Shown here in pieces: positions 1 through 64,000 of a stretch of 64,000 nucleotides of DNA. Position numbers and translations under genes: made by a program. The notes under the pieces are model-generated. The model did no database searches and was not told the origin of the DNA. It was given only the letters and a program-made list of their open reading frames with translations. Every line of letters starts with the position of its first letter. Position 1 is the first letter of the stretch. This DNA comes from Planctomycetota bacterium. GTDB taxonomy: Bacteria; Planctomycetota; UBA1135. The stretch covers positions 62,001 through 126,000 of the forward strand of contig QQUA01000016.1 in NCBI GenBank assembly GCA_008501825.1, written 5' to 3'.

Positions 1-21
1 ATCGGCAGTGGCTTCGCTCAT
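1..21 (-). CDS. start of a gene running off the left edge (possibly kbl)
   Basis: An ATG on the minus strand at 19-21 opens a frame reading MSEATAD to the window edge, 57 nt after the stop of the threonine dehydrogenase gene. In many bacteria tdh is followed by kbl (2-amino-3-ketobutyrate CoA ligase), which consumes the Tdh product, so kbl is the natural guess. Seven codons cannot show this, and no strong ribosome binding site is visible. Confidence 0.25.
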
Positions 22-78
22 GACAAGGCTTAGTTTCCAGGTACGGGGGGGACAAGGGCCCAGGCGGAAGGCTGGGTT

Positions 79-1161
79 TCAGGCATCGCAATTCGGATCC
101 AACACCACTTTGTGGGCTTCACCTCGATCCAGCAGTTGAATGCCCTCTTCGAAACCCTGAAGCGGCATGCGGTGGGTGACGATGTGCTCCACGTCCAAAC
201 CGCGTTCCAGCAGGCCCAGCATTTCCGCCCAGGTGGAAAACATGCGGCGACCGACCACGCCTTTCAAAGTCAGCCCTTTGAAAATGACCTGGTCGCTGAA
301 GTCGCGCAACTCCAAGTGCTGGCCGGAAGGAATCCCGAGCATCATCATCTTGCCGCCGGGGTAAAGCATCTCCAAACCGAAGTTGATGGCCGGCGGAGCG
401 CCGCTCATTTCCAACACCACGTCCACGCCGCCGCGGGTTTGATCCCGAATCTTGGTGGCCAAGGCTTGCGGATCTTCTTCTGCCGGATTGTGGACGTAAA
501 TCGGCGTATTGCCTTTGCACTGCGAGGCCCATTGACGGGCTCGCTGCAGATGTCCGGGAGAGATTTCGGTGATGGTCAGGGACGAGGCGCCTTCAAATTC
601 CACCACCGCCGCCGCCATCGCCCCGATGGCTCCATACCCGCTGACCAGGACGTGTTTGCCGGCCACTGAGTTGGCCGCCTGTACGGTGTGAACGGCGTTG
701 CCCAAGGCATCCAGAAAAGCTCCGATGTGGGGCGGCACGATTTCCGGATCCAGGCGTACCAGATTGCCCACCGGAACCACCACCCACTCGGCGAAACTGC
801 CATTCCGACTCAGACCGGCAATTTGGGTGTTTTCGCAAACGTGGAAGTTGGACGCCTGGCAGGCCCGGCAGCGCCCGCAGACGATGTGCATTTCCGCGGA
901 AACATACTCCCCCACCTTCCAATTCCGGACCCCTTCGCCGAGAGCATCGATGTGGCCGCAAAATTCGTGGCCGATGATGACCGGCGGCTTGGTGGTGCCG
1001 GCGATGGAAGCGTCCCAGTGGAATATGTGCCGGTCGGTTCCGCAAATGGCGGTTCGGGCAACCTTGATCCGAACCCAGCCGGGTGTTGGCTGGGGTACCG
1101 GAGCGTTTTCCAGGAAAACAGCGGCGCCCGGTTCCGGCCGGGCCATTTGGATGGCGCGCAA
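79..1161 (-). CDS. tdh: L-threonine 3-dehydrogenase (zinc medium-chain dehydrogenase)
   Basis: This gene probably oxidises L-threonine to 2-amino-3-ketobutyrate with NAD+ in the cytoplasm. It is a zinc-dependent medium-chain alcohol dehydrogenase. Visible are the catalytic zinc region (ICGTDRH near residue 40, GHE near 64-66), four structural-zinc cysteines (C95, C98, C101, C109) and a Rossmann GYGAIG near 175-180. Length (360 aa) is usual for Tdh. The ORF track starts at a TTG at 1179. I prefer the in-frame TTG at 1161 because AGGAG lies 8 nt upstream and the protein then begins MRAIQMARPEP, matching where family members begin. Other sugar/alcohol dehydrogenases of the same superfamily are the main alternative. 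The next gene in the same direction may be kbl. Confidence 0.8.
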   Translation of the reverse strand: MRAIQMARPEPGAAVFLENAPVPQPTPGWVRIKVARTAICGTDRHIFHWDASIAGTTKPPVIIGHEFCGHIDALGEGVRNWKVGEYVSAEMHIVCGRCRACQASNFHVCENTQIAGLSRNGSFAEWVVVPVGNLVRLDPEIVPPHIGAFLDALGNAVHTVQAANSVAGKHVLVSGYGAIGAMAAAVVEFEGASSLTITEISPGHLQRARQWASQCKGNTPIYVHNPAEEDPQALATKIRDQTRGGVDVVLEMSGAPPAINFGLEMLYPGGKMMMLGIPSGQHLELRDFSDQVIFKGLTLKGVVGRRMFSTWAEMLGLLERGLDVEHIVTHRMPLQGFEEGIQLLDRGEAHKVVLDPNCDA

Positions 1162-1263
1162 AGGGTTTTCTCCTGCCAACGTGGACGGCTGAAATTCTAG
1201 CAGGCCCCCGTCGATCTCCGTCGGTCCCAGCCGGCTCCAATCGGGTCCAGCCGCCGGCCGGAT

Positions 1264-2403
1264 TCAATCTCGAAAAGCGTGGGCTAGAAAAACCGGCTCT
1301 TTTCCGGCTCCCACGGCCAATGCCCCGCCAAGCGCCAGACCACTGACCATCATGGAACTGCCCCCCCAGGAAACCATGGGCAAAGGCAGGCCGGTGGTCG
1401 GCCAAACTCCTAGGGTTACCCCGACGTTCAAGACTAAATGGGTTCCGAAATGAAGCCCCACCCCGGCGATGGCGTAACGGGTGAAAGGATCGCGGTAGCG
1501 AAGGGAACCGAACAAGGCGGCGAAGCCCAAGCTGGCGTACAACAGCAGAAAGCCGGTCGCTCCGAAAAATCCGAATTCTTCGGCCACCACGGGAAATACG
1601 AAATCATTGTGGCGTTCCGGCAGGCGATCCAAACGATTTTCCGGTCCTTGTCCCCATCCGAAACCGTGAAGGCGCCCGCTGCCTACCGCCAACTTGGAAT
1701 GCCAAAGGTGATAACCGGCGTCACTTTTTTCTTCCTGAGTGAGTTGATCCTGCCGCAGCCAAATGTCGACTCGCTGGCGCTGGTAGTCCTTTAAGGTCCA
1801 CCAACCGATCGGCGCCACGAACAGCGGAAGCAACAGACACCAGCGCAGAACTCGCCAAGGCGTTCCAGCGATGTAGGCCAAGCCGAAAAACAAGGGCACG
1901 AAAGACAAAGCGGTTCCCAAATCCGGCTGGGCCAAAATCAAAAGCGCGGGACCGAAAGTCAAAAACCCCGGGAAAAACAGATCGGAAAGGCGAGAAGGTT
2001 TCGGCCGCTCTCCGAACCATCGAGCCAAAACCAAAATCAAGGCGATTTTGGTGAATTCACTCGGTTGTAATTTGAATCCGCCGAACAAATCGATCCAGCG
2101 CCGGGCATTGTTGGTAGCTCGCCCTAAAAACAACACCCCGAACAAAGCGATCAGACAAAGAAAGTAAAGGCCGAAGGCGTGACGGTGCCAGAGCCGGCTC
2201 GGTACTGACGCCGCCAAGATGCAACCGGCCACCGCAGCCGCCACTCGGATCAAATGCCCGTCTGGAAATTGATCCAGGCCTTCGACGCTCCATTGCACGG
2301 CGGTCCCCGCCGCCAAGATGGCTGCCGCAAGGATCAGCAAAGGCCATTCGGTTCGACGCAGGAAGCGATAGATGCGCAAATAAGCCGGAACCCGAGTTCT
2401 CAC
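1264..2403 (-). CDS. rodA: RodA, SEDS peptidoglycan glycosyltransferase of the elongasome
   Basis: RodA polymerises lipid II into glycan strands during lateral wall growth and works with PBP2. The 379-aa protein is polytopic, with about ten hydrophobic segments. It carries SEDS-family features: NARRWIDLFGGFKLQPSE in the first half, then the loop GSGRLHGFGWGQGPENRLD with PERHNDF, typical of RodA rather than FtsW. The start codon is GTG. Its GTGA overlaps the TGA of the PBP2 gene, so the pair is translationally coupled. It is the last gene of the mreB-mreC-mreD-mrdA-rodA operon. No clear terminator was seen before tdh. Confidence 0.93.
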   Translation of the reverse strand: MRTRVPAYLRIYRFLRRTEWPLLILAAAILAAGTAVQWSVEGLDQFPDGHLIRVAAAVAGCILAASVPSRLWHRHAFGLYFLCLIALFGVLFLGRATNNARRWIDLFGGFKLQPSEFTKIALILVLARWFGERPKPSRLSDLFFPGFLTFGPALLILAQPDLGTALSFVPLFFGLAYIAGTPWRVLRWCLLLPLFVAPIGWWTLKDYQRQRVDIWLRQDQLTQEEKSDAGYHLWHSKLAVGSGRLHGFGWGQGPENRLDRLPERHNDFVFPVVAEEFGFFGATGFLLLYASLGFAALFGSLRYRDPFTRYAIAGVGLHFGTHLVLNVGVTLGVWPTTGLPLPMVSWGGSSMMVSGLALGGALAVGAGKEPVFLAHAFRD

Positions 2404-5120
2404 TGAGACGGTTCCTCCGGGGCTGGCGGCGGCGGCAACTGCCCTTGATAGGAAGCCATCGCCGGAGACTTCAGGAACTCATAAAGGACCAGAGAAGCAA
2501 TGTCTCCTCCGTGCAAGCCGGAATTCTCGCACAAGATCGCGGCGGAAAACCGGGGTTCATAATGGGGCCAATAAGCCGCAAACCAACCGTGGACCCGAAA
2601 TCGGGGATCTTCCGAATTGCCGCCGACTTGAGCCGTCCCGGTTTTGCCGGCAACGAAAAATTCGGCCAAAGGAAACTGGGCGTCATAAGCGGTACCGTGA
2701 AACGGATGCTCCACCACGCCGCGCATCGCCTGGTTCAACAGATCTCTCATCCAATCGGGATAGGCCGGGCTTTGGAAATCGGCGGCGAAATCGGTATCGC
2801 CGGCGGCCAGGACCAAACGGGGCCGCCATAACTTTCCGGTTCCGAGCCAACCGAAAAAGCGAGCCATTTGCAACGGACTGGCTTGGACGTAGGCTTGCCC
2901 GATAGACAGGTGCAACGGAGAAAGGCTGTGCCGGGCGAATTGCGGTTCAGTCAGGAAGTTGGCTCCCCGCTCCAACCCGGCGTTGGGTCCACCAAACTGC
3001 CAGCTCCCTTCTTCGCCGACGGTTTGGGTCAAACGCAAGCCGGTTGGTTCTCCAAATCCAAGTTGTTGCGAACGCCGGTAAAGGGCTTCATATCCGAGCT
3101 CCTCTCCTAATTTGTAAAAATAAACGTTGCACGACCGCATGATCGCCTCTTCCATGGCCACGTCCAAATGGCCGGCGCGGCGGTCACAATACAGACCGCG
3201 CTTGCCGTTTTTCGGTTGGTAGTAACCGAGACATTCCCGCATCCGATGCCATTGGGTCCGGTCCTGACTCAAAGCCTCTACCGCCACCACCAATTTGAAA
3301 GTGGAGCCAGGATAGGGAGCCTGAGGGCCGAGATAATGTCCTCCCAAAGCCCGCTGCCGCAAAGGACCTCCAGGTTGGCGAATCTCGTCATAGCGTTGGC
3401 GAAAATCATCCACCGTAAAACTGGGGGAAGTGGCGGCCACCAACAAAGAACCGTCTTGCAAATCGATTAAGGCAAAACCGCAACGGGGCTGAAGCAATCC
3501 TTCAGGCACGGCCAAGCGGGCTAATTTGGGATCCAACTGCGCCCGGCGGCGAGCATGTTGGTAGCCCTGAACAATGGCCATTTCGGCGGCCCTTTGCAAT
3601 TCAGCGTCCAATCCCAACTGGACGTCGCGGCCGTGGCGGGGAGCTTGAAATTCCAATTCCTTGGGAGTGGCGTTCTCTTCGCCGGCTTCCAACACTTCCA
3701 AGTAGCCGCGCTGGCCGCGCAAGACTTCCTCGAAACTGATCTCCACTCCACTTCGCCCGCGGGTCTCGCCAGGTCGCAAGACCATGCGAAACAATTGATC
3801 TCGCAGGCGACGGAACCGCTCCTCTTCTTGAGGGGTTCGTTCCAAAATGCCGCGCAACTCCTGATAGGCTTCGCGCAAATCCAAATATTCCCGCAAATCC
3901 TCGCTACTGGCCGAACGGACCATTCCGACCAAATGAGGAGCCACCGAAGCTGGATAATCTCGAATCGGATTTTCTTCGGTGTACAAGCCCGGAAAGGCTT
4001 CCGGATTCTGGGTCAACAAATCCACTAAATCGAAGGGGATGTTTTTGGCCAGCCGAATCACTCGATTGCGATGCACCTCCAGCATCAAGCGGCGGCGGAC
4101 TCCGGCGAGGTGCTCCGGCACCACCATTTCCACCTGCCGCAAAAGCGCGCCCGATTCCAATATTTGGCGTTGGATGATGTCGGAAGTTTCCGTTCCATCG
4201 CCTTCCTGCTCCAAATCCGGCAATCGACCCAACAGGCGTCGGGCCAGTTCCGCTCGCGAAGCCTGATCGTCCCGCAAACCCCAGGACCGGCTCAACTGGG
4301 TCAAGAAAACCTGGCGCTCTTGTTCGGCTTCCAGAAGTTCATTCGGCGACAAACTTTCCTGCTCCGGTTTTCGCAGCAAAAGATAAACCTCATAGGCGGT
4401 CAAAGCCATCGCTCTACCGGCGGCCATCCGCAACGCTTTCAAGCGAATCAGCCGCTCCAAACCCTGGCGCTCTTGTTCCAAAGCAGCGAAGAAAGACGGC
4501 CTAGTCAAATTTTCCAGCCCGTAGCCTTGCCAAAAAGCCTGAGCCAACCAAGGTCGTAAACGACTTTCCGCTTCCCGGGCGGCTTTCAACCGTTGAGTGA
4601 AATGCTGCTGCGCCGCCGGATGGAAATCGGCCAATCTTCCGCTTCCTGATTCAATCCACTCCAATAAGGCGTCGGTGGATGGCATGCCGAACAATCGGCG
4701 CAGATAAAACACCAAATCCCGACGGCTGCGCGACGGCAATACCCGCAGTTGGCTGGGTCGCCACTGCAACATGCCTTCGGCCATTTTTTCCGCGTGTTGA
4801 AAACATCCGTCCAAGCCATAGGGCGTTTGCCCCAAGAGGGCATAAGCTTCCAAAAGTTGGCCGGCGACGTGACCGCGCCGAAAGGAACGATATTCGAACA
4901 TCAAATCATAGGAGCGGCGATCCCGGGCCAATACACGCCCCTGGCGATCCAAGATCCGCCCGCGATGGAAAGGAATCGCCCGTTTGTGCAGGCGGGAACG
5001 GCGAGCTTCTTCTTGCCAACTTTCTCCCTGCACGATTTGCATTTGCGCCAAGCGCAGCACCAGCAAGACCAACAACATGGCCATGACCGCGGCAAGGTGC
5101 AGAATGCGCAAAGTTCTCAT
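2400..5120 (-). CDS. mrdA: penicillin-binding protein 2 (elongasome transpeptidase), enlarged
   Basis: This class B penicillin-binding protein cross-links peptidoglycan for elongation. The ORF track runs to 5714, but the real start is the ATG at 5120, which overlaps the mreD stop (ATGA). It gives 906 aa beginning MRTLRILHLAAVMA with one N-terminal membrane anchor. The transpeptidase motifs are present in order: STFK (catalytic serine), SCN and KTGTA. E. coli PBP2 is about 630 aa. The extra roughly 270 residues lie between the anchor-proximal segment (RGRILDRQGRVLARDRRSYD) and the pedestal region with PASVAPHLVGMV, and are rich in charged helical sequence. The role of this insert is unknown. 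It sits between mreD and rodA with coupling at both ends. Confidence 0.92.
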   Translation of the reverse strand: MRTLRILHLAAVMAMLLVLLVLRLAQMQIVQGESWQEEARRSRLHKRAIPFHRGRILDRQGRVLARDRRSYDLMFEYRSFRRGHVAGQLLEAYALLGQTPYGLDGCFQHAEKMAEGMLQWRPSQLRVLPSRSRRDLVFYLRRLFGMPSTDALLEWIESGSGRLADFHPAAQQHFTQRLKAAREAESRLRPWLAQAFWQGYGLENLTRPSFFAALEQERQGLERLIRLKALRMAAGRAMALTAYEVYLLLRKPEQESLSPNELLEAEQERQVFLTQLSRSWGLRDDQASRAELARRLLGRLPDLEQEGDGTETSDIIQRQILESGALLRQVEMVVPEHLAGVRRRLMLEVHRNRVIRLAKNIPFDLVDLLTQNPEAFPGLYTEENPIRDYPASVAPHLVGMVRSASSEDLREYLDLREAYQELRGILERTPQEEERFRRLRDQLFRMVLRPGETRGRSGVEISFEEVLRGQRGYLEVLEAGEENATPKELEFQAPRHGRDVQLGLDAELQRAAEMAIVQGYQHARRRAQLDPKLARLAVPEGLLQPRCGFALIDLQDGSLLVAATSPSFTVDDFRQRYDEIRQPGGPLRQRALGGHYLGPQAPYPGSTFKLVVAVEALSQDRTQWHRMRECLGYYQPKNGKRGLYCDRRAGHLDVAMEEAIMRSCNVYFYKLGEELGYEALYRRSQQLGFGEPTGLRLTQTVGEEGSWQFGGPNAGLERGANFLTEPQFARHSLSPLHLSIGQAYVQASPLQMARFFGWLGTGKLWRPRLVLAAGDTDFAADFQSPAYPDWMRDLLNQAMRGVVEHPFHGTAYDAQFPLAEFFVAGKTGTAQVGGNSEDPRFRVHGWFAAYWPHYEPRFSAAILCENSGLHGGDIASLVLYEFLKSPAMASYQGQLPPPPAPEEPSQ

Positions 5121-5614
5121 CGATCCTCTCCGGAACGGGATCGTCGCCCGGGCCAAGCCGTCGGGCGCTGGGCCACCGCCCACAACATCCCCACGATGAT
5201 GACCTGCACGGTTCCTGGAATCCAGGACAAGTCTTCCTCCATCAATTGAGCCTGGCGTTGGTCGAATAAAACCAGTGGCAAAGCGGCGGCCGCCCCTACC
5301 AGGAAACGAGCGGAAAAGCGCGCCTCCACCAGCAATCTTTGCAGTCGAATACGCAAACCCAGCGCCATACCCAATCCCGCCCAAGTCGCAAAAGGAGATA
5401 CGGCCGAAACCGAAGCTCGCAAAACTCCCAAGACCCCGATCATGAACAGGGGCCGGCCCAAACTCAGACCGGTGGGATCGGGAATCATCCATAAAAACAG
5501 CAACAACCAAGGATCCGGTAGCCACCAGCCCCCCGGCAAACCGCGCAAGGCCGGGGCCAGGATGGTCAGCAAAACCGCGACCGGAATCAGCAGCCGCAAG
5601 CGGGGCAGCTTCAC
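5117..5614 (-). CDS. mreD: MreD-like rod-shape membrane protein
   Basis: This is a small polytopic membrane protein of 165 aa at the place where mreD is expected, between mreC and the PBP2 gene. It starts at a GTG (5614) whose GTGA overlaps the mreC stop, and its own stop overlaps the PBP2 ATG. Several hydrophobic segments are visible (LLIPVAVLLTILAPAL, PWLLLFLWMI, ARFLVGAAAALPLVLF). MreD sequences are poorly conserved, so the call rests on size, topology and gene order. The 470-aa ORF in the track is the same frame read upstream through mreC and should not be used. Confidence 0.8.
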   Translation of the reverse strand: MKLPRLRLLIPVAVLLTILAPALRGLPGGWWLPDPWLLLFLWMIPDPTGLSLGRPLFMIGVLGVLRASVSAVSPFATWAGLGMALGLRIRLQRLLVEARFSARFLVGAAAALPLVLFDQRQAQLMEEDLSWIPGTVQVIIVGMLWAVAQRPTAWPGRRSRSGEDR

Positions 5615-6840
5615 TGCTGCACCTCCAAAGGCGGCGCCTGCAAGCCGGCCAGTTCCAAGACCTCCTTGGATCCAAGCCTCGGCTCTTCTCCAGGCATGCC
5701 CAAGGCCAGGCCACGAGGCACTCCGGCTCCTCCCCGGGTGTAGAGCGGCAGCCCGGAAGAAGGGCTCCACGCCGCCCTGGCCTCCCGCCAACTCAGGATT
5801 TCTTTCTGATCGGAGTCCACCGCCACGGCCCGATCCCGCCACGCCTGGGGTTCGGCCAGACGGACCCAGGCCAGAGTGCCTCGCCGAGCTCGAACCCGGC
5901 CGAGCACCCGGCCGTCTCCAAGGAGCACCGCAGCCGGTCCGGCGGCCGCACCTCGCACCACTCGCCAGCGACGGCCAAGAACGGGGTCCAGGGTCAAGAC
6001 CGGCTTCGCCGCCGTCCGCCACAGCCGGGGTTCGGCCACGGTTTCCTCGCCAATGGCGCCGGCGGCGACGAAAACCCGCCCTTCGGCCCCTGCCGGCCAT
6101 TCCGCCTGCACCACCCAGTCGGCCTGCCCCCGGCGCGGATCTCCCCGCTGGTCCAGGGTGCCCAGGCGCAAATCCAAATCGGTCAAAGGCAGAGGATCTC
6201 CCTGTCGCGGCCGCCAAAAAGCCGTCCAACCCTTTTCCGGAACCGCCTCCGGTTGAATCCAGCGGACCAAGGGTGCCCCGGCGCGGCCCATCCCGGTGGT
6301 CACCGCCCGAAAACCCTTCCCTGGTGTTTGCAACCAGGCTCCAGTTCGGGCATCGGCGGCGGTCCACAATTCCACCACGGCTTGGTGTTCCTCCACTCGG
6401 AGCAACCGCCCCAGCCAATGACCCCCGAAAACCACGGGTTGATCCACCGCCAGGGCGAAGTCGCGGCCAGCCGCCAACCGCAATTGGCCGCGTTGGAGCT
6501 GGGTTTCTTGAACCGGGACTTCCAGCCATTGCAAGCCCGGCAGATCCGGCGGACGGCCGAGTTCGCGCTCCAAAAGCAGCAGAGCAGAGTCGGAGGCGGC
6601 CGCAGAAGTCGCTTCGGTCGGCTCCGGTTCAGGAGCTTGGGCCCAGGCGCTCAGGCGGCCGGACAGCGGGGCCAAAACTGAAGCCACCGGTTCGACGAAG
6701 CGGCCGGCCAAAGATTCCAACCAAGGACTGGGCCAGCAGGCTTGGAATCCCAAGAAGAACAAACCGGCGCCACTGACGAAAACCCGAGAAAGATAAGCGA
6801 CTCCGGGAATCCGCAGGGGAAACACCGTAATTGGTGGCAT
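5611..6840 (-). CDS. mreC: MreC-like rod-shape protein
   Basis: MreC is a bitopic periplasmic scaffold that links MreB and MreD to PBP2. The 409-aa product has one N-terminal membrane segment (VFVSGAGLFFLGFQACW) followed by a periplasmic region with a short coiled coil (SDSALLLLERELGRPP) and a beta-rich domain. It is longer than typical MreC (270-370 aa), with a Pro/Gly/Arg-rich C-terminal part. It starts with ATG at 6840, overlapping the mreB TGA, and ends over the mreD GTG. The call depends strongly on the operon context. Confidence 0.8.
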   Translation of the reverse strand: MPPITVFPLRIPGVAYLSRVFVSGAGLFFLGFQACWPSPWLESLAGRFVEPVASVLAPLSGRLSAWAQAPEPEPTEATSAAASDSALLLLERELGRPPDLPGLQWLEVPVQETQLQRGQLRLAAGRDFALAVDQPVVFGGHWLGRLLRVEEHQAVVELWTAADARTGAWLQTPGKGFRAVTTGMGRAGAPLVRWIQPEAVPEKGWTAFWRPRQGDPLPLTDLDLRLGTLDQRGDPRRGQADWVVQAEWPAGAEGRVFVAAGAIGEETVAEPRLWRTAAKPVLTLDPVLGRRWRVVRGAAAGPAAVLLGDGRVLGRVRARRGTLAWVRLAEPQAWRDRAVAVDSDQKEILSWREARAAWSPSSGLPLYTRGGAGVPRGLALGMPGEEPRLGSKEVLELAGLQAPPLEVQQ

Positions 6841-7904
6841 CAGCCTACGGCGTCATCTCCCTCCGAAAGGAAGGAGGCGTAGAGATCCAAATCGTCTAGG
6901 AAACGTGCCGTACCGCGGGCTACGGCCGTAAGGGGATCTTCTCCCACTTGTGCCGGAAGTCCGGTGCTTTCGGTCACGAAATCGGCCAAACCCGGAAGCA
7001 GAGCCCCGCCTCCGACCAAGGTGATTCCGGATTCGATCAAATCCGCCCCGATTTCCGGGGGAGCGGCTTCCAGGGCATCCAGAACCGCCCGGATGATTTG
7101 GCGTAGTGGATCCTGCAAAGCTTCGCGAATCTCTTCGCTGCTGATGGTGCCCTTCCGAGGCATCAAATTCAACGTATCGCGGCCGGCCACCTCCATGGTT
7201 TTCTCCTCCTCAAAGGGCATGGCCGAGCCGACGCGCTTTTTAATGTCCTCGGCCATTTGCGGGCCGATTTGCAAATTGTGGTGCTTGCGCAAGTACTGAA
7301 TGATGGCCTCGTCGGCGTCGTCTCCGGCGCATTTCACCGAATTCACCACCACGGAGCCGCCCAAAGCCAAAATCGCCACCTCGGTGGTGCCACCTCCGAT
7401 GTCGACCACCATGGAGCCTTCCGACTCGGTAATCGGCAAACCCACGCCCAAACCAGCGGCCATCGGTTCATCGACCAAATACACCCGCCGGGCTCCGGCA
7501 CGTTCCGCCGAGTTGATCACCGCCCGTCTCTCCACCGTGGTAATTCCCGAGGGAACGGAAATCACGACTCTCGGTTTGACCCAGGAGCGACCTTGGTGGG
7601 CTTTGCGAAGGAAATAGCGCAGCAGCTTTTCAGTGATTTCGAAATCGGCAATCACTCCGCCTTTCAAAGGACGGACGGCTTCAATGTTGTTGGGGGTTTT
7701 GCCCAACATTCGATAGGCCTCGTTACCTACCCCCATCCCGTCCAGGATGACCTCATTGGTCCCTTTGTAAACGGCCACCACAGAGGGCTCATCAATCATG
7801 ATGCCCCGTTCTCGGGAAGCTACCAAAGTATTGGCAGTCCCAAGGTCGATGCCGAGGTCTTCGGAAAAGGAAAACCTAGAAACTAGCCAGTCCAACCAAC
7901 GCAA
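6840..7904 (-). CDS. mreB: MreB, actin-like cell-shape protein
   Basis: MreB forms membrane-bound filaments that direct elongation of the cell wall. The 354-aa protein shows the actin-family signatures: phosphate-1 loop IDLGTANTLV, the PSVVAV and PSGITTVERRAV stretches, phosphate-2 loop VDIGGGTTEVAI and adenosine motif LVGGGALLPGL. Its start is a TTG at 7904 (MRWLDWLVSRFSFSEDLG), with a weak GGAA upstream. No better ATG is available without losing the N-terminal amphipathic segment. It is the first gene of the five-gene elongasome operon. Finding MreB-MreC-MreD-PBP2-RodA together indicates a peptidoglycan wall and elongated growth. Confidence 0.96.
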   Translation of the reverse strand: MRWLDWLVSRFSFSEDLGIDLGTANTLVASRERGIMIDEPSVVAVYKGTNEVILDGMGVGNEAYRMLGKTPNNIEAVRPLKGGVIADFEITEKLLRYFLRKAHQGRSWVKPRVVISVPSGITTVERRAVINSAERAGARRVYLVDEPMAAGLGVGLPITESEGSMVVDIGGGTTEVAILALGGSVVVNSVKCAGDDADEAIIQYLRKHHNLQIGPQMAEDIKKRVGSAMPFEEEKTMEVAGRDTLNLMPRKGTISSEEIREALQDPLRQIIRAVLDALEAAPPEIGADLIESGITLVGGGALLPGLADFVTESTGLPAQVGEDPLTAVARGTARFLDDLDLYASFLSEGDDAVG

Positions 7905-7991
7905 GGGAATGTTTCCGGCCTTCGCCGAGAGCGGCGTCGAGGCAAGGGGAGTATAGCCACCGAGCGATAGGAATTCCCAGGCCCAAATATG

Positions 7992-8023
7992 AAAAAGCGG
8001 AGCCGATCTTACGACCGGCTCCG
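7992..8023 (-). terminator. rho-independent terminator after the 83-aa gene
   Basis: On the minus strand CGGAGCCG and CGGCTCCG form a perfect 8-bp stem with a 10-nt loop, followed directly by CTTTTTC. It lies about 40 nt downstream of the stop of the small Lys/Ala-rich protein gene and about 90 nt before mreB. It therefore probably separates these two transcription units. Confidence 0.75.
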
Positions 8024-8060
8024 AATTCCCCAGGCTTTGCCTGAGAAAAGGACTGCTCGA

Positions 8061-8312
8061 TTATTCGGAAGTTCCCGAGTAGCTTCCGGAGAAAAACCAG
8101 CCTCCACCGTAATGGCTGCCGTTTTCGTAATCCACTAACAGCAAGCCAACGATCAACATGATGGTGGTGAACAAAGCGGCGGCGGATTCCACCGGCATGC
8201 CCGGCTTTTGTTCGGCGCCGTCAGCGGCCGGCTTGGCGGGTTTGGCGGCACGAGCCGGCTTGGCGGGTTTGGCGGGCTTGCGACTGGCCTTTTTTCTACG
8301 CTTGGCTGCCAT
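8061..8312 (-). CDS. small Lys/Ala/Pro-rich single-pass membrane protein, unknown
   Basis: The 83-aa protein has a strongly basic, low-complexity N-terminus built from KPAKPAK-type repeats (about residues 10-30). A linker and one hydrophobic segment (ALFTTIMLIVGLLLVDYE) follow, with a Gly/Ser/aromatic tail. The basic tail resembles histone-H1-like or ribonucleoprotein tails, but the membrane segment suggests it tethers something at the inner membrane. It lies 48 nt after the coiled-coil gene on the same strand, likely co-transcribed with it, and ends at a good terminator. I know no named family. It is probably a real gene because ATG, stop, spacing and terminator fit. Confidence 0.65.
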   Translation of the reverse strand: MAAKRRKKASRKPAKPAKPARAAKPAKPAADGAEQKPGMPVESAAALFTTIMLIVGLLLVDYENGSHYGGGWFFSGSYSGTSE

Positions 8313-8360
8313 GACGAGTGCTTAAGGGCTTGGCGTGGGGGGAGCCGGTGTGTCGGCCGA

Positions 8361-9218
8361 TCAGACGCGGGTGGAAATCAGGTCGCCCTGAACGATTTGG
8401 CCTTCGCCTTCGAGGGTAACTCGAGCGGCGGCACTGTTTTCGTTCACGTGCTCGACCCGGATTTGACCTTTGTAAAGGCCGCCGTTGAACACGTCGAAAG
8501 TAAAGCCGACCCGAACGCCGTCAGATTTGCCCCGGTTGATGATCACGATCGGGGTGCCGTCGGCGTAGGACGAACTCAACACCAAGCCATCCATGTCGGG
8601 CTGGGGCTGAGACAACTTGCCGAAATCGATGCTGTATTCCCGAGCGGCCATCGCCAGCAAGGCTTCCTTCTGATCCAAGTTGTCCTGGACCCGGTTGAGC
8701 TGAGCTTCCAGCTCGCGGACTTGTCCTTCGGCCTGATTCTGGCCATCTTCGGCTTCGGACTGGGCGGCGAACGCGGCGTCGCGCTCATCCAAAGCGTTAT
8801 CCCGCTCTTCCCGAAGTTGCTGAACGGTGTTGTTCAAGCTTTCATTGCGGGACTGTTCGGTCCGGAAAACTTGCTCCAGCGAGTTGATCTTCTGGCTCAG
8901 GCTCTCCAACCGACCGTTTTGGTCGTCGTTTTGGCGCCTGGCATCGGTCAATTCTTGGAGGCGGGTGGCGTTGTCGGCCTTCAGGCTGGTGATCTCCCCA
9001 TCCTTACGAACCAAATCGTCGCTCAGCCGCCCGACTTCAGCCTGCAAATCAGCCTTTTCGGTGTTCAGCGTCGCTTCCAATTCGGTTTTGGCCTGTTGCT
9101 CGTCCTCGAACTTCTTCCGGTACTCCTGGCTGGTACCGATGAGACTCGCCGACGCCCCGACGAACAGGGCAGAGAGGACAAGGTTGACAACAATGAAGGT
9201 TTTTCCGAGCGAACTCAT
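8361..9218 (-). CDS. membrane-anchored coiled-coil protein, unknown
   Basis: This 285-aa protein begins with an uncleaved-looking signal/anchor (VVNLVLSALFVGASASLIG). About 150 residues of continuous heptad-like coiled coil follow (TELEATLNTEKADLQAEV through RELEAQLNRVQDNLDQKE). It ends with a compact, Gly/Val-rich C-terminal domain (GKSDGVRVGFTFDVF, GEGQIVQGDLI) resembling the small beta-barrels of periplasmic scaffold proteins such as MreC. Placement next to the mre operon suggests a cell-envelope scaffold, but that is inference. A start at ATG 9218 is clear. It is probably co-transcribed with the 83-aa gene. Confidence 0.7.
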   Translation of the reverse strand: MSSLGKTFIVVNLVLSALFVGASASLIGTSQEYRKKFEDEQQAKTELEATLNTEKADLQAEVGRLSDDLVRKDGEITSLKADNATRLQELTDARRQNDDQNGRLESLSQKINSLEQVFRTEQSRNESLNNTVQQLREERDNALDERDAAFAAQSEAEDGQNQAEGQVRELEAQLNRVQDNLDQKEALLAMAAREYSIDFGKLSQPQPDMDGLVLSSSYADGTPIVIINRGKSDGVRVGFTFDVFNGGLYKGQIRVEHVNENSAAARVTLEGEGQIVQGDLISTRV

Positions 9219-9333
9219 CCCGTTTTCCTAGAGCAGTCCGGGTTGGTTGGGGGGATCATGACGCCGACCGGGCGCCGGCCCACTTTAGGCAGGCTGCACG
9301 TCCCGGTTTCACGGCAATTCGGGAAAGCAAACG

Positions 9334-10971
9334 TTAGCCACGGCCTGGCGGGGGGTCAAGGTGCCGGCGGCCAAGTATTCTGGCGGCCAGAGCCAGAATC
9401 AGGGCCAGCCAGGCCAGGGCGGGGCGCAGGCGCCAACCTCCCATCAGGTAGAGGCTTTGGGTGTCACCGGCCACCCGCTCCAAATCGACCGCCAGCCAAC
9501 CGGCTTGCCCCCGGGGCAGAGAGGCTTTCACCTCACCCCTAGGGTCCATCCAAAGGGTGTGACCGTCATTGGTCACCCGGAACACTCCGCGGCCGCTTTC
9601 CGCCACCCGGTAGCGGGTCGCCGCCAGCATCTGGTCCATTTCGGTGCCAATCCCGTACCAGGCCTCGTTGGACAGCACCAGGAAGGCTTCCGCACCTCGC
9701 TGAGCCTGGAGGCGGAACGGCTTTTCGTACACGTTTTCCCAGCAGATGGCCACCCCCACCTGCCAGGGCGGGCGCTCGGGGTGGCGCAAATCCGGCAGTT
9801 CCATCGGCCCCAACACTGGGGACGGCAGGAAGGTCGGCAGCAAGCCGAAATGACGGTAGATCCAAAGGGCGAAAGGCTTGGAACCCGGCAACCGGCCCTG
9901 AAAGGGAAGGCTCTCGCCAAAGGGCACCATCACGGTTTTCGGCAAATTGGCAACCAAGCGGCCGCCAGAACCAAAAGCCAGGGTTTCCGAGGTTCGCACG
10001 CTCTCGGTTTCTTCCGGCAGCTTCGAATCCACGCCTTGATAAAAGTGAGCTCCGGTCAGGAAATAAGCCTTCGGTCCCACGAAATGCAACAAGCGGCCGA
10101 TGAAAATCCGTTGGAAATCGATCACGCTGGCGGCAGGTTTTTCCTCCAAACCGGGTCCACGGCGGCTCGGCCGGCGCAGCCATCCCTGAGCATCTTCCGG
10201 CATCACCGGGTAGGGAAACATGGTCTCCGCCCAAACCAGGAGGTCCGGTTGCACCCCCATTTCCAAGGCCTTGGCCACCTGTACCAAATTGGCCTCGGTG
10301 ACGTCCTCGACCAGCAAGACGTCGTTTTTCTCTAAGACGTCCAAATTGGGTTGAATGCCCAAAACCCGAAGGGGCCGGCCGCCTTCGGCGGGAGCCGGCG
10401 AGAAGGCGGCCAAAACCGCCAGAATGGCGGTAGCCAAAGGCAACAGCCAAGCGGCTCGCCAGCGGCGGTGGACCAAGGCCAGGGGCCAAGCTCCCCAGGC
10501 CAACACCAACAAATCCAGGCCGGGCCCGCCAATGACCTGAGCCAAGGCGAAAGCCCAATCGTAGTCCGCCAAGCCCAAAGCCGGAGAAGCTACCGGCACC
10601 CCTCCCATCGGCATGTGACTGCGGAAATACTCCCCTGCCGCCAGGGCCAAGACTCCGGATTCCATGGCCGGCAGCAAGCGGCGTAGCTGCCGGTACAAGA
10701 AAGCTTCGCCGATCCACCAGAGAGCGAGAAAGGGCGCCGGCCCCAAAGGCAGCAGAGGATGGATGTTAGCCAAATAGCTAAAGGCCAGAATCCACCAAAG
10801 CAAGCCGCCGAGGCCGTCACTCCACCAGCGCCCGCCCTGCTCCCAATGGTGGATTCTCGGCAACGCGTAAGCGAACGCCAGCGGCCCCCAAATCCAACCG
10901 GGCAAACTGCAAGCGCGGATCACTGCGGCGAACAGCGGCAGCCAGAGCAAGAATCGAGGCGCAGGCTTCAA
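9334..10971 (-). CDS. lnt: apolipoprotein N-acyltransferase
   Basis: Lnt adds the third acyl chain to outer-membrane lipoproteins at the periplasmic face of the inner membrane. The 545-aa protein has an N-terminal block of about six to seven membrane segments, a nitrilase-like periplasmic domain and a C-terminal anchor. The nitrilase-type triad is visible as the glutamate in VWAETMFPYP, the lysine in PKTVMVPFGES and the cysteine in VAICWENVY. The start is a TTG whose TTGA overlaps the moeA stop, so translation is coupled to moeA. The window encodes several lipobox proteins (the RND adaptor, a SurA-like protein, SnoaL-like proteins), which would be substrates. Confidence 0.9.
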   Translation of the reverse strand: MKPAPRFLLWLPLFAAVIRACSLPGWIWGPLAFAYALPRIHHWEQGGRWWSDGLGGLLWWILAFSYLANIHPLLPLGPAPFLALWWIGEAFLYRQLRRLLPAMESGVLALAAGEYFRSHMPMGGVPVASPALGLADYDWAFALAQVIGGPGLDLLVLAWGAWPLALVHRRWRAAWLLPLATAILAVLAAFSPAPAEGGRPLRVLGIQPNLDVLEKNDVLLVEDVTEANLVQVAKALEMGVQPDLLVWAETMFPYPVMPEDAQGWLRRPSRRGPGLEEKPAASVIDFQRIFIGRLLHFVGPKAYFLTGAHFYQGVDSKLPEETESVRTSETLAFGSGGRLVANLPKTVMVPFGESLPFQGRLPGSKPFALWIYRHFGLLPTFLPSPVLGPMELPDLRHPERPPWQVGVAICWENVYEKPFRLQAQRGAEAFLVLSNEAWYGIGTEMDQMLAATRYRVAESGRGVFRVTNDGHTLWMDPRGEVKASLPRGQAGWLAVDLERVAGDTQSLYLMGGWRLRPALAWLALILALAARILGRRHLDPPPGRG

Positions 10972-12221
10972 AGCCGGAGGAATCGGACGGCTTCGCCCTC
11001 TTCAACTTGGGTGTGGGCCGGTAGCGACAGCAGGGCATCGCAGCCGGCCAGACTGGTCCAATCGCCGGACCCGGTCTGTGGTCGCGGGTGAACCCGGCAT
11101 CGGCCGTCGTCGGAAACGCTCAAATCGGCAGGCAGGAAGCGCTCCCGGGCCTTGGTTCGGGCGGTCCCGCCGGCGATGCCGATCTCCAGCGGCCGCGGCA
11201 CCGCCGGCTGGGCCCCGGCCAGACGCTGGACCAGTGGGGCACCGAACAGTTCCAAAATGACGAAGGAAGACATCGGATTTCCGGGCAGGCCGAGGACCCA
11301 GCGGCCGTCCCGCTCTCCGGCCCACACCGGCTTCCCGGGTTGGACCCGGACTCCGTGGAACAGCTTGCGCAGCCCGATTTGCTCGAATACCTGGGGCAAA
11401 TGGTCTTTTTCCCCCATGCTGACGCCGCCGATGGTGATGACCAGATCGGAGGCTTCGAGAGCCGCCTCCATCACCAAACGGAGCTCCTCCGGCTCGTCCC
11501 GGACCCTGCGGGTGGCGATCACCTCCGCCCCGGCTCGCTCCATTTGCAGCGCCGCTCCAAGGCGGTTGGAATCGCGCACCTGGTGGTCTTGGGGCTGTTT
11601 TCGCCAGGAAACCACTTCATCCCCGGTGGAAAGGACCGCCACTTTGGGCTTCGCTCCCACTCGGATGGGATCGTGACCGCAGCCGGCGGCGGCCACCACG
11701 TCGGTCAGACTCAAAAGACGGCCGGCCGGCAGCAACAAACGACCTCGGTCCCCCATTTCTCCGGCGGGACGAACGTGCTGGCCGGCTTTCACCTCGGCAT
11801 CCAGGTAAAGCCGTTGGCCTTGATCGGAATCCGGCGAAGTTTCCACCCGGGTCAGTTCCACCGGCACCACGGCGTCGGCTCCCGGCGGAATGGTGCCTCC
11901 GGTCATTACCGCCACCGCCTCCCCATCGCCCACCGGCGGCACCTGGGAAGTTCCTGCGTAGACCGTGCCGCGGATCCGCCGGCTTTGCCGGCCGTCGCCG
12001 GAGCGAACCGCATAACCGTCCATGGCGGAACGGGCTACCGGCGGCTCCAGGCGGTCCAGGACCACGGCTTCCGCCGTCACCCGGCCGCTGGCTTGGCGGA
12101 GCGGGCAAAGCTGGGGCGGCCGAGAAAGGGGCTGGGCTTGCTCCATCAGAAGGCCGATGGCCTCCGGATAATCCAGCAAAGGCCGGCCCCGGTGTTGTCG
12201 TTCGCAGACGTCGCTGCTCAT
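10968..12221 (-). CDS. moeA: molybdopterin molybdenumtransferase MoeA
   Basis: MoeA inserts molybdate into adenylylated molybdopterin in Moco synthesis. Family landmarks are all present: ARSAMDGYAV near the N-terminus, MTGGTIPPGADAVVPVE, VAVLSTGDEV, TIGGVSMGEKD and LGLPGNPMSS. The ORF track extends to 12506, but ATG 12221 gives 417 aa, the usual size, beginning MSSDVCERQ. The upstream extension is low-quality sequence overlapping the divergent adaptor gene. It is followed with overlap by lnt. No other Moco gene is in the window. Confidence 0.92.
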   Translation of the reverse strand: MSSDVCERQHRGRPLLDYPEAIGLLMEQAQPLSRPPQLCPLRQASGRVTAEAVVLDRLEPPVARSAMDGYAVRSGDGRQSRRIRGTVYAGTSQVPPVGDGEAVAVMTGGTIPPGADAVVPVELTRVETSPDSDQGQRLYLDAEVKAGQHVRPAGEMGDRGRLLLPAGRLLSLTDVVAAAGCGHDPIRVGAKPKVAVLSTGDEVVSWRKQPQDHQVRDSNRLGAALQMERAGAEVIATRRVRDEPEELRLVMEAALEASDLVITIGGVSMGEKDHLPQVFEQIGLRKLFHGVRVQPGKPVWAGERDGRWVLGLPGNPMSSFVILELFGAPLVQRLAGAQPAVPRPLEIGIAGGTARTKARERFLPADLSVSDDGRCRVHPRPQTGSGDWTSLAGCDALLSLPAHTQVEEGEAVRFLRL

Positions 12222-12313
12222 GGCCCCATATATTGTCGGCGAGAAAGCCATAATAGAAGGGGCCTTCCGGCCGTAATGCCAGCGCATCCCGCGCCACCCC
12301 CACTTTCCTTCGC

Positions 12314-13549
12314 ATGAAATTCGCCCGCCTGGCCAATGGCCTCGGCATCCTCCTCCTGCTCGGCAGTCTGTGGACCGCCGCTTGCTCGGTAGAGGGTCGA
12401 GCCGCCTCCGGCCAAGAATCGGAAACCGCCAATGCCTCGGCCGACTCCCCGGAAGCCCCGCAGGAGGCGACCTTGGTCCGGGTGCAAAACGTTCTCGTAG
12501 CCCCAATGGAACTGAAGCTGGAGGCCACCGCCAACATCGAGTCCCTGGACAGCGTGGACGTGGTGGCGGAACGAGCCGAGCCAGTGCTGGAAATCCTGGT
12601 GGAAGAAGGCGACCGAGTTCGTCCAGGACAGGTCTTGGCCCGGCTTCGTAGCAGTTTGGCCAGTCTCAGCCTGCAAGAGGCCGTGGTTCGGGTTTCCGAA
12701 GCCAGCGATGAATTGGCTCGAGTGCAGCGAGACCATGACCGCAACTTGAAACTGGCCAAGGAAGGTCAAACTTCTTTGATCAGCGAACGGGAGGTGGAAA
12801 CTTCGGCTCAAGCCTTGCTGGCGGCAAAAACCAGGGTGGAGTCGGCCAAACTCAGTCGCGATCTGGCCGCCGTGGATTTGGAACGTTGCACGCTTACGGC
12901 CCCGATTGCCGGGACGGTGACCGCGCGAGACATTTCCTTGGGCGACATGACCACCATGGGTGCCCGGGTATTTCAAATCGTCGATTTGCATCACCCCAAA
13001 GCCATTTTCTACCGGCCGCAGCGGGAACTGAGTTTGCTGCAAGTGGGACAAAAACTCAGCGCCACCAGCGAAGCCTTTCCGGGAGTCTTGTTGCACGGGG
13101 AGATTGAACGGATTTCCCCGATCGTGGATACCCAAAGCGGCACCATCAAAGTCACCGCCGCTATTGATCCAAGCGCCGCCGAACCTCCTTTGGATTTACT
13201 TCCGGTGGGAATCTTGGTGCGACTGGAGTTGGTGCTGGACCGGCATGAGGAAGCGTTGCTGATTCCGAAACGGGCTTTGCTCTACGAAGGCCAAAAGGTT
13301 CTTTGTTACGTTGCCCGGGATGGAGTGGCCAAACGCATCGAGGTGATTCCGGGATTCGAAGATCCGGAATATTTGGAATGTTTGCCGGCCGCCGGCCTCT
13401 TGGCCACCGATCAAGTCGTCGTGGTGGGCGCCGATCGTTTGGCGGACGGGGATCTTTTGGAAATCCTGCAAGACCAGCCGGAAGACGAAGAACCCGCCCC
13501 AGGGGAAACCGACACCGCCGCAGCAACCACCAGCGCCACGACCGATTAA
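12314..13549 (+). CDS. RND efflux periplasmic adaptor lipoprotein (HlyD/MFP family)
   Basis: This is the membrane-fusion subunit that would bridge an RND pump and an outer-membrane channel. The 411-aa protein has a lipoprotein signal (LLGSLWTAACSV, lipobox cysteine near residue 24). The biotinyl-lipoyl half-motif VDVVAERAEPVLEILVEEGDRVRPGQVLARL comes next, then an alpha-hairpin (about 110-170) and the returning lipoyl half (ERCTLTAPIAGTVTARDISLGD). The C-terminal part is beta-barrel/MP domain with an acidic tail. It is divergent from moeA with about 90 nt between the two starts, so the promoters must lie there. The first RND permease follows after 10 nt. Confidence 0.9.
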   Translation: MKFARLANGLGILLLLGSLWTAACSVEGRAASGQESETANASADSPEAPQEATLVRVQNVLVAPMELKLEATANIESLDSVDVVAERAEPVLEILVEEGDRVRPGQVLARLRSSLASLSLQEAVVRVSEASDELARVQRDHDRNLKLAKEGQTSLISEREVETSAQALLAAKTRVESAKLSRDLAAVDLERCTLTAPIAGTVTARDISLGDMTTMGARVFQIVDLHHPKAIFYRPQRELSLLQVGQKLSATSEAFPGVLLHGEIERISPIVDTQSGTIKVTAAIDPSAAEPPLDLLPVGILVRLELVLDRHEEALLIPKRALLYEGQKVLCYVARDGVAKRIEVIPGFEDPEYLECLPAAGLLATDQVVVVGADRLADGDLLEILQDQPEDEEPAPGETDTAAATTSATTD

Positions 13550-13559
13550 GGAGGAAATC

Positions 13560-16500
13560 ATGGCTCCTCCCGAAACTCCCGCCGCCGGTAAAGGCGGTTT
13601 GCTGGCTCTTGGCGTTACCCGACCGGTCGGCATGCTCATGGTCGTTCTGGCCGGAGTGGTGTTCGGCTTGGTTTCTCTCAGCAAGTTGCCGGTCGATCTC
13701 CTTCCGGCCATTGATTATCCCTCTTTGACGGTGCGAACCATCTATGAAGGCGCCGCCCCGGAAGACGTGGAAGAAAGAGTTACCGACCGCCTGGAAGACG
13801 TGTTGTCTACGGTGCGTGGTTTGGTGCGGATGAAAAGTTCTTCCCGGGCCGAGGTCTCGGAAATATTGATGGAATTCGAATGGGGTTCCAACTTGCCGCT
13901 ATTGGTACAGGACGTCCGGGAACGTTTGGACCGGGTCTTTTTGCCACAAGGTGTCGACCGGCCCTTGATTTTGCGCTATGACCCGAGTCTGGATCCGATT
14001 TTGCGAATCGCTTTATCCGGCGGCGACAATCTGGTGCGTTTGCGCGACATCGCCGAATTGGAAATCGAACGCGAATTGGAAGGCCTGCCGGGAGTGGCGG
14101 CAGTCAAGGTCCGAGGCGGTTTAGAAGATGAAATTCAAGTTCGCCTGGATCCGCAGCGGCTGGCGGCTTTTCGGATCAGCGGCCAAACCGTACGTCAGCG
14201 TTTGACCGAAGAAAACCTCAACGTCCCAGGAGGCAAGCTGGAAGAAGGCGCGGTGGAATACGTCGTCCGCACCTTGAATGAGTTCACCAGTTTGGAAGAA
14301 ATCCGGGAAATGCCGGTGATGGTTCGGGACGAAAAAACCATCAAGTTGCGCGACCTGGCCGCCGTGGAAATGACGCACAAAGACCGGGACGTCATCTTGC
14401 GGGTGGCCGGACAAGAAGCCGTGGAGATCGACATATTCCGGGAAGCGGGTGCCAACATCGTGGAAGTGGCCCAAGCCGTCCGGGACAAGGTTTTCGGCAC
14501 CGCACAGCAACAGGCTTTTTGGCGCCAGGAAGCCCTTCGACGGGCTCGAGCCGACCAACAAAAAGCGGAACCAGAGCCAGCCTCAGCAGAAGACGAATCA
14601 AAGGCGACGAAGGAAGGAGATGGTAAATCCCAAGGGCGCCAGCGACAGGCCATGGCGATGCGCCAGCGCATGGGTGATTTCATCGCCCATCAACTGCCTT
14701 CCGATTTGAAATTAACTCTGCTCAGCGACCAATCGGAATTCGTTCGCGGAGCCATCGGTGAAGTTCGGGAAGCTGGTTTGGCCGGCGGCTTGCTGGCCAT
14801 CATGGTTTGCTTTTTATTCCTCAGGCGCTTGGCCGCGACCTTCATCATCGGCATATCCATTCCGGTTTCGATCATGGCCACTTTCGGCCCGATGTATTTA
14901 TCCGACGTCACCCTCAACGTGATGTCCTTAGGCGGATTGGCCCTGGGTATTGGCATGCTGGTGGACAACACCATCGTGGTGTTGGAATCCATCACTCGTT
15001 GCCGGGAAGAAGGCGATCCGCCGATCCAGGCCGCGATTCGAGGAGTTCGCGAAGTGGGCACCGCGGTGACCGCTTCCACTTTGACCACCATCGCAGTCTT
15101 CGCCCCCATCGTCTTCGTCGAAGGCCTGGCCGGTCAAACTTTCGGTGATCAATCTCTCACCGTGGTTTCTTCTTTGTTGATTTCCTTGGCGGTGGCCTTG
15201 TTTTTCATCCCCGGCCTTGCCGCACGCCTGCAGTTCAGTCAACAGGAATCCCAAAGCACCGGCCAGAGACTGAAACGGGAATTGGCCGGTTTGTTCCCGC
15301 ATCTCCGGCGCCCGAAAAGTTTTTTCCACGGAATCCGCTGGCCCCGGCGCTGGTGGCTTTGGTTGATTCTGAGCTTGGTCGCCGCAGCCGCAGGCTCCAT
15401 GTTGAGTATGCAGGGGCAAATGCTCCTGAAAGGCAATCCGGACCCGATCGATTTGAAAGAAGGCTTGAAGGAAAAAGCGGTCGCCATGATGTTTGCCGGC
15501 ACGGTTTTGTTCCTCCCCATCCTTTGGCTATTAGGAGGTCCGCTGCTGCTGATTCTGAGTCGCCTGGTAGTGGATTTGGTCGGTCTGGTCAGTTTCTTAC
15601 TGCGAGCATTGCTGAGCCTACCTTTGGCCGCTCTTGGTGTGATTCTTTGGCTGCCGGGTTTATTGGTCAGCGGTTTACAAAACGTCTTGGAGAAACTGTA
15701 CCCGCCGTTTCTCAAAGCCGCGCTTCACGCTCCGGTCGTGGTTTTGGCCTTGGTGGCCTTACTCGCATGGCAGGCTTACCAAACGTCCACCCGATTAGGG
15801 AAGGAGTTGCTGCCGGAAGTCCTGCAAGGAGAAATCACCGCCGAATGCTTCTTCCCCGCCGGCTACCCGTTGGAAGAAAGCGACCGCTTGGCCAGGCAAT
15901 TGGAAGAAAAGATTCGAGCACTTGAAGGAGTAAAGGAAACCGTCGTGGTCTCCGGTGCCGATCGCGAAACCATTTCGCAAGAAGAAGACGGGCCTCATAC
16001 CACTCGCATCACTTTGCGCTTGCAAGAAGGCCCGAAAGCCCGAGCCGTGGAAGCCAAGGTGGAGCGGCAGCTTCGCCAACTTCTGGAACGGGAACCGGCC
16101 TTGGCGCGCTACAACCTGCGGCGGCCGACTTTATTGGCCTTGAACGCCCCCCTGGAAATTGAAGTGCTGGAAGACGATCTGCAGGAATTGGCTCGGGTCA
16201 GCCGTCAGGTCGAAGGTGCGGTTCGAGACATTCCCGGTTTGGTGGACTTGCGATCCTCGGTTAGGCGCGGCAATCCTGAAGTTCGGATTACATTCGACCG
16301 GGAGAAATTGGCCGAACACGGATTGGAGTTGGCGGCGGTGGCCAACCGCATGCGCATGGCGGTGGAAGGGGAAGTTTCTTCCACCTACCCCACGGCAGAG
16401 GAAAGACTGGACATTCGCGTTCGAGCCGATTTCGCCCGCCTGCGTCACGTCGAGGAGTTGTTGGAATTGCCGGCCAATCCGGAAGCGGAAAGGCCGTTGC

Positions 16501-17270
16501 CGTTGGGAGCGGTTTGCAGCCTCACCATTGCCGACGGCCCCAGCGAAATCCGCCACATCGGCGGTCGTCGCGCTGCAGTGTTGACCGCTTCCATGGACGG
16601 TTTCGATCTGGGGGGCTTGAGCGAAGCTTTGGCGGAACGGTTGGCCTCGGTGCCGAAATCAGCCACCACCACTCTTGAAGTTTCCGGCCAAAAAGAGGAA
16701 ATGGATAAAGCGCTGGGTTCGCTCGGCTTCGCCTTGGCTTTGGCGGTATTCCTGGTCTACGCCGTCATGGCGGCCCAGTTCGAATCCCTGGTCCAACCCT
16801 TTCTAATCATGTTTTCGGTGCCGCTGGCGGCGGTTGGCGCCATCTTTGCCTTGCAAGCCAGCCAAACCCCCATTTCGGTGGTGGCTCTTTTGGGCGCGGT
16901 GGTTCTTGCCGGAATCGTGGTCAACAACGCCATTGTTTTGGTCGACCGAATCAACCGCAATCGCCAAAACGGCATGGGCTTGGATCAAGCGATTCTGGAG
17001 GCCGGCCGAGCTCGATTGCGTCCCATCTTGATGACCACGGTGACTACGGTGTTGGGCATGTTGCCGTTGACCGGTTGGTTGGCGGACGTCCCCGGCCTCG
17101 GCGGCATTGGCGCTGCGGAAGGCACCGAATTACGGGCACCGATGGCTTTGGTGGTCATTACCGGTTTGATTTCTTCCACCCTGCTGACCCTGATCGTTAT
17201 CCCGGTGGGTTACCGTTTGCTCGCCCTACTCAGCCGACAGGAGTTCCAAGGTGAACACAAAGCTTCCTGA
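13560..17270 (+). CDS. RND-family efflux permease, first of two, with extra central membrane region
   Basis: This 1236-aa inner-membrane proton/drug antiporter has AcrB-like architecture. The first half has TM1 (PVGMLMVVLAGVVFGLVSL), a porter domain and the TM4 motif GIGMLVDNTIVVLES. The second half repeats the plan (FALALAVFLVYAVMAAQFES, VLAGIVVNNAIVLVDRI). Two features are unusual. A highly charged insert (about residues 325-375, rich in K, E, Q and R) precedes TM2. Between the halves, about residues 595-745 add several hydrophobic helices not present in AcrB. AcrB has two adjacent aspartates in TM4; here it is D-N. It has a strong GGAGG ribosome binding site. Substrate unknown. Confidence 0.92.
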   Translation: MAPPETPAAGKGGLLALGVTRPVGMLMVVLAGVVFGLVSLSKLPVDLLPAIDYPSLTVRTIYEGAAPEDVEERVTDRLEDVLSTVRGLVRMKSSSRAEVSEILMEFEWGSNLPLLVQDVRERLDRVFLPQGVDRPLILRYDPSLDPILRIALSGGDNLVRLRDIAELEIERELEGLPGVAAVKVRGGLEDEIQVRLDPQRLAAFRISGQTVRQRLTEENLNVPGGKLEEGAVEYVVRTLNEFTSLEEIREMPVMVRDEKTIKLRDLAAVEMTHKDRDVILRVAGQEAVEIDIFREAGANIVEVAQAVRDKVFGTAQQQAFWRQEALRRARADQQKAEPEPASAEDESKATKEGDGKSQGRQRQAMAMRQRMGDFIAHQLPSDLKLTLLSDQSEFVRGAIGEVREAGLAGGLLAIMVCFLFLRRLAATFIIGISIPVSIMATFGPMYLSDVTLNVMSLGGLALGIGMLVDNTIVVLESITRCREEGDPPIQAAIRGVREVGTAVTASTLTTIAVFAPIVFVEGLAGQTFGDQSLTVVSSLLISLAVALFFIPGLAARLQFSQQESQSTGQRLKRELAGLFPHLRRPKSFFHGIRWPRRWWLWLILSLVAAAAGSMLSMQGQMLLKGNPDPIDLKEGLKEKAVAMMFAGTVLFLPILWLLGGPLLLILSRLVVDLVGLVSFLLRALLSLPLAALGVILWLPGLLVSGLQNVLEKLYPPFLKAALHAPVVVLALVALLAWQAYQTSTRLGKELLPEVLQGEITAECFFPAGYPLEESDRLARQLEEKIRALEGVKETVVVSGADRETISQEEDGPHTTRITLRLQEGPKARAVEAKVERQLRQLLEREPALARYNLRRPTLLALNAPLEIEVLEDDLQELARVSRQVEGAVRDIPGLVDLRSSVRRGNPEVRITFDREKLAEHGLELAAVANRMRMAVEGEVSSTYPTAEERLDIRVRADFARLRHVEELLELPANPEAERPLPLGAVCSLTIADGPSEIRHIGGRRAAVLTASMDGFDLGGLSEALAERLASVPKSATTTLEVSGQKEEMDKALGSLGFALALAVFLVYAVMAAQFESLVQPFLIMFSVPLAAVGAIFALQASQTPISVVALLGAVVLAGIVVNNAIVLVDRINRNRQNGMGLDQAILEAGRARLRPILMTTVTTVLGMLPLTGWLADVPGLGGIGAAEGTELRAPMALVVITGLISSTLLTLIVIPVGYRLLALLSRQEFQGEHKAS

Positions 17271-20200
17271 AGACGATTCGGTCACCGTTGGCTTTTTTCG
17301 CCGCCTGTTGAGTCGGCCGATCACCGTTTTAATGGTGGTGTTGGCGATGATAGGCACCAGCTTGATCGCCGCCATGCGGATTCCGATCGAGATGATGCCT
17401 TCCGGTTTCGCCGACGGCTCCATCGTGGTGGTAGTTCCCTGGGCTGGAGCCAATCCCAATGAAGTCGAACAACGGATCGTAAAACCGCTGGAAGAAGAAT
17501 TGGGAACTCTGACCGGGGTCAGCCATATGCACGCCGTTTCCAGCGAGGGCATGGGTCGGGTCATTCTGCAATTTCCCGGCACTTTCGATATGGACGAAGC
17601 TTACGCCGAGGTGGCGGACCGGGTCGAACGGGTTCGGCCGAAGCTTCCCCGAGAAGCGGATCGGGTCACCATGCGGCGCTGGACCGCCGCCGACACCCCG
17701 GTGCTTTGGTGCGGAGTGCTTTACCCCGGCGAAATTCGCGATCGGGCTCAAGAAATCTTTTCCGAAGTTTTGCAGCCCCGGTTGGAAGCGATCGACGGCG
17801 TCGCCGCGGTCAACATGAACGGCCTGGAACCTCGTTCGGTACGCATTCTGCTGGATGAAGAACAAGTCAAATCCAATCGGGTCGATATAGGCGCTTTGGT
17901 CAGGCGCTTGCAAAGCGACAATATTTCCGCACCGGTCGGCGATTTGGACGAGGCCGGTTCCCGTTACATCGTTCGCATCGACGGCCGTTTTCAATCCCTG
18001 GAAGAAATCGAGGACTTTCCGGTGCGACCCGGGTTGCGGCTGGGGGAAATCGGACGGGTCATTCAGGTTCGCAGCGCTCCCGATGATTTCTTTCGAGTCA
18101 ACGGACGCTACGGCCTGGGCGTCAGCATCAACAAAGAGACTTCGGCCAATACTTTTGAAGTTTGTCAGCGCTTGACCGAAGTCATTGAAAAAGATTTGCC
18201 GGCCGATCCTGTGCTCGGCCAATTCGAATATTCAGTGTTCTGGAACGAAGGAGAAACGGTCGAAACCTCGCTGCGCAATCTGATCGAAGATGCGGTGATC
18301 GGCGGCGCCATCGCCTGCGCGGTCCTGATGCTGTTTCTGCGCCGATTGCGCTTCACCATGCTGATCGCTCTCAGCATCCCCTTCTCGGTTTTGGCCACCT
18401 TGATCTGGCTGTATTTCAGCGGCGATAGCTTCAATTTGTTCTCGATGATGGGCATCACCATTTCCATCGGCATGTTGGTCGACAACTCGGTGGTCATCGT
18501 CGAAAGCATCTTCCAGCGGCGGGAGCAGGGACAAGATTTGCAAACCGCCTGCACCAAGGGTCCGGCGGACATGGTTTTGGCGGTGGTTACCGCCACCCTG
18601 ACGACGGTGGTGGTGTTTTTGCCGTTGATCTTCATGTCGGAAGACCGCAACGCTCGAGTGTTCACCACTTCCATTGGAGTCCCGCTATGCGTCGCGCTCA
18701 TGTCCGCCTTGGTGTTGGCCATCATCATCGTGCCGGTGGCCAGTCGATACCTGATTCGTGGCGGTCATCGGCGTCGAGCCGGAGGTCAGTCCAAGAGGCG
18801 GCGCCCGCTCTTGCCGTGGTTGGACGGGATGAAAAACAGCATGCCGCGTTTGGTGGCTTGGAGTTTGAACCATCGTTTCGCCGCCGCCACCCTGGCTCTG
18901 GCATTCTTATTCTCCGGCCAACTGGCCAGCGCCGGCAATCAATTCGACCCGACTTCGCTCAGCGGCTTTGGCGGGCAACTGACGGTGCAATTCGAATTCT
19001 CTTCCAATACCGACCTTTATCAGGCGGAGGAGGAAGTCCTCCAAATGGAAGAGACCTTGATGGGCCCGTTGCGGCAAGAAATCGGCAATCCCGATATCGG
19101 CGTGGCCTTCAACCGCAACGGAGGTGAAATCTATTTGTGGCACGAAACCGACGTGGCTTTGGAGGAAAGGGAAGCCATTTTCGCCAGCCTGGAACAAAAG
19201 CTCCCGAAGTCAGCTCGAACCGAGTTCAAATTCGAAGGCAGCTTCTCCAAACAGAACGTCAAGGATGAAGAATGGTTGCGGATCCAAATCGAAGGCCCGG
19301 AAAGCCAGCGAGTCCAAGCCATCGCCGCCCAAGTTCGGGAATTGGCCCGCCAGGTGCCGGAGTTCGAAGAGATCGCCGAAGATCAACAAGCAGCCCGAGA
19401 GATTCTGGTCAACCTCGATCGGGAACGGATGCAGCAGGTAGGCACCTCCAGCGTGCAAGTCCTCGGCATCATCGAATGGGCTTTGCGGGGCACCATGATT
19501 TCCCGCTTCGAAACCGCCAGAGGCGACGTTCCGATCATTATGGAATTCGATGAGGAAGAAAATCCGGATCGAAATCGCCTGCAAGAACTGGCGGTGGCCT
19601 GGTTCGGAAGCGGGGCGGAATTGCCGCTTTCCAACTTCGCCCTATTCGAACATCGGCGAAGCCCGGATTCGATCTACCGCAAAGATGGACAAACTATGGA
19701 AGTGGTCGGGATCAAGCCGGAGGGCAAGAACCTGCAACGCAACGCCGCCATGTTGAACCAAATTATGAATCAGGTGGAGATGCCGGAGGGATATCGCTGG
19801 AATCAAGAAGGCGGCTGGACCGGATTCCAGGAAGACATGAAGGAACTGCAGCAAGCGTTCACCTTAGCCGTGGTTCTGGTTTTCTTTTTGATGGGTTTAC
19901 TGTTCGAATCCCTCATCTTGCCGTTTTCGGTACTCATCACCATCGCCTTTGCCGTGGTTGGAGCCCAGTGGGCTTTCCGCCTCACCGGGCAGCCGGTGGA
20001 TTTGGTCGGGATGATCGGCATGATCGTGCTTGCCGGCGTGGTGGTGAACAATGGCATCGTGCTGGTAGACCGCATATTGCGCCTGCAAGGTCAGGGGCTG
20101 AATCGTGCCGAGGCCGTGGTCCAGGGAGTCCGAGACCGAATTCGACCGGTGCTGATGACGGCGGCGACCACCATTACCGGCCTGTTGCCGATCGCCCTGA

Positions 20201-20463
20201 GTGAACCCCAAGGCAATTCTTTCTCCTTCAAGAGCTTGGCGATCGGAGTTTCCGGAGGTTTGGCGATCACCACCTTCTTCACCTTGTGGGTGGTCCCCCT
20301 GCTTTACACCCTGCTGGAAGATCTCGGCAACATCCTGTCACGAGAAGTGGGTCAACGGCTGCTGGGACGCTATCCCCATAAAAACCCCAAGCCTACGCCT
20401 GCCGCCACCGCCATGCCCGGTACCCAGGCCCGGGCGGCACCGGATCTTCACGACCTCGGTTAA
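17251..20463 (+). CDS. RND-family efflux permease, second of two
   Basis: This second, divergent RND permease (1070 aa) starts with GTG at 17251, 8 nt after AGGAG, and overlaps the end of the first by 20 nt. Both RND repeats are visible: TM1 RPITVLMVVLAMIGTSLIAA, TM4 region ISIGMLVDNSVVIVES, and in the second half FTLAVVLVFFLMGLLFES and VLAGVVVNNGIVLVDRI. It has no central insertion. Two non-identical permeases behind one adaptor suggest a heteromeric pump of the MdtBC kind, where the permeases assemble together. The outer-membrane channel is not in the window. The gene ends before a small palindrome (TTCGGAATTCCGAA at 20464-20477). Confidence 0.92.
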   Translation: MNTKLPEDDSVTVGFFRRLLSRPITVLMVVLAMIGTSLIAAMRIPIEMMPSGFADGSIVVVVPWAGANPNEVEQRIVKPLEEELGTLTGVSHMHAVSSEGMGRVILQFPGTFDMDEAYAEVADRVERVRPKLPREADRVTMRRWTAADTPVLWCGVLYPGEIRDRAQEIFSEVLQPRLEAIDGVAAVNMNGLEPRSVRILLDEEQVKSNRVDIGALVRRLQSDNISAPVGDLDEAGSRYIVRIDGRFQSLEEIEDFPVRPGLRLGEIGRVIQVRSAPDDFFRVNGRYGLGVSINKETSANTFEVCQRLTEVIEKDLPADPVLGQFEYSVFWNEGETVETSLRNLIEDAVIGGAIACAVLMLFLRRLRFTMLIALSIPFSVLATLIWLYFSGDSFNLFSMMGITISIGMLVDNSVVIVESIFQRREQGQDLQTACTKGPADMVLAVVTATLTTVVVFLPLIFMSEDRNARVFTTSIGVPLCVALMSALVLAIIIVPVASRYLIRGGHRRRAGGQSKRRRPLLPWLDGMKNSMPRLVAWSLNHRFAAATLALAFLFSGQLASAGNQFDPTSLSGFGGQLTVQFEFSSNTDLYQAEEEVLQMEETLMGPLRQEIGNPDIGVAFNRNGGEIYLWHETDVALEEREAIFASLEQKLPKSARTEFKFEGSFSKQNVKDEEWLRIQIEGPESQRVQAIAAQVRELARQVPEFEEIAEDQQAAREILVNLDRERMQQVGTSSVQVLGIIEWALRGTMISRFETARGDVPIIMEFDEEENPDRNRLQELAVAWFGSGAELPLSNFALFEHRRSPDSIYRKDGQTMEVVGIKPEGKNLQRNAAMLNQIMNQVEMPEGYRWNQEGGWTGFQEDMKELQQAFTLAVVLVFFLMGLLFESLILPFSVLITIAFAVVGAQWAFRLTGQPVDLVGMIGMIVLAGVVVNNGIVLVDRILRLQGQGLNRAEAVVQGVRDRIRPVLMTAATTITGLLPIALSEPQGNSFSFKSLAIGVSGGLAITTFFTLWVVPLLYTLLEDLGNILSREVGQRLLGRYPHKNPKPTPAATAMPGTQARAAPDLHDLG

Positions 20464-20485
20464 TTCGGAATTCCGAACTTTTCGG
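20464..20485 (+). terminator. weak hairpin after the RND operon
   Basis: The perfect palindrome TTCGGAATTCCGAA starts right after the stop of the second RND permease and is followed by CTTTTC. It could act as a short rho-independent terminator before ribH. The 5-bp stem and short T-run make it weak. A second small hairpin (TCCCG-AAG-CGGGA, 20498-20510) lies in the ribH leader. There is no room for an FMN riboswitch. Confidence 0.35.
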
Positions 20486-20541
20486 ACAAACGGTTGCTCC
20501 CGAAGCGGGAAATGGCGACAATTCCCGGCCAAGAGAGCGCG

Positions 20542-21075
20542 ATGACGACGATCCTTGAAGGAAATTTACAAGGCAAAGGCCGCCGCGTCGCCGTAGCGGT
20601 GGCGAATTTCAACCAAGACATCACTGACTCCCTGTTACAAGGGTGTCTGCGCCGCCTGCTGGCCGCCGGGGTGATTGAACAAGATATTTGCGTAGCGCGG
20701 GTACCCGGCTCCTTTGAGCTTCCTCTATGTTGCGAACGTTTGGCTCAAACCGGCAAGTACGATGCTGTCATTGCCCTGGGTGCCGTGATTCGAGGAGATA
20801 CCCCTCATTTCGATTTCGTCTCCCAAGGCTGCACCGATGGATTGTTAAGAGTTTCCTTGAAGTACTCGCTTCCCGTAATTTTCGGGGTATTGACCACCGA
20901 CACTTTGGAACAAGCCTGGCACCGGGCGGCTCCGGATACCGATACCCCCAGTTCCGCCTTACCCAGTTCCGCCTTAGATGGAGAGCGGCAGGAAAAGTCC
21001 ACGCCCCGTTCCAACAAAGGAGCCGAATCTGCCGAAGTGGCTCTCCATATGGCATCCTTGCTTGAGGCAATCTGA
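20542..21075 (+). CDS. ribH: 6,7-dimethyl-8-ribityllumazine synthase with an unusual insertion
   Basis: RibH condenses 3,4-dihydroxybutanone phosphate with the ribityl-uracil amine in riboflavin synthesis. Conserved parts are VAVAVANFNQDITDSLLQG, the active-site segment RVPGSFELP, ALGAVIRGDTPHFDFV and VIFGVLTTDTLEQA. The ORF track starts at 20494; ATG 20542 gives MTTILEGNL and the normal N-terminus (177 aa). Between the helix after TTDT and the usual NKGAESAEVAL there are roughly 20 extra residues. They are partly coded by a perfect 15-bp tandem duplication (20947-20976) giving PSSAL twice. The catalytic landmarks are intact, so the enzyme is probably functional. It overlaps nusB as TGATG. 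Confidence 0.92.
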   Translation: MTTILEGNLQGKGRRVAVAVANFNQDITDSLLQGCLRRLLAAGVIEQDICVARVPGSFELPLCCERLAQTGKYDAVIALGAVIRGDTPHFDFVSQGCTDGLLRVSLKYSLPVIFGVLTTDTLEQAWHRAAPDTDTPSSALPSSALDGERQEKSTPRSNKGAESAEVALHMASLLEAI

Positions 21076-21692
21076 TGGCCGCACCCATTCGCCGCCGAAC
21101 ACGGGCTCGAGAATTGGCTTTGCAATTCTTGTACACCGTGGAATTACGAGGAGAAGAAGCCTTACCGGAGGCCGCTGCGTTTATCCGCCATCACACCCGG
21201 CGAGGTCAAGACCCGAAAGGGCAATCCGAAATCGCCGATTATGCTCACGCATTGGTCGACGGCGTCTACGAACACACCAACTTATTGAATTCCTGGATTG
21301 AAACGATTGCCCAAAATTGGCGATTGGATCGCATGGCCCACATTGATCGCAACGTGTTGAGGTTGGCGATATTTGAATTACTGTTTCAAACCGACGTGCC
21401 ATTTAAGGTGGTGATCAATGAGGCCATCGACATCGCCAAACGGTTTTCCACCGCCCAATCCGGCTCCTTTGTAAACGGTATTTTGGATCGAGCCCGAGTT
21501 CTAATCCAGGAAAGCCGGGAACGAGGAGAAGAACCGCCGAAACCCATTCGCCTGAGTTTGCCCCGGTCTAACTCCGACGCCCAAACCCAGGCGGAAGACG
21601 ACTTGCCGGCCCCGGTTCCCAGGCCCCGAAAAGGATCTCGGCCGATGCCGCCGAGGCCTTCCTCATCCGATCCGAAATCGGCACAGAGCTGA
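21075..21692 (+). CDS. nusB: transcription antitermination factor NusB
   Basis: NusB binds boxA RNA with NusE during rRNA antitermination. The helical core is clear: RRRTRARELALQFLYTVEL at the start, then RLDRMAHIDRNVLRLAIFELLF, VPFKVVINEAIDIAKRFS and SGSFVNGILDRA. The core ends near residue 145. About 60 further residues are Pro/Arg-rich and likely disordered, longer than the usual 140-160 aa. It sits in the common ribH-nusB order, overlapping the ribH stop, with ftsY starting 1 nt after its own stop. Confidence 0.92.
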   Translation: MAAPIRRRTRARELALQFLYTVELRGEEALPEAAAFIRHHTRRGQDPKGQSEIADYAHALVDGVYEHTNLLNSWIETIAQNWRLDRMAHIDRNVLRLAIFELLFQTDVPFKVVINEAIDIAKRFSTAQSGSFVNGILDRARVLIQESRERGEEPPKPIRLSLPRSNSDAQTQAEDDLPAPVPRPRKGSRPMPPRPSSSDPKSAQS

Positions 21693-21693
21693 C

Positions 21694-22614
21694 ATGGTGC
21701 TTGGCAAATTTCGTAAGGGGCTGGAACGGACTCGAAACCGGATTTCCCAAGCCTTAAAGCGCTTGGCCGGTGACCAGTCGGCGGAAATCTCCTTGGAAGC
21801 CCTGGAGGAAATCCTTTACACCGCCGATGTCGGCCCCCTCGCCGGGGAATTATTGGAAGAGGTTGAAAAGAAATACAAGAAGGGCGATTTTTCCGGCACT
21901 GGAGAAATGCCTCAGTTTCTACGCCAGCGTCTTAGCGGCTTGGTCCAAGGTCCCGATGATCAGGCGAAGCCCCTGAGCCGAGCCGACAAGGGCCCCAGCG
22001 TCATTCTCATCGTCGGCGTCAACGGCAGCGGAAAAACAACCAGCGTGGCTAAATTGGTTCATTGGTATCAAAGCCACGGATGCCAAGTCCTGGTAGCCGC
22101 CGGCGACACTTTCCGAGCCGCAGCGGTGGAGCAACTGACCATTTGGTGCCAGCGCCTGAACACCGAACTCATCCGAGCCCCCCACGGCGCCGATCCGGCG
22201 GCGGTGGCTCATGATGCGGCGGAAGCGGCCCTGGCGAGAAAAGCCGACGTCTTGATCGTCGATACCGCCGGGCGGCTGCACACGCAGAAAAATTTGATGC
22301 AAGAGCTGGAAAAAGTGAGCCGGGTCATCAGTCGAAAGATTGATGGAGCCCCTCACGAAATCCTGCTGGTGCTGGACGCCACCACCGGCCAAAACGCGGT
22401 GCAACAAGCCCGCCGGTTCCAGGAATGCGTTCCGGTCAGCGGCCTGATTCTGGCCAAATTGGACGGCACCGCCAAAGGCGGCGCGGTTTTGTCCGTGGGC
22501 CGCGAACTCAAGCTACCGGTCAAATTCGTTGGCCTTGGCGAGCAATTGGACGATTTCGAGGTGTTCAACCCGCAGGAATTCGTCGACGCCCTGCTCGAAC
22601 CTCAAGAAGCTTGA
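21694..22614 (+). CDS. ftsY: FtsY, signal recognition particle receptor
   Basis: FtsY is the SRP-receptor GTPase that docks ribosome-SRP complexes at the membrane. The 306-aa protein is the compact NG form without the acidic A domain. It has an N-domain helix bundle (SLEALEEILYTADVG), P-loop VGVNGSGKTTSVAKL, the insertion box GDTFRAAAVEQL, G3 VDTAGRLH, and the G4/G5 region ILAKLDGTAKGG, closing with KFVGLGEQLDDFEVFNPQEF. It starts 1 nt after nusB ends and its stop overlaps the ATG of the following membrane protein, indicating one transcript. Confidence 0.95.
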   Translation: MVLGKFRKGLERTRNRISQALKRLAGDQSAEISLEALEEILYTADVGPLAGELLEEVEKKYKKGDFSGTGEMPQFLRQRLSGLVQGPDDQAKPLSRADKGPSVILIVGVNGSGKTTSVAKLVHWYQSHGCQVLVAAGDTFRAAAVEQLTIWCQRLNTELIRAPHGADPAAVAHDAAEAALARKADVLIVDTAGRLHTQKNLMQELEKVSRVISRKIDGAPHEILLVLDATTGQNAVQQARRFQECVPVSGLILAKLDGTAKGGAVLSVGRELKLPVKFVGLGEQLDDFEVFNPQEFVDALLEPQEA

Positions 22615-24608
22615 TGGTGACCCACACCGGTTCTCCAGCCCGGGGCCTTTCCCTGCTGGCCTGGTGGACCGCCCTGGCCCTTTGGCTTCCCCTTTTCTGG
22701 TGGCATGAACAGGCGGCCAGCGACACCCGTTGGGACGCTGCTTTGCTGGCCCTGGCCGTCGGCCCGTTGGCTTTGGCTGCCTTGGTTTTCCGCCGGCCCT
22801 TGTCTTGGCCCCGCGGCTTGACCCCGCTGCTGCTGGCCTGGCTCTGGTCCGCGGCCACCTGGGCTTGGATTCGACCGGATCCGGAGATCCACCGGTGGTT
22901 GGACTCCTTTCCCCCGCCTTGGCCGGCATGGATCGATCGCAGCGAGTGGTTGGCCTTGATCGGTTTGTGGCTTGTTTGCGCCAGCGCCGAGCCGAAGAAA
23001 TCCCTGAAGATCGGCTTGATTGGCCTTGGCCTGGCTTCTGCTTACGGCCTGCTCCAGGTTTTCGGCTTGGACCCTTTGAGTTGGCGACCGGAAATCCAAG
23101 CGCCGCCGACAGCACCTTTTGCCAATACCAACGTGGCCGCGGAAGTCTTGGTTCCTGGGCTCCTGGCCGCCACCGTGGTTTTCGGAATCGACTCGAAGCC
23201 GAAAAGAACGATTGGACTTTTGCCGATCGGTTTTTATTCAGGCCACCTTGGAGTTCAGGCGGCCCGAATCAGCTTTCCGGTCGGCCTCGGACTTCTCCTA
23301 TGGCAACGCCGAATACCTCGCTCCGCAGCTCTGGCTTTGATCTTGGCTTTTGCCGCCGGAGAAGCCGGACACTGGGCCCTTCGCCCGGCTTGGACTCGAG
23401 CGGAAAGCCTGGACCAAGCTCTTTCCGATTCGAAACCCGAGGAGGAGGAAGCCTTTCGATCGGTCAAAGTCCGCTGGTGGATCCATCAGGCAGGTTTCCA
23501 ACAACTCGTTCAGCGTCCCCTCGGGATTGGCCTTGGCCGCTTTGAAAGCGATTATCCCTTTTGGCGACCGCAAGAGGAATTGCGTCTTTCCAGCGCGAAT
23601 TATCGAGACAAAGCCGTGCCTCGCCCGCGAACCCCTCATGATGAGTTCCTGCTTTGGGCTTTGGAAGGAGGTTGGATCGCGCTGCTGCTCATCGCTCTTG
23701 CGGTCTGGCGAATCGCTGGAAATCCGACCCGCAATCGAAGCTATGACCCCGCCTTGCTGGCTCTTTTGATTCACGCCTTGGTTCGTTCCCCGTGGAGCGA
23801 CAATCCAGTCGCTTTGGGTCTTACCGCCTTTTTGTTGGCCCAGCCGGCCACCAATGCGGAGCCGGTCCAAACCCAAAGCCGCCGCGGCGCCTGGATCTTG
23901 ACTTTGGGCTTAATGTTGCTGTTGGTGCCGGCCGGATGGCTGCGAGCTCGAGTGGAGTGGGATAAAAACCGAACTTTGTCCACTTTGGTCTCGGCTGCAG
24001 AATCGGGCCGTCCTTTGACCGCTTTTGAAACTCCAGCTTGGCCGGCATGGGACAAAGTCACCTGGTCTCTTTATCAAACCGTTTTGCGACAAGCGGGAGC
24101 TCCTTTCGAACAGCAACGGGAAGCCTTGCAACAAATTCTTACTTGGGATCCTGGCAACCTGCGGGGACTCACGGGCTCCTTTTTGGTTGAAATGTTGGAT
24201 CCCAATGGGGATGAGGCCACAGGCCTGGAAATGTTGAAGCGAGCTGAGGCCTTGGCCCCGGCCTATCCTGCGGTCCGCGAGGCTCGCAGCCTCTACTTGG
24301 AACACTTGGCCAAGTTGAGTCGGGAACAAGCCTCACAAGCCTTAACCGCTGGGCGTGAAGCCGTTCGTCGCCGATACTTCACCGCTCATTTGTTGCAAGC
24401 TCTGGCTCATATCCGAAGAGGATTGGAACCAGAGTGTCGCCAAGCTCTTCAAGAAGCCAGTCCTTTGGCTGGAAATCAGCGAGCGAAGGTTGAACGGGTT
24501 TTGAGACAAGATCCGATTTTGGAGTCTTGGGTGGAGGCATTGGTTCGGGAGCTGCTTCCTGGGTCCGATCGCATCCTCCCGAAACTGGCCCAGAGTATTG
24601 GAGGTTAA
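22614..24608 (+). CDS. O-antigen ligase/polymerase-like membrane protein with TPR tail
   Basis: The track ORF starts at 22425 inside ftsY; the real start is ATG 22614 (MVTHTGSPARG), overlapping the ftsY TGA. The 664-aa protein has about a dozen membrane segments. It contains the large-loop motif PHDEFLLWALEGGWIALLL typical of Wzy/WaaL-type O-antigen ligase proteins (PF04932), and a C-terminal helical region resembling tetratricopeptide repeats (residues about 500-650). It probably joins or polymerises surface glycans at the periplasmic face; the substrate is unknown. The last eight codons and the stop lie inside the left terminal repeat of the adjacent insertion sequence, so the original C-terminus may have been replaced. 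Confidence 0.72.
   Translation: MVTHTGSPARGLSLLAWWTALALWLPLFWWHEQAASDTRWDAALLALAVGPLALAALVFRRPLSWPRGLTPLLLAWLWSAATWAWIRPDPEIHRWLDSFPPPWPAWIDRSEWLALIGLWLVCASAEPKKSLKIGLIGLGLASAYGLLQVFGLDPLSWRPEIQAPPTAPFANTNVAAEVLVPGLLAATVVFGIDSKPKRTIGLLPIGFYSGHLGVQAARISFPVGLGLLLWQRRIPRSAALALILAFAAGEAGHWALRPAWTRAESLDQALSDSKPEEEEAFRSVKVRWWIHQAGFQQLVQRPLGIGLGRFESDYPFWRPQEELRLSSANYRDKAVPRPRTPHDEFLLWALEGGWIALLLIALAVWRIAGNPTRNRSYDPALLALLIHALVRSPWSDNPVALGLTAFLLAQPATNAEPVQTQSRRGAWILTLGLMLLLVPAGWLRARVEWDKNRTLSTLVSAAESGRPLTAFETPAWPAWDKVTWSLYQTVLRQAGAPFEQQREALQQILTWDPGNLRGLTGSFLVEMLDPNGDEATGLEMLKRAEALAPAYPAVREARSLYLEHLAKLSREQASQALTAGREAVRRRYFTAHLLQALAHIRRGLEPECRQALQEASPLAGNQRAKVERVLRQDPILESWVEALVRELLPGSDRILPKLAQSIGG
24581..24606 (+). 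repeat. left terminal inverted repeat of the insertion sequence
   Basis: This 26-nt arm pairs with 25692-25717 with one mismatch (CAGAGT against CAAAGT). It also codes for KLAQSIGG of the upstream membrane protein; the TAA stop follows across its inner edge. Confidence 0.8.
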
Positions 24609-24674
24609 GCCGAAAAAATCGGCGTAACCTCAGGCCGATCTAGCCGTCTTCCAGGCGTACCCGCAGTTTTTTCG

Positions 24675-25685
24675 GTGCGCCTCATGACCGCTTTTCAGCC
24701 CTCCCATTGCCCCTGGCCCCGGTGCCCGAGCCGGCACGACAAAGCCAGCCCGCACATCCAGCGCCGCGGCTTCTTCCGGACCCGCCACCATCCCAAGGTG
24801 CAGCGCTTTTTGTGCCTGGTTTGCAAGCGCTCCTTTTCCACCCAGACCTTTCGCCTCGACTATCGCCTGCGCTATCCCGATCTGCATCTGAAAGTGTTTT
24901 GGGAAAACGTCAGCAAGGTCACGCTGCGCCAAAGCGGCCGCAAACTGAAGGTGGACCGAAAAACCATCGCCCACCGCTTGCATCTGCTTGGCGTTCACGC
25001 CGAAGCCTTCCACACCGACAAACTTCGGCAACCGACAGGGGCCGGCTTTCAAGGGCCTTTCCAATTGGACGAACTGGAGACTTTCGAGTCCGATCGGCGT
25101 TTACAGCCCTTGACCGTGCCGGTTTTGATCCATAGGCGGAACTACTTCGTGGTCCATCTCGACGCTGGCACCTTGCCTTGTCGTGGCAAGCTGACGCCGA
25201 GATATCGGCAAAAGAAGCAAGCTCGGGAGAAGTTGTTCGGCAAGCGGCGCTCCGAATCCCGCAAGCTGGTGACCCGCTGCTTCGAGATCCTGCAGCGGGC
25301 GCTGCCACCGGAGGTAGCCTTGGAGTTGCAGTCGGACCGCAAGCAGCTCTACGGCTCGGTCCTGGCCAAGGTGTTCGAGGGCGAGCGGCCGTATCGCTGG
25401 CGGCGGGAGTCGTCGAAGACCCGCCGCGACAACCGCAATTTGCTGTTTCCGATCAACCACACCTTGGCGCAGATGCGGGATTCGATCTCGCGTCTGGTGC
25501 GGCGCAATTGGGGGGTGTCGAAGCAGTGCGCTTGGCTGCGCCGGCACCTTTGGGTGTGGCTGATATGGCGCAATTACGTGCGGCCGGTGACGGTGAAGCC
25601 GAAGGTGCCGACTCCGGCCCAGATCGCCGGAGTCTGCAGCAAGCCGCTAACGGCTGAAGATGTCTTTACTTGGAGGATTTTTTAA
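24675..25685 (+). CDS. transposase-like protein with N-terminal zinc ribbon
   Basis: The 336-aa product (GTG 24675; an ATG at 24684 is equally possible) has an N-terminal zinc-ribbon/InsA-like part. Cysteine pairs CPWPRC and CLVC are followed by KRSFSTQTF and a helix-turn-helix-like stretch (GRKLKVDRKTIAHRLHLLG). The C-terminal part looks like an RNase-H-type transposase core: QLDELETFES with a first acidic pair, LELQSDRKQLYG with a second aspartate, then NHTLAQMRDSISRLVRRNW. That last segment resembles the end of IS1/IS1595-type transposases, but the third catalytic glutamate is not obvious at the expected place. Activity is therefore uncertain. It is flanked by the inverted repeats. Confidence 0.7.
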   Translation: MRLMTAFQPSHCPWPRCPSRHDKASPHIQRRGFFRTRHHPKVQRFLCLVCKRSFSTQTFRLDYRLRYPDLHLKVFWENVSKVTLRQSGRKLKVDRKTIAHRLHLLGVHAEAFHTDKLRQPTGAGFQGPFQLDELETFESDRRLQPLTVPVLIHRRNYFVVHLDAGTLPCRGKLTPRYRQKKQAREKLFGKRRSESRKLVTRCFEILQRALPPEVALELQSDRKQLYGSVLAKVFEGERPYRWRRESSKTRRDNRNLLFPINHTLAQMRDSISRLVRRNWGVSKQCAWLRRHLWVWLIWRNYVRPVTVKPKVPTPAQIAGVCSKPLTAEDVFTWRIF

Positions 25686-25691
25686 GCCCCA

Positions 25692-25717
25692 AACCTCCAA
25701 TACTTTGGGCCAGTTTC
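25692..25717 (-). repeat. right terminal inverted repeat of the insertion sequence
   Basis: This arm is the reverse complement of the left arm, one mismatch in 26. It begins 6 nt after the stop of the transposase-like ORF. Confidence 0.8.
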
Positions 25718-25721
25718 AGTT

Positions 25722-27551
25722 TTAGGGGTTTGAGGTGGCCTCCGCCTCCTCCTCGTCTCCCCCACCATCTTCGCCATCCGGCTCAGTAAGGAAAAATGGT
25801 TTGACTTGGTAAGCCGTAGACAAGCCTTGGAATGAAAGTTCCTCCCTCAGCTTATTGGAAGCGGCGGTGCGGCCATAGGACTGGGCAATGGTCAACTCGC
25901 TCGGCCAGATTTTTTCCTTATCCACCGGGCGCCGGCTTTCCAGACGAACCACCAACCAACTTTGACTTTGCGGATGTTGGAAGGGCCCCAGGATTTGGCC
26001 ATCTTCCAAGTCCCCCAAGTTCTGCCCAACCTGTCCGCGCAAGAATGGAATCACTTGTTGATCGGTGGAAAATTTCGGATCCGCAGGGCGAGGGCGGCGA
26101 CCGATCCAGTCGACCAAATTCAAGCTTTGCTCCGCTTGCGTGGCTTGCTCTTGGAAAGCTTCCATTTCCAGGACCACGGGATCCTCTTCGGCAGCTCCTT
26201 CCTCTCGAGGCAAACCGTCAACGAAAGCTTCGGCGCCTTCTTCCGCCAGTTCGGCCTGACGTTTCTCACGCCAATAATCCACCACCGAATCCCGGACCTC
26301 AGCCAATTCCGGAAGGGTGCGTTCCTGAATCTGTTTCGGCCGCACCAAATAGGCCAGATCTTCACCAAGGATGGGTAAGGTCAACCATTCATCGACAGTA
26401 CCCCGGACAACCTGTTCTAAGCGAGGGCTGCCAAGCCGCGGGAAGTCCTGAAGTTGAGACAAAACGACCATTTCCTCGGCCAGAATTCGTTCCAAACCCC
26501 GCTCATCGGCGAAAGCTTGAAGGTCTTCCACTCCATCCAACTCCTCCGCCAAACTTTCCATCAGTTGATAAAGGCGGTAATCCCTGGCAAGACGCTCTTC
26601 ACCAATCTGCTCCCGGCTCATCGGACTTCCATCTTCCTGCCGGTAGGAAGTAAATCGCTGAATTCGGAAAAAGCCATCCAAATCGTCTTCGGTCGGCTCC
26701 AATTCAGGAGCCCAACTTTGCACAGCTTCGGTTTCCAAAGCTTCGGCGCTTAAAGCCAAGGCTTCGAAGCTGGCGGCTTCCTCGTTCTCCAGATCCCTTC
26801 TCTGCTGAGGACTTAAACCTTCATCGAAGAAAGTCTGCAATTCCTCTTCACTGGGTTCCAAAGCAGCGGCAGCATCGACAAAATCTTCGCCCTTCCACTG
26901 TAGATAGTGGAATCGGATTTCTTCGTTCTCTTCCGCCCAAGCTTCCAAAGCTTGTTGGGTGGTACTGACGGCAGAGGAAGCCAACAATTCCCGGACCACT
27001 TCTACCCGCAAGCATTCTCGCAACAGGCGCTCATAGCCGGTCCGGCTGCGTTGCCGCAAGCGAGCCAAGTATTCGTCGTAGGTGGTCACTCGCATGAACT
27101 GCATTTGCAATTGGATTTGCTGCCGAATGCGTTCATCGGTGATGCCGATTTCGAGCTCATCGGCCAATTCCCGGAGTACGGCATAACTCAGGATGGATTC
27201 CTCATTCAGCTCCCGGTCGGCCAATCCACTGAATAAAACCGTAGATTCCACCGAAGCCCAATTTCGAGCCGTCAGCCAATCCTCGCCGGAAATCGTGACC
27301 TCATCACCATCGGGCACCACCATGGTGGCTTGATCCTGAGGGCCGGCTCCAACCAGACTGGCGAAAGCGGACATCATGGGCCCGGTGACCGAAAAGATCA
27401 CCAGACAGAAGATGGCGACTCCGATTAACAGGATTCGCTTGCGCTTACCCATCTTGGCGGAGGGTTGAGAGGAAGCGCCCTCGGGTTCAGGCGCGGTGGC
27501 CCGAGCCGGTTTGTGCTGATGCGAGGGCTTTTTCTTGGCTTTACTACTCAT
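25722..27551 (-). CDS. membrane-anchored SurA/PpiD-like chaperone
   Basis: This is probably a periplasmic folding factor tethered to the inner membrane. The start chosen is ATG 27551 (MSSKAKKKPSHQ, 609 aa) rather than the track start six codons earlier. A basic, disordered cytoplasmic tail precedes one membrane helix (ILLIGVAIFCLVIFSVTG). Then comes a SurA_N-type region (LNEESILSYAVLRELADELEIGITDERIRQQIQLQ) and long helical stretches. A parvulin domain is not clear, so isomerase activity is doubtful. The C-terminus is acidic. It is the last gene of the long pseudopilin/scpB run, 73 nt after scpB, and abuts the insertion sequence. Confidence 0.68.
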   Translation of the reverse strand: MSSKAKKKPSHQHKPARATAPEPEGASSQPSAKMGKRKRILLIGVAIFCLVIFSVTGPMMSAFASLVGAGPQDQATMVVPDGDEVTISGEDWLTARNWASVESTVLFSGLADRELNEESILSYAVLRELADELEIGITDERIRQQIQLQMQFMRVTTYDEYLARLRQRSRTGYERLLRECLRVEVVRELLASSAVSTTQQALEAWAEENEEIRFHYLQWKGEDFVDAAAALEPSEEELQTFFDEGLSPQQRRDLENEEAASFEALALSAEALETEAVQSWAPELEPTEDDLDGFFRIQRFTSYRQEDGSPMSREQIGEERLARDYRLYQLMESLAEELDGVEDLQAFADERGLERILAEEMVVLSQLQDFPRLGSPRLEQVVRGTVDEWLTLPILGEDLAYLVRPKQIQERTLPELAEVRDSVVDYWREKRQAELAEEGAEAFVDGLPREEGAAEEDPVVLEMEAFQEQATQAEQSLNLVDWIGRRPRPADPKFSTDQQVIPFLRGQVGQNLGDLEDGQILGPFQHPQSQSWLVVRLESRRPVDKEKIWPSELTIAQSYGRTAASNKLREELSFQGLSTAYQVKPFFLTEPDGEDGGGDEEEAEATSNP

Positions 27552-27624
27552 GGCGGCAGTGCCTGGCAAAATGGAGCGGAGAGTCTACCCGACCGGGGGA
27601 TTCCCGCCTACTCCAGACCCAGGA

Positions 27625-28431
27625 CTAGCTTTGGTTCGAAGGGGACGGACCGGGAGAAGGGGCAGCTTCCCGGTGGTCCTTGGATTCGACGGCTTCGGCC
27701 GGTTCCAGATCGGCCTGTTCCGGGCTTGTGGAGGCAGGGGTCTGAAGTCCGTCTTTCGGCGAATTCCCCTTGGTATCCCCAGTTTTCTTCCCCGGCGGCG
27801 GAGCCTCCGCGGGAAAAGCCAGCCGGCCGGCTTCCGGAAGATCTTTCAAATCGCGGAGACCGAACTGGTTCAAAAACTCTTTGGTGGTGCCGTACAGAAA
27901 CGGCCTTCCCGGCAGATCCGCCCGCCCGAGGATGCGAATGAACCGAAGGTCCAAAAGATGGCGCAGATGGGCGGAACTATTGGCGCCGCGAATGGCGTCC
28001 ATGTCCGCTTTCAGCACCGGCTGCCGGTAAGCCACCAGAGCCAGGACTTCCATGCCCGCCGGACCCAATCGATCCTGGGGAATCTTCCGCCGTACCGGCT
28101 CGAGGGCCTCGGCCACGTCGTCGCTGGTCAACAGCCGCCAACCGGAACCAAGCTTCTTCAAGCTAAGGGGAAGATTGCGCGCTTCGATCCATTCCGCCAA
28201 GGCTTCCAAGTGTTGGCGAGGGCTGGCCGATTCATCCGCGGTGGATCCGGCCGCCTGAGATTCCCCTTCCTTGGGAGAGCCGGCCTTGGTCCCTCGTTTT
28301 TGATCCGCGGGATAGAGGACCTCCCGGATCCGGTCCAGGCCAACCGCCTCTGGAGAGGCGAACAAGAGGGCAAACAGGACCCGAAGCTTCTCCTCGGGAA
28401 TTCGAGACTTATTCAGGTTTCGGGACGACAA
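27625..28431 (-). CDS. scpB: segregation and condensation protein B
   Basis: ScpB is the winged-helix kleisin-associated subunit of the SMC-ScpAB condensin. Signature sequence is present: GMEVLALVAYRQPVLKADMDAIRG, then LRHLLDLRFIRILGR and GRPFLYGTTKEFLNQFGLRDLKDLPE. The N-terminal winged helix begins EEKLRVLFALLFASPEAVGLDRI. No ATG is available. I chose TTG 28431 (22-nt overlap with the upstream gene, AGG 5 nt before); CTG 28416 or ATT 28401 are alternatives. The track ORF to 28659 reads through the upstream gene. A charged insert (about residues 30-55) and a Pro/Ser-rich C-terminal tail make it longer than usual. scpA and smc are not in the window. Confidence 0.87.
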   Translation of the reverse strand: MSSRNLNKSRIPEEKLRVLFALLFASPEAVGLDRIREVLYPADQKRGTKAGSPKEGESQAAGSTADESASPRQHLEALAEWIEARNLPLSLKKLGSGWRLLTSDDVAEALEPVRRKIPQDRLGPAGMEVLALVAYRQPVLKADMDAIRGANSSAHLRHLLDLRFIRILGRADLPGRPFLYGTTKEFLNQFGLRDLKDLPEAGRLAFPAEAPPPGKKTGDTKGNSPKDGLQTPASTSPEQADLEPAEAVESKDHREAAPSPGPSPSNQS

Positions 28432-29347
28432 AGGCCTGTGCCGGCGGAAGAAGACTGGGAAGCCGTTCTTGGGCAGTATAGCGGCGAACCATCTCCTCAA
28501 ACCAGGTCCTGGCTTCCAAGGGAGTGATCGCCTGGCGGCGAAGTTGCTCCAGCAACACCACGGCAGGAGCCGGCCGGTTTTCCGGCGGCAGCCGGCTCTC
28601 CAAGCGCACCACCCGCCAAAGTTGGTCGCCTTCGAATTGAAACGGCCCGACCACGGCACCGGCTTTGGCCGACTTCAGTTTCGAGCGCAAGGGTTCGGGA
28701 AGGTAGACCGCCACCGGAGGGAAACTGGAATCGCCCTTGGGCCCAGGGTCCATGGATTCTCGAGCCAACATGCGCGGATCGGCGCCCTTGCGCAAGCGCC
28801 GAGCCCATTGCTCCGCCTGCTGAGGATCCGCTCCGATCAGCATGTGGAATTGGTATCGGCCGGCGGCCATGGCGTCCGCCCGCAACACGATCTGATAGAG
28901 CTGGTTGTCGCCTAAATGACGCCTCAGCACCGCTTCGACCTGAGACCAATTGCGACCGTATCGCCCTTGGGCCCAATCTTCCAATTCTTGATCCTCGGCC
29001 AAGCCTGCTCGGATGCCGTTCACCGATTGAGCCACGGCAGTGTCCAACTCATCGGGATCCACTTGATAACCCATCCGCTCCGCTTCCAAGCGGGCGAATT
29101 CACCACGCAATAGGCTCCGCACCATGGCCCGACTTTCGTCGGGAAACATAAAGACGGTCTCGGCGGTAAAAGCCCGAGCATCCATGGCCCGACCATCCAA
29201 CATGATTTCGGACAAAAGCGCCGGATGCCCGCGCCAAGGGAAAGCCACCTCGGTTCGGGAGGATGGCCCGCCACAGGCCAGAGCCCCAAGGGCCAAAGCC
29301 AATGCCAGCGGAACCGGCTTGCCGGACCAGCAGGAAGTCACCACCAA
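28409..29347 (-). CDS. SurA-like periplasmic lipoprotein
   Basis: The 312-aa protein has a lipoprotein signal (VPLALALALGALACGG, lipobox cysteine near residue 25). A SurA-type helical N-domain follows (LLRGEFARLEAERMGYQVDPDELDTAVAQSV), then a region suggestive of a degenerate parvulin domain (YQFHMLIGADPQQAEQWARRLRKGAD ... GDSSFPPVAVYLPEPL ... VGPFQFEGDQLWRVVRLESR). It is likely a chaperone or peptidyl-prolyl isomerase for exported proteins. Successive TTG-GTG-GTG codons at 29347-29339 are all possible starts. The track uses the first, 3 nt after the upstream stop. Placement behind the pseudopilin genes suggests it folds secreted or pilus-related proteins. Confidence 0.65.
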   Translation of the reverse strand: MVVTSCWSGKPVPLALALALGALACGGPSSRTEVAFPWRGHPALLSEIMLDGRAMDARAFTAETVFMFPDESRAMVRSLLRGEFARLEAERMGYQVDPDELDTAVAQSVNGIRAGLAEDQELEDWAQGRYGRNWSQVEAVLRRHLGDNQLYQIVLRADAMAAGRYQFHMLIGADPQQAEQWARRLRKGADPRMLARESMDPGPKGDSSFPPVAVYLPEPLRSKLKSAKAGAVVGPFQFEGDQLWRVVRLESRLPPENRPAPAVVLLEQLRRQAITPLEARTWFEEMVRRYTAQERLPSLLPPAQAFVVPKPE

Positions 29348-29350
29348 TCG

Positions 29351-30883
29351 CTAGTAGAAGTACACCGCCCGCCGTTTGCTCACGCCTTGGCAGGTTGGAC
29401 ATTTGTGGCGCTTTTCTTTGGCCCCTTCGGCACCGACTTCGGTGACCCGAATCACTCCGGTTCCACCGCAGGTGATGCAGTTATCAAACCGCGCCCGGTG
29501 CAATTTGTAGTCACCGGAAAATTCGGCGTAGTAGGCCAGCAGGAATTGAAAGCGCTCCGTGGCGGTGGCTTTACGCCACCAGTCTTCCGGCGAATATTCT
29601 TCATCTCCAGAAGCTTTGCGGCGTGCACGATCGAGGTTTTCCAAATACCTGCGAGTCCGTTCTTCCAGCTCCCGTTGTTCCGGAGACTTGCCGTCATCGA
29701 TTTGTTCTTCTTCCACCTCCAAGCCGGCCAAGGCCTTGTCTTCACCCAAGATCCAGGTGCCGTCGCCATAGGTGGCTTGAAGGCGCCGAGGAGTATGCTG
29801 GAAACGATTTCCCCATAAGGAGTCCAACTCTTCAGGAGAAACGTCGTCTTTCATGGATTTCAAATCATCCAATAGTTTTTCCCGAACTTTGCTGGGAGCT
29901 TCCGTTTCCGCCCAGCTCATCAAGCTGTCCATGGTGACGTTGGACTCATAAGACTTGCGCTTGACCACCCCGACTACCCGCTTGAACCATTGACTGACCA
30001 AGTGGCGTTCCATGGCCGCCTTGCGCTCTTCTTCGAAACGGTCCTGCAACTCCAAGAATTCTCCGCGCAAACCGGCTTGCGGGAATTGGCCTTCGAAGGC
30101 ATCCAATTTCTCCAAAGCGGTGGTGAAGCGACCTCGGTGCATCAACTGGCGGATCTCGGTCAAGGCCGCCGCCTCTTCCCGATGGGCCATGGTCTGTTCC
30201 AACTCGTCCAAGGCGACCTCAACCCGACTCGCCAAGGCTTGATCCCCTTCGGCTTCTGCGGCTTCCGACGCCGCCTGGAGGTGTTGTTGCGCCTGTTCCA
30301 AGGCATAGACACTGCGCAATTCTTGGGCGAATTCATAATGCCGCAAACCGGAATCCAAATTTACTTCCAGCAGGCGCTCGTCGTAGAACTGCTCCGGGGT
30401 CAAAATTTGATCGGCGGGCACCACCACCGGTTCCGGAGGAGCCGCCAGCATCCTTAAAGCCACCTTGGTGGTGTTCTCCCGAATTCTCAGTTCAAGAAAC
30501 TGGGCGTCCTTGCGCAACACACGCCCGACCAATTGGCCGCCGTTTTTCAGCATCAGCAAGTCGGCGGTCACCGTCGGGATGCCGCTTTGCTGGCGATAAC
30601 CGAAACTGGTTTTCAGGCGCTGCCCTTCACCGGGAAACAAGTCGTTCCAACTCAAGGCGTAGCGACCTCCGTGACGGCTGGAAACCAATACCAAGCCGTC
30701 CAGATCGTGTTCCACGATGTTTCCGACCAACAAGCGGCCGTCGCGGAGGCGAACGATTTCGTTCTCCCCAGGAAGATCTTGAGCCGCACTCCAGGGAGCG
30801 GCCGCGGCCAGAACCGTAAACAACAGGAGGAGGAGGGATCGCATGGCTTTCTTGCTTGACATGGCGGGAGACAGCCGGCTCAT
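29351..30883 (-). CDS. exported protein with DnaJ-like zinc motifs, unknown
   Basis: The 510-aa protein has an N-terminal signal (MRSLLLLLFTVLAAAAPWSAAQ). A beta-rich region reads like an LSm/SH3-type repeat (VRLRDGRLLVGNIVEHDLDGLVLVSS, then LLMLKNGGQLVGRVLRKDAQFLELRI). Long helical, coiled-coil-like sequence follows. At the end come two zinc-knuckle pairs, CITCGGTGVI and CPTCQGVSK, like those of DnaJ cysteine-rich domains. I do not know a named family. ATG 30883 overlaps the GspI stop (ATGA), so it is translated with the pseudopilins. Possible roles are a periplasmic chaperone or a pilus accessory factor. Confidence 0.65.
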   Translation of the reverse strand: MSRLSPAMSSKKAMRSLLLLLFTVLAAAAPWSAAQDLPGENEIVRLRDGRLLVGNIVEHDLDGLVLVSSRHGGRYALSWNDLFPGEGQRLKTSFGYRQQSGIPTVTADLLMLKNGGQLVGRVLRKDAQFLELRIRENTTKVALRMLAAPPEPVVVPADQILTPEQFYDERLLEVNLDSGLRHYEFAQELRSVYALEQAQQHLQAASEAAEAEGDQALASRVEVALDELEQTMAHREEAAALTEIRQLMHRGRFTTALEKLDAFEGQFPQAGLRGEFLELQDRFEEERKAAMERHLVSQWFKRVVGVVKRKSYESNVTMDSLMSWAETEAPSKVREKLLDDLKSMKDDVSPEELDSLWGNRFQHTPRRLQATYGDGTWILGEDKALAGLEVEEEQIDDGKSPEQRELEERTRRYLENLDRARRKASGDEEYSPEDWWRKATATERFQFLLAYYAEFSGDYKLHRARFDNCITCGGTGVIRVTEVGAEGAKEKRHKCPTCQGVSKRRAVYFY

Positions 30884-31290
30884 GAGTCTAAACGGCGACT
30901 CATGGGCACCTGTTTGGCTAAAAGAAAACTGAGCCGCGCCACCGGCCGCTCAGGATTGGAGCGATAAAAGCGCAGGCGTGCCCGGGGCAGGCCATCGGCT
31001 CTCTTGGGGTTTTCCACGATCAAGTCGTATTTGTAGTCCGGGGCTCCTGGCACCGGTTGGGCCAGGAATTCCTGCAACCGGGTGGTGCCGCCTCCGGAAT
31101 CCAGCATCCAAGCTTCGTCGAGAAGCTTTTGCACCAGGGGTTCGACGTGTGGGGCCAATTCGGCATGGGCCCGGGCGGTGTTTTCCATGCCACCGCCAAA
31201 CTGAAACAAACCTAGGAGAGCCGTGACCCCGACCAGGAACAAGCCCATGGCCAGGAGCACTTCAATCAAGGAAAAACCGGACCGGTTCAT
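30880..31290 (-). CDS. minor pseudopilin, GspI-like
   Basis: The 136-aa protein has a class III prepilin signal: NRSG then FSLIEVLLAMGLFLVGVTALLGL, with glycine at -1, phenylalanine at +1 and glutamate at +5 of the peptidase site. The track ORF extends to 31638, but ATG 31290 overlaps the stop of the preceding pseudopilin gene (ATGA) and gives a proper leader. It probably sits at the tip of a pseudopilus. The assignment as I-like rests on order (after J- and K-like genes) and short length. Confidence 0.75.
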   Translation of the reverse strand: MNRSGFSLIEVLLAMGLFLVGVTALLGLFQFGGGMENTARAHAELAPHVEPLVQKLLDEAWMLDSGGGTTRLQEFLAQPVPGAPDYKYDLIVENPKRADGLPRARLRFYRSNPERPVARLSFLLAKQVPMSRRLDS

Positions 31291-32210
31291 GGAGCCCACC
31301 TCCTTCCTTCGGCCACCACCCAAGCTTCTCCAGCATAGCTCTTGGGAAGCAAAACCGGCGCCCGAGCGGGGTGAGCTTCGAAACTGGTATCCCTCAGCCC
31401 GCGCTCGGCAATGGACAAAGTCGGCGGGGTTCCGCTGACCCGCATCCATTCTTTCTCCACCAAGGCGAATTCCGGAATCTTGAAGGGGAGTTGTCCGCGC
31501 AAACGCATGCGGTTGCCCGCAGCCTCTAAATCTTCGTCCAAGCGTGGAGGTCGATTGCGGGCCGATCCCGCCACCCGTTCCAGGCGTAGGCGAACCTTGG
31601 CCGGCAGGTCGCGGACCGGATCGGGAGGAATTTTCCATTCCTCATGCCACTGCCCTTGGCTATCCAGAGCCGCGAATTCGGCCCAAGCCACTCCGTCTAA
31701 AACCACTAGACCGGCACCCTCTCGAGCCCTTCGTTCCACCAAGCGATCGCTGCTTAGAAAAGACTCGGACGGATTCTCCAATTGAGTCAGGCGCATCAAG
31801 CGGCAAAGCCGGCTGTTGGCAGGATCCTCCGGCACCAGCATCCAGACGATTTCCACGGCGTGTCGAGCTTCCGGATCTTGATCCAGGGCCGCCCCGCCGT
31901 GGGCCAAAAAACGCATTCGGGGCAGATACCAAGCTTGTTGCGCTTCGCCGGCGGGAACCGCCTCCCAGAAATCGACTTCAAATCGGCCGCGAGCTCCGTT
32001 GTGCAAAGCCCGCAAATCGGTACGCAACTTCTGCAAGGTCGAACTGAACACCAAATCGCCATGGCCACGGCGTTCCCCGTTCTGCCACAAGCCCATGACC
32101 GAATTCAAAATACCGGCGACGAACAGTCCGAGCATGGCGAATAGACCGAGAGCCAACAACACCTCGATGAGGGTCATGCCGGAGCGGTTATTACGACCAG
32201 CGGTTTTCAT
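31287..32210 (-). CDS. minor pseudopilin, GspJ-like
   Basis: The 307-aa protein has the prepilin leader NNRSG followed by MTLIEVLLALGLFAMLGLFVAGI, with the conserved glutamate at +5. The body has a PulJ-like pattern (GDLVFSSTLQKLRTDLRAL, ALDQDPEARHAVEIVWML). It is longer than typical GspJ (about 200 aa). Start ATG 32210 overlaps the stop of the 1663-aa gene and its stop overlaps the GspI-like start. It is likely part of the tip complex with the K-like and I-like proteins. Confidence 0.78.
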   Translation of the reverse strand: MKTAGRNNRSGMTLIEVLLALGLFAMLGLFVAGILNSVMGLWQNGERRGHGDLVFSSTLQKLRTDLRALHNGARGRFEVDFWEAVPAGEAQQAWYLPRMRFLAHGGAALDQDPEARHAVEIVWMLVPEDPANSRLCRLMRLTQLENPSESFLSSDRLVERRAREGAGLVVLDGVAWAEFAALDSQGQWHEEWKIPPDPVRDLPAKVRLRLERVAGSARNRPPRLDEDLEAAGNRMRLRGQLPFKIPEFALVEKEWMRVSGTPPTLSIAERGLRDTSFEAHPARAPVLLPKSYAGEAWVVAEGRRWAP

Positions 32211-35200
32211 TCCACCACCTCGGCCCAGCGTTGAATCCGGGGTTCGGCCAGATAGTCAATCATCAGGTTGCGAAAGCGAGGAGCGGTGGTCCAGCCGAGA
32301 GAACTGAAATTGACCGGATCGAAAGCCCCGACGTCCCAATCGAAACTAATTCGAAGATCCAATCGATCGGAAGCCAAATCCAGCGGATGGAGTCCCCCAC
32401 CCTGGGCTTTGCCTTCTTCCAACAACACCACTCCCGGAGTTCCGGGAACGTCTTCAAAACTGGCTTGGCCGCTACGCAACCACAGCCGGACTTTATGAGA
32501 AGCATCGGGTAATTCCGCTTCGTATTGAAGGCCCCGCCAATAAGCCTGGGGTTCGTCCAGCCCGATTTGCAGCCAGGCGGCTGCCGGACTGCTACTCGCT
32601 GCGACGTAACGGTCCTGCCAGCGGCAGGGAAAACTGTAGACCAAAGTGCCTTGGCCGTGATCGGCGGCCACGGTGCCGAATCGGCCTCGCAAAATGCCGT
32701 CGCCGCGATCTTCCTCTTCACCCGGCAGACTCCGGTGGCGCGGCATCATCAGTTCTTGGTTCTGCCCTTTGTGACTGGTGTGAATCAACTCCTGATCGAT
32801 CAACAAGAGGCTTTCCGGCGGGAACGGGGATCCATCCTCGACGATCAAAGTCGCTTCGCCTGGAGTCACGTTGTTGGTCAAGACCGAAACCGGCCGGCCA
32901 TCGACCACGTACACATGAGCGCCTTGGGCATGACCGCGGGCTTCCGTTCCGTGCAAGCCGCGACCTCCCGGAGCAATTTCAATCTCTCCGGTTCCGGGAT
33001 TGAAGCCGCTGTATGCGATGCGCTCGCCATCGATATCCAGCAATCCGCTTTCGGGGAAGTTCGCGAACCAGCCTCCGGCTTGGGTGGAAAGGCGGCGCCG
33101 GCCGTCCAAAACCAAAGCGTATTGATGCAGGAAAATAGAACGAGGTTCGGTGGCTTCCAAATCCTGATCCAACATCCAAGCTCCACGAGCCAAAGCATTG
33201 TTGGCCGGCCCCATTCCGGCCACCGTATGCAAACTAACCTCGTCAACCATGCCGTTGAAGGAAGTCCCGCCGGAAACGCTGCCGCCGACGTTAAGAGTAT
33301 CCAAACGGACCGGCCGTTCCCCGCTGGGAAACTTCACCAGTCGTTCCATGGTTCGGATGTCGGTGTTCGGAGCGTTCAAGTTCTGACCGCCGACCCAACC
33401 CAAAAATGGCAAACCCGGGTCTTCATAAAAGGCCACGTAAAAACGGCCGTTCTCGGTTCTCGGACTGAGACGGCTGGGCTTGGCCCATTGCACCGTGAAC
33501 CAGTTCGGCGGCAAACTTCCTTGAGGTTGCATCACCGCCACACGATCCTTGCGGCCGACGAATCCGGTGGAGGAATCCAAATTGCGTAAGGTCTTGAACA
33601 CCGGCACCAAGCGAGTTCCGCTTTGCTGGGCGTGATCATAAGTTCCCATGACTCCTCGGAAACCGTAAGCCCGGCGAATGGTTTCGATGGTGTCGGGCCG
33701 GTCGTCCACCGGCTCGCCGATGGTCCGGGCAAACACGAAAGCATCTTCCGTTTCCTGCAATAGCGGCGGGGTGAGGGCATACAAACCGCCACCGGCCCGG
33801 CCTCCAGGCCGGCCGCCGGAACCAATGTTGCCGCCACCGGGATTGCCGCCGTCTCCAGGGCCGCCAGGCTCTTCTGGCACGTCGGCTCGAACTTCACTCA
33901 GATAGGCACTGACTGCATTCTGAAGAGCGCCCCAATCATCGCGCACGAACATTCCGTTGATGATGCTGTCATAGCGCACCCATTCGGTTAAGCCGGCATC
34001 GGCGTCCGAAGTCAGTTGCACGAACTGGGAAAAGTTGTCGTCTCCAGGAAGATAAGTGACGTCACTGATCCCCGATCCTTTCACTGAAATCGGAATGATG
34101 TAGACGTAACTGTCGGGTAATTCCTGCAAGGGAGTATCGTCGCGATAGACGAAACTTTCCCACTCGGTGACGAAGGATCGAGCTTCACTATAAGCCCAAT
34201 CGGGAGGCCCGTCTTCGCCGCTCAACAGCGGCAACTGAATGTTCCTTTGAATTAGATTCAAGGTGGTTCCGGAGCGGGATGAATACTCGACCACTTCCAT
34301 ACCGGAAATCAAACAATTGTCGCCGGTACGCAAACCGTCCCGACCCCAATACACCCACTGCACCATGAGGGCGTAACCGCCGTTTTCCTGGAAAGCCTCG
34401 GCGTAATAAGGATCGCCTTCCGCTTGCGGGATCGGCCCGAGCTCAATCTCACCGAGATAGCCACAGGTGATGCCCATGCCGATTTGGAAACTGCGACCGC
34501 TGAGCGGGCTGACGATTTCAATCGGATCCTGGCCGTTGACGACTTGGGCCAAAGACCAAGGGCCGACGTTGCCGGTTAAACGACCGCCGCCGATAGGAAT
34601 CCCATCCTCGTCGATGATCGCACTGTAACCGTAAAGCTCCACCCCGGAACCGGCGGGGTGGTAGGTATCCAGAGAGTTCACCGCTACGTCCGAATCTTCC
34701 CGGGCGGCGCGGCCGCCCAAATACCCGTCCGGACCAGCAATCCGTTGAGTGATGAAAGTGTTTGCGGTTTTCGACGAATACTCGATGACTTCTTGTCCCA
34801 CCCGCAAAACGCCGCGGTTGGGAAAGCCCTCGGTGGATTCCACCACCAGGACGTCGTCGGGAGAACCGGCGGCGTAAGCGCTCAAGGGCGCCGTCAACTC
34901 GGTGTATCCAAGGACTTCACCCCGGGGAACGCCGTCCACCGCCACCTGAAAACCCCGAGCGGAAATCCCGCGGAGCAAAGTGGAAAGATGGAACCATCGA
35001 TCTTCCAAATCGTATTCCGCCGGATCCACCCGCACTTCCAGGGCTTCTTCCAAATTGTCTTCGTCAAAGGGATCCTGGCCGGCGTTGTCATAGGCTCGAA
35101 TGACCAAGCGCCCTTGTTCGATGGCGGCGAATACCCGCTCTTTGTCCACCTCCGGACCGCTTAAGTCGAATAAAAAGCCGTCCTGCAAGCCGTCGTGCAA

Positions 35201-37198
35201 GCGATACCAAGCTTGGTAATGCAAGGGCTCGTTGGAACTGTACACCCCCTGGGTAGAAGATGCAGCGGTCACGATGTTCCAATCGAACAGCGGGGTTTGC
35301 CACGAGCCCCGTTCGGCAACGTCGTAACCCAAAGGACTGGCTTCAAAATCAAAATGCTCGGTGCGGCCTAAAGTCCCTTGCACGAAGTTGTCCAATTCCC
35401 GAGCCGGAATCGGAATCACCGAAGACTCTTCCGTTTCCTTGGAAGCGACCTGAAGGCCGGTGGTATCCACCGTTCCGGCGCGAAGACTCAAACCATTGGG
35501 GTGATCGTGCTGCCCTCCCAAGCTACCGACGTTGCGAGGCAGGGTGGTGACCCCTTGGGCCCCGCGGCCATAGCGCACCGCATCTTCGAAGTTTTCTTGA
35601 TGGTGCCATAGCTGCAACAAAGGACCGTCCGGCGCCACCCGAAGGTCTTGAACCACCGAAGCTCGGGACCGGGTTCGTCCTAGAGGAGAACGCACCGCGG
35701 CGTTGACCCGTTGCAGATAACGATTGCCGCTGGCGTAACCGAAGGGAACCGTGCTTTGAGCCAAGCTGCCGTGATTGGGATCCAGGCTGTTCAGATAAAT
35801 CAACCACGCTTCCAGATCCGAAAGCGTGCCGTCGTCCATCATCGGCCTTAAAACCCGGATCCAAAGATCTTCCGGACCTTGCAAAGGCCGCTGTTCCACG
35901 ATGGCCGAAGCTACGTCCCGAGCTTGCCGGGGGTGAATCCAACTGGACGAAAAGCGTCCTTGAATCGGTTGTCGGGTAAAGATGGGAGGTCCGGTGCGCC
36001 AACGCAAACCGGTCAGCATGGCTTCCAGGATTTCCAATCGGCAGGCGTTGACGTCCACCGGTTCCCGCAACAAAGGATGCACCCTGGTTTCCAGGATCGG
36101 GAAATTCGGCAACATGGTGAACACCGAAAGCCGGCCGGATTTCGCCAAGGCTCCCCGGCCCATGTCGCGATTGCCGGGGTTGCTGGCGAACACCATGGCA
36201 TAAAGCGGATTCTCCTGATCGACGTCAAAACAAAGAATGGTGCCGGGAGAAGCCACCAAACCGTCGGAAACCGGGGCTCGCCAGGCTCGATCCGGATCGA
36301 TGGGACGATCGATCAACACCGCCGGTCCCCAAGCGTCGCCGCCGTAGGTCCCGACGTCGAACCAGCAAAGGTCTTGCAGATAGCGACGATCCTCTTCCGC
36401 TAACAAATCTCCACCCAGAACCGCCTGATCCAATAAGTCGGACAACACCTCCGGAGGCCGGTATTCACCGTCGGGAATCCTGGCCAAAGCCAAGTTGTAA
36501 ACCCGGCGATCGATCACCGCCAAACCTTGAGGCAACTCTTGCCCGTCGGCTCCGGGAAGGATCAATCCGGTAAAGGCATTGGCGGTCTTCCCGGTGTATT
36601 GAATGAAGATCTCGGGAAAGCCGCCGTCGGTGGGAATGCTGTATCCCATAATCCGCAAGAATCCCTGGTCGGGAAAACCGGCGGTGGAAGTCACCGGCAA
36701 TTCTTCCGCCGGCAAGGCCACGTCCTCCCGCAAATAACAGGGATGCAACAAGTTTTGCAATAGAAGCGGCGGCGCGCTTCCCAGCGAAACCCGGGCTTGG
36801 GCGTTTTCTACCTCCACTCCCCAGGATTGAGCGATGTTCTTCCAATCCTCGCCGAGGGCTTGAGGCAAAGGACCCAGGGTAGTGGGATCCCATTCCTCCG
36901 GACCGTCGTATCGAGGGCTCGGATCCATCGCCGGATGGGATCCGGCCTGATGAAAAATGGAAGCCTGGGTGGCGGACTGAACCGCCACTTGCACTGCAGC
37001 TTGGTCGAAGGCTTCCTGAGACGCCTCCGAACGCAACCGGCTGGTCAACAGAAACGGTACGCCCAGGGAAAACAACAACGCAACGGCCAGCAGCACCACC
37101 AACAGCGCGGAACCGTTTTCGGCCAGGGAGCGGGAAAGGGTGGACAAAGCCGGGCGCTCCGAGGGAGCCGGCGTGAGTGGGCGCAGCTTGGATTTCAA
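32207..37198 (-). CDS. giant GspK/PilX-like pseudopilus protein with repeats (1663 aa)
   Basis: The N-terminus (LAENGSALLVVLLAVALLFSLGVPFLL) resembles GspK/PilX leaders, which lack the +5 glutamate, and the gene lies where gspK is expected, between H- and J-like genes. Ordinary GspK is about 320 aa; this one is five times longer. The extra mass holds lectin-like (LamG) segments (RWFHLSTLLRGISARGFQVAVDG; FNGMVDEVSLHTVAGMG). It also holds at least five copies of a short beta motif, e.g. FPNRGVLRVGQEVIEYSSKT, FPESGLLDIDGERIAYSG and FPPESLLLIDQELIHTSHK. A Gly/Pro-rich low-complexity stretch (GGPGDGGNPGGGNIG) lies near residue 1110. The start is TTG 37198, overlapping the upstream stop. It is likely a large tip adhesin or substrate-binding protein. 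Confidence 0.75.
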   Translation of the reverse strand: MKSKLRPLTPAPSERPALSTLSRSLAENGSALLVVLLAVALLFSLGVPFLLTSRLRSEASQEAFDQAAVQVAVQSATQASIFHQAGSHPAMDPSPRYDGPEEWDPTTLGPLPQALGEDWKNIAQSWGVEVENAQARVSLGSAPPLLLQNLLHPCYLREDVALPAEELPVTSTAGFPDQGFLRIMGYSIPTDGGFPEIFIQYTGKTANAFTGLILPGADGQELPQGLAVIDRRVYNLALARIPDGEYRPPEVLSDLLDQAVLGGDLLAEEDRRYLQDLCWFDVGTYGGDAWGPAVLIDRPIDPDRAWRAPVSDGLVASPGTILCFDVDQENPLYAMVFASNPGNRDMGRGALAKSGRLSVFTMLPNFPILETRVHPLLREPVDVNACRLEILEAMLTGLRWRTGPPIFTRQPIQGRFSSSWIHPRQARDVASAIVEQRPLQGPEDLWIRVLRPMMDDGTLSDLEAWLIYLNSLDPNHGSLAQSTVPFGYASGNRYLQRVNAAVRSPLGRTRSRASVVQDLRVAPDGPLLQLWHHQENFEDAVRYGRGAQGVTTLPRNVGSLGGQHDHPNGLSLRAGTVDTTGLQVASKETEESSVIPIPARELDNFVQGTLGRTEHFDFEASPLGYDVAERGSWQTPLFDWNIVTAASSTQGVYSSNEPLHYQAWYRLHDGLQDGFLFDLSGPEVDKERVFAAIEQGRLVIRAYDNAGQDPFDEDNLEEALEVRVDPAEYDLEDRWFHLSTLLRGISARGFQVAVDGVPRGEVLGYTELTAPLSAYAAGSPDDVLVVESTEGFPNRGVLRVGQEVIEYSSKTANTFITQRIAGPDGYLGGRAAREDSDVAVNSLDTYHPAGSGVELYGYSAIIDEDGIPIGGGRLTGNVGPWSLAQVVNGQDPIEIVSPLSGRSFQIGMGITCGYLGEIELGPIPQAEGDPYYAEAFQENGGYALMVQWVYWGRDGLRTGDNCLISGMEVVEYSSRSGTTLNLIQRNIQLPLLSGEDGPPDWAYSEARSFVTEWESFVYRDDTPLQELPDSYVYIIPISVKGSGISDVTYLPGDDNFSQFVQLTSDADAGLTEWVRYDSIINGMFVRDDWGALQNAVSAYLSEVRADVPEEPGGPGDGGNPGGGNIGSGGRPGGRAGGGLYALTPPLLQETEDAFVFARTIGEPVDDRPDTIETIRRAYGFRGVMGTYDHAQQSGTRLVPVFKTLRNLDSSTGFVGRKDRVAVMQPQGSLPPNWFTVQWAKPSRLSPRTENGRFYVAFYEDPGLPFLGWVGGQNLNAPNTDIRTMERLVKFPSGERPVRLDTLNVGGSVSGGTSFNGMVDEVSLHTVAGMGPANNALARGAWMLDQDLEATEPRSIFLHQYALVLDGRRRLSTQAGGWFANFPESGLLDIDGERIAYSGFNPGTGEIEIAPGGRGLHGTEARGHAQGAHVYVVDGRPVSVLTNNVTPGEATLIVEDGSPFPPESLLLIDQELIHTSHKGQNQELMMPRHRSLPGEEEDRGDGILRGRFGTVAADHGQGTLVYSFPCRWQDRYVAASSSPAAAWLQIGLDEPQAYWRGLQYEAELPDASHKVRLWLRSGQASFEDVPGTPGVVLLEEGKAQGGGLHPLDLASDRLDLRISFDWDVGAFDPVNFSSLGWTTAPRFRNLMIDYLAEPRIQRWAEVVE

Positions 37199-38223
37199 GG
37201 ACCGTCCTCCGATTCGCGAGCGTATTCTTCAGCGAACCGCCCGATGGTGAAGGAAGTCACGACTTCCCCGTTTTCCAGAATCTCTACCGGAATAGGAGCC
37301 GGATGCCTTTGGGTATCCAACATCCCAAAGCGGTCAAACCAAATTTGGAAGGGCTGGACGTCCACCAGCAATTCCTCCTGTAAAGGAGGACCGGGTTCCC
37401 GGGTCCGGCCCCAAAGAACCAGCTCATCGATTCGGCCGCGAAAGCGACCTTCAGGATCACCCAGTTCCAAAAAGCCTTTGGGTTCAGCCAAAGGGCCTTC
37501 GTAGGCGGCTTCGGCCACGGCTCGGCCGTTTACCCAGATTTGCAAGCGACCGGCTGCGGCCCGGAAACGAAAGTGCTGCCATCTCTCCGGCAGCAACACC
37601 GCCGCCGGACTGTCCAGAAGCAAACTGGTTGCGTCTTGGTCCTGCCCTAAATGGAGCCTTAAGCGAACGCTGCCGTCTTGCCGCCGGCTCAATTCCAAAA
37701 AGTCTTCCCAACGGGCCAATTGGCAGGCCACTCCATCTCGGCTGTAAAGATGGACTTCCATGTCCACCCCGTATGGAGTGCGAATCTGCCCGCCGCGGCC
37801 TTCCACCACCACGGTCCCGCCATCGCTCAAGTCCAAGGCTTCGCCGAAGCGGCCGGCACCGCCCAACTCCGCTGGAGGAATCAATTGCAAACCCTGCCGG
37901 CGTTGACTCTCCTGCTCGAAAGTCGCTTCCAAGATCGGTCGATAGACGAACCGTGAAAAACCGCCGGGATCGGAAAAGTCTTCATTGGGAAGACTCAATT
38001 CCAGCATCACCGGGTGCCCGCTGGCTCGAGCCCGATCCCGGCTGCTTTCCAAAAAAGCCAACAAGGTGTCCTGAAATCCCCGGGCACCGGGGTCCATGCG
38101 CTGAATCGCCAAGCCGCCGACCCCCAACAGAATGCCGATCAGCACCATGACCAGCAACAGTTCCACGAAAGTGAATCCGGCGGGATTCACCCTTCGCCAA
38201 GCATTGCAGGAACCGGTTTTCAA
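37195..38223 (-). CDS. GspH-like pseudopilin with C-terminal lectin-like domain
   Basis: The 342-aa protein has the prepilin site NPAG then FTFVELLLVMVLIGILLGVGG, with glutamate at +5. A GspH-like stretch comes next (FQDTLLAFLESSRDRARASGHPVMLELSL). The second half is a concanavalin/LamG-like beta domain (RWQHFRFRAAAGRLQIWVNGRAVAEAAYEGPL ... FRGRIDELVLWGR), unusual on a pseudopilin. It follows the GspG gene after 63 nt and overlaps the 1663-aa gene start (TTGA). The lectin part suggests the pseudopilus displays glycan- or protein-binding domains. Confidence 0.75.
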   Translation of the reverse strand: MKTGSCNAWRRVNPAGFTFVELLLVMVLIGILLGVGGLAIQRMDPGARGFQDTLLAFLESSRDRARASGHPVMLELSLPNEDFSDPGGFSRFVYRPILEATFEQESQRRQGLQLIPPAELGGAGRFGEALDLSDGGTVVVEGRGGQIRTPYGVDMEVHLYSRDGVACQLARWEDFLELSRRQDGSVRLRLHLGQDQDATSLLLDSPAAVLLPERWQHFRFRAAAGRLQIWVNGRAVAEAAYEGPLAEPKGFLELGDPEGRFRGRIDELVLWGRTREPGPPLQEELLVDVQPFQIWFDRFGMLDTQRHPAPIPVEILENGEVVTSFTIGRFAEEYARESEDGP

Positions 38224-38286
38224 GGTCGTTTCAGTTTTCGATTCATGGCGGTCCCGGTGAGGACCGCCCTCGGATGGGCACGGAGG

Positions 38287-38904
38287 TCAGGATCCTTGGA
38301 AGTGAGTCAAGTCGTCTTCGGTTCCGAACAAGCCATCTTCACCCGCCGAAATCAATTGGTAAGCGTCGGGTTCTTGCCAATTCCCGGTCCGCTCGTGGCG
38401 TTGGGCCTTGGCTTGTTGTTCTTCCCAAACTTCATCGATCCCCGCTTGCACGGTATGAGTCTCGTCATAGTGCAGGGATTCCATGTAAAGAATGGGATTG
38501 CCCCAGGCATCGCCGAACTCGAACAGTTCCTTACTGCCTAGGGAGCTGGTGGCTTTTTGACTGAAATCCTGATCGGTGTTCACCAACCAATCTTGCTTCG
38601 GACGAGTCCCGGTCATGCGCTCATCGAACAAGGCCACCACCAGAGCTTCACAAGGGGCATTGACGCCGTTGGAATTCAAACCTCGGGGAAGGCGGTCGTT
38701 GGGAAACTCCCCCATTTGCTGGCGGTATTGCAACACTAAGTTGGACAGCTCCAGCAAACGAGTTTTGGTTTTCTTTTCCGAAGCCTTGCCGAAGAGATCT
38801 CCACCGGTCACCAGGAAGAAACTCATCAGGATGGCGATGATGAAAAGGACCACCAAGATTTCGAGCAAGGTGAATCCGGAACCGGGACGGCGGACTTGCA
38901 TCAT
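38287..38904 (-). CDS. major pseudopilin, GspG-like
   Basis: The 205-aa protein has leader RRPGSG followed by FTLLEILVVLFIIAILMSFFLV, a textbook class III signal and hydrophobic helix. The globular part has EFGDAWGNPILYME, equivalent to the DPWGNPY box of GspG. It also has a C-terminal acidic loop LISAGEDGLFGTEDDL resembling the calcium-binding loop of major pseudopilins. It is larger than the usual 140 aa because of a mid-protein insertion. Start ATG 38904 overlaps the stop of the TPR gene. It would form the shaft of the pseudopilus. Confidence 0.82.
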   Translation of the reverse strand: MMQVRRPGSGFTLLEILVVLFIIAILMSFFLVTGGDLFGKASEKKTKTRLLELSNLVLQYRQQMGEFPNDRLPRGLNSNGVNAPCEALVVALFDERMTGTRPKQDWLVNTDQDFSQKATSSLGSKELFEFGDAWGNPILYMESLHYDETHTVQAGIDEVWEEQQAKAQRHERTGNWQEPDAYQLISAGEDGLFGTEDDLTHFQGS

Positions 38905-41579
38905 GGTTGCGCGAACACCAATTCAACCCGCTCGACGGCGACGTCTACCGCAACGGCTTGGCGGGTTCTGGCAAAAGCCCCCATGGTCAATTCCCCGGAG
39001 GCGGTTTTCAAAACGGTCACCTTGTCTTGGAACAACTGGCGACCGTTCGCGGTCACGGTCAAAACCGGCGGTTCCTGCTCACGGTCCAAATCAAACTGAA
39101 CCGAAAGCGGCGTGCCGGCCGCGACCCGAAGAGAACTTCGCTCGTGACCGATCTCGCGAGCGGATTGCCTGGATTGCCACCAAACGGCTCCATCTCGATC
39201 CCGATAAACGTGGAAGAACCAAGTGGCTCGCCCGGCCCGGTTCTCCAGCGAAAGGTACAAACCGGCGTCACCGCGATGATCGCTGCCGGCGGAGATTTCG
39301 CCATGGAAAGCCTGGAAGGTCAAAGCCCTCTGGCGCCGGAAAACCCGGGTTTCCCCTTCCTCCCGATGACGCCCGAGGATTTGCAATCGACCGTTTCGAA
39401 TCGCCGGCTCCACCCCAAGCCTGGCTTGACTTTGGGGATCCCATTCCGGGCGGAACAAGGTGCCTTCAAATTCGTCGGTCCAAAGACGCAGTTTGTCATG
39501 ACCGGCCACCCGGTCCGACCAAAGTTGGGCGTAGGCGTATTGAGTATGGGTCGGCTCCGCCCGCAACATGTCCATCAACTCGCCGAATTCGGCGATGCAA
39601 GTGTCCAGGTCTCCTTCCCGGTAAGCGGCCCAGGCCAAGGCATTGCGAGCTTCATGCAAATCCGGCTGCAAAGCCAGCGCGTCCCGCAACGAAGCTCGGG
39701 CGTCTTCGACCCTTTGTAGGCTCAGAAGATTGATGCCGCGGCGCAGCGCCAATTCGGGAATTTGCGGCGCTTCGACGATGGCTCGGCGCAAAGCAACTTC
39801 GGCCCGATCCAAACGACCTTCGCCGTGCAACAGCCATCCCAATTCGGCCAGAGCGGCGGCGCAACGAGGCCATCCTCCAATCAGGTACCGGAGATCGGTC
39901 CGAGCGGTGGCGGTGTTGCCGTCCTGGCGAGCCCGCCGAGCCCGCAGATAACGGGCATAAGGCCACTCCGGATCCAATTCCAAAGCGGCGTTCAAACTTT
40001 CGGAAGCCTGGTCTTCCTGGCCCATGACCTCAAACCAAAACGCCAAAGCGGAAAGAGCCGGAGCCGCATCCAATTTATCCGCCCTGGAAGCTGCCCGAAG
40101 ATCGCGGACGACTTCGGCAGCCGGTTCTCCATTGGCGGCGGCACAGATTCCTCGCAAGTAAAGCAAATTCGGCTGGGCTCCCAAAGCTTCCACCGCTTCC
40201 ACCGAACTTGCGTAGGCCTCGGCGAACCGCCCGGCCAAATAATCGGTGGCGATCAGGCCGGCCCGGGCTTCAACTTCCGACAGGGCTCCGCTTTGAGCCG
40301 CATTCAAGGCGTCTTGAAAGGCCCGTTTCGCTTCCGGCCATTGTCCTTGTTGCAAATGAGCCTGGCCTAAAGCCACGAAGTTGCGAATCGCTTCGGGGTG
40401 ATTGCGAGAACTCTGAAAACCGGAAGCCTTGCGCAGCCAAGGAAGCGCTTCTTCGGCCAGCCCTTGTTGCAGCAACAACAAACCCAGTTCCAGAGGAGCG
40501 GCCGGATCGGAGTCGGGCAAATCAGCGGCTTCCCGCAAAATGTTCTCGGCCGGTTCTTCCAGTTGGAAAATTCGCAGAACCCGGGCCATGCCCACTCGTG
40601 GAGCGCCTCGAGTGGCGAATTTTCCGGCAGGCACTTCCACCGGCAGTTGGGGGCGGATTTCCCCGGACGGCAAATCAACGCCGGCCAAGCCGGCATACAA
40701 GGCAAAGGCCTGATCGTAGCGGAAGGTCCGTTCCCAAACGCTTCCCAAACTCAACCAGCTCTTTAAATCTTCCCCGGCCAAGCGGATCCCTTCCAAAGCC
40801 AATTGTTCGGCGTGTTGGAAAGCGACCGGTTCGCGAACGCCTTGATCCAACAACCAGCGAATCAACTGGCGCCGATCCAAAACCGCTCCGGCACTGGGGT
40901 CCAGCGCCCGAACCCGCAACTCGATGTCGTTGCGCAAAGTTTTGGCAAAACTAAAGCCGGTGTATTGATCGCCTTCGAAAACTACCGGTTGTCCCCGGTC
41001 GGTTCCGGTTCGAGGATCGACTTGTTGAAAGGTCAGGGGTTCGCCGGGCCGTTTGTCCCAGCGATCCTCGTCCAAAATCCGACCCCACAAGACCAGGAAA
41101 GTGGTTCGCTGAATGGAGTCGTACAAATTGGCGTAATCTTCATCGCCGTCTTGAGCATCGCCATCCTCCAAGGCCTCGCCGCCGTTTTCTTCCACCGCTC
41201 CTTGGTCCAAGGCGTCCATTTCCACCAAATCTTCCAAATCTCCAGGAGGAGCCTTGGGATGAGCCAGCAAATTCCGACTCCAATAATCGGGACCGCTGTC
41301 GGGCAACGGCGGCGGCAGCAACGCCGGAAGGACCGAAAGGTCGGGAAAGGGAAGTTCCAAGGCCGGAAGCGGCACCACGTCGCGAGGTTGGCGGAACGGA
41401 TCCCGACCTCCCCCATCCGCGGCTAAATCATGAACCGGGTCGACCGGCCCTAAATCGGCCAATTCCAGCGGCAATTGAGTGACTCGCGATTTCCGAATCG
41501 GATCCGGATTCAATTTTGACCAAATCAAAAGCGCCAAAATAGCGGCGACGCCGATGAGCAGGATTTGTTCGCGCTTCAC
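38901..41579 (-). CDS. membrane-anchored TPR protein with C-terminal lectin-like domain
   Basis: The 892-aa protein starts at GTG 41579 (GTGA overlap with the GspM-like stop). An N-terminal membrane helix (ILLIGVAAILALLIWS) is followed by a Pro/acid-rich linker (residues about 60-160), GspC-like in layout. A long array of tetratricopeptide-like repeats follows (for example AAPLELGLLLLQQGLAEEALPWLRKAS, ASESLNAALELDPEWPYARYLRAR, ARASLRDALALQPDLHEARNALAWAAYREGD). The last 200 residues look like a concanavalin-type domain (FQAFHGEISAGSDHRGDAGLYLSLENR). It may be a periplasmic assembly platform for the pseudopilus. No named family was recognised. Confidence 0.7.
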   Translation of the reverse strand: MKREQILLIGVAAILALLIWSKLNPDPIRKSRVTQLPLELADLGPVDPVHDLAADGGGRDPFRQPRDVVPLPALELPFPDLSVLPALLPPPLPDSGPDYWSRNLLAHPKAPPGDLEDLVEMDALDQGAVEENGGEALEDGDAQDGDEDYANLYDSIQRTTFLVLWGRILDEDRWDKRPGEPLTFQQVDPRTGTDRGQPVVFEGDQYTGFSFAKTLRNDIELRVRALDPSAGAVLDRRQLIRWLLDQGVREPVAFQHAEQLALEGIRLAGEDLKSWLSLGSVWERTFRYDQAFALYAGLAGVDLPSGEIRPQLPVEVPAGKFATRGAPRVGMARVLRIFQLEEPAENILREAADLPDSDPAAPLELGLLLLQQGLAEEALPWLRKASGFQSSRNHPEAIRNFVALGQAHLQQGQWPEAKRAFQDALNAAQSGALSEVEARAGLIATDYLAGRFAEAYASSVEAVEALGAQPNLLYLRGICAAANGEPAAEVVRDLRAASRADKLDAAPALSALAFWFEVMGQEDQASESLNAALELDPEWPYARYLRARRARQDGNTATARTDLRYLIGGWPRCAAALAELGWLLHGEGRLDRAEVALRRAIVEAPQIPELALRRGINLLSLQRVEDARASLRDALALQPDLHEARNALAWAAYREGDLDTCIAEFGELMDMLRAEPTHTQYAYAQLWSDRVAGHDKLRLWTDEFEGTLFRPEWDPQSQARLGVEPAIRNGRLQILGRHREEGETRVFRRQRALTFQAFHGEISAGSDHRGDAGLYLSLENRAGRATWFFHVYRDRDGAVWWQSRQSAREIGHERSSLRVAAGTPLSVQFDLDREQEPPVLTVTANGRQLFQDKVTVLKTASGELTMGAFARTRQAVAVDVAVERVELVFAQP

Positions 41580-42343
41580 AGCTCTTCCTCCAACTGGGGC
41601 ATGCCGCCGGCGGCCAATTGCACGTAGACTCGCCGAGCTCGTCCTCGTTTATCCGGCGGAGTCACCGAAAGTTGGTCCAACCCCAGAGGCGGTTGGTGTT
41701 GCAGCAAAGCTTGGACGAAAGTGTGCACCTTTTCATCGGGCAGATGCACTTCCAGACTGACTGGAGTCAAATCCAACACCGAATCTCCCAATCCACGAAT
41801 TCGCTTCGGTGCCCGAGTGGAGATTTCCATGTCGTCGACTTTTTCCGCACCCGAGGCCACCGCAAGTCGCACCACCTGTTCGACCACCGCCAAACCGCGC
41901 AATACCTTTTGAATCTTTTGCGGCTCGTTGGGGGAAGTCGGCGGCAGGCCCAAAGATTCATCCACTTCCACGTTTTGACGCAAAGCCCAAGGAATCAAAT
42001 CCTCTCGGACGTCACCGCTCAACTGAATGTAATGCTGGCGCCAAGATTGCCCTTCTTCCGGTTGATAGGCTTCCGGAAGCACCGGCAGGGTTCGGCCGAC
42101 CAAGTTGCCGGCACGGTCGTCCAACTCATTCAAACGCTGCCGCAATTCAGTGACCGAGGAAGATCCGTACCACTTGGAGCTGCGCAGGATTTTGTTTTGG
42201 GATTGAATGCTGCTTTTGCCGCGTTTGTGGCGGCTACCGACGGTGGATCCGAGAATCGCTTCGGCGATGAGAAACAGCACCAAACCGGCCGCGATTCCCA
42301 TCAGGAAGCGGCGGTGAGTTTGCCAGAAGGCGTCGAAGTTCAT
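41576..42343 (-). CDS. GspM/PilO-like inner-membrane protein
   Basis: The 255-aa protein has a short cytoplasmic tail, one membrane helix (LMGIAAGLVLFLIAEAILGS), a coiled coil and a periplasmic alpha/beta domain (ISTRAPKRIRG ... VSLEVHLPDEKVHTFVQALLQH), the layout of GspM/PilO. It follows the GspL-like gene by 46 nt and precedes the TPR gene. GspM and GspL normally interact, which fits. Sequence conservation is low, so the assignment leans on architecture and position. Confidence 0.65.
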   Translation of the reverse strand: MNFDAFWQTHRRFLMGIAAGLVLFLIAEAILGSTVGSRHKRGKSSIQSQNKILRSSKWYGSSSVTELRQRLNELDDRAGNLVGRTLPVLPEAYQPEEGQSWRQHYIQLSGDVREDLIPWALRQNVEVDESLGLPPTSPNEPQKIQKVLRGLAVVEQVVRLAVASGAEKVDDMEISTRAPKRIRGLGDSVLDLTPVSLEVHLPDEKVHTFVQALLQHQPPLGLDQLSVTPPDKRGRARRVYVQLAAGGMPQLEEEL

Positions 42344-42389
42344 GCTGGAGGGCTGGGCTTAGGCGTGGCTTGCGGTTGGAGAAAACAAA

Positions 42390-44045
42390 CTATTCATCCT
42401 CGTATTCCTCATCGGAATCGGGATCGGCTTGCACCAATAGCTGAGCGGAAATGGACCACTCCAAATCCCGCCCTCGAGGTTTGGCGGTTTCCCGAATGGA
42501 ATCCTCGCCGCGAGGCAGTTGCGATTTCAGGTCGGCGACAAAGCGATTGAACACCGTCCGGGCCGGCCGGGATGCATCTTGGCCACGGCCGCCGACGGTG
42601 ACCACCGGAACGCTGACGCCGGCCAAGCCCCAGTCTTTTCCTTCCTGCAATTCCACGGCGAAGCTTTCTACCCAAAGGTTGTCGGGCAAAGCCGCCAACA
42701 GGGTTTCGTACATTTCCCAAGCACTTTGTTGTAAGGCGCGCCGGGTTTGCAGTTCTTGCACGATGCCGGTTTTGCGTTGCACTTCTTCCAGCAACCCTCG
42801 AGCCTCGGCGTCGGCCTTGCTGGCTTTATCCACCTGAATGCGCAACCGGCGGGCGTCGGCCGCCAAGTCGGTGGCTTGGCTCGAAGTCACGAAGAAGTCG
42901 AAGGCCAGGAAAGCGATGACCAAGGCGGCGGCAATCACGGCGAAAATGCCGCGCTCTTGGAATTCGCGGCGCTTGCGAGCCGCCTTGGGCAGGATTTCCA
43001 AGGCGTAGAGATCGGCATCGGCCGCCGACAAAGCCAACCCCAAGGCCACGGAAGCGGCAGGGCCGTCTTCTTCCAATGGGTCGGCCTGCTCCGGCGGCAA
43101 AGCGGACAGGTCCACCATTTCGACTGGATTCCAGACCGAAACGGGAACCCGCATTCTTTCCTGAAAGAATTCGGTAATGCCCTTGGCCTTGGCCCCGCCA
43201 CCGGTAAGCAAAACTCGATCCAGGCTCAAGTCCTGCAATCGAGCTTGGGCTTTGCAAAGGGTCACCACGCTGCTGAGCAAAGTGGGCAAGGGATCGTAAA
43301 ACGGCAATACCGGCCGAGTCACCCGATCCGGATCGGTTTCCAGGCGCTGGCCGATGCCGCCACGCAGATCCATGTGTTTGTGGATCAAGCTCTGGGCCCG
43401 TTGCGGCGAAACTCCCAAGCGCTGGCCGAGACTGGCATCTCGTTTATCCAAGCCAGTGGTCACCGAACGGGCGAAGTACAAATCGGTGCCGCGGACCAAA
43501 CAGAGATCCAAGGTGGTCGCTCCAACGTTGGCCAGCAAGGTGACGGAGGCTTCATGGTCCCCCAAGGCCAAGTAGGCGTTGTAAAGAGCGATCGCGTTGG
43601 GAGTGAAGCCCTGGACCGGCAGTTTGTCCAATAGGCCCATCCATTCTTCCAACAAATCCTCTCGCACCAAGCCAAGCAGGATGGTGTCGTCTTCATCCAG
43701 TTCCTTGGGAACCGGCAAAAGATTAAAGGAGGTTGCCAGCGGAGAACCGGAACGGGATTCCAATTCTCGAACTTCGAAATCCATCAACCGTTCCAAACGC
43801 CAGTCTTCCACCGGTGGAACCGGCAGATAGCGCATCATCAAATCGGAACCGGTCAAGCCCACCCTGGCCGGCGTCGGCTTTTTGCTTAGGCGCCCAAAAG
43901 CTCCGCCGGCCGCTTCCATCGGCGCTTCGCCACCTTCCACGGTTTCGGAGTAATAGCGCTGCAGGCTGATCTCGCCCTTTTTGTTGCGCAATTGCGCCAG
44001 CCGCACCTTGTGATGGCCGGCATCCAATCCGGTGCCCAAGCTCAT
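42390..44045 (-). CDS. GspL-like protein (PilM-like actin fold fused to PilN-like part)
   Basis: Residues 1-350 form an actin/PilM-like cytoplasmic domain (GTGLDAGHHKVRLAQL, phosphate-like loops LANVGATTLDLCLVRG and VLLTGGGAKAKGI). A membrane helix (IFAVIAAALVIAFLAFDFFV) and a PilN/GspL-type periplasmic part follow (LRIQVDKASKADAEARGLLEEVQR ... WEMYETLLAALPDNLWVESFAVEL), with an acidic tail. In type II secretion GspL recruits the GspE ATPase to the membrane. The 551-aa size and domain order fit GspL. It starts with ATG overlapping the FHA gene stop (ATGA). Confidence 0.78.
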   Translation of the reverse strand: MSLGTGLDAGHHKVRLAQLRNKKGEISLQRYYSETVEGGEAPMEAAGGAFGRLSKKPTPARVGLTGSDLMMRYLPVPPVEDWRLERLMDFEVRELESRSGSPLATSFNLLPVPKELDEDDTILLGLVREDLLEEWMGLLDKLPVQGFTPNAIALYNAYLALGDHEASVTLLANVGATTLDLCLVRGTDLYFARSVTTGLDKRDASLGQRLGVSPQRAQSLIHKHMDLRGGIGQRLETDPDRVTRPVLPFYDPLPTLLSSVVTLCKAQARLQDLSLDRVLLTGGGAKAKGITEFFQERMRVPVSVWNPVEMVDLSALPPEQADPLEEDGPAASVALGLALSAADADLYALEILPKAARKRREFQERGIFAVIAAALVIAFLAFDFFVTSSQATDLAADARRLRIQVDKASKADAEARGLLEEVQRKTGIVQELQTRRALQQSAWEMYETLLAALPDNLWVESFAVELQEGKDWGLAGVSVPVVTVGGRGQDASRPARTVFNRFVADLKSQLPRGEDSIRETAKPRGRDLEWSISAQLLVQADPDSDEEYEDE

Positions 44046-45862
44046 GACCTTTCCTCCAAGAAAGCCGCCAACAAGGGATAAGCCTTCGCCAGCGCCGCTT
44101 GCAAAGACTGCAAATAGGCGCCTTGTTGGTCCCGGCGACTGGCTTCCACCTGCTCCGCGTTTTGATTGAGCAACTCGGCGACTTCCAACGCTGCCGGTTC
44201 AATGTCGGTTTGGGGGTACGAAGCCGCCAAACTCCTGGCCGCCTTTTCCACCCGGCGCATGTCCAAAACCGATTCCAGGAACAAAGCTTCGCTCATCTCC
44301 ACTTGCAGGTCTTTGAGCCGTTGCCGTCCTTCCACCATGATCTGGCGCCGGAAGTCCAAAGCCTTTTCCACTTCCTCTTCCTTCAAAGGCCAATCCCGCA
44401 ACAAATCGGAAGTGGCTTGAAGCAAAGTGGCGTGATCTCCGCTTCGGGCGGCGGATTCAATTCTCAAAGCCAACGTCGCCGCTTGTTCCAAAGCGTGATT
44501 CAAATTCCAACGCAGGTGCAATTGGCCAAGGTCACTAAGCCGGACGCTGCGGTCGGCACCCCGGACCCGCAAGGTGGAATCTCCTCGCAATTCCAAGCGC
44601 AAACCTTGACCGCCCAACAGCAAGCCCGGAGAATTTTCCACTTGCAAGCCGGGAGAAGGAACCGAAGGCCCGCCTTCACCCAACACCAAAAACGGACCGG
44701 ATGCAATCATGGCTTCCGAGGCTTGGACTTCCAACCAAGCCTGATCCCCGCCTTGGTTTTGGAAACTCAAACCGTCTTCACCGGCTTGCCAGGTGGCGCC
44801 GAAGCCCCGGACTTCCACCAACCATTGATCGCGCAATTGATAGCGGAGGTTGCCGCCGAATTGGACCGTCCGGCGACTGCCGCTGGAATTTTCTTGGGGC
44901 TTGGCTTCGCTCTCCACCACCTTGAGGCTCTGAAGGCTGCCTTCGCCCTCGAACCACAAACGCAGTTGAAACCAATCGGCTTGTTCGGGCAGGGCCAACA
45001 CCGCCGGCCCGGAGCCCAAGGGTTCCGAACACCAAGTGCCCAAAGCTTGTTCCTGATCGTCCTGACCCCAGGAAACGGCGGCCACGGCTTGCAAATCGCC
45101 TTGGACTTGGGCGCTGAACTCCAAACCCGACTCTTCCATGGGAAAGGAAGGAGCCAAACTGGCTTGTTGCCGGTTCCCTTTACCCACCACCAAGCAATTG
45201 CCGGAAAAACTCAGGCCGGAGGAAAGGCTCCAAAGCGCTTGGCTGTCTTCGCTGAAGGCGCCGTGGTTGTCAATCAGGTCCGCCACCTGAGTCACCGGCC
45301 CGCCGGCGGCGGAGGGAGAGGTTCCAGCCGTGGTTTCGGGCGCCTCTTCCTTATTTAAAAACCACCAAGTCCCGCCGGCGGCGGCTCCCACCACGATCAC
45401 CAAAAGGGCGATCATGCCTAGGCCGCTCCGTCGCTTGCCGGACATGGCTTCTTGCACGGCCCGGGCGTGGATGGCGGCGTCTTCGCTACCGGCACCGGCG
45501 AGCTGGGGTTCGGCCGCGGCGGTCGGGTCGCCAGCTCCCCCGGAAGAATCTTCGTCCAAAAGGACGATGTCCTCCTCGGCCAGGAGCTTGACTTTGAGGT
45601 TGCCGAGGCGCAGTTCGCTGCCGGAAAACCATTCGCCTTCAGTCACCTTCATTCCGCCGGCCCAAGTGCCGTTGGTGGAACCGAGGTCCTTGAAGCGAAC
45701 GCTTCCCTGGTCAGTGATTTGCAGCTCCAGGTGACGCCCGGAGACAGTATCCGCTTGAATGCGGAGGTCGGCGGAAGGGTGGCGACCGCAAACGTGGCGG
45801 CCGGGGCCAAGTTCGGCCACGCGGCCGGCCTCTGGGCCGCCGAGGATTTGGATTCGGACCAT
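44042..45862 (-). CDS. FHA-domain membrane protein heading the pseudopilin operon
   Basis: ATG 45862 is used (606 aa); the track ORF extends into upstream noncoding sequence. Residues 1-95 are a forkhead-associated phosphothreonine-binding domain (GRHPSADLRIQADTVSGRHLELQI, FKDLGSTNGTWAGG). A membrane helix follows near residues 150-170 (LGMIALLVIVVGAAAGGTWWFLN), then a large beta-rich extracytoplasmic part with a lectin-like segment and a helical C-terminus (EVEKALDFRRQIMVEGRQRLKDLQ). FHA domains imply control by Ser/Thr kinases. As first gene of the operon it may couple phosphorylation signals to pseudopilus assembly. Confidence 0.8.
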   Translation of the reverse strand: MVRIQILGGPEAGRVAELGPGRHVCGRHPSADLRIQADTVSGRHLELQITDQGSVRFKDLGSTNGTWAGGMKVTEGEWFSGSELRLGNLKVKLLAEEDIVLLDEDSSGGAGDPTAAAEPQLAGAGSEDAAIHARAVQEAMSGKRRSGLGMIALLVIVVGAAAGGTWWFLNKEEAPETTAGTSPSAAGGPVTQVADLIDNHGAFSEDSQALWSLSSGLSFSGNCLVVGKGNRQQASLAPSFPMEESGLEFSAQVQGDLQAVAAVSWGQDDQEQALGTWCSEPLGSGPAVLALPEQADWFQLRLWFEGEGSLQSLKVVESEAKPQENSSGSRRTVQFGGNLRYQLRDQWLVEVRGFGATWQAGEDGLSFQNQGGDQAWLEVQASEAMIASGPFLVLGEGGPSVPSPGLQVENSPGLLLGGQGLRLELRGDSTLRVRGADRSVRLSDLGQLHLRWNLNHALEQAATLALRIESAARSGDHATLLQATSDLLRDWPLKEEEVEKALDFRRQIMVEGRQRLKDLQVEMSEALFLESVLDMRRVEKAARSLAASYPQTDIEPAALEVAELLNQNAEQVEASRRDQQGAYLQSLQAALAKAYPLLAAFLEERS

Positions 45863-45989
45863 GCGTGCAGGAGGGTTCTGCAAACGATGCTGAACGTGGA
45901 TGAAGTCTAAGGAGCCGCATCCAGCCCGGCAACGCGGAGACCCCACATCCCATCCGGCCTGCGCACGGGTCCCCCAAACGGAAGCGGCG

Positions 45990-47402
45990 CTAAGCCGCCG
46001 TCCCAGGGGGAAGGAGCAAGGCGAGGAGGTACAGGGGGAGGACCAAGACCCAAAGGGCGATGGCCCAGCCGAAGATAGTTCGAGCCCGGGTCTTAGTTAC
46101 TGAGAGAAGCGGCAGCGCCCAGAAAGGTTGGAGCAAATTGGTCCATTCATCCCCGTAAGCGGTAGCCAGGACCGCCGCCGCCGGGCTTTCGCCCAGGCGT
46201 TCCGCCCCGGCCAGGACCACCGGACCTTGCAAAGCCCATTGCCCGCCGCCGGAAGGGACCACCAAATTGACCAAGCCAGCGACGGCGAAACAGCCGCAAC
46301 GATAGACCGGGCCCAACCAGGCCGTCCCACCGGCAAGCTTTTCGGTCGCGGAGGCCGCGGCATGGGCCAGATCGGTCACCAAGCCACTTTCTTGCAGCAC
46401 TCCCATGGCGGCGAAATACAACGGAAACTGCAACAAAATGCCGGCGCTCTGGCCGGCTCCCCGCCGAAAGGCTCGGCTCAACGAATTCCAGTCGGGATGA
46501 AGAGCGATGCCCATGGTCAGAAAAAGGAACAGGACGGCGTTGAGATCGACGCCCCCATGGCCACGAAACCAGGCCGGTAGCAGCACCAGGCCCCAAACCG
46601 CAGGCAGCCAGAGCAGCCAAGCCCGCCGGGTCCAGCGGTGGAAGGTCGATGGCGCCGCAGCCTCGCCTTCGGACTCGGTGGTTTTGCAGTCGGATGAGGG
46701 GGCTTGGGCTGGGAGAAGCTCCTGATCGAAGTCGGGAATCGGTTGAGGTCCTGCCCGGTGGGCCATCCGCCCTAACAACCAGGGAAGGATCAGGAGCAAA
46801 GCCAGGGAAAGCCCGAGGTTGTTCCAGGAAAAGATGGTTTGGGATATCGGAATCGCGCCCACCAGCTCGGCTTGCGGGTGATCCGCCTGAGCCACCAGCA
46901 ACGGAGCGCTGCCGGAAAGGCCGCCGTGCCAGAGCAGGAATCCGCCATAGGCGGCGGCGACCACCAGGCCAAAGGGCAAGGCTTGTTGGCGGCGCCGGGC
47001 TTCGCGGCCGATTTCCCTGGCCAGGAAAGCGCCCCCCATCAACCCCAAGCCCCAATGCAGCCAGCTCAACAAGGCGGCAGTGAAAGCGGTCAAACGCACC
47101 GCCCCGGCCGGGCTTTGCCAGCAACCGGCCAGGCGGCGGATGCCTTGGGCGACCCAGGGTGCCTCGACCAAAACCGAGCCGGTGGCCAGCATGAAGGCCA
47201 TTTGAAAGGCGAAAGCCAGCCAGCGCGGGGCCCAAAGTCCCTGATACCAAGCCTCCGCCAAGCCCCCGACGGCGCTCCACTCTCCAAGCGCCATCCAGGC
47301 GACCGCCAGCACCACCAAGTTCAAGGCAGCCGCCAAAACCAGAGGTTCCGGGACCCAACGTTCCGCCCACCGAGCGCAACTCGCTCCAAAGCTTTGCAAC
47401 AT
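45990..47402 (-). CDS. short-chain fatty acid transporter, AtoE family
   Basis: The 470-aa polytopic protein matches the AtoE/short-chain fatty acid transporter family (PF02667). It has ERWVPEPLVLAAALNLVVLAVAWMALG, a glycine-rich GLGLMGGAFLAREIGR stretch, VVPSGGGQWALQGPVVL and DEWTNLLQPFWALPLL, which I recognise as conserved. It would import short-chain fatty acids such as acetoacetate or butyrate. It stands alone between the FHA gene and the arylsulfotransferase-like gene. AGGA lies 4-5 nt before ATG and is part of a small hairpin (47403-47420). Confidence 0.85.
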   Translation of the reverse strand: MLQSFGASCARWAERWVPEPLVLAAALNLVVLAVAWMALGEWSAVGGLAEAWYQGLWAPRWLAFAFQMAFMLATGSVLVEAPWVAQGIRRLAGCWQSPAGAVRLTAFTAALLSWLHWGLGLMGGAFLAREIGREARRRQQALPFGLVVAAAYGGFLLWHGGLSGSAPLLVAQADHPQAELVGAIPISQTIFSWNNLGLSLALLLILPWLLGRMAHRAGPQPIPDFDQELLPAQAPSSDCKTTESEGEAAAPSTFHRWTRRAWLLWLPAVWGLVLLPAWFRGHGGVDLNAVLFLFLTMGIALHPDWNSLSRAFRRGAGQSAGILLQFPLYFAAMGVLQESGLVTDLAHAAASATEKLAGGTAWLGPVYRCGCFAVAGLVNLVVPSGGGQWALQGPVVLAGAERLGESPAAAVLATAYGDEWTNLLQPFWALPLLSVTKTRARTIFGWAIALWVLVLPLYLLALLLPPGTAA

Positions 47403-47420
47403 GATCCTGTACCCAGGATC
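47403..47420 (-). promoter_or_regulatory. hairpin over the atoE-family ribosome binding site
   Basis: GATCCT-GGGTAC-AGGATC forms a 6-bp stem ending exactly at the ATG of the transporter gene. The AGGA of the second arm is the only plausible Shine-Dalgarno sequence, so folding would hide it. This could be a simple translational control element or chance. Confidence 0.3.
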
Positions 47421-47477
47421 CTAGCCCGGAGGATGGAAAGGGTGAATGCCGGCTCCGCCGGGTCACTGGGGTTTCCG

Positions 47478-48662
47478 TCACCTGGGCTTCCAGGAATAAG
47501 GCACTCGATAGGCGCGATAGACCCGATGGTCGAAGCCAAGGCCGACCGGCACGTTGTAGGGCGACATGTATTCCCAAACAACGTTCCCAGCCGGATCCAC
47601 CTCGAACAGCCGCCCTTTTACCGCCGAACAAATCAAGGTGTTGCCGTTGGGAAGACGTTGCGCCCCGCCCATATAACTGGACCAGAAACGGTGGTCTTCT
47701 TGGTACGACCAGACGATGTTTCCGGTGGACGGATCAATTTCGATCACCCTGGAGTGGTTCGGAGATTGGTGTTGGTGGGCGTAGCCGAAACCGGCTCCAT
47801 TGTCGAAAACCAAGATGTTTCCGGCGCCCGGAAAGCCCGGCTCGATCATGTGGGGCCAGTGCTGGCCATGAGTGAGATGACTCTCATCCGCTCCCAATCG
47901 CCACAGGATGGTGCCACTGGATCGGTCAAGAACCAGGATGGTATTGAGGTTGCGGAAGCCAACGATCAAGTTGCCTTCGGCAAAGGCTGTATGTGTATGG
48001 TCGTTCGAAGGAATCTCGTCTACCGAGTTGATGTGGGCCCAATCGCCGGCGTCTCTGGCAATGATGTCCTTTTGCGCTTGCGACAAGCCTAACTCATCGA
48101 AATGCCTCCAGGCTTCCCAGACCCAAACCACGGAACCGTTCGGCGCCACCTCGATCAGGAAATCGTCGATGATCGTTTTCGAAGAAATGGATGGAACGAC
48201 GATCTCCTGGGACCCCATCAACATGGTATTGCCATTGGTCAGTCGTTCGCTGTCATGATGCAGAACGGTGGTTTGAGGAACCTCCGGAGGAAGGGACCAT
48301 GTCCACAACACGTTGCCGTCGAAATCCAGTTCGCCAATCGTTCGGGCGAAGTAATAGATTCCCGGCCCCGTGCCGGTGTAAGCCAAAATGGATCCTGATT
48401 CCAGCGGATCGACGGTGTGAAGAGAAAAACCCGCAACGGGACTTTCCCAGCTATGGACCTCCGTGCCTTCCATGTCGATCATGACAACCCTGGAGGGAAT
48501 CTCCATGGTGGTAAAGATGGTGTAGCCATCGTAAGTGGACCCTTGCTGCCAAACGGTCGTGCCCTTCGGATAAACCGACTGAGCTTGTAATCCGGCAATG
48601 AAGACCAAAGATGCAAGGCTAGCGAGAAGAGAGCGCCACATGAGTGAACACGTTGAGTTCAA
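47478..48662 (-). CDS. exported arylsulfotransferase-like beta-propeller protein
   Basis: The 394-aa protein has a signal peptide (MWRSLLASLASLVFIAGLQAQS). Repeated blade-like motifs follow: IDMEGTEVHSWESP, LDFDGNVLWTWSLP, VLDRSSGTILWRLG, IDPSTGNIVWSYQ, VDPAGNVVWEY. With conserved histidines (NDHTHTAF, HGQHWPHMI, YAHQHQSPNHSRVIEI) this is the pattern of aryl-sulfate sulfotransferase-type six-bladed propellers. Whether it transfers sulfate is unproven. The track start is a TTG; ATG 48641 gives the cleaner signal peptide. A sulfatase lies about 10 kb away, hinting at sulfated substrates. Confidence 0.75.
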   Translation of the reverse strand: MNSTCSLMWRSLLASLASLVFIAGLQAQSVYPKGTTVWQQGSTYDGYTIFTTMEIPSRVVMIDMEGTEVHSWESPVAGFSLHTVDPLESGSILAYTGTGPGIYYFARTIGELDFDGNVLWTWSLPPEVPQTTVLHHDSERLTNGNTMLMGSQEIVVPSISSKTIIDDFLIEVAPNGSVVWVWEAWRHFDELGLSQAQKDIIARDAGDWAHINSVDEIPSNDHTHTAFAEGNLIVGFRNLNTILVLDRSSGTILWRLGADESHLTHGQHWPHMIEPGFPGAGNILVFDNGAGFGYAHQHQSPNHSRVIEIDPSTGNIVWSYQEDHRFWSSYMGGAQRLPNGNTLICSAVKGRLFEVDPAGNVVWEYMSPYNVPVGLGFDHRVYRAYRVPYSWKPR

Positions 48663-49127
48663 GTTAACGATTTTGGATGCAGTCTTTAACCTCGGCAGTG
48701 CTCATGCACCGCTCGGGTTTCCTTTGGCATAGTCCTGCAAAAGCTCTAACGGAAAGTTAGTCTTTCCTTTTTGGTGAGGTCATCGCTCCACTTTCCGATA
48801 GAGGCGGACCTGCCATTTATTCCTAAAGTGGGAGTCTGTCTCTTTAGTTGGTTTCGATTTTTGTCATGAATTTAAAGAAGCGATGGTCAGCAATCGAGGT
48901 GAAGAACTGAGTCGGCCGAAACAAAGAAGTAGCATTCATTTCTTCATGGCAGTGCTCCAACGTGGGGAACGAATGCATTCCTCCCCTGATTGAAGTGGTC
49001 CCGCCAAGCCGCACCGGGTCAGAAAATTGTCGAAAAACCGGAGGCTATTCCCCTGGTTTCCTTTATGTCCACCGAATCTTCACCTTAGATCGTTCAAATA
49101 TTTAGCGTTTTCCGGACGATTATCTGG
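48663..49127. other. intergenic stretch, no gene seen
   Basis: These 465 bases lie upstream of the arylsulfotransferase-like gene and a doubtful small ORF. They are lower in GC than the neighbours and must contain the promoter of the minus-strand gene. I see only a short CTAAC-GGAAA-GTTAG hairpin (48746-48760), too small to be an attC site, and no convincing ORF or terminator. Confidence 0.6.
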
Positions 49128-49499
49128 GTGTCTCCTCCCTCGCCGGTCGTTTTGAAGAGGTCGGCTAAGAAAAATCAAAAAGTGAAAAGTCAGTCAAGTT
49201 ACCCATTCTTCCTCGTGTTTCGACGAGACAATTACTCTTGCTTTCCCCTGGCCATTGACATTTCTGAGCAGGAAGCTTTATCCAGAGCCAACGAAAAAGC
49301 CAATCGAATCGGTTTCAACTTCGTGCTTGAAGTCCACCGAGTCCGCCTCTCCGAGGCTGAACCTGAAACGGATTCCCGAGAGTCGATCGTGGTTCGGGCC
49401 AGTCAGTTTCCCTTGCCTCAGGACATGCCCTTTGCCGTAGGCAGGGGGGAGCTACAAGGGGAGCCAACGAGAACTTCATCCCCCGCTTGGGAAAAATAA
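49128..49499 (+). CDS. possible small hypothetical protein
   Basis: A GTG-started plus-strand ORF of 123 aa. Its middle reads like a real folded protein (YPFFLVFRRDNYSCFPLAIDISEQEALSRANEKANRIGFNFVLEV), while both ends look unstructured. No ribosome binding site or family was recognised. It is the only plus-strand candidate right of ftsY and sits next to decayed sequence, so it may be a remnant. Confidence 0.35.
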   Translation: MSPPSPVVLKRSAKKNQKVKSQSSYPFFLVFRRDNYSCFPLAIDISEQEALSRANEKANRIGFNFVLEVHRVRLSEAEPETDSRESIVVRASQFPLPQDMPFAVGRGELQGEPTRTSSPAWEK

Positions 49500-49555
49500 G
49501 CTCCTTATCGAAAATCTTCCTATTCGTCTTTTCTAACCCGGATTCATCCGCGATT

Positions 49556-49672
49556 CAGGGAAGGACGTCCAACGGAACGGCGTTAATTGCCGAGTGGACC
49601 AAGCCCTCGGGGTCAAGGTCACCGTCGGCTGCACCGGCCTGGTATGCGATGGGTCGTGCGCCCAGCCATTGA
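49556..49672 (-). pseudogene. remnant of an FG-GAP gene 3' end
   Basis: About 64 nt here (49558-49622) match the last codons of the FG-GAP gene at 56112-56178, roughly 52 of 60 positions with one gap, same strand. Read in one frame it gives a short tail ending EGLVHSAINAVPLDVLP then stop, compared with EGLVNLASNAVPLDVLP in the intact gene. That frame runs into a stop after about 40 codons, so only the end of the gene survives. Confidence 0.55.
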
Positions 49673-49834
49673 TCTCATCGAAAAACTCGTCACGTTCCAC
49701 CGGGGCTCCGCACGACCATTGCGAGACACCTTGCCTCGTCCGACGCGATCGCTACGCATTTCTACCGGACCGATCGTGCCAAGTGTCACTTGTCCGTTTC
49801 CGTTGAGCAGGTTGGCGATGCAGTCCAGCTTCAT
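49630..49834 (-). pseudogene. decayed small cassette gene
   Basis: On the minus strand a good ribosome binding site (GGAGGAAG) precedes ATG 49834 and MKLDCIANLLNGNGQVTLGTIGPVEM. Continuing in that frame the sequence loses sense, but a shifted frame continues VAIASDEARCLAMVVRSPGG and another DEFFDEINGW. This looks like one small protein broken by frameshifts and a deletion. It sits directly downstream of a degenerate attC, where a cassette gene would be. No function can be given. Confidence 0.45.
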
Positions 49835-49851
49835 CAGGTGCTTCCTCCACC

Positions 49852-49901
49852 GGCATAGGGTCTCGCGCTTCAGCCGCGGGCGGTGGTGGCGCTAGTTGGC
49901 C
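49852..49901 (-). other. attC-like site A1 (degenerate)
   Basis: Starts with GGCCAAC just after the stop of the 201-aa gene. It contains TAGCGCC and GAAGCGCGAG arms and ends ACCCTATGCC where GTTATGC-type sequence is expected. The left core is good and the right core is mutated. A cassette boundary is inferred here. Confidence 0.5.
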
Positions 49902-49902
49902 A

Positions 49903-50508
49903 TCACGTTTTGACGCTCTCCCAAACAGCCGCCAGGTACGCGATTTCACCTCGAAGTACGGCATCGAGGTCCGGAATCGGCACGGTCGGGGCAATGAGCT
50001 TTCCGTTTCTCACGTCCAAGACACACATCGTCGTTCCAGCGGGTGCCGACGCTCGAAGCGCCTTGTCCATTAAATGCGTAATCACATCCACACGTGGCTT
50101 CGATAGCTTATCCGCTTTGAAATACAGCTTGATGACGTGGGGCTTGCCATCAACTCTGAGGCCAAGCTCAGGATTGACGCGGATGGACACATCGCCTTCG
50201 GAGTAGGCCTCCCTAGGAGGAGCGAACCAGCTGAGTGGCTTCTTGCCCCACCACTTCTTGTAGCCCTTGATGGCGTCTGCGTAGTGCCCCTTCTTCTTCG
50301 CGTCGGTGATGTCACCGACATGCTTCGCCAACTGGCTTTTCGCGTCGCCGGCGGCATGACAGGAAACGATTCCTTCGCGAAGGCGCTTGTAGAAGTCGAA
50401 CGCCGGCTCGTACTCGGGCCGGAGCTTGAACCGCCTCACCTTCGTCAACTTCGAGGTTCCGCCTGCGGACGCGAAGTCAACGAAGTCCGTTAGCGAAAGC
50501 TCCGGCAT
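49903..50508 (-). CDS. cassette gene, 201-aa protein of unknown function
   Basis: A single-gene cassette: the attC upstream ends GTTGGCC, and ATG 50508 follows about 20 nt later behind GGAGG. The protein starts MPELSLTDFVDFASAGGTSKLTKVRRFK, with Lys/Arg-rich helices (AKHVGDITDAKKKGHYADAIKGYKKWWGKK). The second half is beta-rich (VSIRVNPELGLRVDGKPHVIKLYFK ... VDVITHLMDKALRASA ... MCVLDVRNGKLI). No enzyme motif is visible. It lies next to the SMC-like ATPase cassette on the same strand. It could act with it or be independent; adjacency in a cassette array is weak evidence. Confidence 0.75.
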   Translation of the reverse strand: MPELSLTDFVDFASAGGTSKLTKVRRFKLRPEYEPAFDFYKRLREGIVSCHAAGDAKSQLAKHVGDITDAKKKGHYADAIKGYKKWWGKKPLSWFAPPREAYSEGDVSIRVNPELGLRVDGKPHVIKLYFKADKLSKPRVDVITHLMDKALRASAPAGTTMCVLDVRNGKLIAPTVPIPDLDAVLRGEIAYLAAVWESVKT

Positions 50509-50527
50509 TGGGAACCTCCTTCTGCAT

Positions 50528-50589
50528 GGCCAACGCCATCGGTATTAGCGGCTGCGCGCAGCACCGTCCGCTGTATGCTGTTTTTAGGT
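50528..50589 (-). other. attC-like site A2
   Basis: Imperfect palindrome from ACCTAAAAAC to GTTGGCC on the minus strand, with inner arms AGCGGAC and GCCGCT around a GCGCGC core. It separates the SMC-like ATPase gene from the 201-aa gene. Confidence 0.65.
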
Positions 50590-50647
50590 GGCCGAAGAGG
50601 ACCTTGAGACATTTGAGTGTGCATTGAGTACGCCCCCGCACCGGCGG

Positions 50648-53104
50648 CTACTTAGGCTTGGTTTTGAGGTTGAAGTTGTATTCGGCGCAATTACAGCGCA
50701 GGGCTTCGGACGGCCCGCGCTTCGGCGTGACGTAGAGCCAGGACTCACAGGTCGCGCACCGAAAGCGCTCAAGGAAATCCCGGAATGCGGCCACAACGGG
50801 TTCGAAGTCCTTCTTCCCGAGATTGGCCCACTCGTTGTAGTGAACAGCCTTGTTGACGACCCACTGCTCCACATCGGCCACGCCCTTCAATTCTGACACG
50901 GCCTTCTTGTGACTGGCTGCGGCGCCTCGACTCTGGGCATCACCCCATGACTGAGCTGCATTGGCTGCCTCGCCCAACAACTTCTTCATGCGGGACATCA
51001 CGCTCGAGAGAAGCTCCCCTAGTTCGTAGTTCCCGTCGGTACGGAACTGGGGGCTTGCGCCTAGTAGGTCGGCAAGGTGGCGGGAGACACACTCCAGATG
51101 CCGGCGGAGCGCGCCGGCCGCAACCTCAACCTTGCCCTTGGCGAGTGCCTGATTGATCTCGACCCAGATGCCTTCGTTTGATTCGACTAGCGGACCCGTT
51201 TCGATGGTCCAGCTGTGGAAGGCGACGGAGGTTTTGGAAGTGACCAGACCCGCCGACCGCATCTGCTCGGCCCACACGCGGTCATGCGTCGTGATGATGA
51301 ACTGCGTGTCCGGGAAGTGCCTCTTGAGGAGCTTGCAGAATTCATGGCGGTGATCGGAATCAACGGACATCACAACGTCGTCGAGGAGTGCTAGGCTGAA
51401 ACGATCCCCAAAGAGGCGCTTCATAAGGGCGAGATACAGACAGACGCCCATGCCATCCTGGTGGCCCTCGCTGTGATAGGCGCCCGGGGGGAAGAGCCCG
51501 CGCTCGTAGAAGTTGACCGCGAGGTCAAGCTTGCTCTCGCTAGGCGTGAGCTTGGCAGTGAACTTGGTTTCGTCGTCACCGTTGAGTTCGCGGTAGTAGT
51601 TGCTGAAGTCGTCCTGCACCTCCTCGTAGAGCGTGTTCAGACTAGTCTCGAACACTGTGCAGTAGGTCTCGTAGGCGGCTTTTGCCGCTGCGGCGGCCGC
51701 TTTCGCGGCCTTCTCCTTGCGCTTGGCGTCACGGTAGTCGCCGAGCCGAGTCTGGGCGGTGGTCAGGAAGGTCTGGGCGGCGTGCGCGGCGCTCTGGTCG
51801 GGCTTGGCCTTGACTACCTCCGCGAGGCTCTCAAGGCTGGCCGACAGGGTCCCGGGCTCCCGGACCCAACCAACGGTGAGGCGGTCCTTGAGACCGGCCA
51901 GGCCATCGAAGCAGTCGAGCACGGGCTTCAGCTTGTCGAGGTCAGCTTTCCATTCAGCGAGGCCCTCTGCGAATGCCGATTGATCCACCGCGGCGGCGAG
52001 TTTCTGCACCGGAGCAATCAGCTTGGCGATGCGGATCACCTCGTCGGAGATGGCAGCACCGTTTTTCCTGAGCGACTCCTGAAGCTGTCTCGCCTCCTCT
52101 GACTTGGCGAGCTTAGTCTGCAGGTGGGCACGCAGGGATTCTTCGTCGTCCCATGCGATGTCGCAGAGCGGGCACTCGGGGCCTTCAACAAATTCGAGCC
52201 CCTTCTCGATGAAGCTCCGACGCTGCATTGCGGCAACGAGCGAAGGGTCAGCTTCGAGCTTGGCGAGGCCCGCGGAGATCTGGCCAGCCTCGGGCGCGCA
52301 GAGGCTGGCGAAGCCTCCAGCGGCATCGCTGAGCGCCTTCAGGTCGCGAAGCGCGGACTCCTTGTTGAAATCGGAGGCCTTAGCAGCATAGGAAAGGCCG
52401 GCGTCGAGTGCTGCCTCTGCCGTCAGGTCAGAAACCACGGGAAGGTCGAGGAGCTTCCGCCGCTGGTTGACGGCGGTGAGGAGTTGGTCGGCCGCGAGCG
52501 TCTCGATCTGAAGATGAAGGCGCAGCGCATCGGAGTTTGCCTTTACCTGGGTGGACGCCGTGCGAAACTTATCTTGCAGGCGGTTCTGTGCCGTTTTAAG
52601 GGCACTTCGGGTGTCGCCGATCTCGCCCAGCTTGAGCAACGTTTGGATCTCGGCGGAGCGCTTGCTCGGCTCGACCAAGATGAAGCGGATGATGTCGCGC
52701 CGGCTGAGGGTGATCTCCGGGTGGTCCGCAACCTCATTGAGCACGGCCCTAATGTCGTCGTCAGCTGGCTCGAACACCGGCTTCTTGGGCGACGTGAACT
52801 TTCGGGTGATGGTGGCCGACTTGTTCAGAGCGGGGATGTAGACGCGGAGCTTGACGAAGGCTGCGTCCGGGAACTTGGCCTTGTCGACGTGTGGGCCATG
52901 CTCAGCAACGGAAAGCCCCTTGGTGCCTATGCCTTCAAGGCGCCCAATCTGCCCTGTGAGGGCGAATTCGACCGCATCAATTACCGCGCTCTTGCCCGAG
53001 CCATTGGGACCGGAGATCGCGAAAGGCTTTCGCTGGAAATCGAGCTCGAGCTTCTGCGCGATGCCTCTCGCCCACTCGATATGGACCGATTCGAGCTGGA
53101 TCAC
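50648..53104 (-). CDS. Rad50/SMC-like ABC ATPase with C-terminal zinc ribbon (cassette gene)
   Basis: The 818-aa ATPase has Walker A GPNGSGKS (32-39), helical arms around a Rad50-type hook CPLC (311-314), a signature-like segment SEGHQDGMG (545-553), and Walker B LALLDDVVMSVD (571-582) with Asp where Glu is usual. The H-loop is IITTHD (H607). About 200 extra residues follow, ending in a zinc ribbon (C783, C786, C804, C806). The start is GTG 53104, overlapping the stop of a 58-aa gene, so they are coupled. Such ATPases (Rad50, RloC, Lamassu-type LmuB, ABC three-component systems) sense or process DNA/RNA in phage defence or repair. No effector nuclease domain was recognised here. Confidence 0.82.
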   Translation of the reverse strand: MIQLESVHIEWARGIAQKLELDFQRKPFAISGPNGSGKSAVIDAVEFALTGQIGRLEGIGTKGLSVAEHGPHVDKAKFPDAAFVKLRVYIPALNKSATITRKFTSPKKPVFEPADDDIRAVLNEVADHPEITLSRRDIIRFILVEPSKRSAEIQTLLKLGEIGDTRSALKTAQNRLQDKFRTASTQVKANSDALRLHLQIETLAADQLLTAVNQRRKLLDLPVVSDLTAEAALDAGLSYAAKASDFNKESALRDLKALSDAAGGFASLCAPEAGQISAGLAKLEADPSLVAAMQRRSFIEKGLEFVEGPECPLCDIAWDDEESLRAHLQTKLAKSEEARQLQESLRKNGAAISDEVIRIAKLIAPVQKLAAAVDQSAFAEGLAEWKADLDKLKPVLDCFDGLAGLKDRLTVGWVREPGTLSASLESLAEVVKAKPDQSAAHAAQTFLTTAQTRLGDYRDAKRKEKAAKAAAAAAKAAYETYCTVFETSLNTLYEEVQDDFSNYYRELNGDDETKFTAKLTPSESKLDLAVNFYERGLFPPGAYHSEGHQDGMGVCLYLALMKRLFGDRFSLALLDDVVMSVDSDHRHEFCKLLKRHFPDTQFIITTHDRVWAEQMRSAGLVTSKTSVAFHSWTIETGPLVESNEGIWVEINQALAKGKVEVAAGALRRHLECVSRHLADLLGASPQFRTDGNYELGELLSSVMSRMKKLLGEAANAAQSWGDAQSRGAAASHKKAVSELKGVADVEQWVVNKAVHYNEWANLGKKDFEPVVAAFRDFLERFRCATCESWLYVTPKRGPSEALRCNCAEYNFNLKTKPK

Positions 53105-53277
53105 TTGCCCTCCCCGCCCGCCGGCGGCGAGAACACCCTCACTAGGTCGTCGGCTTTCAGATTCTTCTTAGCGGACAGCAGATCGCGCAACGCGTCGATC
53201 ATCTCGGGCGTGACGTCGGAGGATTCCTCGAGCTTCTCAAGGAAGGTGTCAGCAATCTCGTTCTGGAGCTTCGCCAT
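53101..53277 (-). CDS. 58-aa acidic helical protein coupled to the SMC-like ATPase
   Basis: This gene is too short for the ORF track. ATG 53277 follows AGGA by about 6 nt and yields MAKLQNEIADTFLEKLEESS... ending in a Pro/Gly tail. It is largely helical and acidic. Its TGA overlaps the GTG of the ATPase gene (GTGA), strong evidence of a real coupled gene. It is the first gene after the attC boundary, so the two form one two-gene cassette. It may be a regulatory or adaptor subunit. No family recognised. Confidence 0.75.
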   Translation of the reverse strand: MAKLQNEIADTFLEKLEESSDVTPEMIDALRDLLSAKKNLKADDLVRVFSPPAGGEGK

Positions 53278-53298
53278 GCGGAATCCTCAAGCCTGCCC

Positions 53299-53350
53299 AT
53301 CTAACACCGTAAATCAGCGGGGCGGTATTCCGTGTACGCTGCATTTATCT
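53299..53350 (-). other. attC-like site A3
   Basis: Ends with a perfect GTTAGAT on the minus strand 22 nt before the 58-aa gene, begins near AGATAAATGC, and has GCAGCG / CGCTGA inner arms. It lies right after the DUF262-HNH gene. Confidence 0.65.
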
Positions 53351-53363
53351 GGCTGGGGCTTCT

Positions 53364-54734
53364 CTATCCTTTCTGAAGGTTGCATAAACGATGCACGATC
53401 TGAGCATTCTCGGGAATCGTCTGTCCTCCACGCCAGTATTGTTCTGTGTGGTCAAGGGCAGCATCGTCAATTAAACGAATCTTCTGGTCACAGAGCGCGC
53501 ATGTCGGGTTCAATTCAAACATTTCACACTTAAGTTGTTGCGTGAATATACGCTTGCCATCATTGGGAACAGCATTGGAATCGAGGGCAGCTGACAAACG
53601 GCTGTACCATGTATCAAATGTGTAGCTCAATCGTGTTGATTCGCCGGTTGCTCGCCTGACACGGTCAACCCACTGTGCATCTTTATGGATGAGGTCGAGG
53701 TACTCTTCGTAGACCGCATCGGCAGACCTTGTGACTTGCCCTAAGTCATGATTTGCAAAAGAGGTTGATAAAACTTGAAAGATTGCGGCATTCGGGCGAG
53801 ATGCCCATTCTCCAGAACTCTTTGAGTTTAGTTTAGTAATTTCACTTTTCAAGCGGAATCCATGCTCGCCGAACACCGTGAGACAAGCCTTCATCGATTT
53901 TTCGAATACATTCCTGTATTCATCAATCTTGTCTGGACCTGCGTTCTTGTACGTGTCCAGGAACTCATTAAGGAACTTCTTCAATCCAGCTTGGCATTTG
54001 TGGTGTGTTCTCTCGTAGAAGGCTAAGAACCGGAGTACGAGGGCACGATCCTGCATCCGCTTCTCACAGTTCCTTTGCCGCAAACATTTTCTGAAATTTT
54101 CATTTGCCGCCAGTTCCTTAATGAGATCATTCAGTGAGCCACGATAGAGACAATTTCTGATTTCCATGTCGTTGAGCTTGACCCCACCAGTATTCAGCCG
54201 CTCAAAGACGATAAAATGGATGTCCGGACTCGCTGAACTCGAAAGCTCGAAAGATCGAAGAACGCAATCTTCCAACTTATTCTGGAATTTGTCCGGAAGT
54301 TCTTTGAAGCGTTTGCCGTTTAAGTCGGCCAATATGTCTAGCCGAGAAAGCTGGTAGTGATTGTCGAAGTAGTTGAATACGGACGTCAACCGCTGCAAAC
54401 CATCAATAACTTCGTATTTCCCTTCTTCTGTCTTGGCGAGGTAGATAACGGGAACCGGAATATCCAGAAGAAATGATTCGATAAGCTTGGCAGCGCGAAT
54501 CTTGTCCCACACGTAATTCCGTTGCCACTCAGGGTCGATGATTATCCTACCGGACTTGTGCCAACGATGGAGTTCTGAAAGGCTTCGATCCGCTTTGTCG
54601 AGGGTTATTTTCTGATCTTTCGATGCGTTCAACTCTCCTTCATCAAGAGAGTCCAGCACATCGTTATTGAAAGGCTGGTCTACCTGCTCTACGCGAGTGA
54701 GTTCATCCATCGTTAGCTCCTGTTCAATTATCAT
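53364..54734 (-). CDS. DUF262-HNH defence-type nuclease (cassette gene)
   Basis: The 456-aa protein has an N-terminal DUF262 (GmrS/ParB-like) domain with WQRNYVW (70-76) and the nucleotide-binding IDGLQRLTSV (110-119). A helical middle follows, then a C-terminal HNH nuclease: C412, C415, D428-H429, N443, H448 and C451-N452. Fusion of DUF262 with an HNH nuclease in one chain is known from type IV-like restriction of modified DNA and related defence proteins. The gene is visibly lower in GC than its neighbours, suggesting transfer. ATG 54734 lies 13 nt after the attC end (GTTGGGG); a second ATG is nine codons in. Confidence 0.85.
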   Translation of the reverse strand: MIIEQELTMDELTRVEQVDQPFNNDVLDSLDEGELNASKDQKITLDKADRSLSELHRWHKSGRIIIDPEWQRNYVWDKIRAAKLIESFLLDIPVPVIYLAKTEEGKYEVIDGLQRLTSVFNYFDNHYQLSRLDILADLNGKRFKELPDKFQNKLEDCVLRSFELSSSASPDIHFIVFERLNTGGVKLNDMEIRNCLYRGSLNDLIKELAANENFRKCLRQRNCEKRMQDRALVLRFLAFYERTHHKCQAGLKKFLNEFLDTYKNAGPDKIDEYRNVFEKSMKACLTVFGEHGFRLKSEITKLNSKSSGEWASRPNAAIFQVLSTSFANHDLGQVTRSADAVYEEYLDLIHKDAQWVDRVRRATGESTRLSYTFDTWYSRLSAALDSNAVPNDGKRIFTQQLKCEMFELNPTCALCDQKIRLIDDAALDHTEQYWRGGQTIPENAQIVHRLCNLQKG

Positions 54735-54747
54735 CCTAAACCTTAAG

Positions 54748-54814
54748 CCCCAACGTGTTTGCGGTTCAGGGGCGGGCCGCGCAGCGGGCCGTCCGCTGCA
54801 ACCGCTTGTTTGCC
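54748..54814 (-). other. attC-like site A4
   Basis: GGCAAAC at one end and GTTGGGG at the other enclose AAGCGGTTGCAGCGGAC and CCCCTGAACCGC arms around GCGCGGCC. This is the most typical attC-like structure of the block. It begins 1 nt after the FRG gene stop. Confidence 0.75.
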
Positions 54815-54815
54815 A

Positions 54816-55565
54816 TCAACACTTGAAGACCTTCCTCCTAAGGTGGCGTGCCATTCCAACGATGTCCGGATAGATGGAGTACTCATCCAGGTTCGCATGC
54901 TCAAGGAACTCTCGTGCCGCCACCTTGGCTTCTTTCTTGAGAACCACGCGCCTCACCACCTGTGGGCATTGGTCTTCCAGGGCCCTTGGGTTGTTACCGT
55001 GCACCGTGAAGACACCACGTTGGGCGAAGACGCGGTCCGTCTGCATTGGAGGGCTTGCCGCGATCGGGTGGTTCGGCGCGAATGGTTTCTTGTCCCAGTA
55101 GATCGCCCGGTAGTCAAAGCCCGAATCGTCTGGAATACTCTTAACCTCCGAGATCCCGCTAAGACCGTTCAAGCCCACTGGATCGAGAACGAAGAGAGCG
55201 GAGTCCTGCACTTGGTCGTAGTCGTTGTGAAGAATGAACGCGACTGCGATTCCGAGAACTTCTGACCAATCCAGCAGGCGAGTGGGTACCCAGTAGTGCT
55301 GCATGTCGAACAAGGTCTCCCAGTCGCTGTGCCTCCGATCAAAGAGCCGCGTGGCCATTCGCTTGAACTCAAGAAAGGCCTCTCTTTCGTGGGCAAGCCC
55401 ATCTATGCCACTTGGAAGCCGATAGAGCGTGGGCAGCAAACCCCACTCCTTGCCCGAGTGGCCGCGGTACCAGACTGTCTTGGGGTTTCCAAGCTCAGCT
55501 CGTGCCGAGCTTACGGCCTCCAGGAATTCACTCCAGAATTCACGCATCTCGCCCTCGTCTTGCAT
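54816..55565 (-). CDS. FRG-domain protein (cassette gene)
   Basis: The 249-aa protein carries an FRG domain (PF08867): WYRGHS (32-37), LLPTLYR, and HYWVPTRLLDWSEVLGIAVAF (90-110), with conserved Arg and aromatic residues. FRG proteins are common in phage-defence neighbourhoods but their activity is largely unknown. ATG 55565 directly abuts GTTAGCC of the upstream attC, the classic layout of a cassette gene. A second ATG lies six codons in. The stop is 1 nt from attC A4. Confidence 0.82.
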   Translation of the reverse strand: MQDEGEMREFWSEFLEAVSSARAELGNPKTVWYRGHSGKEWGLLPTLYRLPSGIDGLAHEREAFLEFKRMATRLFDRRHSDWETLFDMQHYWVPTRLLDWSEVLGIAVAFILHNDYDQVQDSALFVLDPVGLNGLSGISEVKSIPDDSGFDYRAIYWDKKPFAPNHPIAASPPMQTDRVFAQRGVFTVHGNNPRALEDQCPQVVRRVVLKKEAKVAAREFLEHANLDEYSIYPDIVGMARHLRRKVFKC

Positions 55566-55637
55566 GGCTAACTTGCATTGGACAGACCTGCATAAGTCGG
55601 GAAAGACAGCGTGCCGACCTGTCTATTGAGCTTGTGC
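55566..55637 (-). other. attC-like site A5
   Basis: Ends with GTTAGCC immediately before the FRG ATG. It contains GACAGGTCGG and CCGAC / GGTCTGTCC arms; the far core is degenerate (GCACAAG). It marks the right edge of block A. Confidence 0.5.
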
Positions 55638-56107
55638 TCAGTCGCCAACCCGGAGTGGAACGCGGCTTGTCGCGGTGAGTTGCGACCAGATGAGAGCAGA
55701 CGCCGGCCCGTTTTAGGCAGATTTGTCCAACCAAGGGGCCCGAGTTCGGAGCGCCATGAGCCCGCGTCGGCTGAAGGCGGCAATATGTCCGTCCTTATCG
55801 GCCCTCCAGCAGGCGGTCCGGGCAATCTTTCTCCCTCGCCCAAGAGAGATGCTCCATCAAAGCCAGCCAACGAAACGCCCAGCACAGGCCGAGCCGCTTG
55901 TGCGTCAGTGATGGCGGACGTTGCCGCTGGGATGCGGACCTGCCTAAATCCGAGCATCATGGCTTTTGATCTCTTTAACAATACGCGTTCGGTAAAGAGT
56001 TTCGAAGCGCCCACGGTGGAGCCTTTCGATGGCGGTTCATGATACGAATTACGTGGGCCTAGCTCAATCATTCAATTGAGTTCAAAAACCTGAGCAGGTC
56101 ATGCGCC
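55638..56107. other. about 470 bases without a convincing gene
   Basis: Two overlapping ORFs on opposite strands (track 55568-56071 minus, 55611-56042 plus) cover this stretch. Neither has a sensible start, motif or composition, and the minus one runs through attC A5. It probably holds debris of a lost cassette plus the downstream region of the FG-GAP gene. No terminator with a T-run was found. Confidence 0.55.
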
Positions 56108-57802
56108 TTAAGGAAGGACGTCCAATGGGACGGCGTTGGATGCCAAGTTGACCAATCCCTCGGGGGTCAAGGTCACGGCGGAAAACCAAAACCGGCGTCC
56201 GACCAAACTGAGCAGGGTTTCGTACGGAAACGCGCACCAAGCAGTACCTCGGCCTTCCTCACCCAGCAGGCCGCTAAGCCTAAATGGACGCGGACCGGGA
56301 TAAAGGCGTCGGGTCTTGTCGGTCAAGGCGTCGAACACCAAAGGAACACAGGCCCCGCTGGTCACGATGGTGGGACGGCTGCCTGTTTCCGAACCCAATA
56401 AGGCAAAGACAGACCCGGCTTCCGTTGTGGGGAAGGTCAATTCAAAAACAGCGACTCTGGGTCCGGATGCGGATACGCTGAAACCGGATTCCACCATGGC
56501 CAAATAACCCAATTTCGGTCGCCAGATTTCTACCAAGCCGGTCGCCCCCTTGGACGGAAGGACTCCCTCCGGATCGCCGATCAAGAGTTCCGGATAGCCG
56601 TCACCGTCCCGATCCCCTGCCGGAGCCACGGACCGAAAACCCTTGGCACTGCGCGTCCAAATCGGCACCTGTGGCTTATAGCGGTTCGAACGGCTAAGCA
56701 TCTGCACGTTCCCCCCCGGAACAACCATTTCCCGAACACCGTCCCCATTAATGTCCGCTATCGTACAAACGGAACGAACGCTTCTTATCCCCATGCGGTC
56801 TCCACTAGCATCCACCCATGCCAAGTTGGATCCATCCATTCCGGAAATCACCTTAGCCGATCTAGAATAGGAAAAGAAACCACATCCTGTCAGAATATCC
56901 GGTACTCCATCATCGTTTCGATCTCCCGCGGCTGCTACGGAATGGCCAATTTCTTCCGCGTTCCAATTCCAATCCGTGCGGCCAGTTTTCATAAACAAAA
57001 CTCCTCCCGACGGTTGTCCGGAAAACACATAAACTCTTCCCCCGCGCAGTCCGAAAAAATTACCCGCCTCTGGGTGGCCGACCAAAATATCGTCATGACC
57101 ATCGCCGTCGAAATCTTCTATCGGCGCCACGCAACTGCCGAACCCGTTTTCGAAAAAGGGCGACGGTGGAGATTGCCACAATTCCAATAACAACTCGCCG
57201 TCAAAGCCGGAATAAACATAAACCCTGCCCTGATCGTTCTTGTGAGGTGCCGACACAATCCAGTCATCCACCTCATCCTGGTTTACGTCGCCGGCTCGGG
57301 CAACCGCCCACCCCAAATGACCGGAAGGACTGCTGCCATCCAGGCGCCACAGCATCTCGCCGGTGGCGCTGGAAAAGAGATAGACCGAACCGGTTTCCAG
57401 GTAACCGCCGGATGCAGTATCGAAAGGAGCTCCGACTAAAACGTCATCTAGGGCATCCTCATCGAAGTCGGCCACCACGGCGACGGAATAGCCGAAGCTG
57501 GAACCGGTTGTGTGCCCTTCCAGGACAAACAACTGGTCACAATCCACTCCGGAAAGTCCGTAGACCGCCCCCACTCCCGGGCGGCCGGCCACCGACCGTC
57601 CCGGAGCTCCGATCAAATAATCTTGAATGCCGTCTCCATCCATATCCCCGGAACTGGACATCGCCTCTCCAAACCGGTCCCCGGCGTCTTCGCCGTACAG
57701 AACCGGCCCGGCGACGCAGGTGCAATCTTGGCCAAAGGCCAAACCTGCCGCGGAAACCCAAATGGCCAAAATCAGAAAGACGGTTGCTGGGGACTTCATC
57801 AT
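56108..57802 (-). CDS. exported FG-GAP (integrin-like beta-propeller) protein
   Basis: The 564-aa protein has a signal peptide (TVFLILAIWVSAAGLAFG). At least five FG-GAP repeats with calcium-type DxDxDG loops follow: DRFGEAMSSSGDMDGDGIQDYLIGAP, SFGYSVAVVADFDEDALDDVLVGAP, HLGWAVARAGDVNQDEVDDWIVSAP, IEDFDGDGHDDILVG and GDRDGDGYPELLIGDP. It is likely secreted or surface-bound and may mediate adhesion or ligand binding. It ends ...NAVPLDVLP; a diverged copy of that end is found at 49.56 kb. Start at ATG-ATG 57802. Confidence 0.88.
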   Translation of the reverse strand: MMKSPATVFLILAIWVSAAGLAFGQDCTCVAGPVLYGEDAGDRFGEAMSSSGDMDGDGIQDYLIGAPGRSVAGRPGVGAVYGLSGVDCDQLFVLEGHTTGSSFGYSVAVVADFDEDALDDVLVGAPFDTASGGYLETGSVYLFSSATGEMLWRLDGSSPSGHLGWAVARAGDVNQDEVDDWIVSAPHKNDQGRVYVYSGFDGELLLELWQSPPSPFFENGFGSCVAPIEDFDGDGHDDILVGHPEAGNFFGLRGGRVYVFSGQPSGGVLFMKTGRTDWNWNAEEIGHSVAAAGDRNDDGVPDILTGCGFFSYSRSAKVISGMDGSNLAWVDASGDRMGIRSVRSVCTIADINGDGVREMVVPGGNVQMLSRSNRYKPQVPIWTRSAKGFRSVAPAGDRDGDGYPELLIGDPEGVLPSKGATGLVEIWRPKLGYLAMVESGFSVSASGPRVAVFELTFPTTEAGSVFALLGSETGSRPTIVTSGACVPLVFDALTDKTRRLYPGPRPFRLSGLLGEEGRGTAWCAFPYETLLSLVGRRFWFSAVTLTPEGLVNLASNAVPLDVLP

Positions 57803-58019
57803 GCTTCATCACTCCTGCCCGGAGGGACTTTCCCTGAATTAGGTGTTTAATCCTCCGGCAGCACGGGCCAAGCCCAATCCTTCAGTGGAGTGCATGAACC
57901 TGAGTTGGTCAGAATTTTTCCAAGAAGGACCGAGAGCCCGTTCTTGGCCGCTTCCAACCGCCGCTCAACCTCGGGTCCGTCGAGGAAGTCCTAAGCCGGG
58001 AGACGCTCCTGGTCGAAGT

Positions 58020-59480
58020 TTAGTTTTGTTTCAAAAGGGCATCGCATCGGGCTCGCTGGCCAGCGAGCACTTCCGCGAACTTGGGGTCTTGGGCCAGGTT
58101 CTGGAATTCCTTCGGATCCTGCACCAAGTCAAAAAGCTGCTCATAGACCGGATCTTGTTCGAAGTAGCGCGCATAGACCCAGCGACGGCCTCGAATCCCC
58201 ACGCTCTTCGGGATGTCCGGGTGATGGAAGCGATGTTCAAAAAGGAAATCCTCTCTCCAAGAAGGCTCCTCTCCGCGAAGAAACGGCAGCAGGCTTCTTC
58301 CCTGGTAGCTTGGCGGCACTTCCAGACTCGCAATCTCCAAGATGGTTGGAGCCAAATCAAGATTGAGCACCATTTCCTGGCGATCGGTACCGCGAAGCTT
58401 CGGCGGCAAATTCGGATCAAAAAGCAAAAAAGGAACGCGGATGGACTCCTCATAGATGAGCCATTTCCCCGCCAATCCTCGCTCGCCCAAGAAATAGCCG
58501 TTGTCGCTGGTAAAAATGATCGTGGTTCGATCTTCAAGCCCGCGTTTTTTCAGTTCATCGACAACGGTTCCAATCGCCCGGTCCACACCGGAAATCATTC
58601 TCCAGTAATCCTTGGTTCGCTGGATTTGTTTTTGCCGCGAATCGAATCGCCAATGCCACCGCTTCCTGCCCAAAGATTTCTTAAGGAACTCCGGCAAAGC
58701 TTGAAAGCCGGTTTCAGCATCGGCCGGAGGCGGAGGATTCAGCTCGGCGAACAACGATTGAAGATCTTTCGGCGGCAAATATTGTTGTGGATGGGAATCC
58801 TCCGCATGAGGAGCCCAGAAGGAAACCATTAAACAAAAAGGACCTTCGCCATGGAGGAAGTCCAGGCTTGCTTTGGCGATTCGATCCGTCAAATGCGGTT
58901 TCCCTGGGATTAAATAAGGTTGGTTCATAGGAAGAAACAGATCGAAGAGTTTTCCCGTGGCGTCGTCAGCGAATTTCACTCCCCACTTGCCGACAAAGCC
59001 AGTGCGATAGCCGGCGCGGCGAAGGTGAGCAAAAAAAGTATCTTCCGCCAGGGCATGCCCCATGGGTGGCTTTCCGAAGGTAAAACCATGGCTCCCTTCC
59101 CTTCGCCCAGTCATCAAACTGGCCCGACTGGCGGCGCATATCGGAGTGGACACGAAGGCATTGGAGAATCGAATTCCGGCGCTGGCCAGAGCATCCATGT
59201 TCGGGGTTTGGAGCGTAGGGTGGCCGGCGCAGCCCATTTGATCGAAACGCTGATCATCGGTAAGAAAGATCAACAGATTGGGTCTGTCTTTAGTTTTGTT
59301 TTGGGTAGTTTCTTGGGTAGTGGATAGGCGACCGACGGCTGAGTCGGCGAATGCCGTGGCTTCCTCCTGGATAGGAGGCCACCCATCGTGGAAGCCCATT
59401 GGAAAGGAAGACGATTGCCCGGAGGAATCCGGAAGGAAAACCCCGGAAAAAAGGACCAGGCCGCACAGGCTCAACAGCAT
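58020..59480 (-). CDS. exported sulfatase of the formylglycine type
   Basis: The 486-aa protein has a signal sequence (LLSLCGLVLFSGVFLPDSSGQ). Sulfatase family S1 landmarks are present: metal ligands LIFLTDDQRFDQMG, active site ICAASRASLMTGR (cysteine to formylglycine, here CxAxR instead of CxPxR), WGVKFADD, HAEDSHP, and FTSDNGYFLGERGLAGKWLIYEESIRVP. It would release sulfate from sulfated polysaccharides or similar. The maturase is not in the window. The gene lies between the two cassette blocks and shares strand and style with the FG-GAP gene. Confidence 0.9.
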   Translation of the reverse strand: MLLSLCGLVLFSGVFLPDSSGQSSSFPMGFHDGWPPIQEEATAFADSAVGRLSTTQETTQNKTKDRPNLLIFLTDDQRFDQMGCAGHPTLQTPNMDALASAGIRFSNAFVSTPICAASRASLMTGRREGSHGFTFGKPPMGHALAEDTFFAHLRRAGYRTGFVGKWGVKFADDATGKLFDLFLPMNQPYLIPGKPHLTDRIAKASLDFLHGEGPFCLMVSFWAPHAEDSHPQQYLPPKDLQSLFAELNPPPPADAETGFQALPEFLKKSLGRKRWHWRFDSRQKQIQRTKDYWRMISGVDRAIGTVVDELKKRGLEDRTTIIFTSDNGYFLGERGLAGKWLIYEESIRVPFLLFDPNLPPKLRGTDRQEMVLNLDLAPTILEIASLEVPPSYQGRSLLPFLRGEEPSWREDFLFEHRFHHPDIPKSVGIRGRRWVYARYFEQDPVYEQLFDLVQDPKEFQNLAQDPKFAEVLAGQRARCDALLKQN

Positions 59481-59561
59481 ATCCCGATGATAAAGAACCG
59501 TTTCCCGCGCCGGCCCTCCGTTCTGAACCGCGGCGGCGAACGAGACGGGCAGGATAACTCG

Positions 59562-60197
59562 CTACTTCGACAAGCGCCCAGGCGACCCGGACGCCACCCA
59601 CTCGCGTGTGAGCCGTAGCATGAGAGCACCGCTTTCCTCGCTGAAGATGAAGCCCTCGTTCGGATCTACCAGCTTCGCCAAGGCGTCCGGATGAGTCTCT
59701 CGTATCCACTTTCGCAGGGGCGCCATTCGTCGATTGAGCTCCGGGATGGAGTGGGCGGCCGGAGGCTTCCTCGTACTCGGCCCCTTGCGCACGACCAACC
59801 CGTCCCGAAACTCGAAACGAGGATAGTGGCGCAGTTCAGTCATCCCGACGGCCCGAATAATCTCACTCGTCTCCAGCATTTCGAAGGTCACGACGTTGCC
59901 CTCGACCTGGACGTTGCTGTATGTCAACTCAGTTCGCGCACCCGCGTCATACGCGTTGGGGCCCAAAGCCTTTGCCTTGCCCTCGAATGTTAACGGTCCG
60001 AGGTGCCACACAATGTCGTCTGAAGTAAGGGCCTCCAGCGTTGCCAGGTCGTGAGACGCACTCGCCTCTACATATCGATGGAAAAGATCGGCCACGCCGG
60101 ATTCGCCCGTAGCACAGGATCCCGCGAGGGGAAACGCTCCCACTCCGAACGCCAACATGGTCCGAAGAAGCGATGGCCGCAAAGCTTTCCTTTTCAT
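59562..60197 (-). CDS. SnoaL/NTF2-like lipoprotein (cassette gene)
   Basis: The 211-aa protein has a lipoprotein signal (LAFGVGAFPLAGSCATG, cysteine near 29). An NTF2/SnoaL-like cone fold follows (VADLFHRYVEASASHDLATLEALTSDDIVWHLGPLTFEGKAKALG), then a helical C-terminal extension. Catalysis is unproven. ATG 60197 lies about 20 nt after the GTTAGGC end of attC B1, so it is the first gene of its cassette. No good attC was found after its stop, so the left edge of block B is unclear. Confidence 0.72.
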   Translation of the reverse strand: MKRKALRPSLLRTMLAFGVGAFPLAGSCATGESGVADLFHRYVEASASHDLATLEALTSDDIVWHLGPLTFEGKAKALGPNAYDAGARTELTYSNVQVEGNVVTFEMLETSEIIRAVGMTELRHYPRFEFRDGLVVRKGPSTRKPPAAHSIPELNRRMAPLRKWIRETHPDALAKLVDPNEGFIFSEESGALMLRLTREWVASGSPGRLSK

Positions 60198-60217
60198 TTT
60201 CCCAAGACCTCACGCCG

Positions 60218-60280
60218 GCCTAACCGGCCCTCGGCGATCAGCAGCAGCCGAAGGCGGCCCGCCGCATCGGCTTGTAATGC
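60218..60280 (-). other. attC-like site B1
   Basis: Ends with perfect GTTAGGC on the minus strand. Arms AAGCCGATGCGG and CGCCGAGGGCC surround a TTCGGC core; the other end is GCATTAC. Lies between the 93-aa and 211-aa genes. Confidence 0.65.
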
Positions 60281-60298
60281 GACGTGACTCTGCGCCTC

Positions 60299-60580
60299 CT
60301 ATCCGCGCGGGAGATCATCGTTCCACACAACACCTTTCGCGCTGACTTCCAGCGCCGGTATTTGCCTAAGGATCTTCCGTGAGTCGGGGGATGTTTCCAC
60401 TTCGAGAATCTCATAGTTGCGCTCGCACGTTCTCCAGCTCGTGCATGGCGCTCGATTTGGTTCATCATCCCATGGCACTCCGGCAAGCCGCTCAAGCTCG
60501 ATGATGGCAGCTTCAAGAGTGGCGTGCTCACTGATCGGCTCAGCGTGGATCTCATCTTCGATGAAGTACCGGCGACTCAT
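60299..60580 (-). CDS. cassette gene, small unknown protein (93 aa)
   Basis: ATG 60580 (MSRRYFIEDEIHAEPISEHATLEAA) is preferred over the track start at 60601, which lies inside the attC. The protein looks folded: a beta-strand start, a helix (EAAIIELERLAG), a Cys-containing loop (RAPCTSWRTCERNYEILEVE) and a C-terminal strand. It starts about 10 nt after GTTAGGT of attC B2. No family recognised; length and layout are typical of cassette genes. Confidence 0.65.
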   Translation of the reverse strand: MSRRYFIEDEIHAEPISEHATLEAAIIELERLAGVPWDDEPNRAPCTSWRTCERNYEILEVETSPDSRKILRQIPALEVSAKGVVWNDDLPRG

Positions 60581-60589
60581 CACACCACC

Positions 60590-60648
60590 ACCTAACGTCA
60601 AAGCTGAGTGGCGCGCTGCAGCGCGTCCGCTCGAGCGCCTTGTTGGCC
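60590..60648 (-). other. attC-like site B2
   Basis: GGCCAAC at one end, perfect GTTAGGT at the other, with CGCTCGAGCGGAC and CCACTCAGC arms around GCGCTGCAGCGC. This closely resembles attC sites of proteobacterial integrons. The stop of the 172-aa gene lies inside it. Confidence 0.8.
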
Positions 60649-61116
60649 GCGGGCTTTGAATAGAGCAAGCAGGCGCTTGGCATTGGACTGTGGCTCATGC
60701 TCATTCAGCCATGCTTCTAGTTCGCGCACCTTGCTCGGAGGGCTGTAGCCCACATAACAGCCACAACCGAAGAACCTGAAGTTGTGCTCAGCCAAGAACT
60801 GGATGATGGACCAAATTTCGTGATCCTTCTTTGGTGGCACCCTGAAGTCGTAACCCATTGGGCACATGGCTCTACCACAGTCAGGGCATGCCGAGACAGC
60901 AGCATAGTACTCATCGAGCATCTCCTGGTAGGTAGTGCCGTACTTCTGCTGCTTCTCACTGAGCAGTTTGCCAGCGGCTGTCTTTGCCAGATCACGGAAC
61001 TCGGCCTCGCGCTCCCTTTGGGCAAAGAAGTCCTCAACGCGAGTTTTCTTGAAACCCTTCCTGCAAATGAAGCAGACAAAGTGCGACTTGTAGCTAGAGT
61101 ATCCGTATCGGCACAT
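60598..61116 (-). CDS. cassette gene, Cys-rich zinc-binding-like protein (172 aa)
   Basis: The protein starts MCRYGYSSYKSHFVCFICRKGFKK, giving a CxxC pair. A second pair CPDCGRAMCPMG lies mid-protein, with a GCGCYVGYSPPSKVRELEAWLNEHE segment near the end. Four or more cysteines suggest one or two zinc sites. The last 18 residues (ARGQQGARADALQRATQL) are coded by attC B2, a common situation in cassette genes. Unknown function; possibly a small antitoxin- or regulator-like protein. Confidence 0.72.
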   Translation of the reverse strand: MCRYGYSSYKSHFVCFICRKGFKKTRVEDFFAQREREAEFRDLAKTAAGKLLSEKQQKYGTTYQEMLDEYYAAVSACPDCGRAMCPMGYDFRVPPKKDHEIWSIIQFLAEHNFRFFGCGCYVGYSPPSKVRELEAWLNEHEPQSNAKRLLALFKARGQQGARADALQRATQL

Positions 61117-61121
61117 GATCA

Positions 61122-61197
61122 GATGGTTTTCAGGCTGAGTATAGCGGCCGACGCGACGGCGACGAAGCCGCTGGCCGTTTGCATCGGCTGGTTAGAC
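61122..61197 (-). other. attC-like site B3
   Basis: Starts with perfect GTCTAAC after the SnoaL-like gene; arms GGCCAGCGGC and GTCGGCCGCT are clear. The far core near the ATG of the 172-aa gene is degenerate (AACCATCTGATC). Confidence 0.55.
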
Positions 61198-61207
61198 AAC
61201 AGTAGCA

Positions 61208-61693
61208 TTACGGGCTTTTCCGATTCAACTGCTCCTGCATGCTGCGCATGTCCGGAAACACCCACTGTTCGGCGATCTTACCGTTGACAAGTCTATAGAC
61301 ACAGACCTCGGAAATCTCGACGGGGTTGTTGGTCGGCGGGTTTCCAAGGAACTCGCCTAGGTTCGTTCCACGTGATGTGAAGCGCGTGACAACTCGATCA
61401 CCTTCGGCAATCGTATCGTCGACCTCTTCGGTCCAGTCTGGGAAGGCCAGACGATGGGCCGTCACGCGAGCAAGCACTCCGGAATGGCCGTGAACAGTGC
61501 CTGAAGGAAAGTGGCCAACGAAATCCCGGGCGTAGATGTCACCGATCAAGTCGACGTTGCCCTTACTCCAAATCTCGGAATGTTGAATGTGGACTACTCT
61601 GATGTTCCTGGCTTTGTACGAGTCGCTGGAAGAGGCGCAACCAAACAACATCAGCAGCAGAGCCGGCGCCAGGAGAAGATAGCCGCTATTCAT
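61208..61693 (-). CDS. SnoaL-like ester-cyclase-family lipoprotein (cassette gene)
   Basis: ATG 61693 (161 aa) is used; the track ORF to 61945 reads through a cassette junction. Signal with lipobox (LLAPALLLMLFGCASSS, cysteine at 19). A SnoaL-like polyketide-cyclase/ester-cyclase fold is clear: DLIGDIYARDFVGHFPSGTVHGHSGVLARVTAHRLAFPDWTEEVDDTIAEGDRVVTRFTSRGT and EISEVCVYRLVNGKIAEQW. Substrate unknown. It is the second NTF2-fold lipoprotein in block B, not closely similar to the first. Confidence 0.82.
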   Translation of the reverse strand: MNSGYLLLAPALLLMLFGCASSSDSYKARNIRVVHIQHSEIWSKGNVDLIGDIYARDFVGHFPSGTVHGHSGVLARVTAHRLAFPDWTEEVDDTIAEGDRVVTRFTSRGTNLGEFLGNPPTNNPVEISEVCVYRLVNGKIAEQWVFPDMRSMQEQLNRKSP

Positions 61694-61699
61694 GTGATT

Positions 61700-61740
61700 G
61701 CCTTTGTTCGCCTGACGGGGCTGGCGTTCAGCCGCTAGGC
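61700..61740 (-). other. attC-like site B4 (weak)
   Basis: GCCTAGC at one end and imperfect GAACGCC / GGCGAAC arms; no proper GTTRRRY at the other end. Inferred mainly from its place between two cassette-like genes; the stop of the 151-aa gene falls inside. Confidence 0.35.
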
Positions 61741-62183
61741 TGTCCACCGTCGATTGGAGCGCGTGGTTCGGCTCCCATCTTCGCCAGCAGTGCGTCGACC
61801 CTGCTCGGCACGTCCGCATAGCAGTCAGAGTAGATGTCTCCGCGCTTGCGCAGGTGCACCAAGGCTCGATGGATGTCGCCGAGAGAGGGTCGGATGGCCT
61901 CGGCATCGTGTTCCAGCCGAACTTCGCAAACCCCGACGAAACCACTGATCATCTCTTCGTCGTTGCGTGAATCGTCCGACAGGAGGTAGTCGATCGCGGC
62001 GAGGACGTAGAAGCAGAAGGCGTGGCAGCCCATGTGCATCAGATCTTCGCACTTGTTGAGGCCGTCATCGGCGAACAACACGCGCGCCTCGTCGCGGCTC
62101 TTTCCCCCGAAGTTCTTCCAGGCGCACTCTTGATCCAAGTCCCCTGCAACAGGAACGACTTCCTCTCGTGTTGGTGTCTTCAT
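61728..62183 (-). CDS. cassette gene, unknown protein (151 aa)
   Basis: ATG 62183 follows the attC end (GTTAAGC) by about 8 nt. The protein is helical and rich in Asp, Ala and Cys, with a hydrophobic segment CHAFCFYVLAAIDYLLSDDS and a later helix-rich part (SLGDIHRALVHLRKRGDIYSDCYADVPSRVDALLAKMG). It may be cytoplasmic despite the hydrophobic stretch. No family recognised. Confidence 0.68.
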   Translation of the reverse strand: MKTPTREEVVPVAGDLDQECAWKNFGGKSRDEARVLFADDGLNKCEDLMHMGCHAFCFYVLAAIDYLLSDDSRNDEEMISGFVGVCEVRLEHDAEAIRPSLGDIHRALVHLRKRGDIYSDCYADVPSRVDALLAKMGAEPRAPIDGGQPSG

Positions 62184-62191
62184 CGTCTAAA

Positions 62192-62258
62192 GCTTAACTG
62201 GAATGCCGTTTTGCTGACGGCGCGAAGCGCCGATTTGCTGCAACGGCTGATGAAGCAC
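62192..62258 (-). other. attC-like site B5
   Basis: Ends with perfect GTTAAGC; arms GCCGTTGCAGC and GTCAGCAAAACGGC enclose AATCGGCGC-TTCG-CGCCG. The distal core is poorly conserved. About 165 nt of noncoding sequence separate it from the DUF3179 stop. Confidence 0.65.
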
Positions 62259-62424
62259 CCTCACCGCAGGCGCAATACATGTCAAGCCACAACTCCAACC
62301 CAAAGTTGCCCATCCTTTGTCATTGGTCCGGCCAGAACATTGGTGGCCTTGGAGGTTCCCTTGTCCCGCAGACCGAGACGTACTTTTACGGCTGAAAGCT
62401 CTTGTTAACCTACAACAACTAGTC

Positions 62425-63588
62425 TCACTGCAACCTTATTAATTGACTATCTGGATGAAACTCCTTCCAGGAGAACCAGTATTCGTCCGATATCGCGAGC
62501 GGTTCCAGATCCGCTTCTATCGGGCCACTCAGGTACTTGCCGCGAAGATCCCACCGCGTTCCACTGCCGCTATCCGCGAGCCTCGTGGCTCCACTGAAAA
62601 CCAAGTCGACCGCCTCCCCGGCAACGATACCCTTGAACGCATTTACCGTATCGCCCACGGCAACGAAGAAGGTGTTCAGTTCTTCATTCTTGACAATTCC
62701 CTGTTGGGTCAAATCGCTTTTGATATAGACAACCTGCGGCTCGGCGGCCGGGTCAAGGACTCCGATGACACGAGTTCTTGCCGGAAAGGAATCGTCTCGC
62801 TTCTCCGCAGGCAGTCCTGGTGTCGCTTCACTCGCCATGATCTTTTTCCAAATACCGGGAATGGGCAATTGAAACTCCCGAAAGTCTTCTTCCGTGACCC
62901 GGCACACCCTGGGCAGCGGTTCCAAGCGCTTAACCTCGCTCCACGGCAGGATCTGAAAAGGAATCATGGTCAGCGAGTACGGATGCAGTCGGCCGATGAG
63001 CGACTCGAAGGTGGCCTGCTGGAAGAAGGTCTTGGTGCGCCTGTCGGCCACGATCATGTTTGCATTCTTGAACGAACCCACGAACATTGGTCCGATATCG
63101 GTGACATCGAAGGGGATGATGCTGCGGCACATGGCGCAGTATGTGAGAGCAACGATGCGATCCCCGAACCGGTCATTGACGATGTGATGATGGACGACGT
63201 AGTCCAGCGGATAGGCCTTTGACTCGCCACCGTACTCGATAACCGCCAGTTGCATTTCCTCGGCAAGAGGCAGTTCTAGCGGGGCCTCCGCCATGGTCGG
63301 ATAATCGACCGCCGGAAACGCCGTTTCCTGATGCATCCGGTAGGCCAAGACTACGGCCAAACCCAGAAGCCCTAGCGGAACCGCTGATTCGGGTCTGAAT
63401 GAACCCGAATCGATTACGTACCGCGCCTCCCAAAGCAGCCCCACCCCCAGGAGCGACCAGACAAGCGGCTTGCGAATGAAGTAGTGGTAGTAGAGCCACT
63501 GAATGGGGAAAAGACTGATAAGGGCCATATAGATAGCCGCAGTTCCGACCAACACCGCGATGACGGCGAGTACAAACAGAAGGATCAC
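62425..63588 (-). CDS. DUF3179 family membrane protein (cassette gene)
   Basis: The 387-aa protein starts with GTG 63588 behind GGAGG. Three or four N-terminal membrane segments (MILLFVLAVIAVLVGTAAIYMALI, PLVWSLLGVGLLWEARYVI, VPLGLLGLAVVLAYRMH) precede a soluble DUF3179 domain: KAYPLDYVVHHHIVND, IVALTYCAMCRSIIPFD and RTKTFFQQATFESLIGRL. The family's biochemical role is unknown; the conserved CxxC and histidines suggest metal or redox chemistry. At nearly 1.2 kb it is a large cassette gene. Confidence 0.82.
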   Translation of the reverse strand: MILLFVLAVIAVLVGTAAIYMALISLFPIQWLYYHYFIRKPLVWSLLGVGLLWEARYVIDSGSFRPESAVPLGLLGLAVVLAYRMHQETAFPAVDYPTMAEAPLELPLAEEMQLAVIEYGGESKAYPLDYVVHHHIVNDRFGDRIVALTYCAMCRSIIPFDVTDIGPMFVGSFKNANMIVADRRTKTFFQQATFESLIGRLHPYSLTMIPFQILPWSEVKRLEPLPRVCRVTEEDFREFQLPIPGIWKKIMASEATPGLPAEKRDDSFPARTRVIGVLDPAAEPQVVYIKSDLTQQGIVKNEELNTFFVAVGDTVNAFKGIVAGEAVDLVFSGATRLADSGSGTRWDLRGKYLSGPIEADLEPLAISDEYWFSWKEFHPDSQLIRLQ

Positions 63589-63604
63589 TCCGCGCTCCTC
63601 CGGT

Positions 63605-63639
63605 GGCTAACGGATATCCCGGTCAGCGGCTCGTTAGAT
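63605..63639 (-). other. short attC-like site B6
   Basis: ATCTAAC and GTTAGCC cores are both good on the minus strand but only 35 nt apart end to end, against the usual 57 or more. One arm (GAGCCGCT) is present; its partner is missing. Possibly a deleted attC. Confidence 0.45.
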
Positions 63640-63646
63640 GGCATCC

Positions 63647-64000
63647 TCAACTCTGTCGGCGTTCGAGGCATCGAATGCCCTCAGTATAGTTCTTGTCTTT
63701 GTCGACTGCTGCCTGCAGACACTCGGTCGGATCACGGTCCTCGGCCGCAACTTCTTGCAGGAATTCTTCGTATGCCTTGATTGTGAACCGATCATCTGGA
63801 TCCAGGCTTATCGCCTTCTCGAAGTACCGTCTGGCTTCAGTGTCTCTGCCGTGACAAGCAAGCATCCGCGCATAGTCGCGGAGAGCCAAAACGGATTCCG
63901 AGTCGTGATCCAGCGCAGCCCGGAAGTTCTCTTCTGCGTCGCCATATCGGCTCCTGCGCCACAGGAACTCCTCAGCGTAAACGGCATGAACAAGGGCTAG
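63647..64000 (-). CDS. TPR-repeat protein, 5' part beyond the window
   Basis: The open frame continues to the window edge without a stop (about 117 codons); the 80-aa track ORF uses an internal TTG. Tetratricopeptide-like helices are visible: YGDAEENFRAALDHDSESVLALRDYARMLACHGRDTEARRYFEKAISLDPDD. It ends DKDKNYTEGIRCLERRQS just before attC B6. It is probably another cassette gene, and the missing start may lie near a further attC. Confidence 0.6.
   Translation of the reverse strand, partial: LALVHAVYAEEFLWRRSRYGDAEENFRAALDHDSESVLALRDYARMLACHGRDTEARRYFEKAISLDPDDRFTIKAYEEFLQEVAAEDRDPTECLQAAVDKDKNYTEGIRCLERRQS

Follow-up and report, generated by a model that had tools for sequence, protein, structure and literature searches.

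Type IVa pili are usually encoded at multiple loci (PMC6668835), so a split locus is not anomalous in itself. Several described systems can be set beside the planctomycete operon reported here, of which our literature search, covering open-access papers, found no description. The Amuc_1098-1102 type IV pilus locus of Akkermansia (Verrucomicrobia) is similar in its PilM protein (Amuc_1101_fam, 2.5e-27) and in the type of secretin linked to such loci, which has N-terminal TPRs and resembles Amuc_1098_fam (4.1e-27 for the secretin termed S25a below, 4.6e-50 at locus L280); all of these matches fall far below equivalog cut-offs. It differs in that the secretin is unlinked here and that the operon adds FHA and TPR proteins, five pilins with a giant K, chaperones and ScpB. 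The type II secretion system (T2SS; GspC-M) likewise has G, H, I, J and K pilins, GspL/PilM and a GspM-like protein, which the operon holds together, but D, E and F are absent from the operon in every relative of this type, and FHA, TPR, zinc and chaperone proteins are added.

Two further comparisons concern surface binding. In Streptococcus sanguinis, a glycan-binding minor pilin carries a ConA-lectin module and is modelled at the pilus tip; its PilB and PilC share with the operon the grafting of a ConA-like lectin domain onto a pilin module, and PF13385 is named as a common modular-pilin architecture (PMC8179133, PMC9934059). PilC retains Glu5 and is ~53 kDa, whereas the giant pilin of the operon is of GspK type without Glu5, and its H pilin also bears a lectin domain. 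Among planctomycetes, pili-like fibres of crateriform structures bind gold-dextran in Planctopirus and Gemmata (PMC5394234), and are surface fibres that bind polysaccharide; genes were not assigned there.

Layout and conservation of the operon

The window (the whole 64-kb stretch of planctomycete DNA analysed) contains 13 open reading frames on the minus strand, arranged as one operon (25722-45862), as the initial annotation had described. Reading the junctions in the sequence bore out its other structural claims: exactly seven overlap as NTGA (FHA/PilM, M/TPR, TPR/G, H/K, K/J, J/I and I/ZnJ), and the likely TTG start of scpB at 28431 lies in a 23-bp overlap with the upstream gene. The gene identities are supported by family matches for FHA, PilM_2, TPR, N_methyl (on G, H, J and I) and SMC_ScpB.

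Four proteins would form an inner-membrane platform. The FHA protein (44042..45862) has a cytoplasmic FHA domain (PF00498, 7.5e-12; present in 15/15 relatives), one TM helix at about residues 173-197 of the 634-aa ORF, and a periplasmic C-terminal part; no LamG domain was found in it across 15 relatives. The PilM/GspL-type actin-like platform protein (42390..44045) matches PilM_2 (PF11104, 8.5e-12) across residues 6-340, followed by a TM helix (362-389) and a periplasmic PilN-like part; its matches to Amuc_1101_fam and pilM (1.1e-18) are both under the curated cut-offs, and a PilM of this type is single copy in the genome. For the next protein (41576..42343; TM 12-37), the GspM/PilO-like label is retained from position and topology, as 0 of 14 members have a convincing Pfam family. 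The 892-aa TPR protein (38901..41579) has an N-terminal TM helix, an 'RDPF' stretch in which R59 is invariant and D60 nearly so (alignment A8), and then TPRs (TPR families, 1e-17). This stretch is reminiscent of PilP/GspC, to which we infer a link. A LamG match in 1 of 15 members of the TPR protein (0.0046) was not accepted.

At the other end of the operon, the ZnJ protein (29351..30883) bears a putative signal peptide and a C-terminal four-cysteine zinc motif, half of the DnaJ type (DnaJ_CXXCXGXG, 3.4e-04; C469, C472, C495 and C498 invariant). It had been called a zinc-motif exoprotein; the motif stands, and its signal-peptide-like N-terminus falls short of making it an exoprotein. SurA1 (28409..29347; Rotamase_2, 5.9e-06) is a PPIC/SurA-type chaperone and possible lipoprotein, and the last gene (25722..27551) encodes a PpiD/SurA-like membrane-anchored chaperone (TM 43-73 of a longer ORF; Rotamase_2 5e-05 and SurA_N_3 0.0069, both below cut-off). 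A PPIC-type rotamase is recognized on both, at 27.5 bits (cut-off 27) on the first and 24.5 bits (below cut-off) on the second, in agreement with the annotation of two SurA-like chaperones. Between them lies scpB, a condensin subunit (27625..28431; PF04079, SMC_ScpB, 2.6e-38).

Conservation in relatives had been proposed as a check on the locus. The order FHA-PilM-M-TPR-G-H-K-J-I-ZnJ-SurA1-ScpB is kept on one strand in 36/36 order-level relatives from seven families, as far as each fetched contig reaches and contig ends aside. A strong PilM match occurs in 62/63 sampled genomes of the order, and the core gene order is also present in many further Planctomycetota families; a strong operon match is missing from many well-assembled families. 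This recurrence is far beyond chance and, judged from the sequences compared, the order is ancient. No D, E or F genes were recognized beside operons of this type in related loci, including those of the further families.

Because scpB is a housekeeping gene, found at the same place in the order-level loci and locked into the operon, the order might be kept merely through co-transcription with essential genes (scpB and the chaperones), the pilins having no common machine. We consider this very improbable: the conserved order preserves five distinct pilins together with the L- and M-type proteins, H keeps its lectin module, and this PilM is present once in the genome.

Pilins and a giant putative tip subunit

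The operon encodes a complete set of five pilins (G, H, I, J and K). The GspG-like protein (38287..38904; typeII_sec_gspG 9e-12, below cut-off) is the putative major pilin; it carries N_methyl, with G/A(-1) and E5 in 29/29 members. The GspJ-like pilin (31287..32210; N_methyl 1.6e-05, gspJ 3.8e-05) has G(-1) and E5 in 21/21 members, as does the GspI-like pilin (30880..31290; N_methyl 8.8e-06) in 19/19. The GspH-like protein (37195..38223) is a modular pilin, with N_methyl in 15/15 relatives and a ConA/laminin-G lectin domain (Laminin_G_3, 3e-07; in 14/15 relatives). E5 is present in all 105 aligned G, H, I and J members, and several operon proteins carry a predicted class III (prepilin) signal, i.e., G(-1), E5 and a hydrophobic helix. 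The G and H signatures are equally compatible with a T2SS pseudopilus.

The GspK-like pilin (32207..37198) is a giant of 1663 aa (1590-2029 aa in untruncated relatives) with laminin-G/ConA-like C-terminal domains. It has G(-1) in 36/36 members and Glu5 in 0/36; G(-1) without E5 is the published signature of a tip subunit (PMC9934059), and a K-type tip subunit lacking E5 places the operon in the type IV filament superfamily. A GspK-like 'VNINTA' motif is present, read as 'PVNINTA..EVL'. Among its relatives, 11/26 match T2SSK (best 1.2e-4) and 7/26 match Laminin_G_3; neither Pfam model matches the K of the window itself. For a predicted model of residues 556-1663, the Foldseek matches at E <= 0.001 are LNS/LG domains of neurexin, laminin and Gas6, and the N-terminal half gave no GspK match (best E 0.13, unrelated). 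A lectin domain is likely on K as well, and the protein looks built to grip sugars.

Non-pilin domains joined to a pilin module are thus found on H, with LG-like folds on K. In the other filament clusters of this genome, 0 of 10 pilins or pilin-like proteins carry a laminin-G-type lectin domain. The operon had been described as resembling T2SS or type IV pili in a different composition, and a conserved machine of that family with an unusual make-up is what we find. Of the two functions offered for it, adhesion or export, the lectin modules of H and K make adhesion the better supported.

Secretins and motors elsewhere in the genome

A domain search of the 64-kb window found no secretin, T2SSE or T2SSF, confirming the absence noted by the initial annotation. 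A genome devoid of these parts was considered and rejected: outside the window there are 6, 6 and 8 domain matches, respectively, so that nothing is lacking genome-wide. They include two filament clusters, each with its own secretin, E and F (L022 and L023); a T2SS-like D-E-F-G-H-I-J cluster (L024, on G000:C22); Amuc_1098-like TPR secretins beside ExbB/ExbD (L025, also G000:C22), where S25a, two TPR proteins, ExbB, ExbD and S25b form one cluster; and a PilB-PilT-PilB-PilC motor block (L026, G000:C23). The reading of the operon as a distinct machine withstands these other pseudopilin-bearing systems because the cluster is strongly conserved despite them.

The first alternative is a split T2SS, in which GspL, GspM, a GspC-like TPR protein and a specialized pseudopilus come from the operon and GspD-E-F are shared with L024. 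The two are complementary, since L024 lacks L, M and K nearby and a C of its own and the operon has L and M without D, E and F; the T2SSK and gspG signatures, the retention of both clusters in four genomes (G006, G013, G020 and G042) and their spacing of 34 kb in one (G077) fit as well. Nevertheless, L024 has a complete G-H-I-J set of its own, so the pilins of the operon would be redundant. The T2SS secretin is found within 25 kb of the operon in 0/44 genomes, versus 11/43 genomes of other orders (five families) for S25a, a cut that was chosen post hoc with the data already seen. We therefore regard a split T2SS as unlikely, though the strongest of the alternatives.

On this linkage, S25a, of the Akkermansia PilQ (Amuc_1098-like) type, is the likeliest candidate for the operon's secretin. 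Two loci (L278 and L280) have a divergent PilM-M pair directly after a secretin whose best NCBIfam is Amuc_1098_fam, and in a third (L271) the best NCBIfam of that secretin is PilQ. The 11 linked genomes are confined to five families. The genome from which the window comes has the operon on contig C10 and the S25 secretins on C22, where they sit in an ExbB/ExbD operon, not in a pilus operon. Another possibility is Sec21, a lone secretin on the operon's contig (C10:20.9k), which stays next to pnp/purA and is accompanied by a GspK of its own. In about a dozen genomes it shares a contig with the operon at a distance of roughly 60-115 kb; it is not preferred because S25a lies far closer in other orders.

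The motor, too, would be encoded away from the operon. The genome has several assembly ATPase and PilC/GspF platform genes, none in or near the operon, and PilT is in the C23 block; PilC lies within 25 kb in 0/26 genomes, and motor genes show no linkage to the operon. Co-occurrence across 392 genomes was uninformative as a motor finder because PilC-like matches are near-universal (388/392). The reduced genomes G006 and G013 retain the operon, the D-E-F-G-H-I-J cluster, a lone secretin with GspK, the PilB/PilT/PilC block and the S25 secretins, and have no GspE/PilB beyond those clusters.

The ExbB/ExbD genes raise a different possibility, in which their proton-motive module, instead of a GspE/PilB ATPase, drives a filament or envelope-spanning machine, e.g., for polysaccharide capture and uptake. 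It is the S25a-ExbB/ExbD-S25b cluster that shows linkage to the operon in other orders, and the dextran-binding fibres of Planctopirus and Gemmata would suit it. In its fullest form, the lectin-bearing K tip would capture outside polysaccharide, and the TPR secretin, ExbB/ExbD and pilus would be one uptake machine with a Ton/Tol-like energizer. Both forms seem improbable to us: known pilin polymerization requires a PilB/GspE-type ATPase and a PilC/GspF platform, and PilC-like matches occur in nearly every genome. Furthermore, many well-assembled families have no strong operon match; the organisms with published fibres may belong to such families, in which case their fibres could be of another kind.

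A probable dispersed type IV filament

In our reading, the operon encodes the alignment complex and pilins of a type IV pilus-like filament whose genes are dispersed over the genome and whose tip would bind sugars, and is not a secretion system short of parts. We give this reading, with an Amuc_1098/PilQ-like secretin most likely encoded elsewhere, a probability of roughly 60%. The PilM/GspL, GspM-like, TPR and FHA proteins would be its platform in the inner membrane and G its shaft pilin. A tip complex made of the giant K with H, I and J would start the filament; K, lacking Glu5, would cap it and, like H, would display ConA/laminin-G modules that bind glycans or surfaces. Folding of these large proteins in the periplasm may be aided by the two PPIC chaperones, with the zinc protein as a further candidate. 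Other loci would supply the pore, ATPases and platform, most likely the Amuc_1098/PilQ-like TPR secretin and the PilB-PilT-PilB-PilC block.

For uncultivated planctomycetes, the operon thus defines a phylum-wide set of genes that can be tested for a part in surface filaments; in this phylum, polysaccharide-binding fibres have been seen by microscopy with no genes assigned (PMC5394234). The 2021 survey of modular pilins lists 860 aa as its extreme (PMC8179133), and the GspK-type tip subunit here is about twice as long. Lectin-like modules occur on both H and K, and gene linkage nominates an Akkermansia-PilQ-like secretin as the candidate pore.

Operon content and conservation

The thirteen genes of the initial annotation all lie on the minus strand, reading from 45862 to 25722, and neighbouring genes overlap as NTGA at exactly seven junctions. 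Pfam and NCBIfam matches support their names except that of the GspM-like protein (M), for which neither database gave a convincing family match. In order, they encode an FHA protein, a PilM/GspL-like protein (PilM), M, an 892-aa TPR protein, pilins G and H, a K-like pilin of 1663 aa, pilins J and I, a protein that has a signal peptide and a four-cysteine motif, and ScpB between two PPIC-type chaperones, the second of them membrane-anchored. The scpB gene (27625-28431) is fixed within the pilin operon across the order and several further families; here a gene for chromosome segregation is transcribed together with those of a filament machine. A probable mobile element of ~1137 bp (24580-25716; inverted ends of ~41 bp, 88%; a 336-aa ORF with no Pfam match) is separated from the last gene of the operon by 5 bp. 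A second copy, 97% identical, occupies positions 7435-8571 of locus L022 on contig C16 of the same genome, and each copy adjoins a type IV filament locus.

Gene order was conserved at 36/36 loci retrieved from the order, spanning seven families, on one strand and as far as each contig extends. Of 61 near genomes, 58 have a PilM relative. Among 392 genomes from the whole phylum, 323 gave a match to the PilM profile; matches were strong in the order (62/63 below 1e-160) as well as in many other families, and a set of families, mostly well assembled, gave weak matches or none. Most of 40 loci outside the order have the core FHA-PilM-M-TPR-G-H(-K-J-I), with no recognisable K in two families. No D, E, or F genes were seen adjoining this core in the 40 loci, barring three divergent PilM copies that have secretins beside them and, in one such locus, a CpaF/TadA-like ATPase.

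Pilins and lectin modules

In alignments of relatives, all G, H, I, and J carry Glu5; K retains Gly(-1) in 36/36 and Glu5 in 0/36. A K subunit without Glu5, placed at the filament tip, has been published (PMC9934059). A 'PVNINTA..EVL..' stretch in K resembles that of GspK, and the T2SSK model matches 11/26 K relatives (best 1.2e-4) and does not match the window's own K. Laminin_G_3 domains occur on H in 14/15 relatives and on K in 7/26. For K 556-1663, the AlphaFold model (mean pLDDT 80.9) matches LNS/LG domains of neurexin, laminin, and Gas6 (13 matches at E <= 0.001); the many domains in the query keep the TM-scores low. A structure search with the model of K 22-560 (pLDDT 80.7) gave nothing useful. 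No lectin match was obtained for any of ten pilins or pilin-like proteins encoded in other clusters of the genome, and the lectins are therefore a trait of this locus. Among the 26 giant K proteins aligned, five also match Rcc01698_C, a phage/GTA tail-tip domain (1.2e-6), which hints at a common receptor-binding fold.

Candidate pore and motor

The window held no secretin, T2SSE, or T2SSF match, in agreement with the initial annotation. Elsewhere, the assembly (5.72 Mb, 84% complete) contains six secretin, six T2SSE, and eight T2SSF domain matches. L022 contains pilins together with PilM, N- and O-like genes, a secretin, E, and F; L023, on C7, has pilins, a secretin, E, and F of its own; and L024, on C22, is T2SS-like, with D-E-F-G-H-I-J but no L, M, or K. 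A block of PilB-PilT-PilB-PilC and a histidine kinase, with DUF1573 proteins ahead of it (L026:7911-17864, on C23), is retained in relatives at family and order level. A lone short secretin and GspK lie between pnp and purA (L021:7134-10265; 19.1-22.3 kb on C10, the contig whose positions 62001-126000 make up the window), a pair kept in relatives G006, G013, and G042. Lastly, ExbB-ExbD-ExbD and two TPR proteins are flanked by the TPR secretins S25a and S25b (L025:3797-16937; C22, 581.8-594.9 kb), and S25a relatives are present across much of the phylum.

To compare candidate pores, the places of the best matches to PilM, S25a, GspD24 (the L024 secretin), and PilC were compared in the same 392 genomes, counting genomes outside the order with both positions given among the best matches listed. 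With hand-transcribed positions, related genomes that are not independent, and a 25-kb cut-off picked after the data were seen, S25a lay within 25 kb of PilM in 11/43 genomes (same contig in 12/43), in families f14, f20, f31, f54, and f63; among matches listed, the corresponding counts were 0/44 for GspD24 and 0/26 for PilC. The three divergent PilM-M pairs come directly after their secretins, whose best family is Amuc_1098 in two and PilQ in the third; in Akkermansia, Amuc_1098 is the PilQ of the outer membrane and has N-terminal TPRs (PMC4960237). Given this linkage in other orders and the Amuc_1098/PilQ-type secretins beside divergent PilM-M, we infer from relatives that S25a is most likely the pore of the operon's machine. 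In the reduced genomes G006 and G013 the only types left are GspE24 (the L024 ATPase) and PilB, PilT, and PilB2; the choice of motor therefore falls between GspE24 and the PilB/PilT/PilB2 set. PilC, nearly universal in the phylum, gives no signal on this choice.

Proposed mechanism and novelty

Beyond gene content and motifs we infer each step, and the machine most likely works as follows. Prepilins would be inserted and processed, and an I-J-K-H tip complex would nucleate on the PilM/M/TPR platform. An ATPase and a PilC-type protein would then polymerise G beneath the tip, which would exit via the secretin, where its lectin modules may grip glycans or surfaces. The PPIC chaperones are well placed to aid folding of the 1663-aa periplasmic tip protein, and FHA would bind a phosphothreonine partner and so couple a Ser/Thr kinase to assembly. 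Earlier work has described modular lectin pilins, multi-locus type IV pili, and Amuc_1098-type pili (PMC8179133, PMC6668835, PMC4960237). Judged against the literature searched, the new features are the fixed operon, the giant lectin pilin of GspK type, and the presence of lectins on both H and K.
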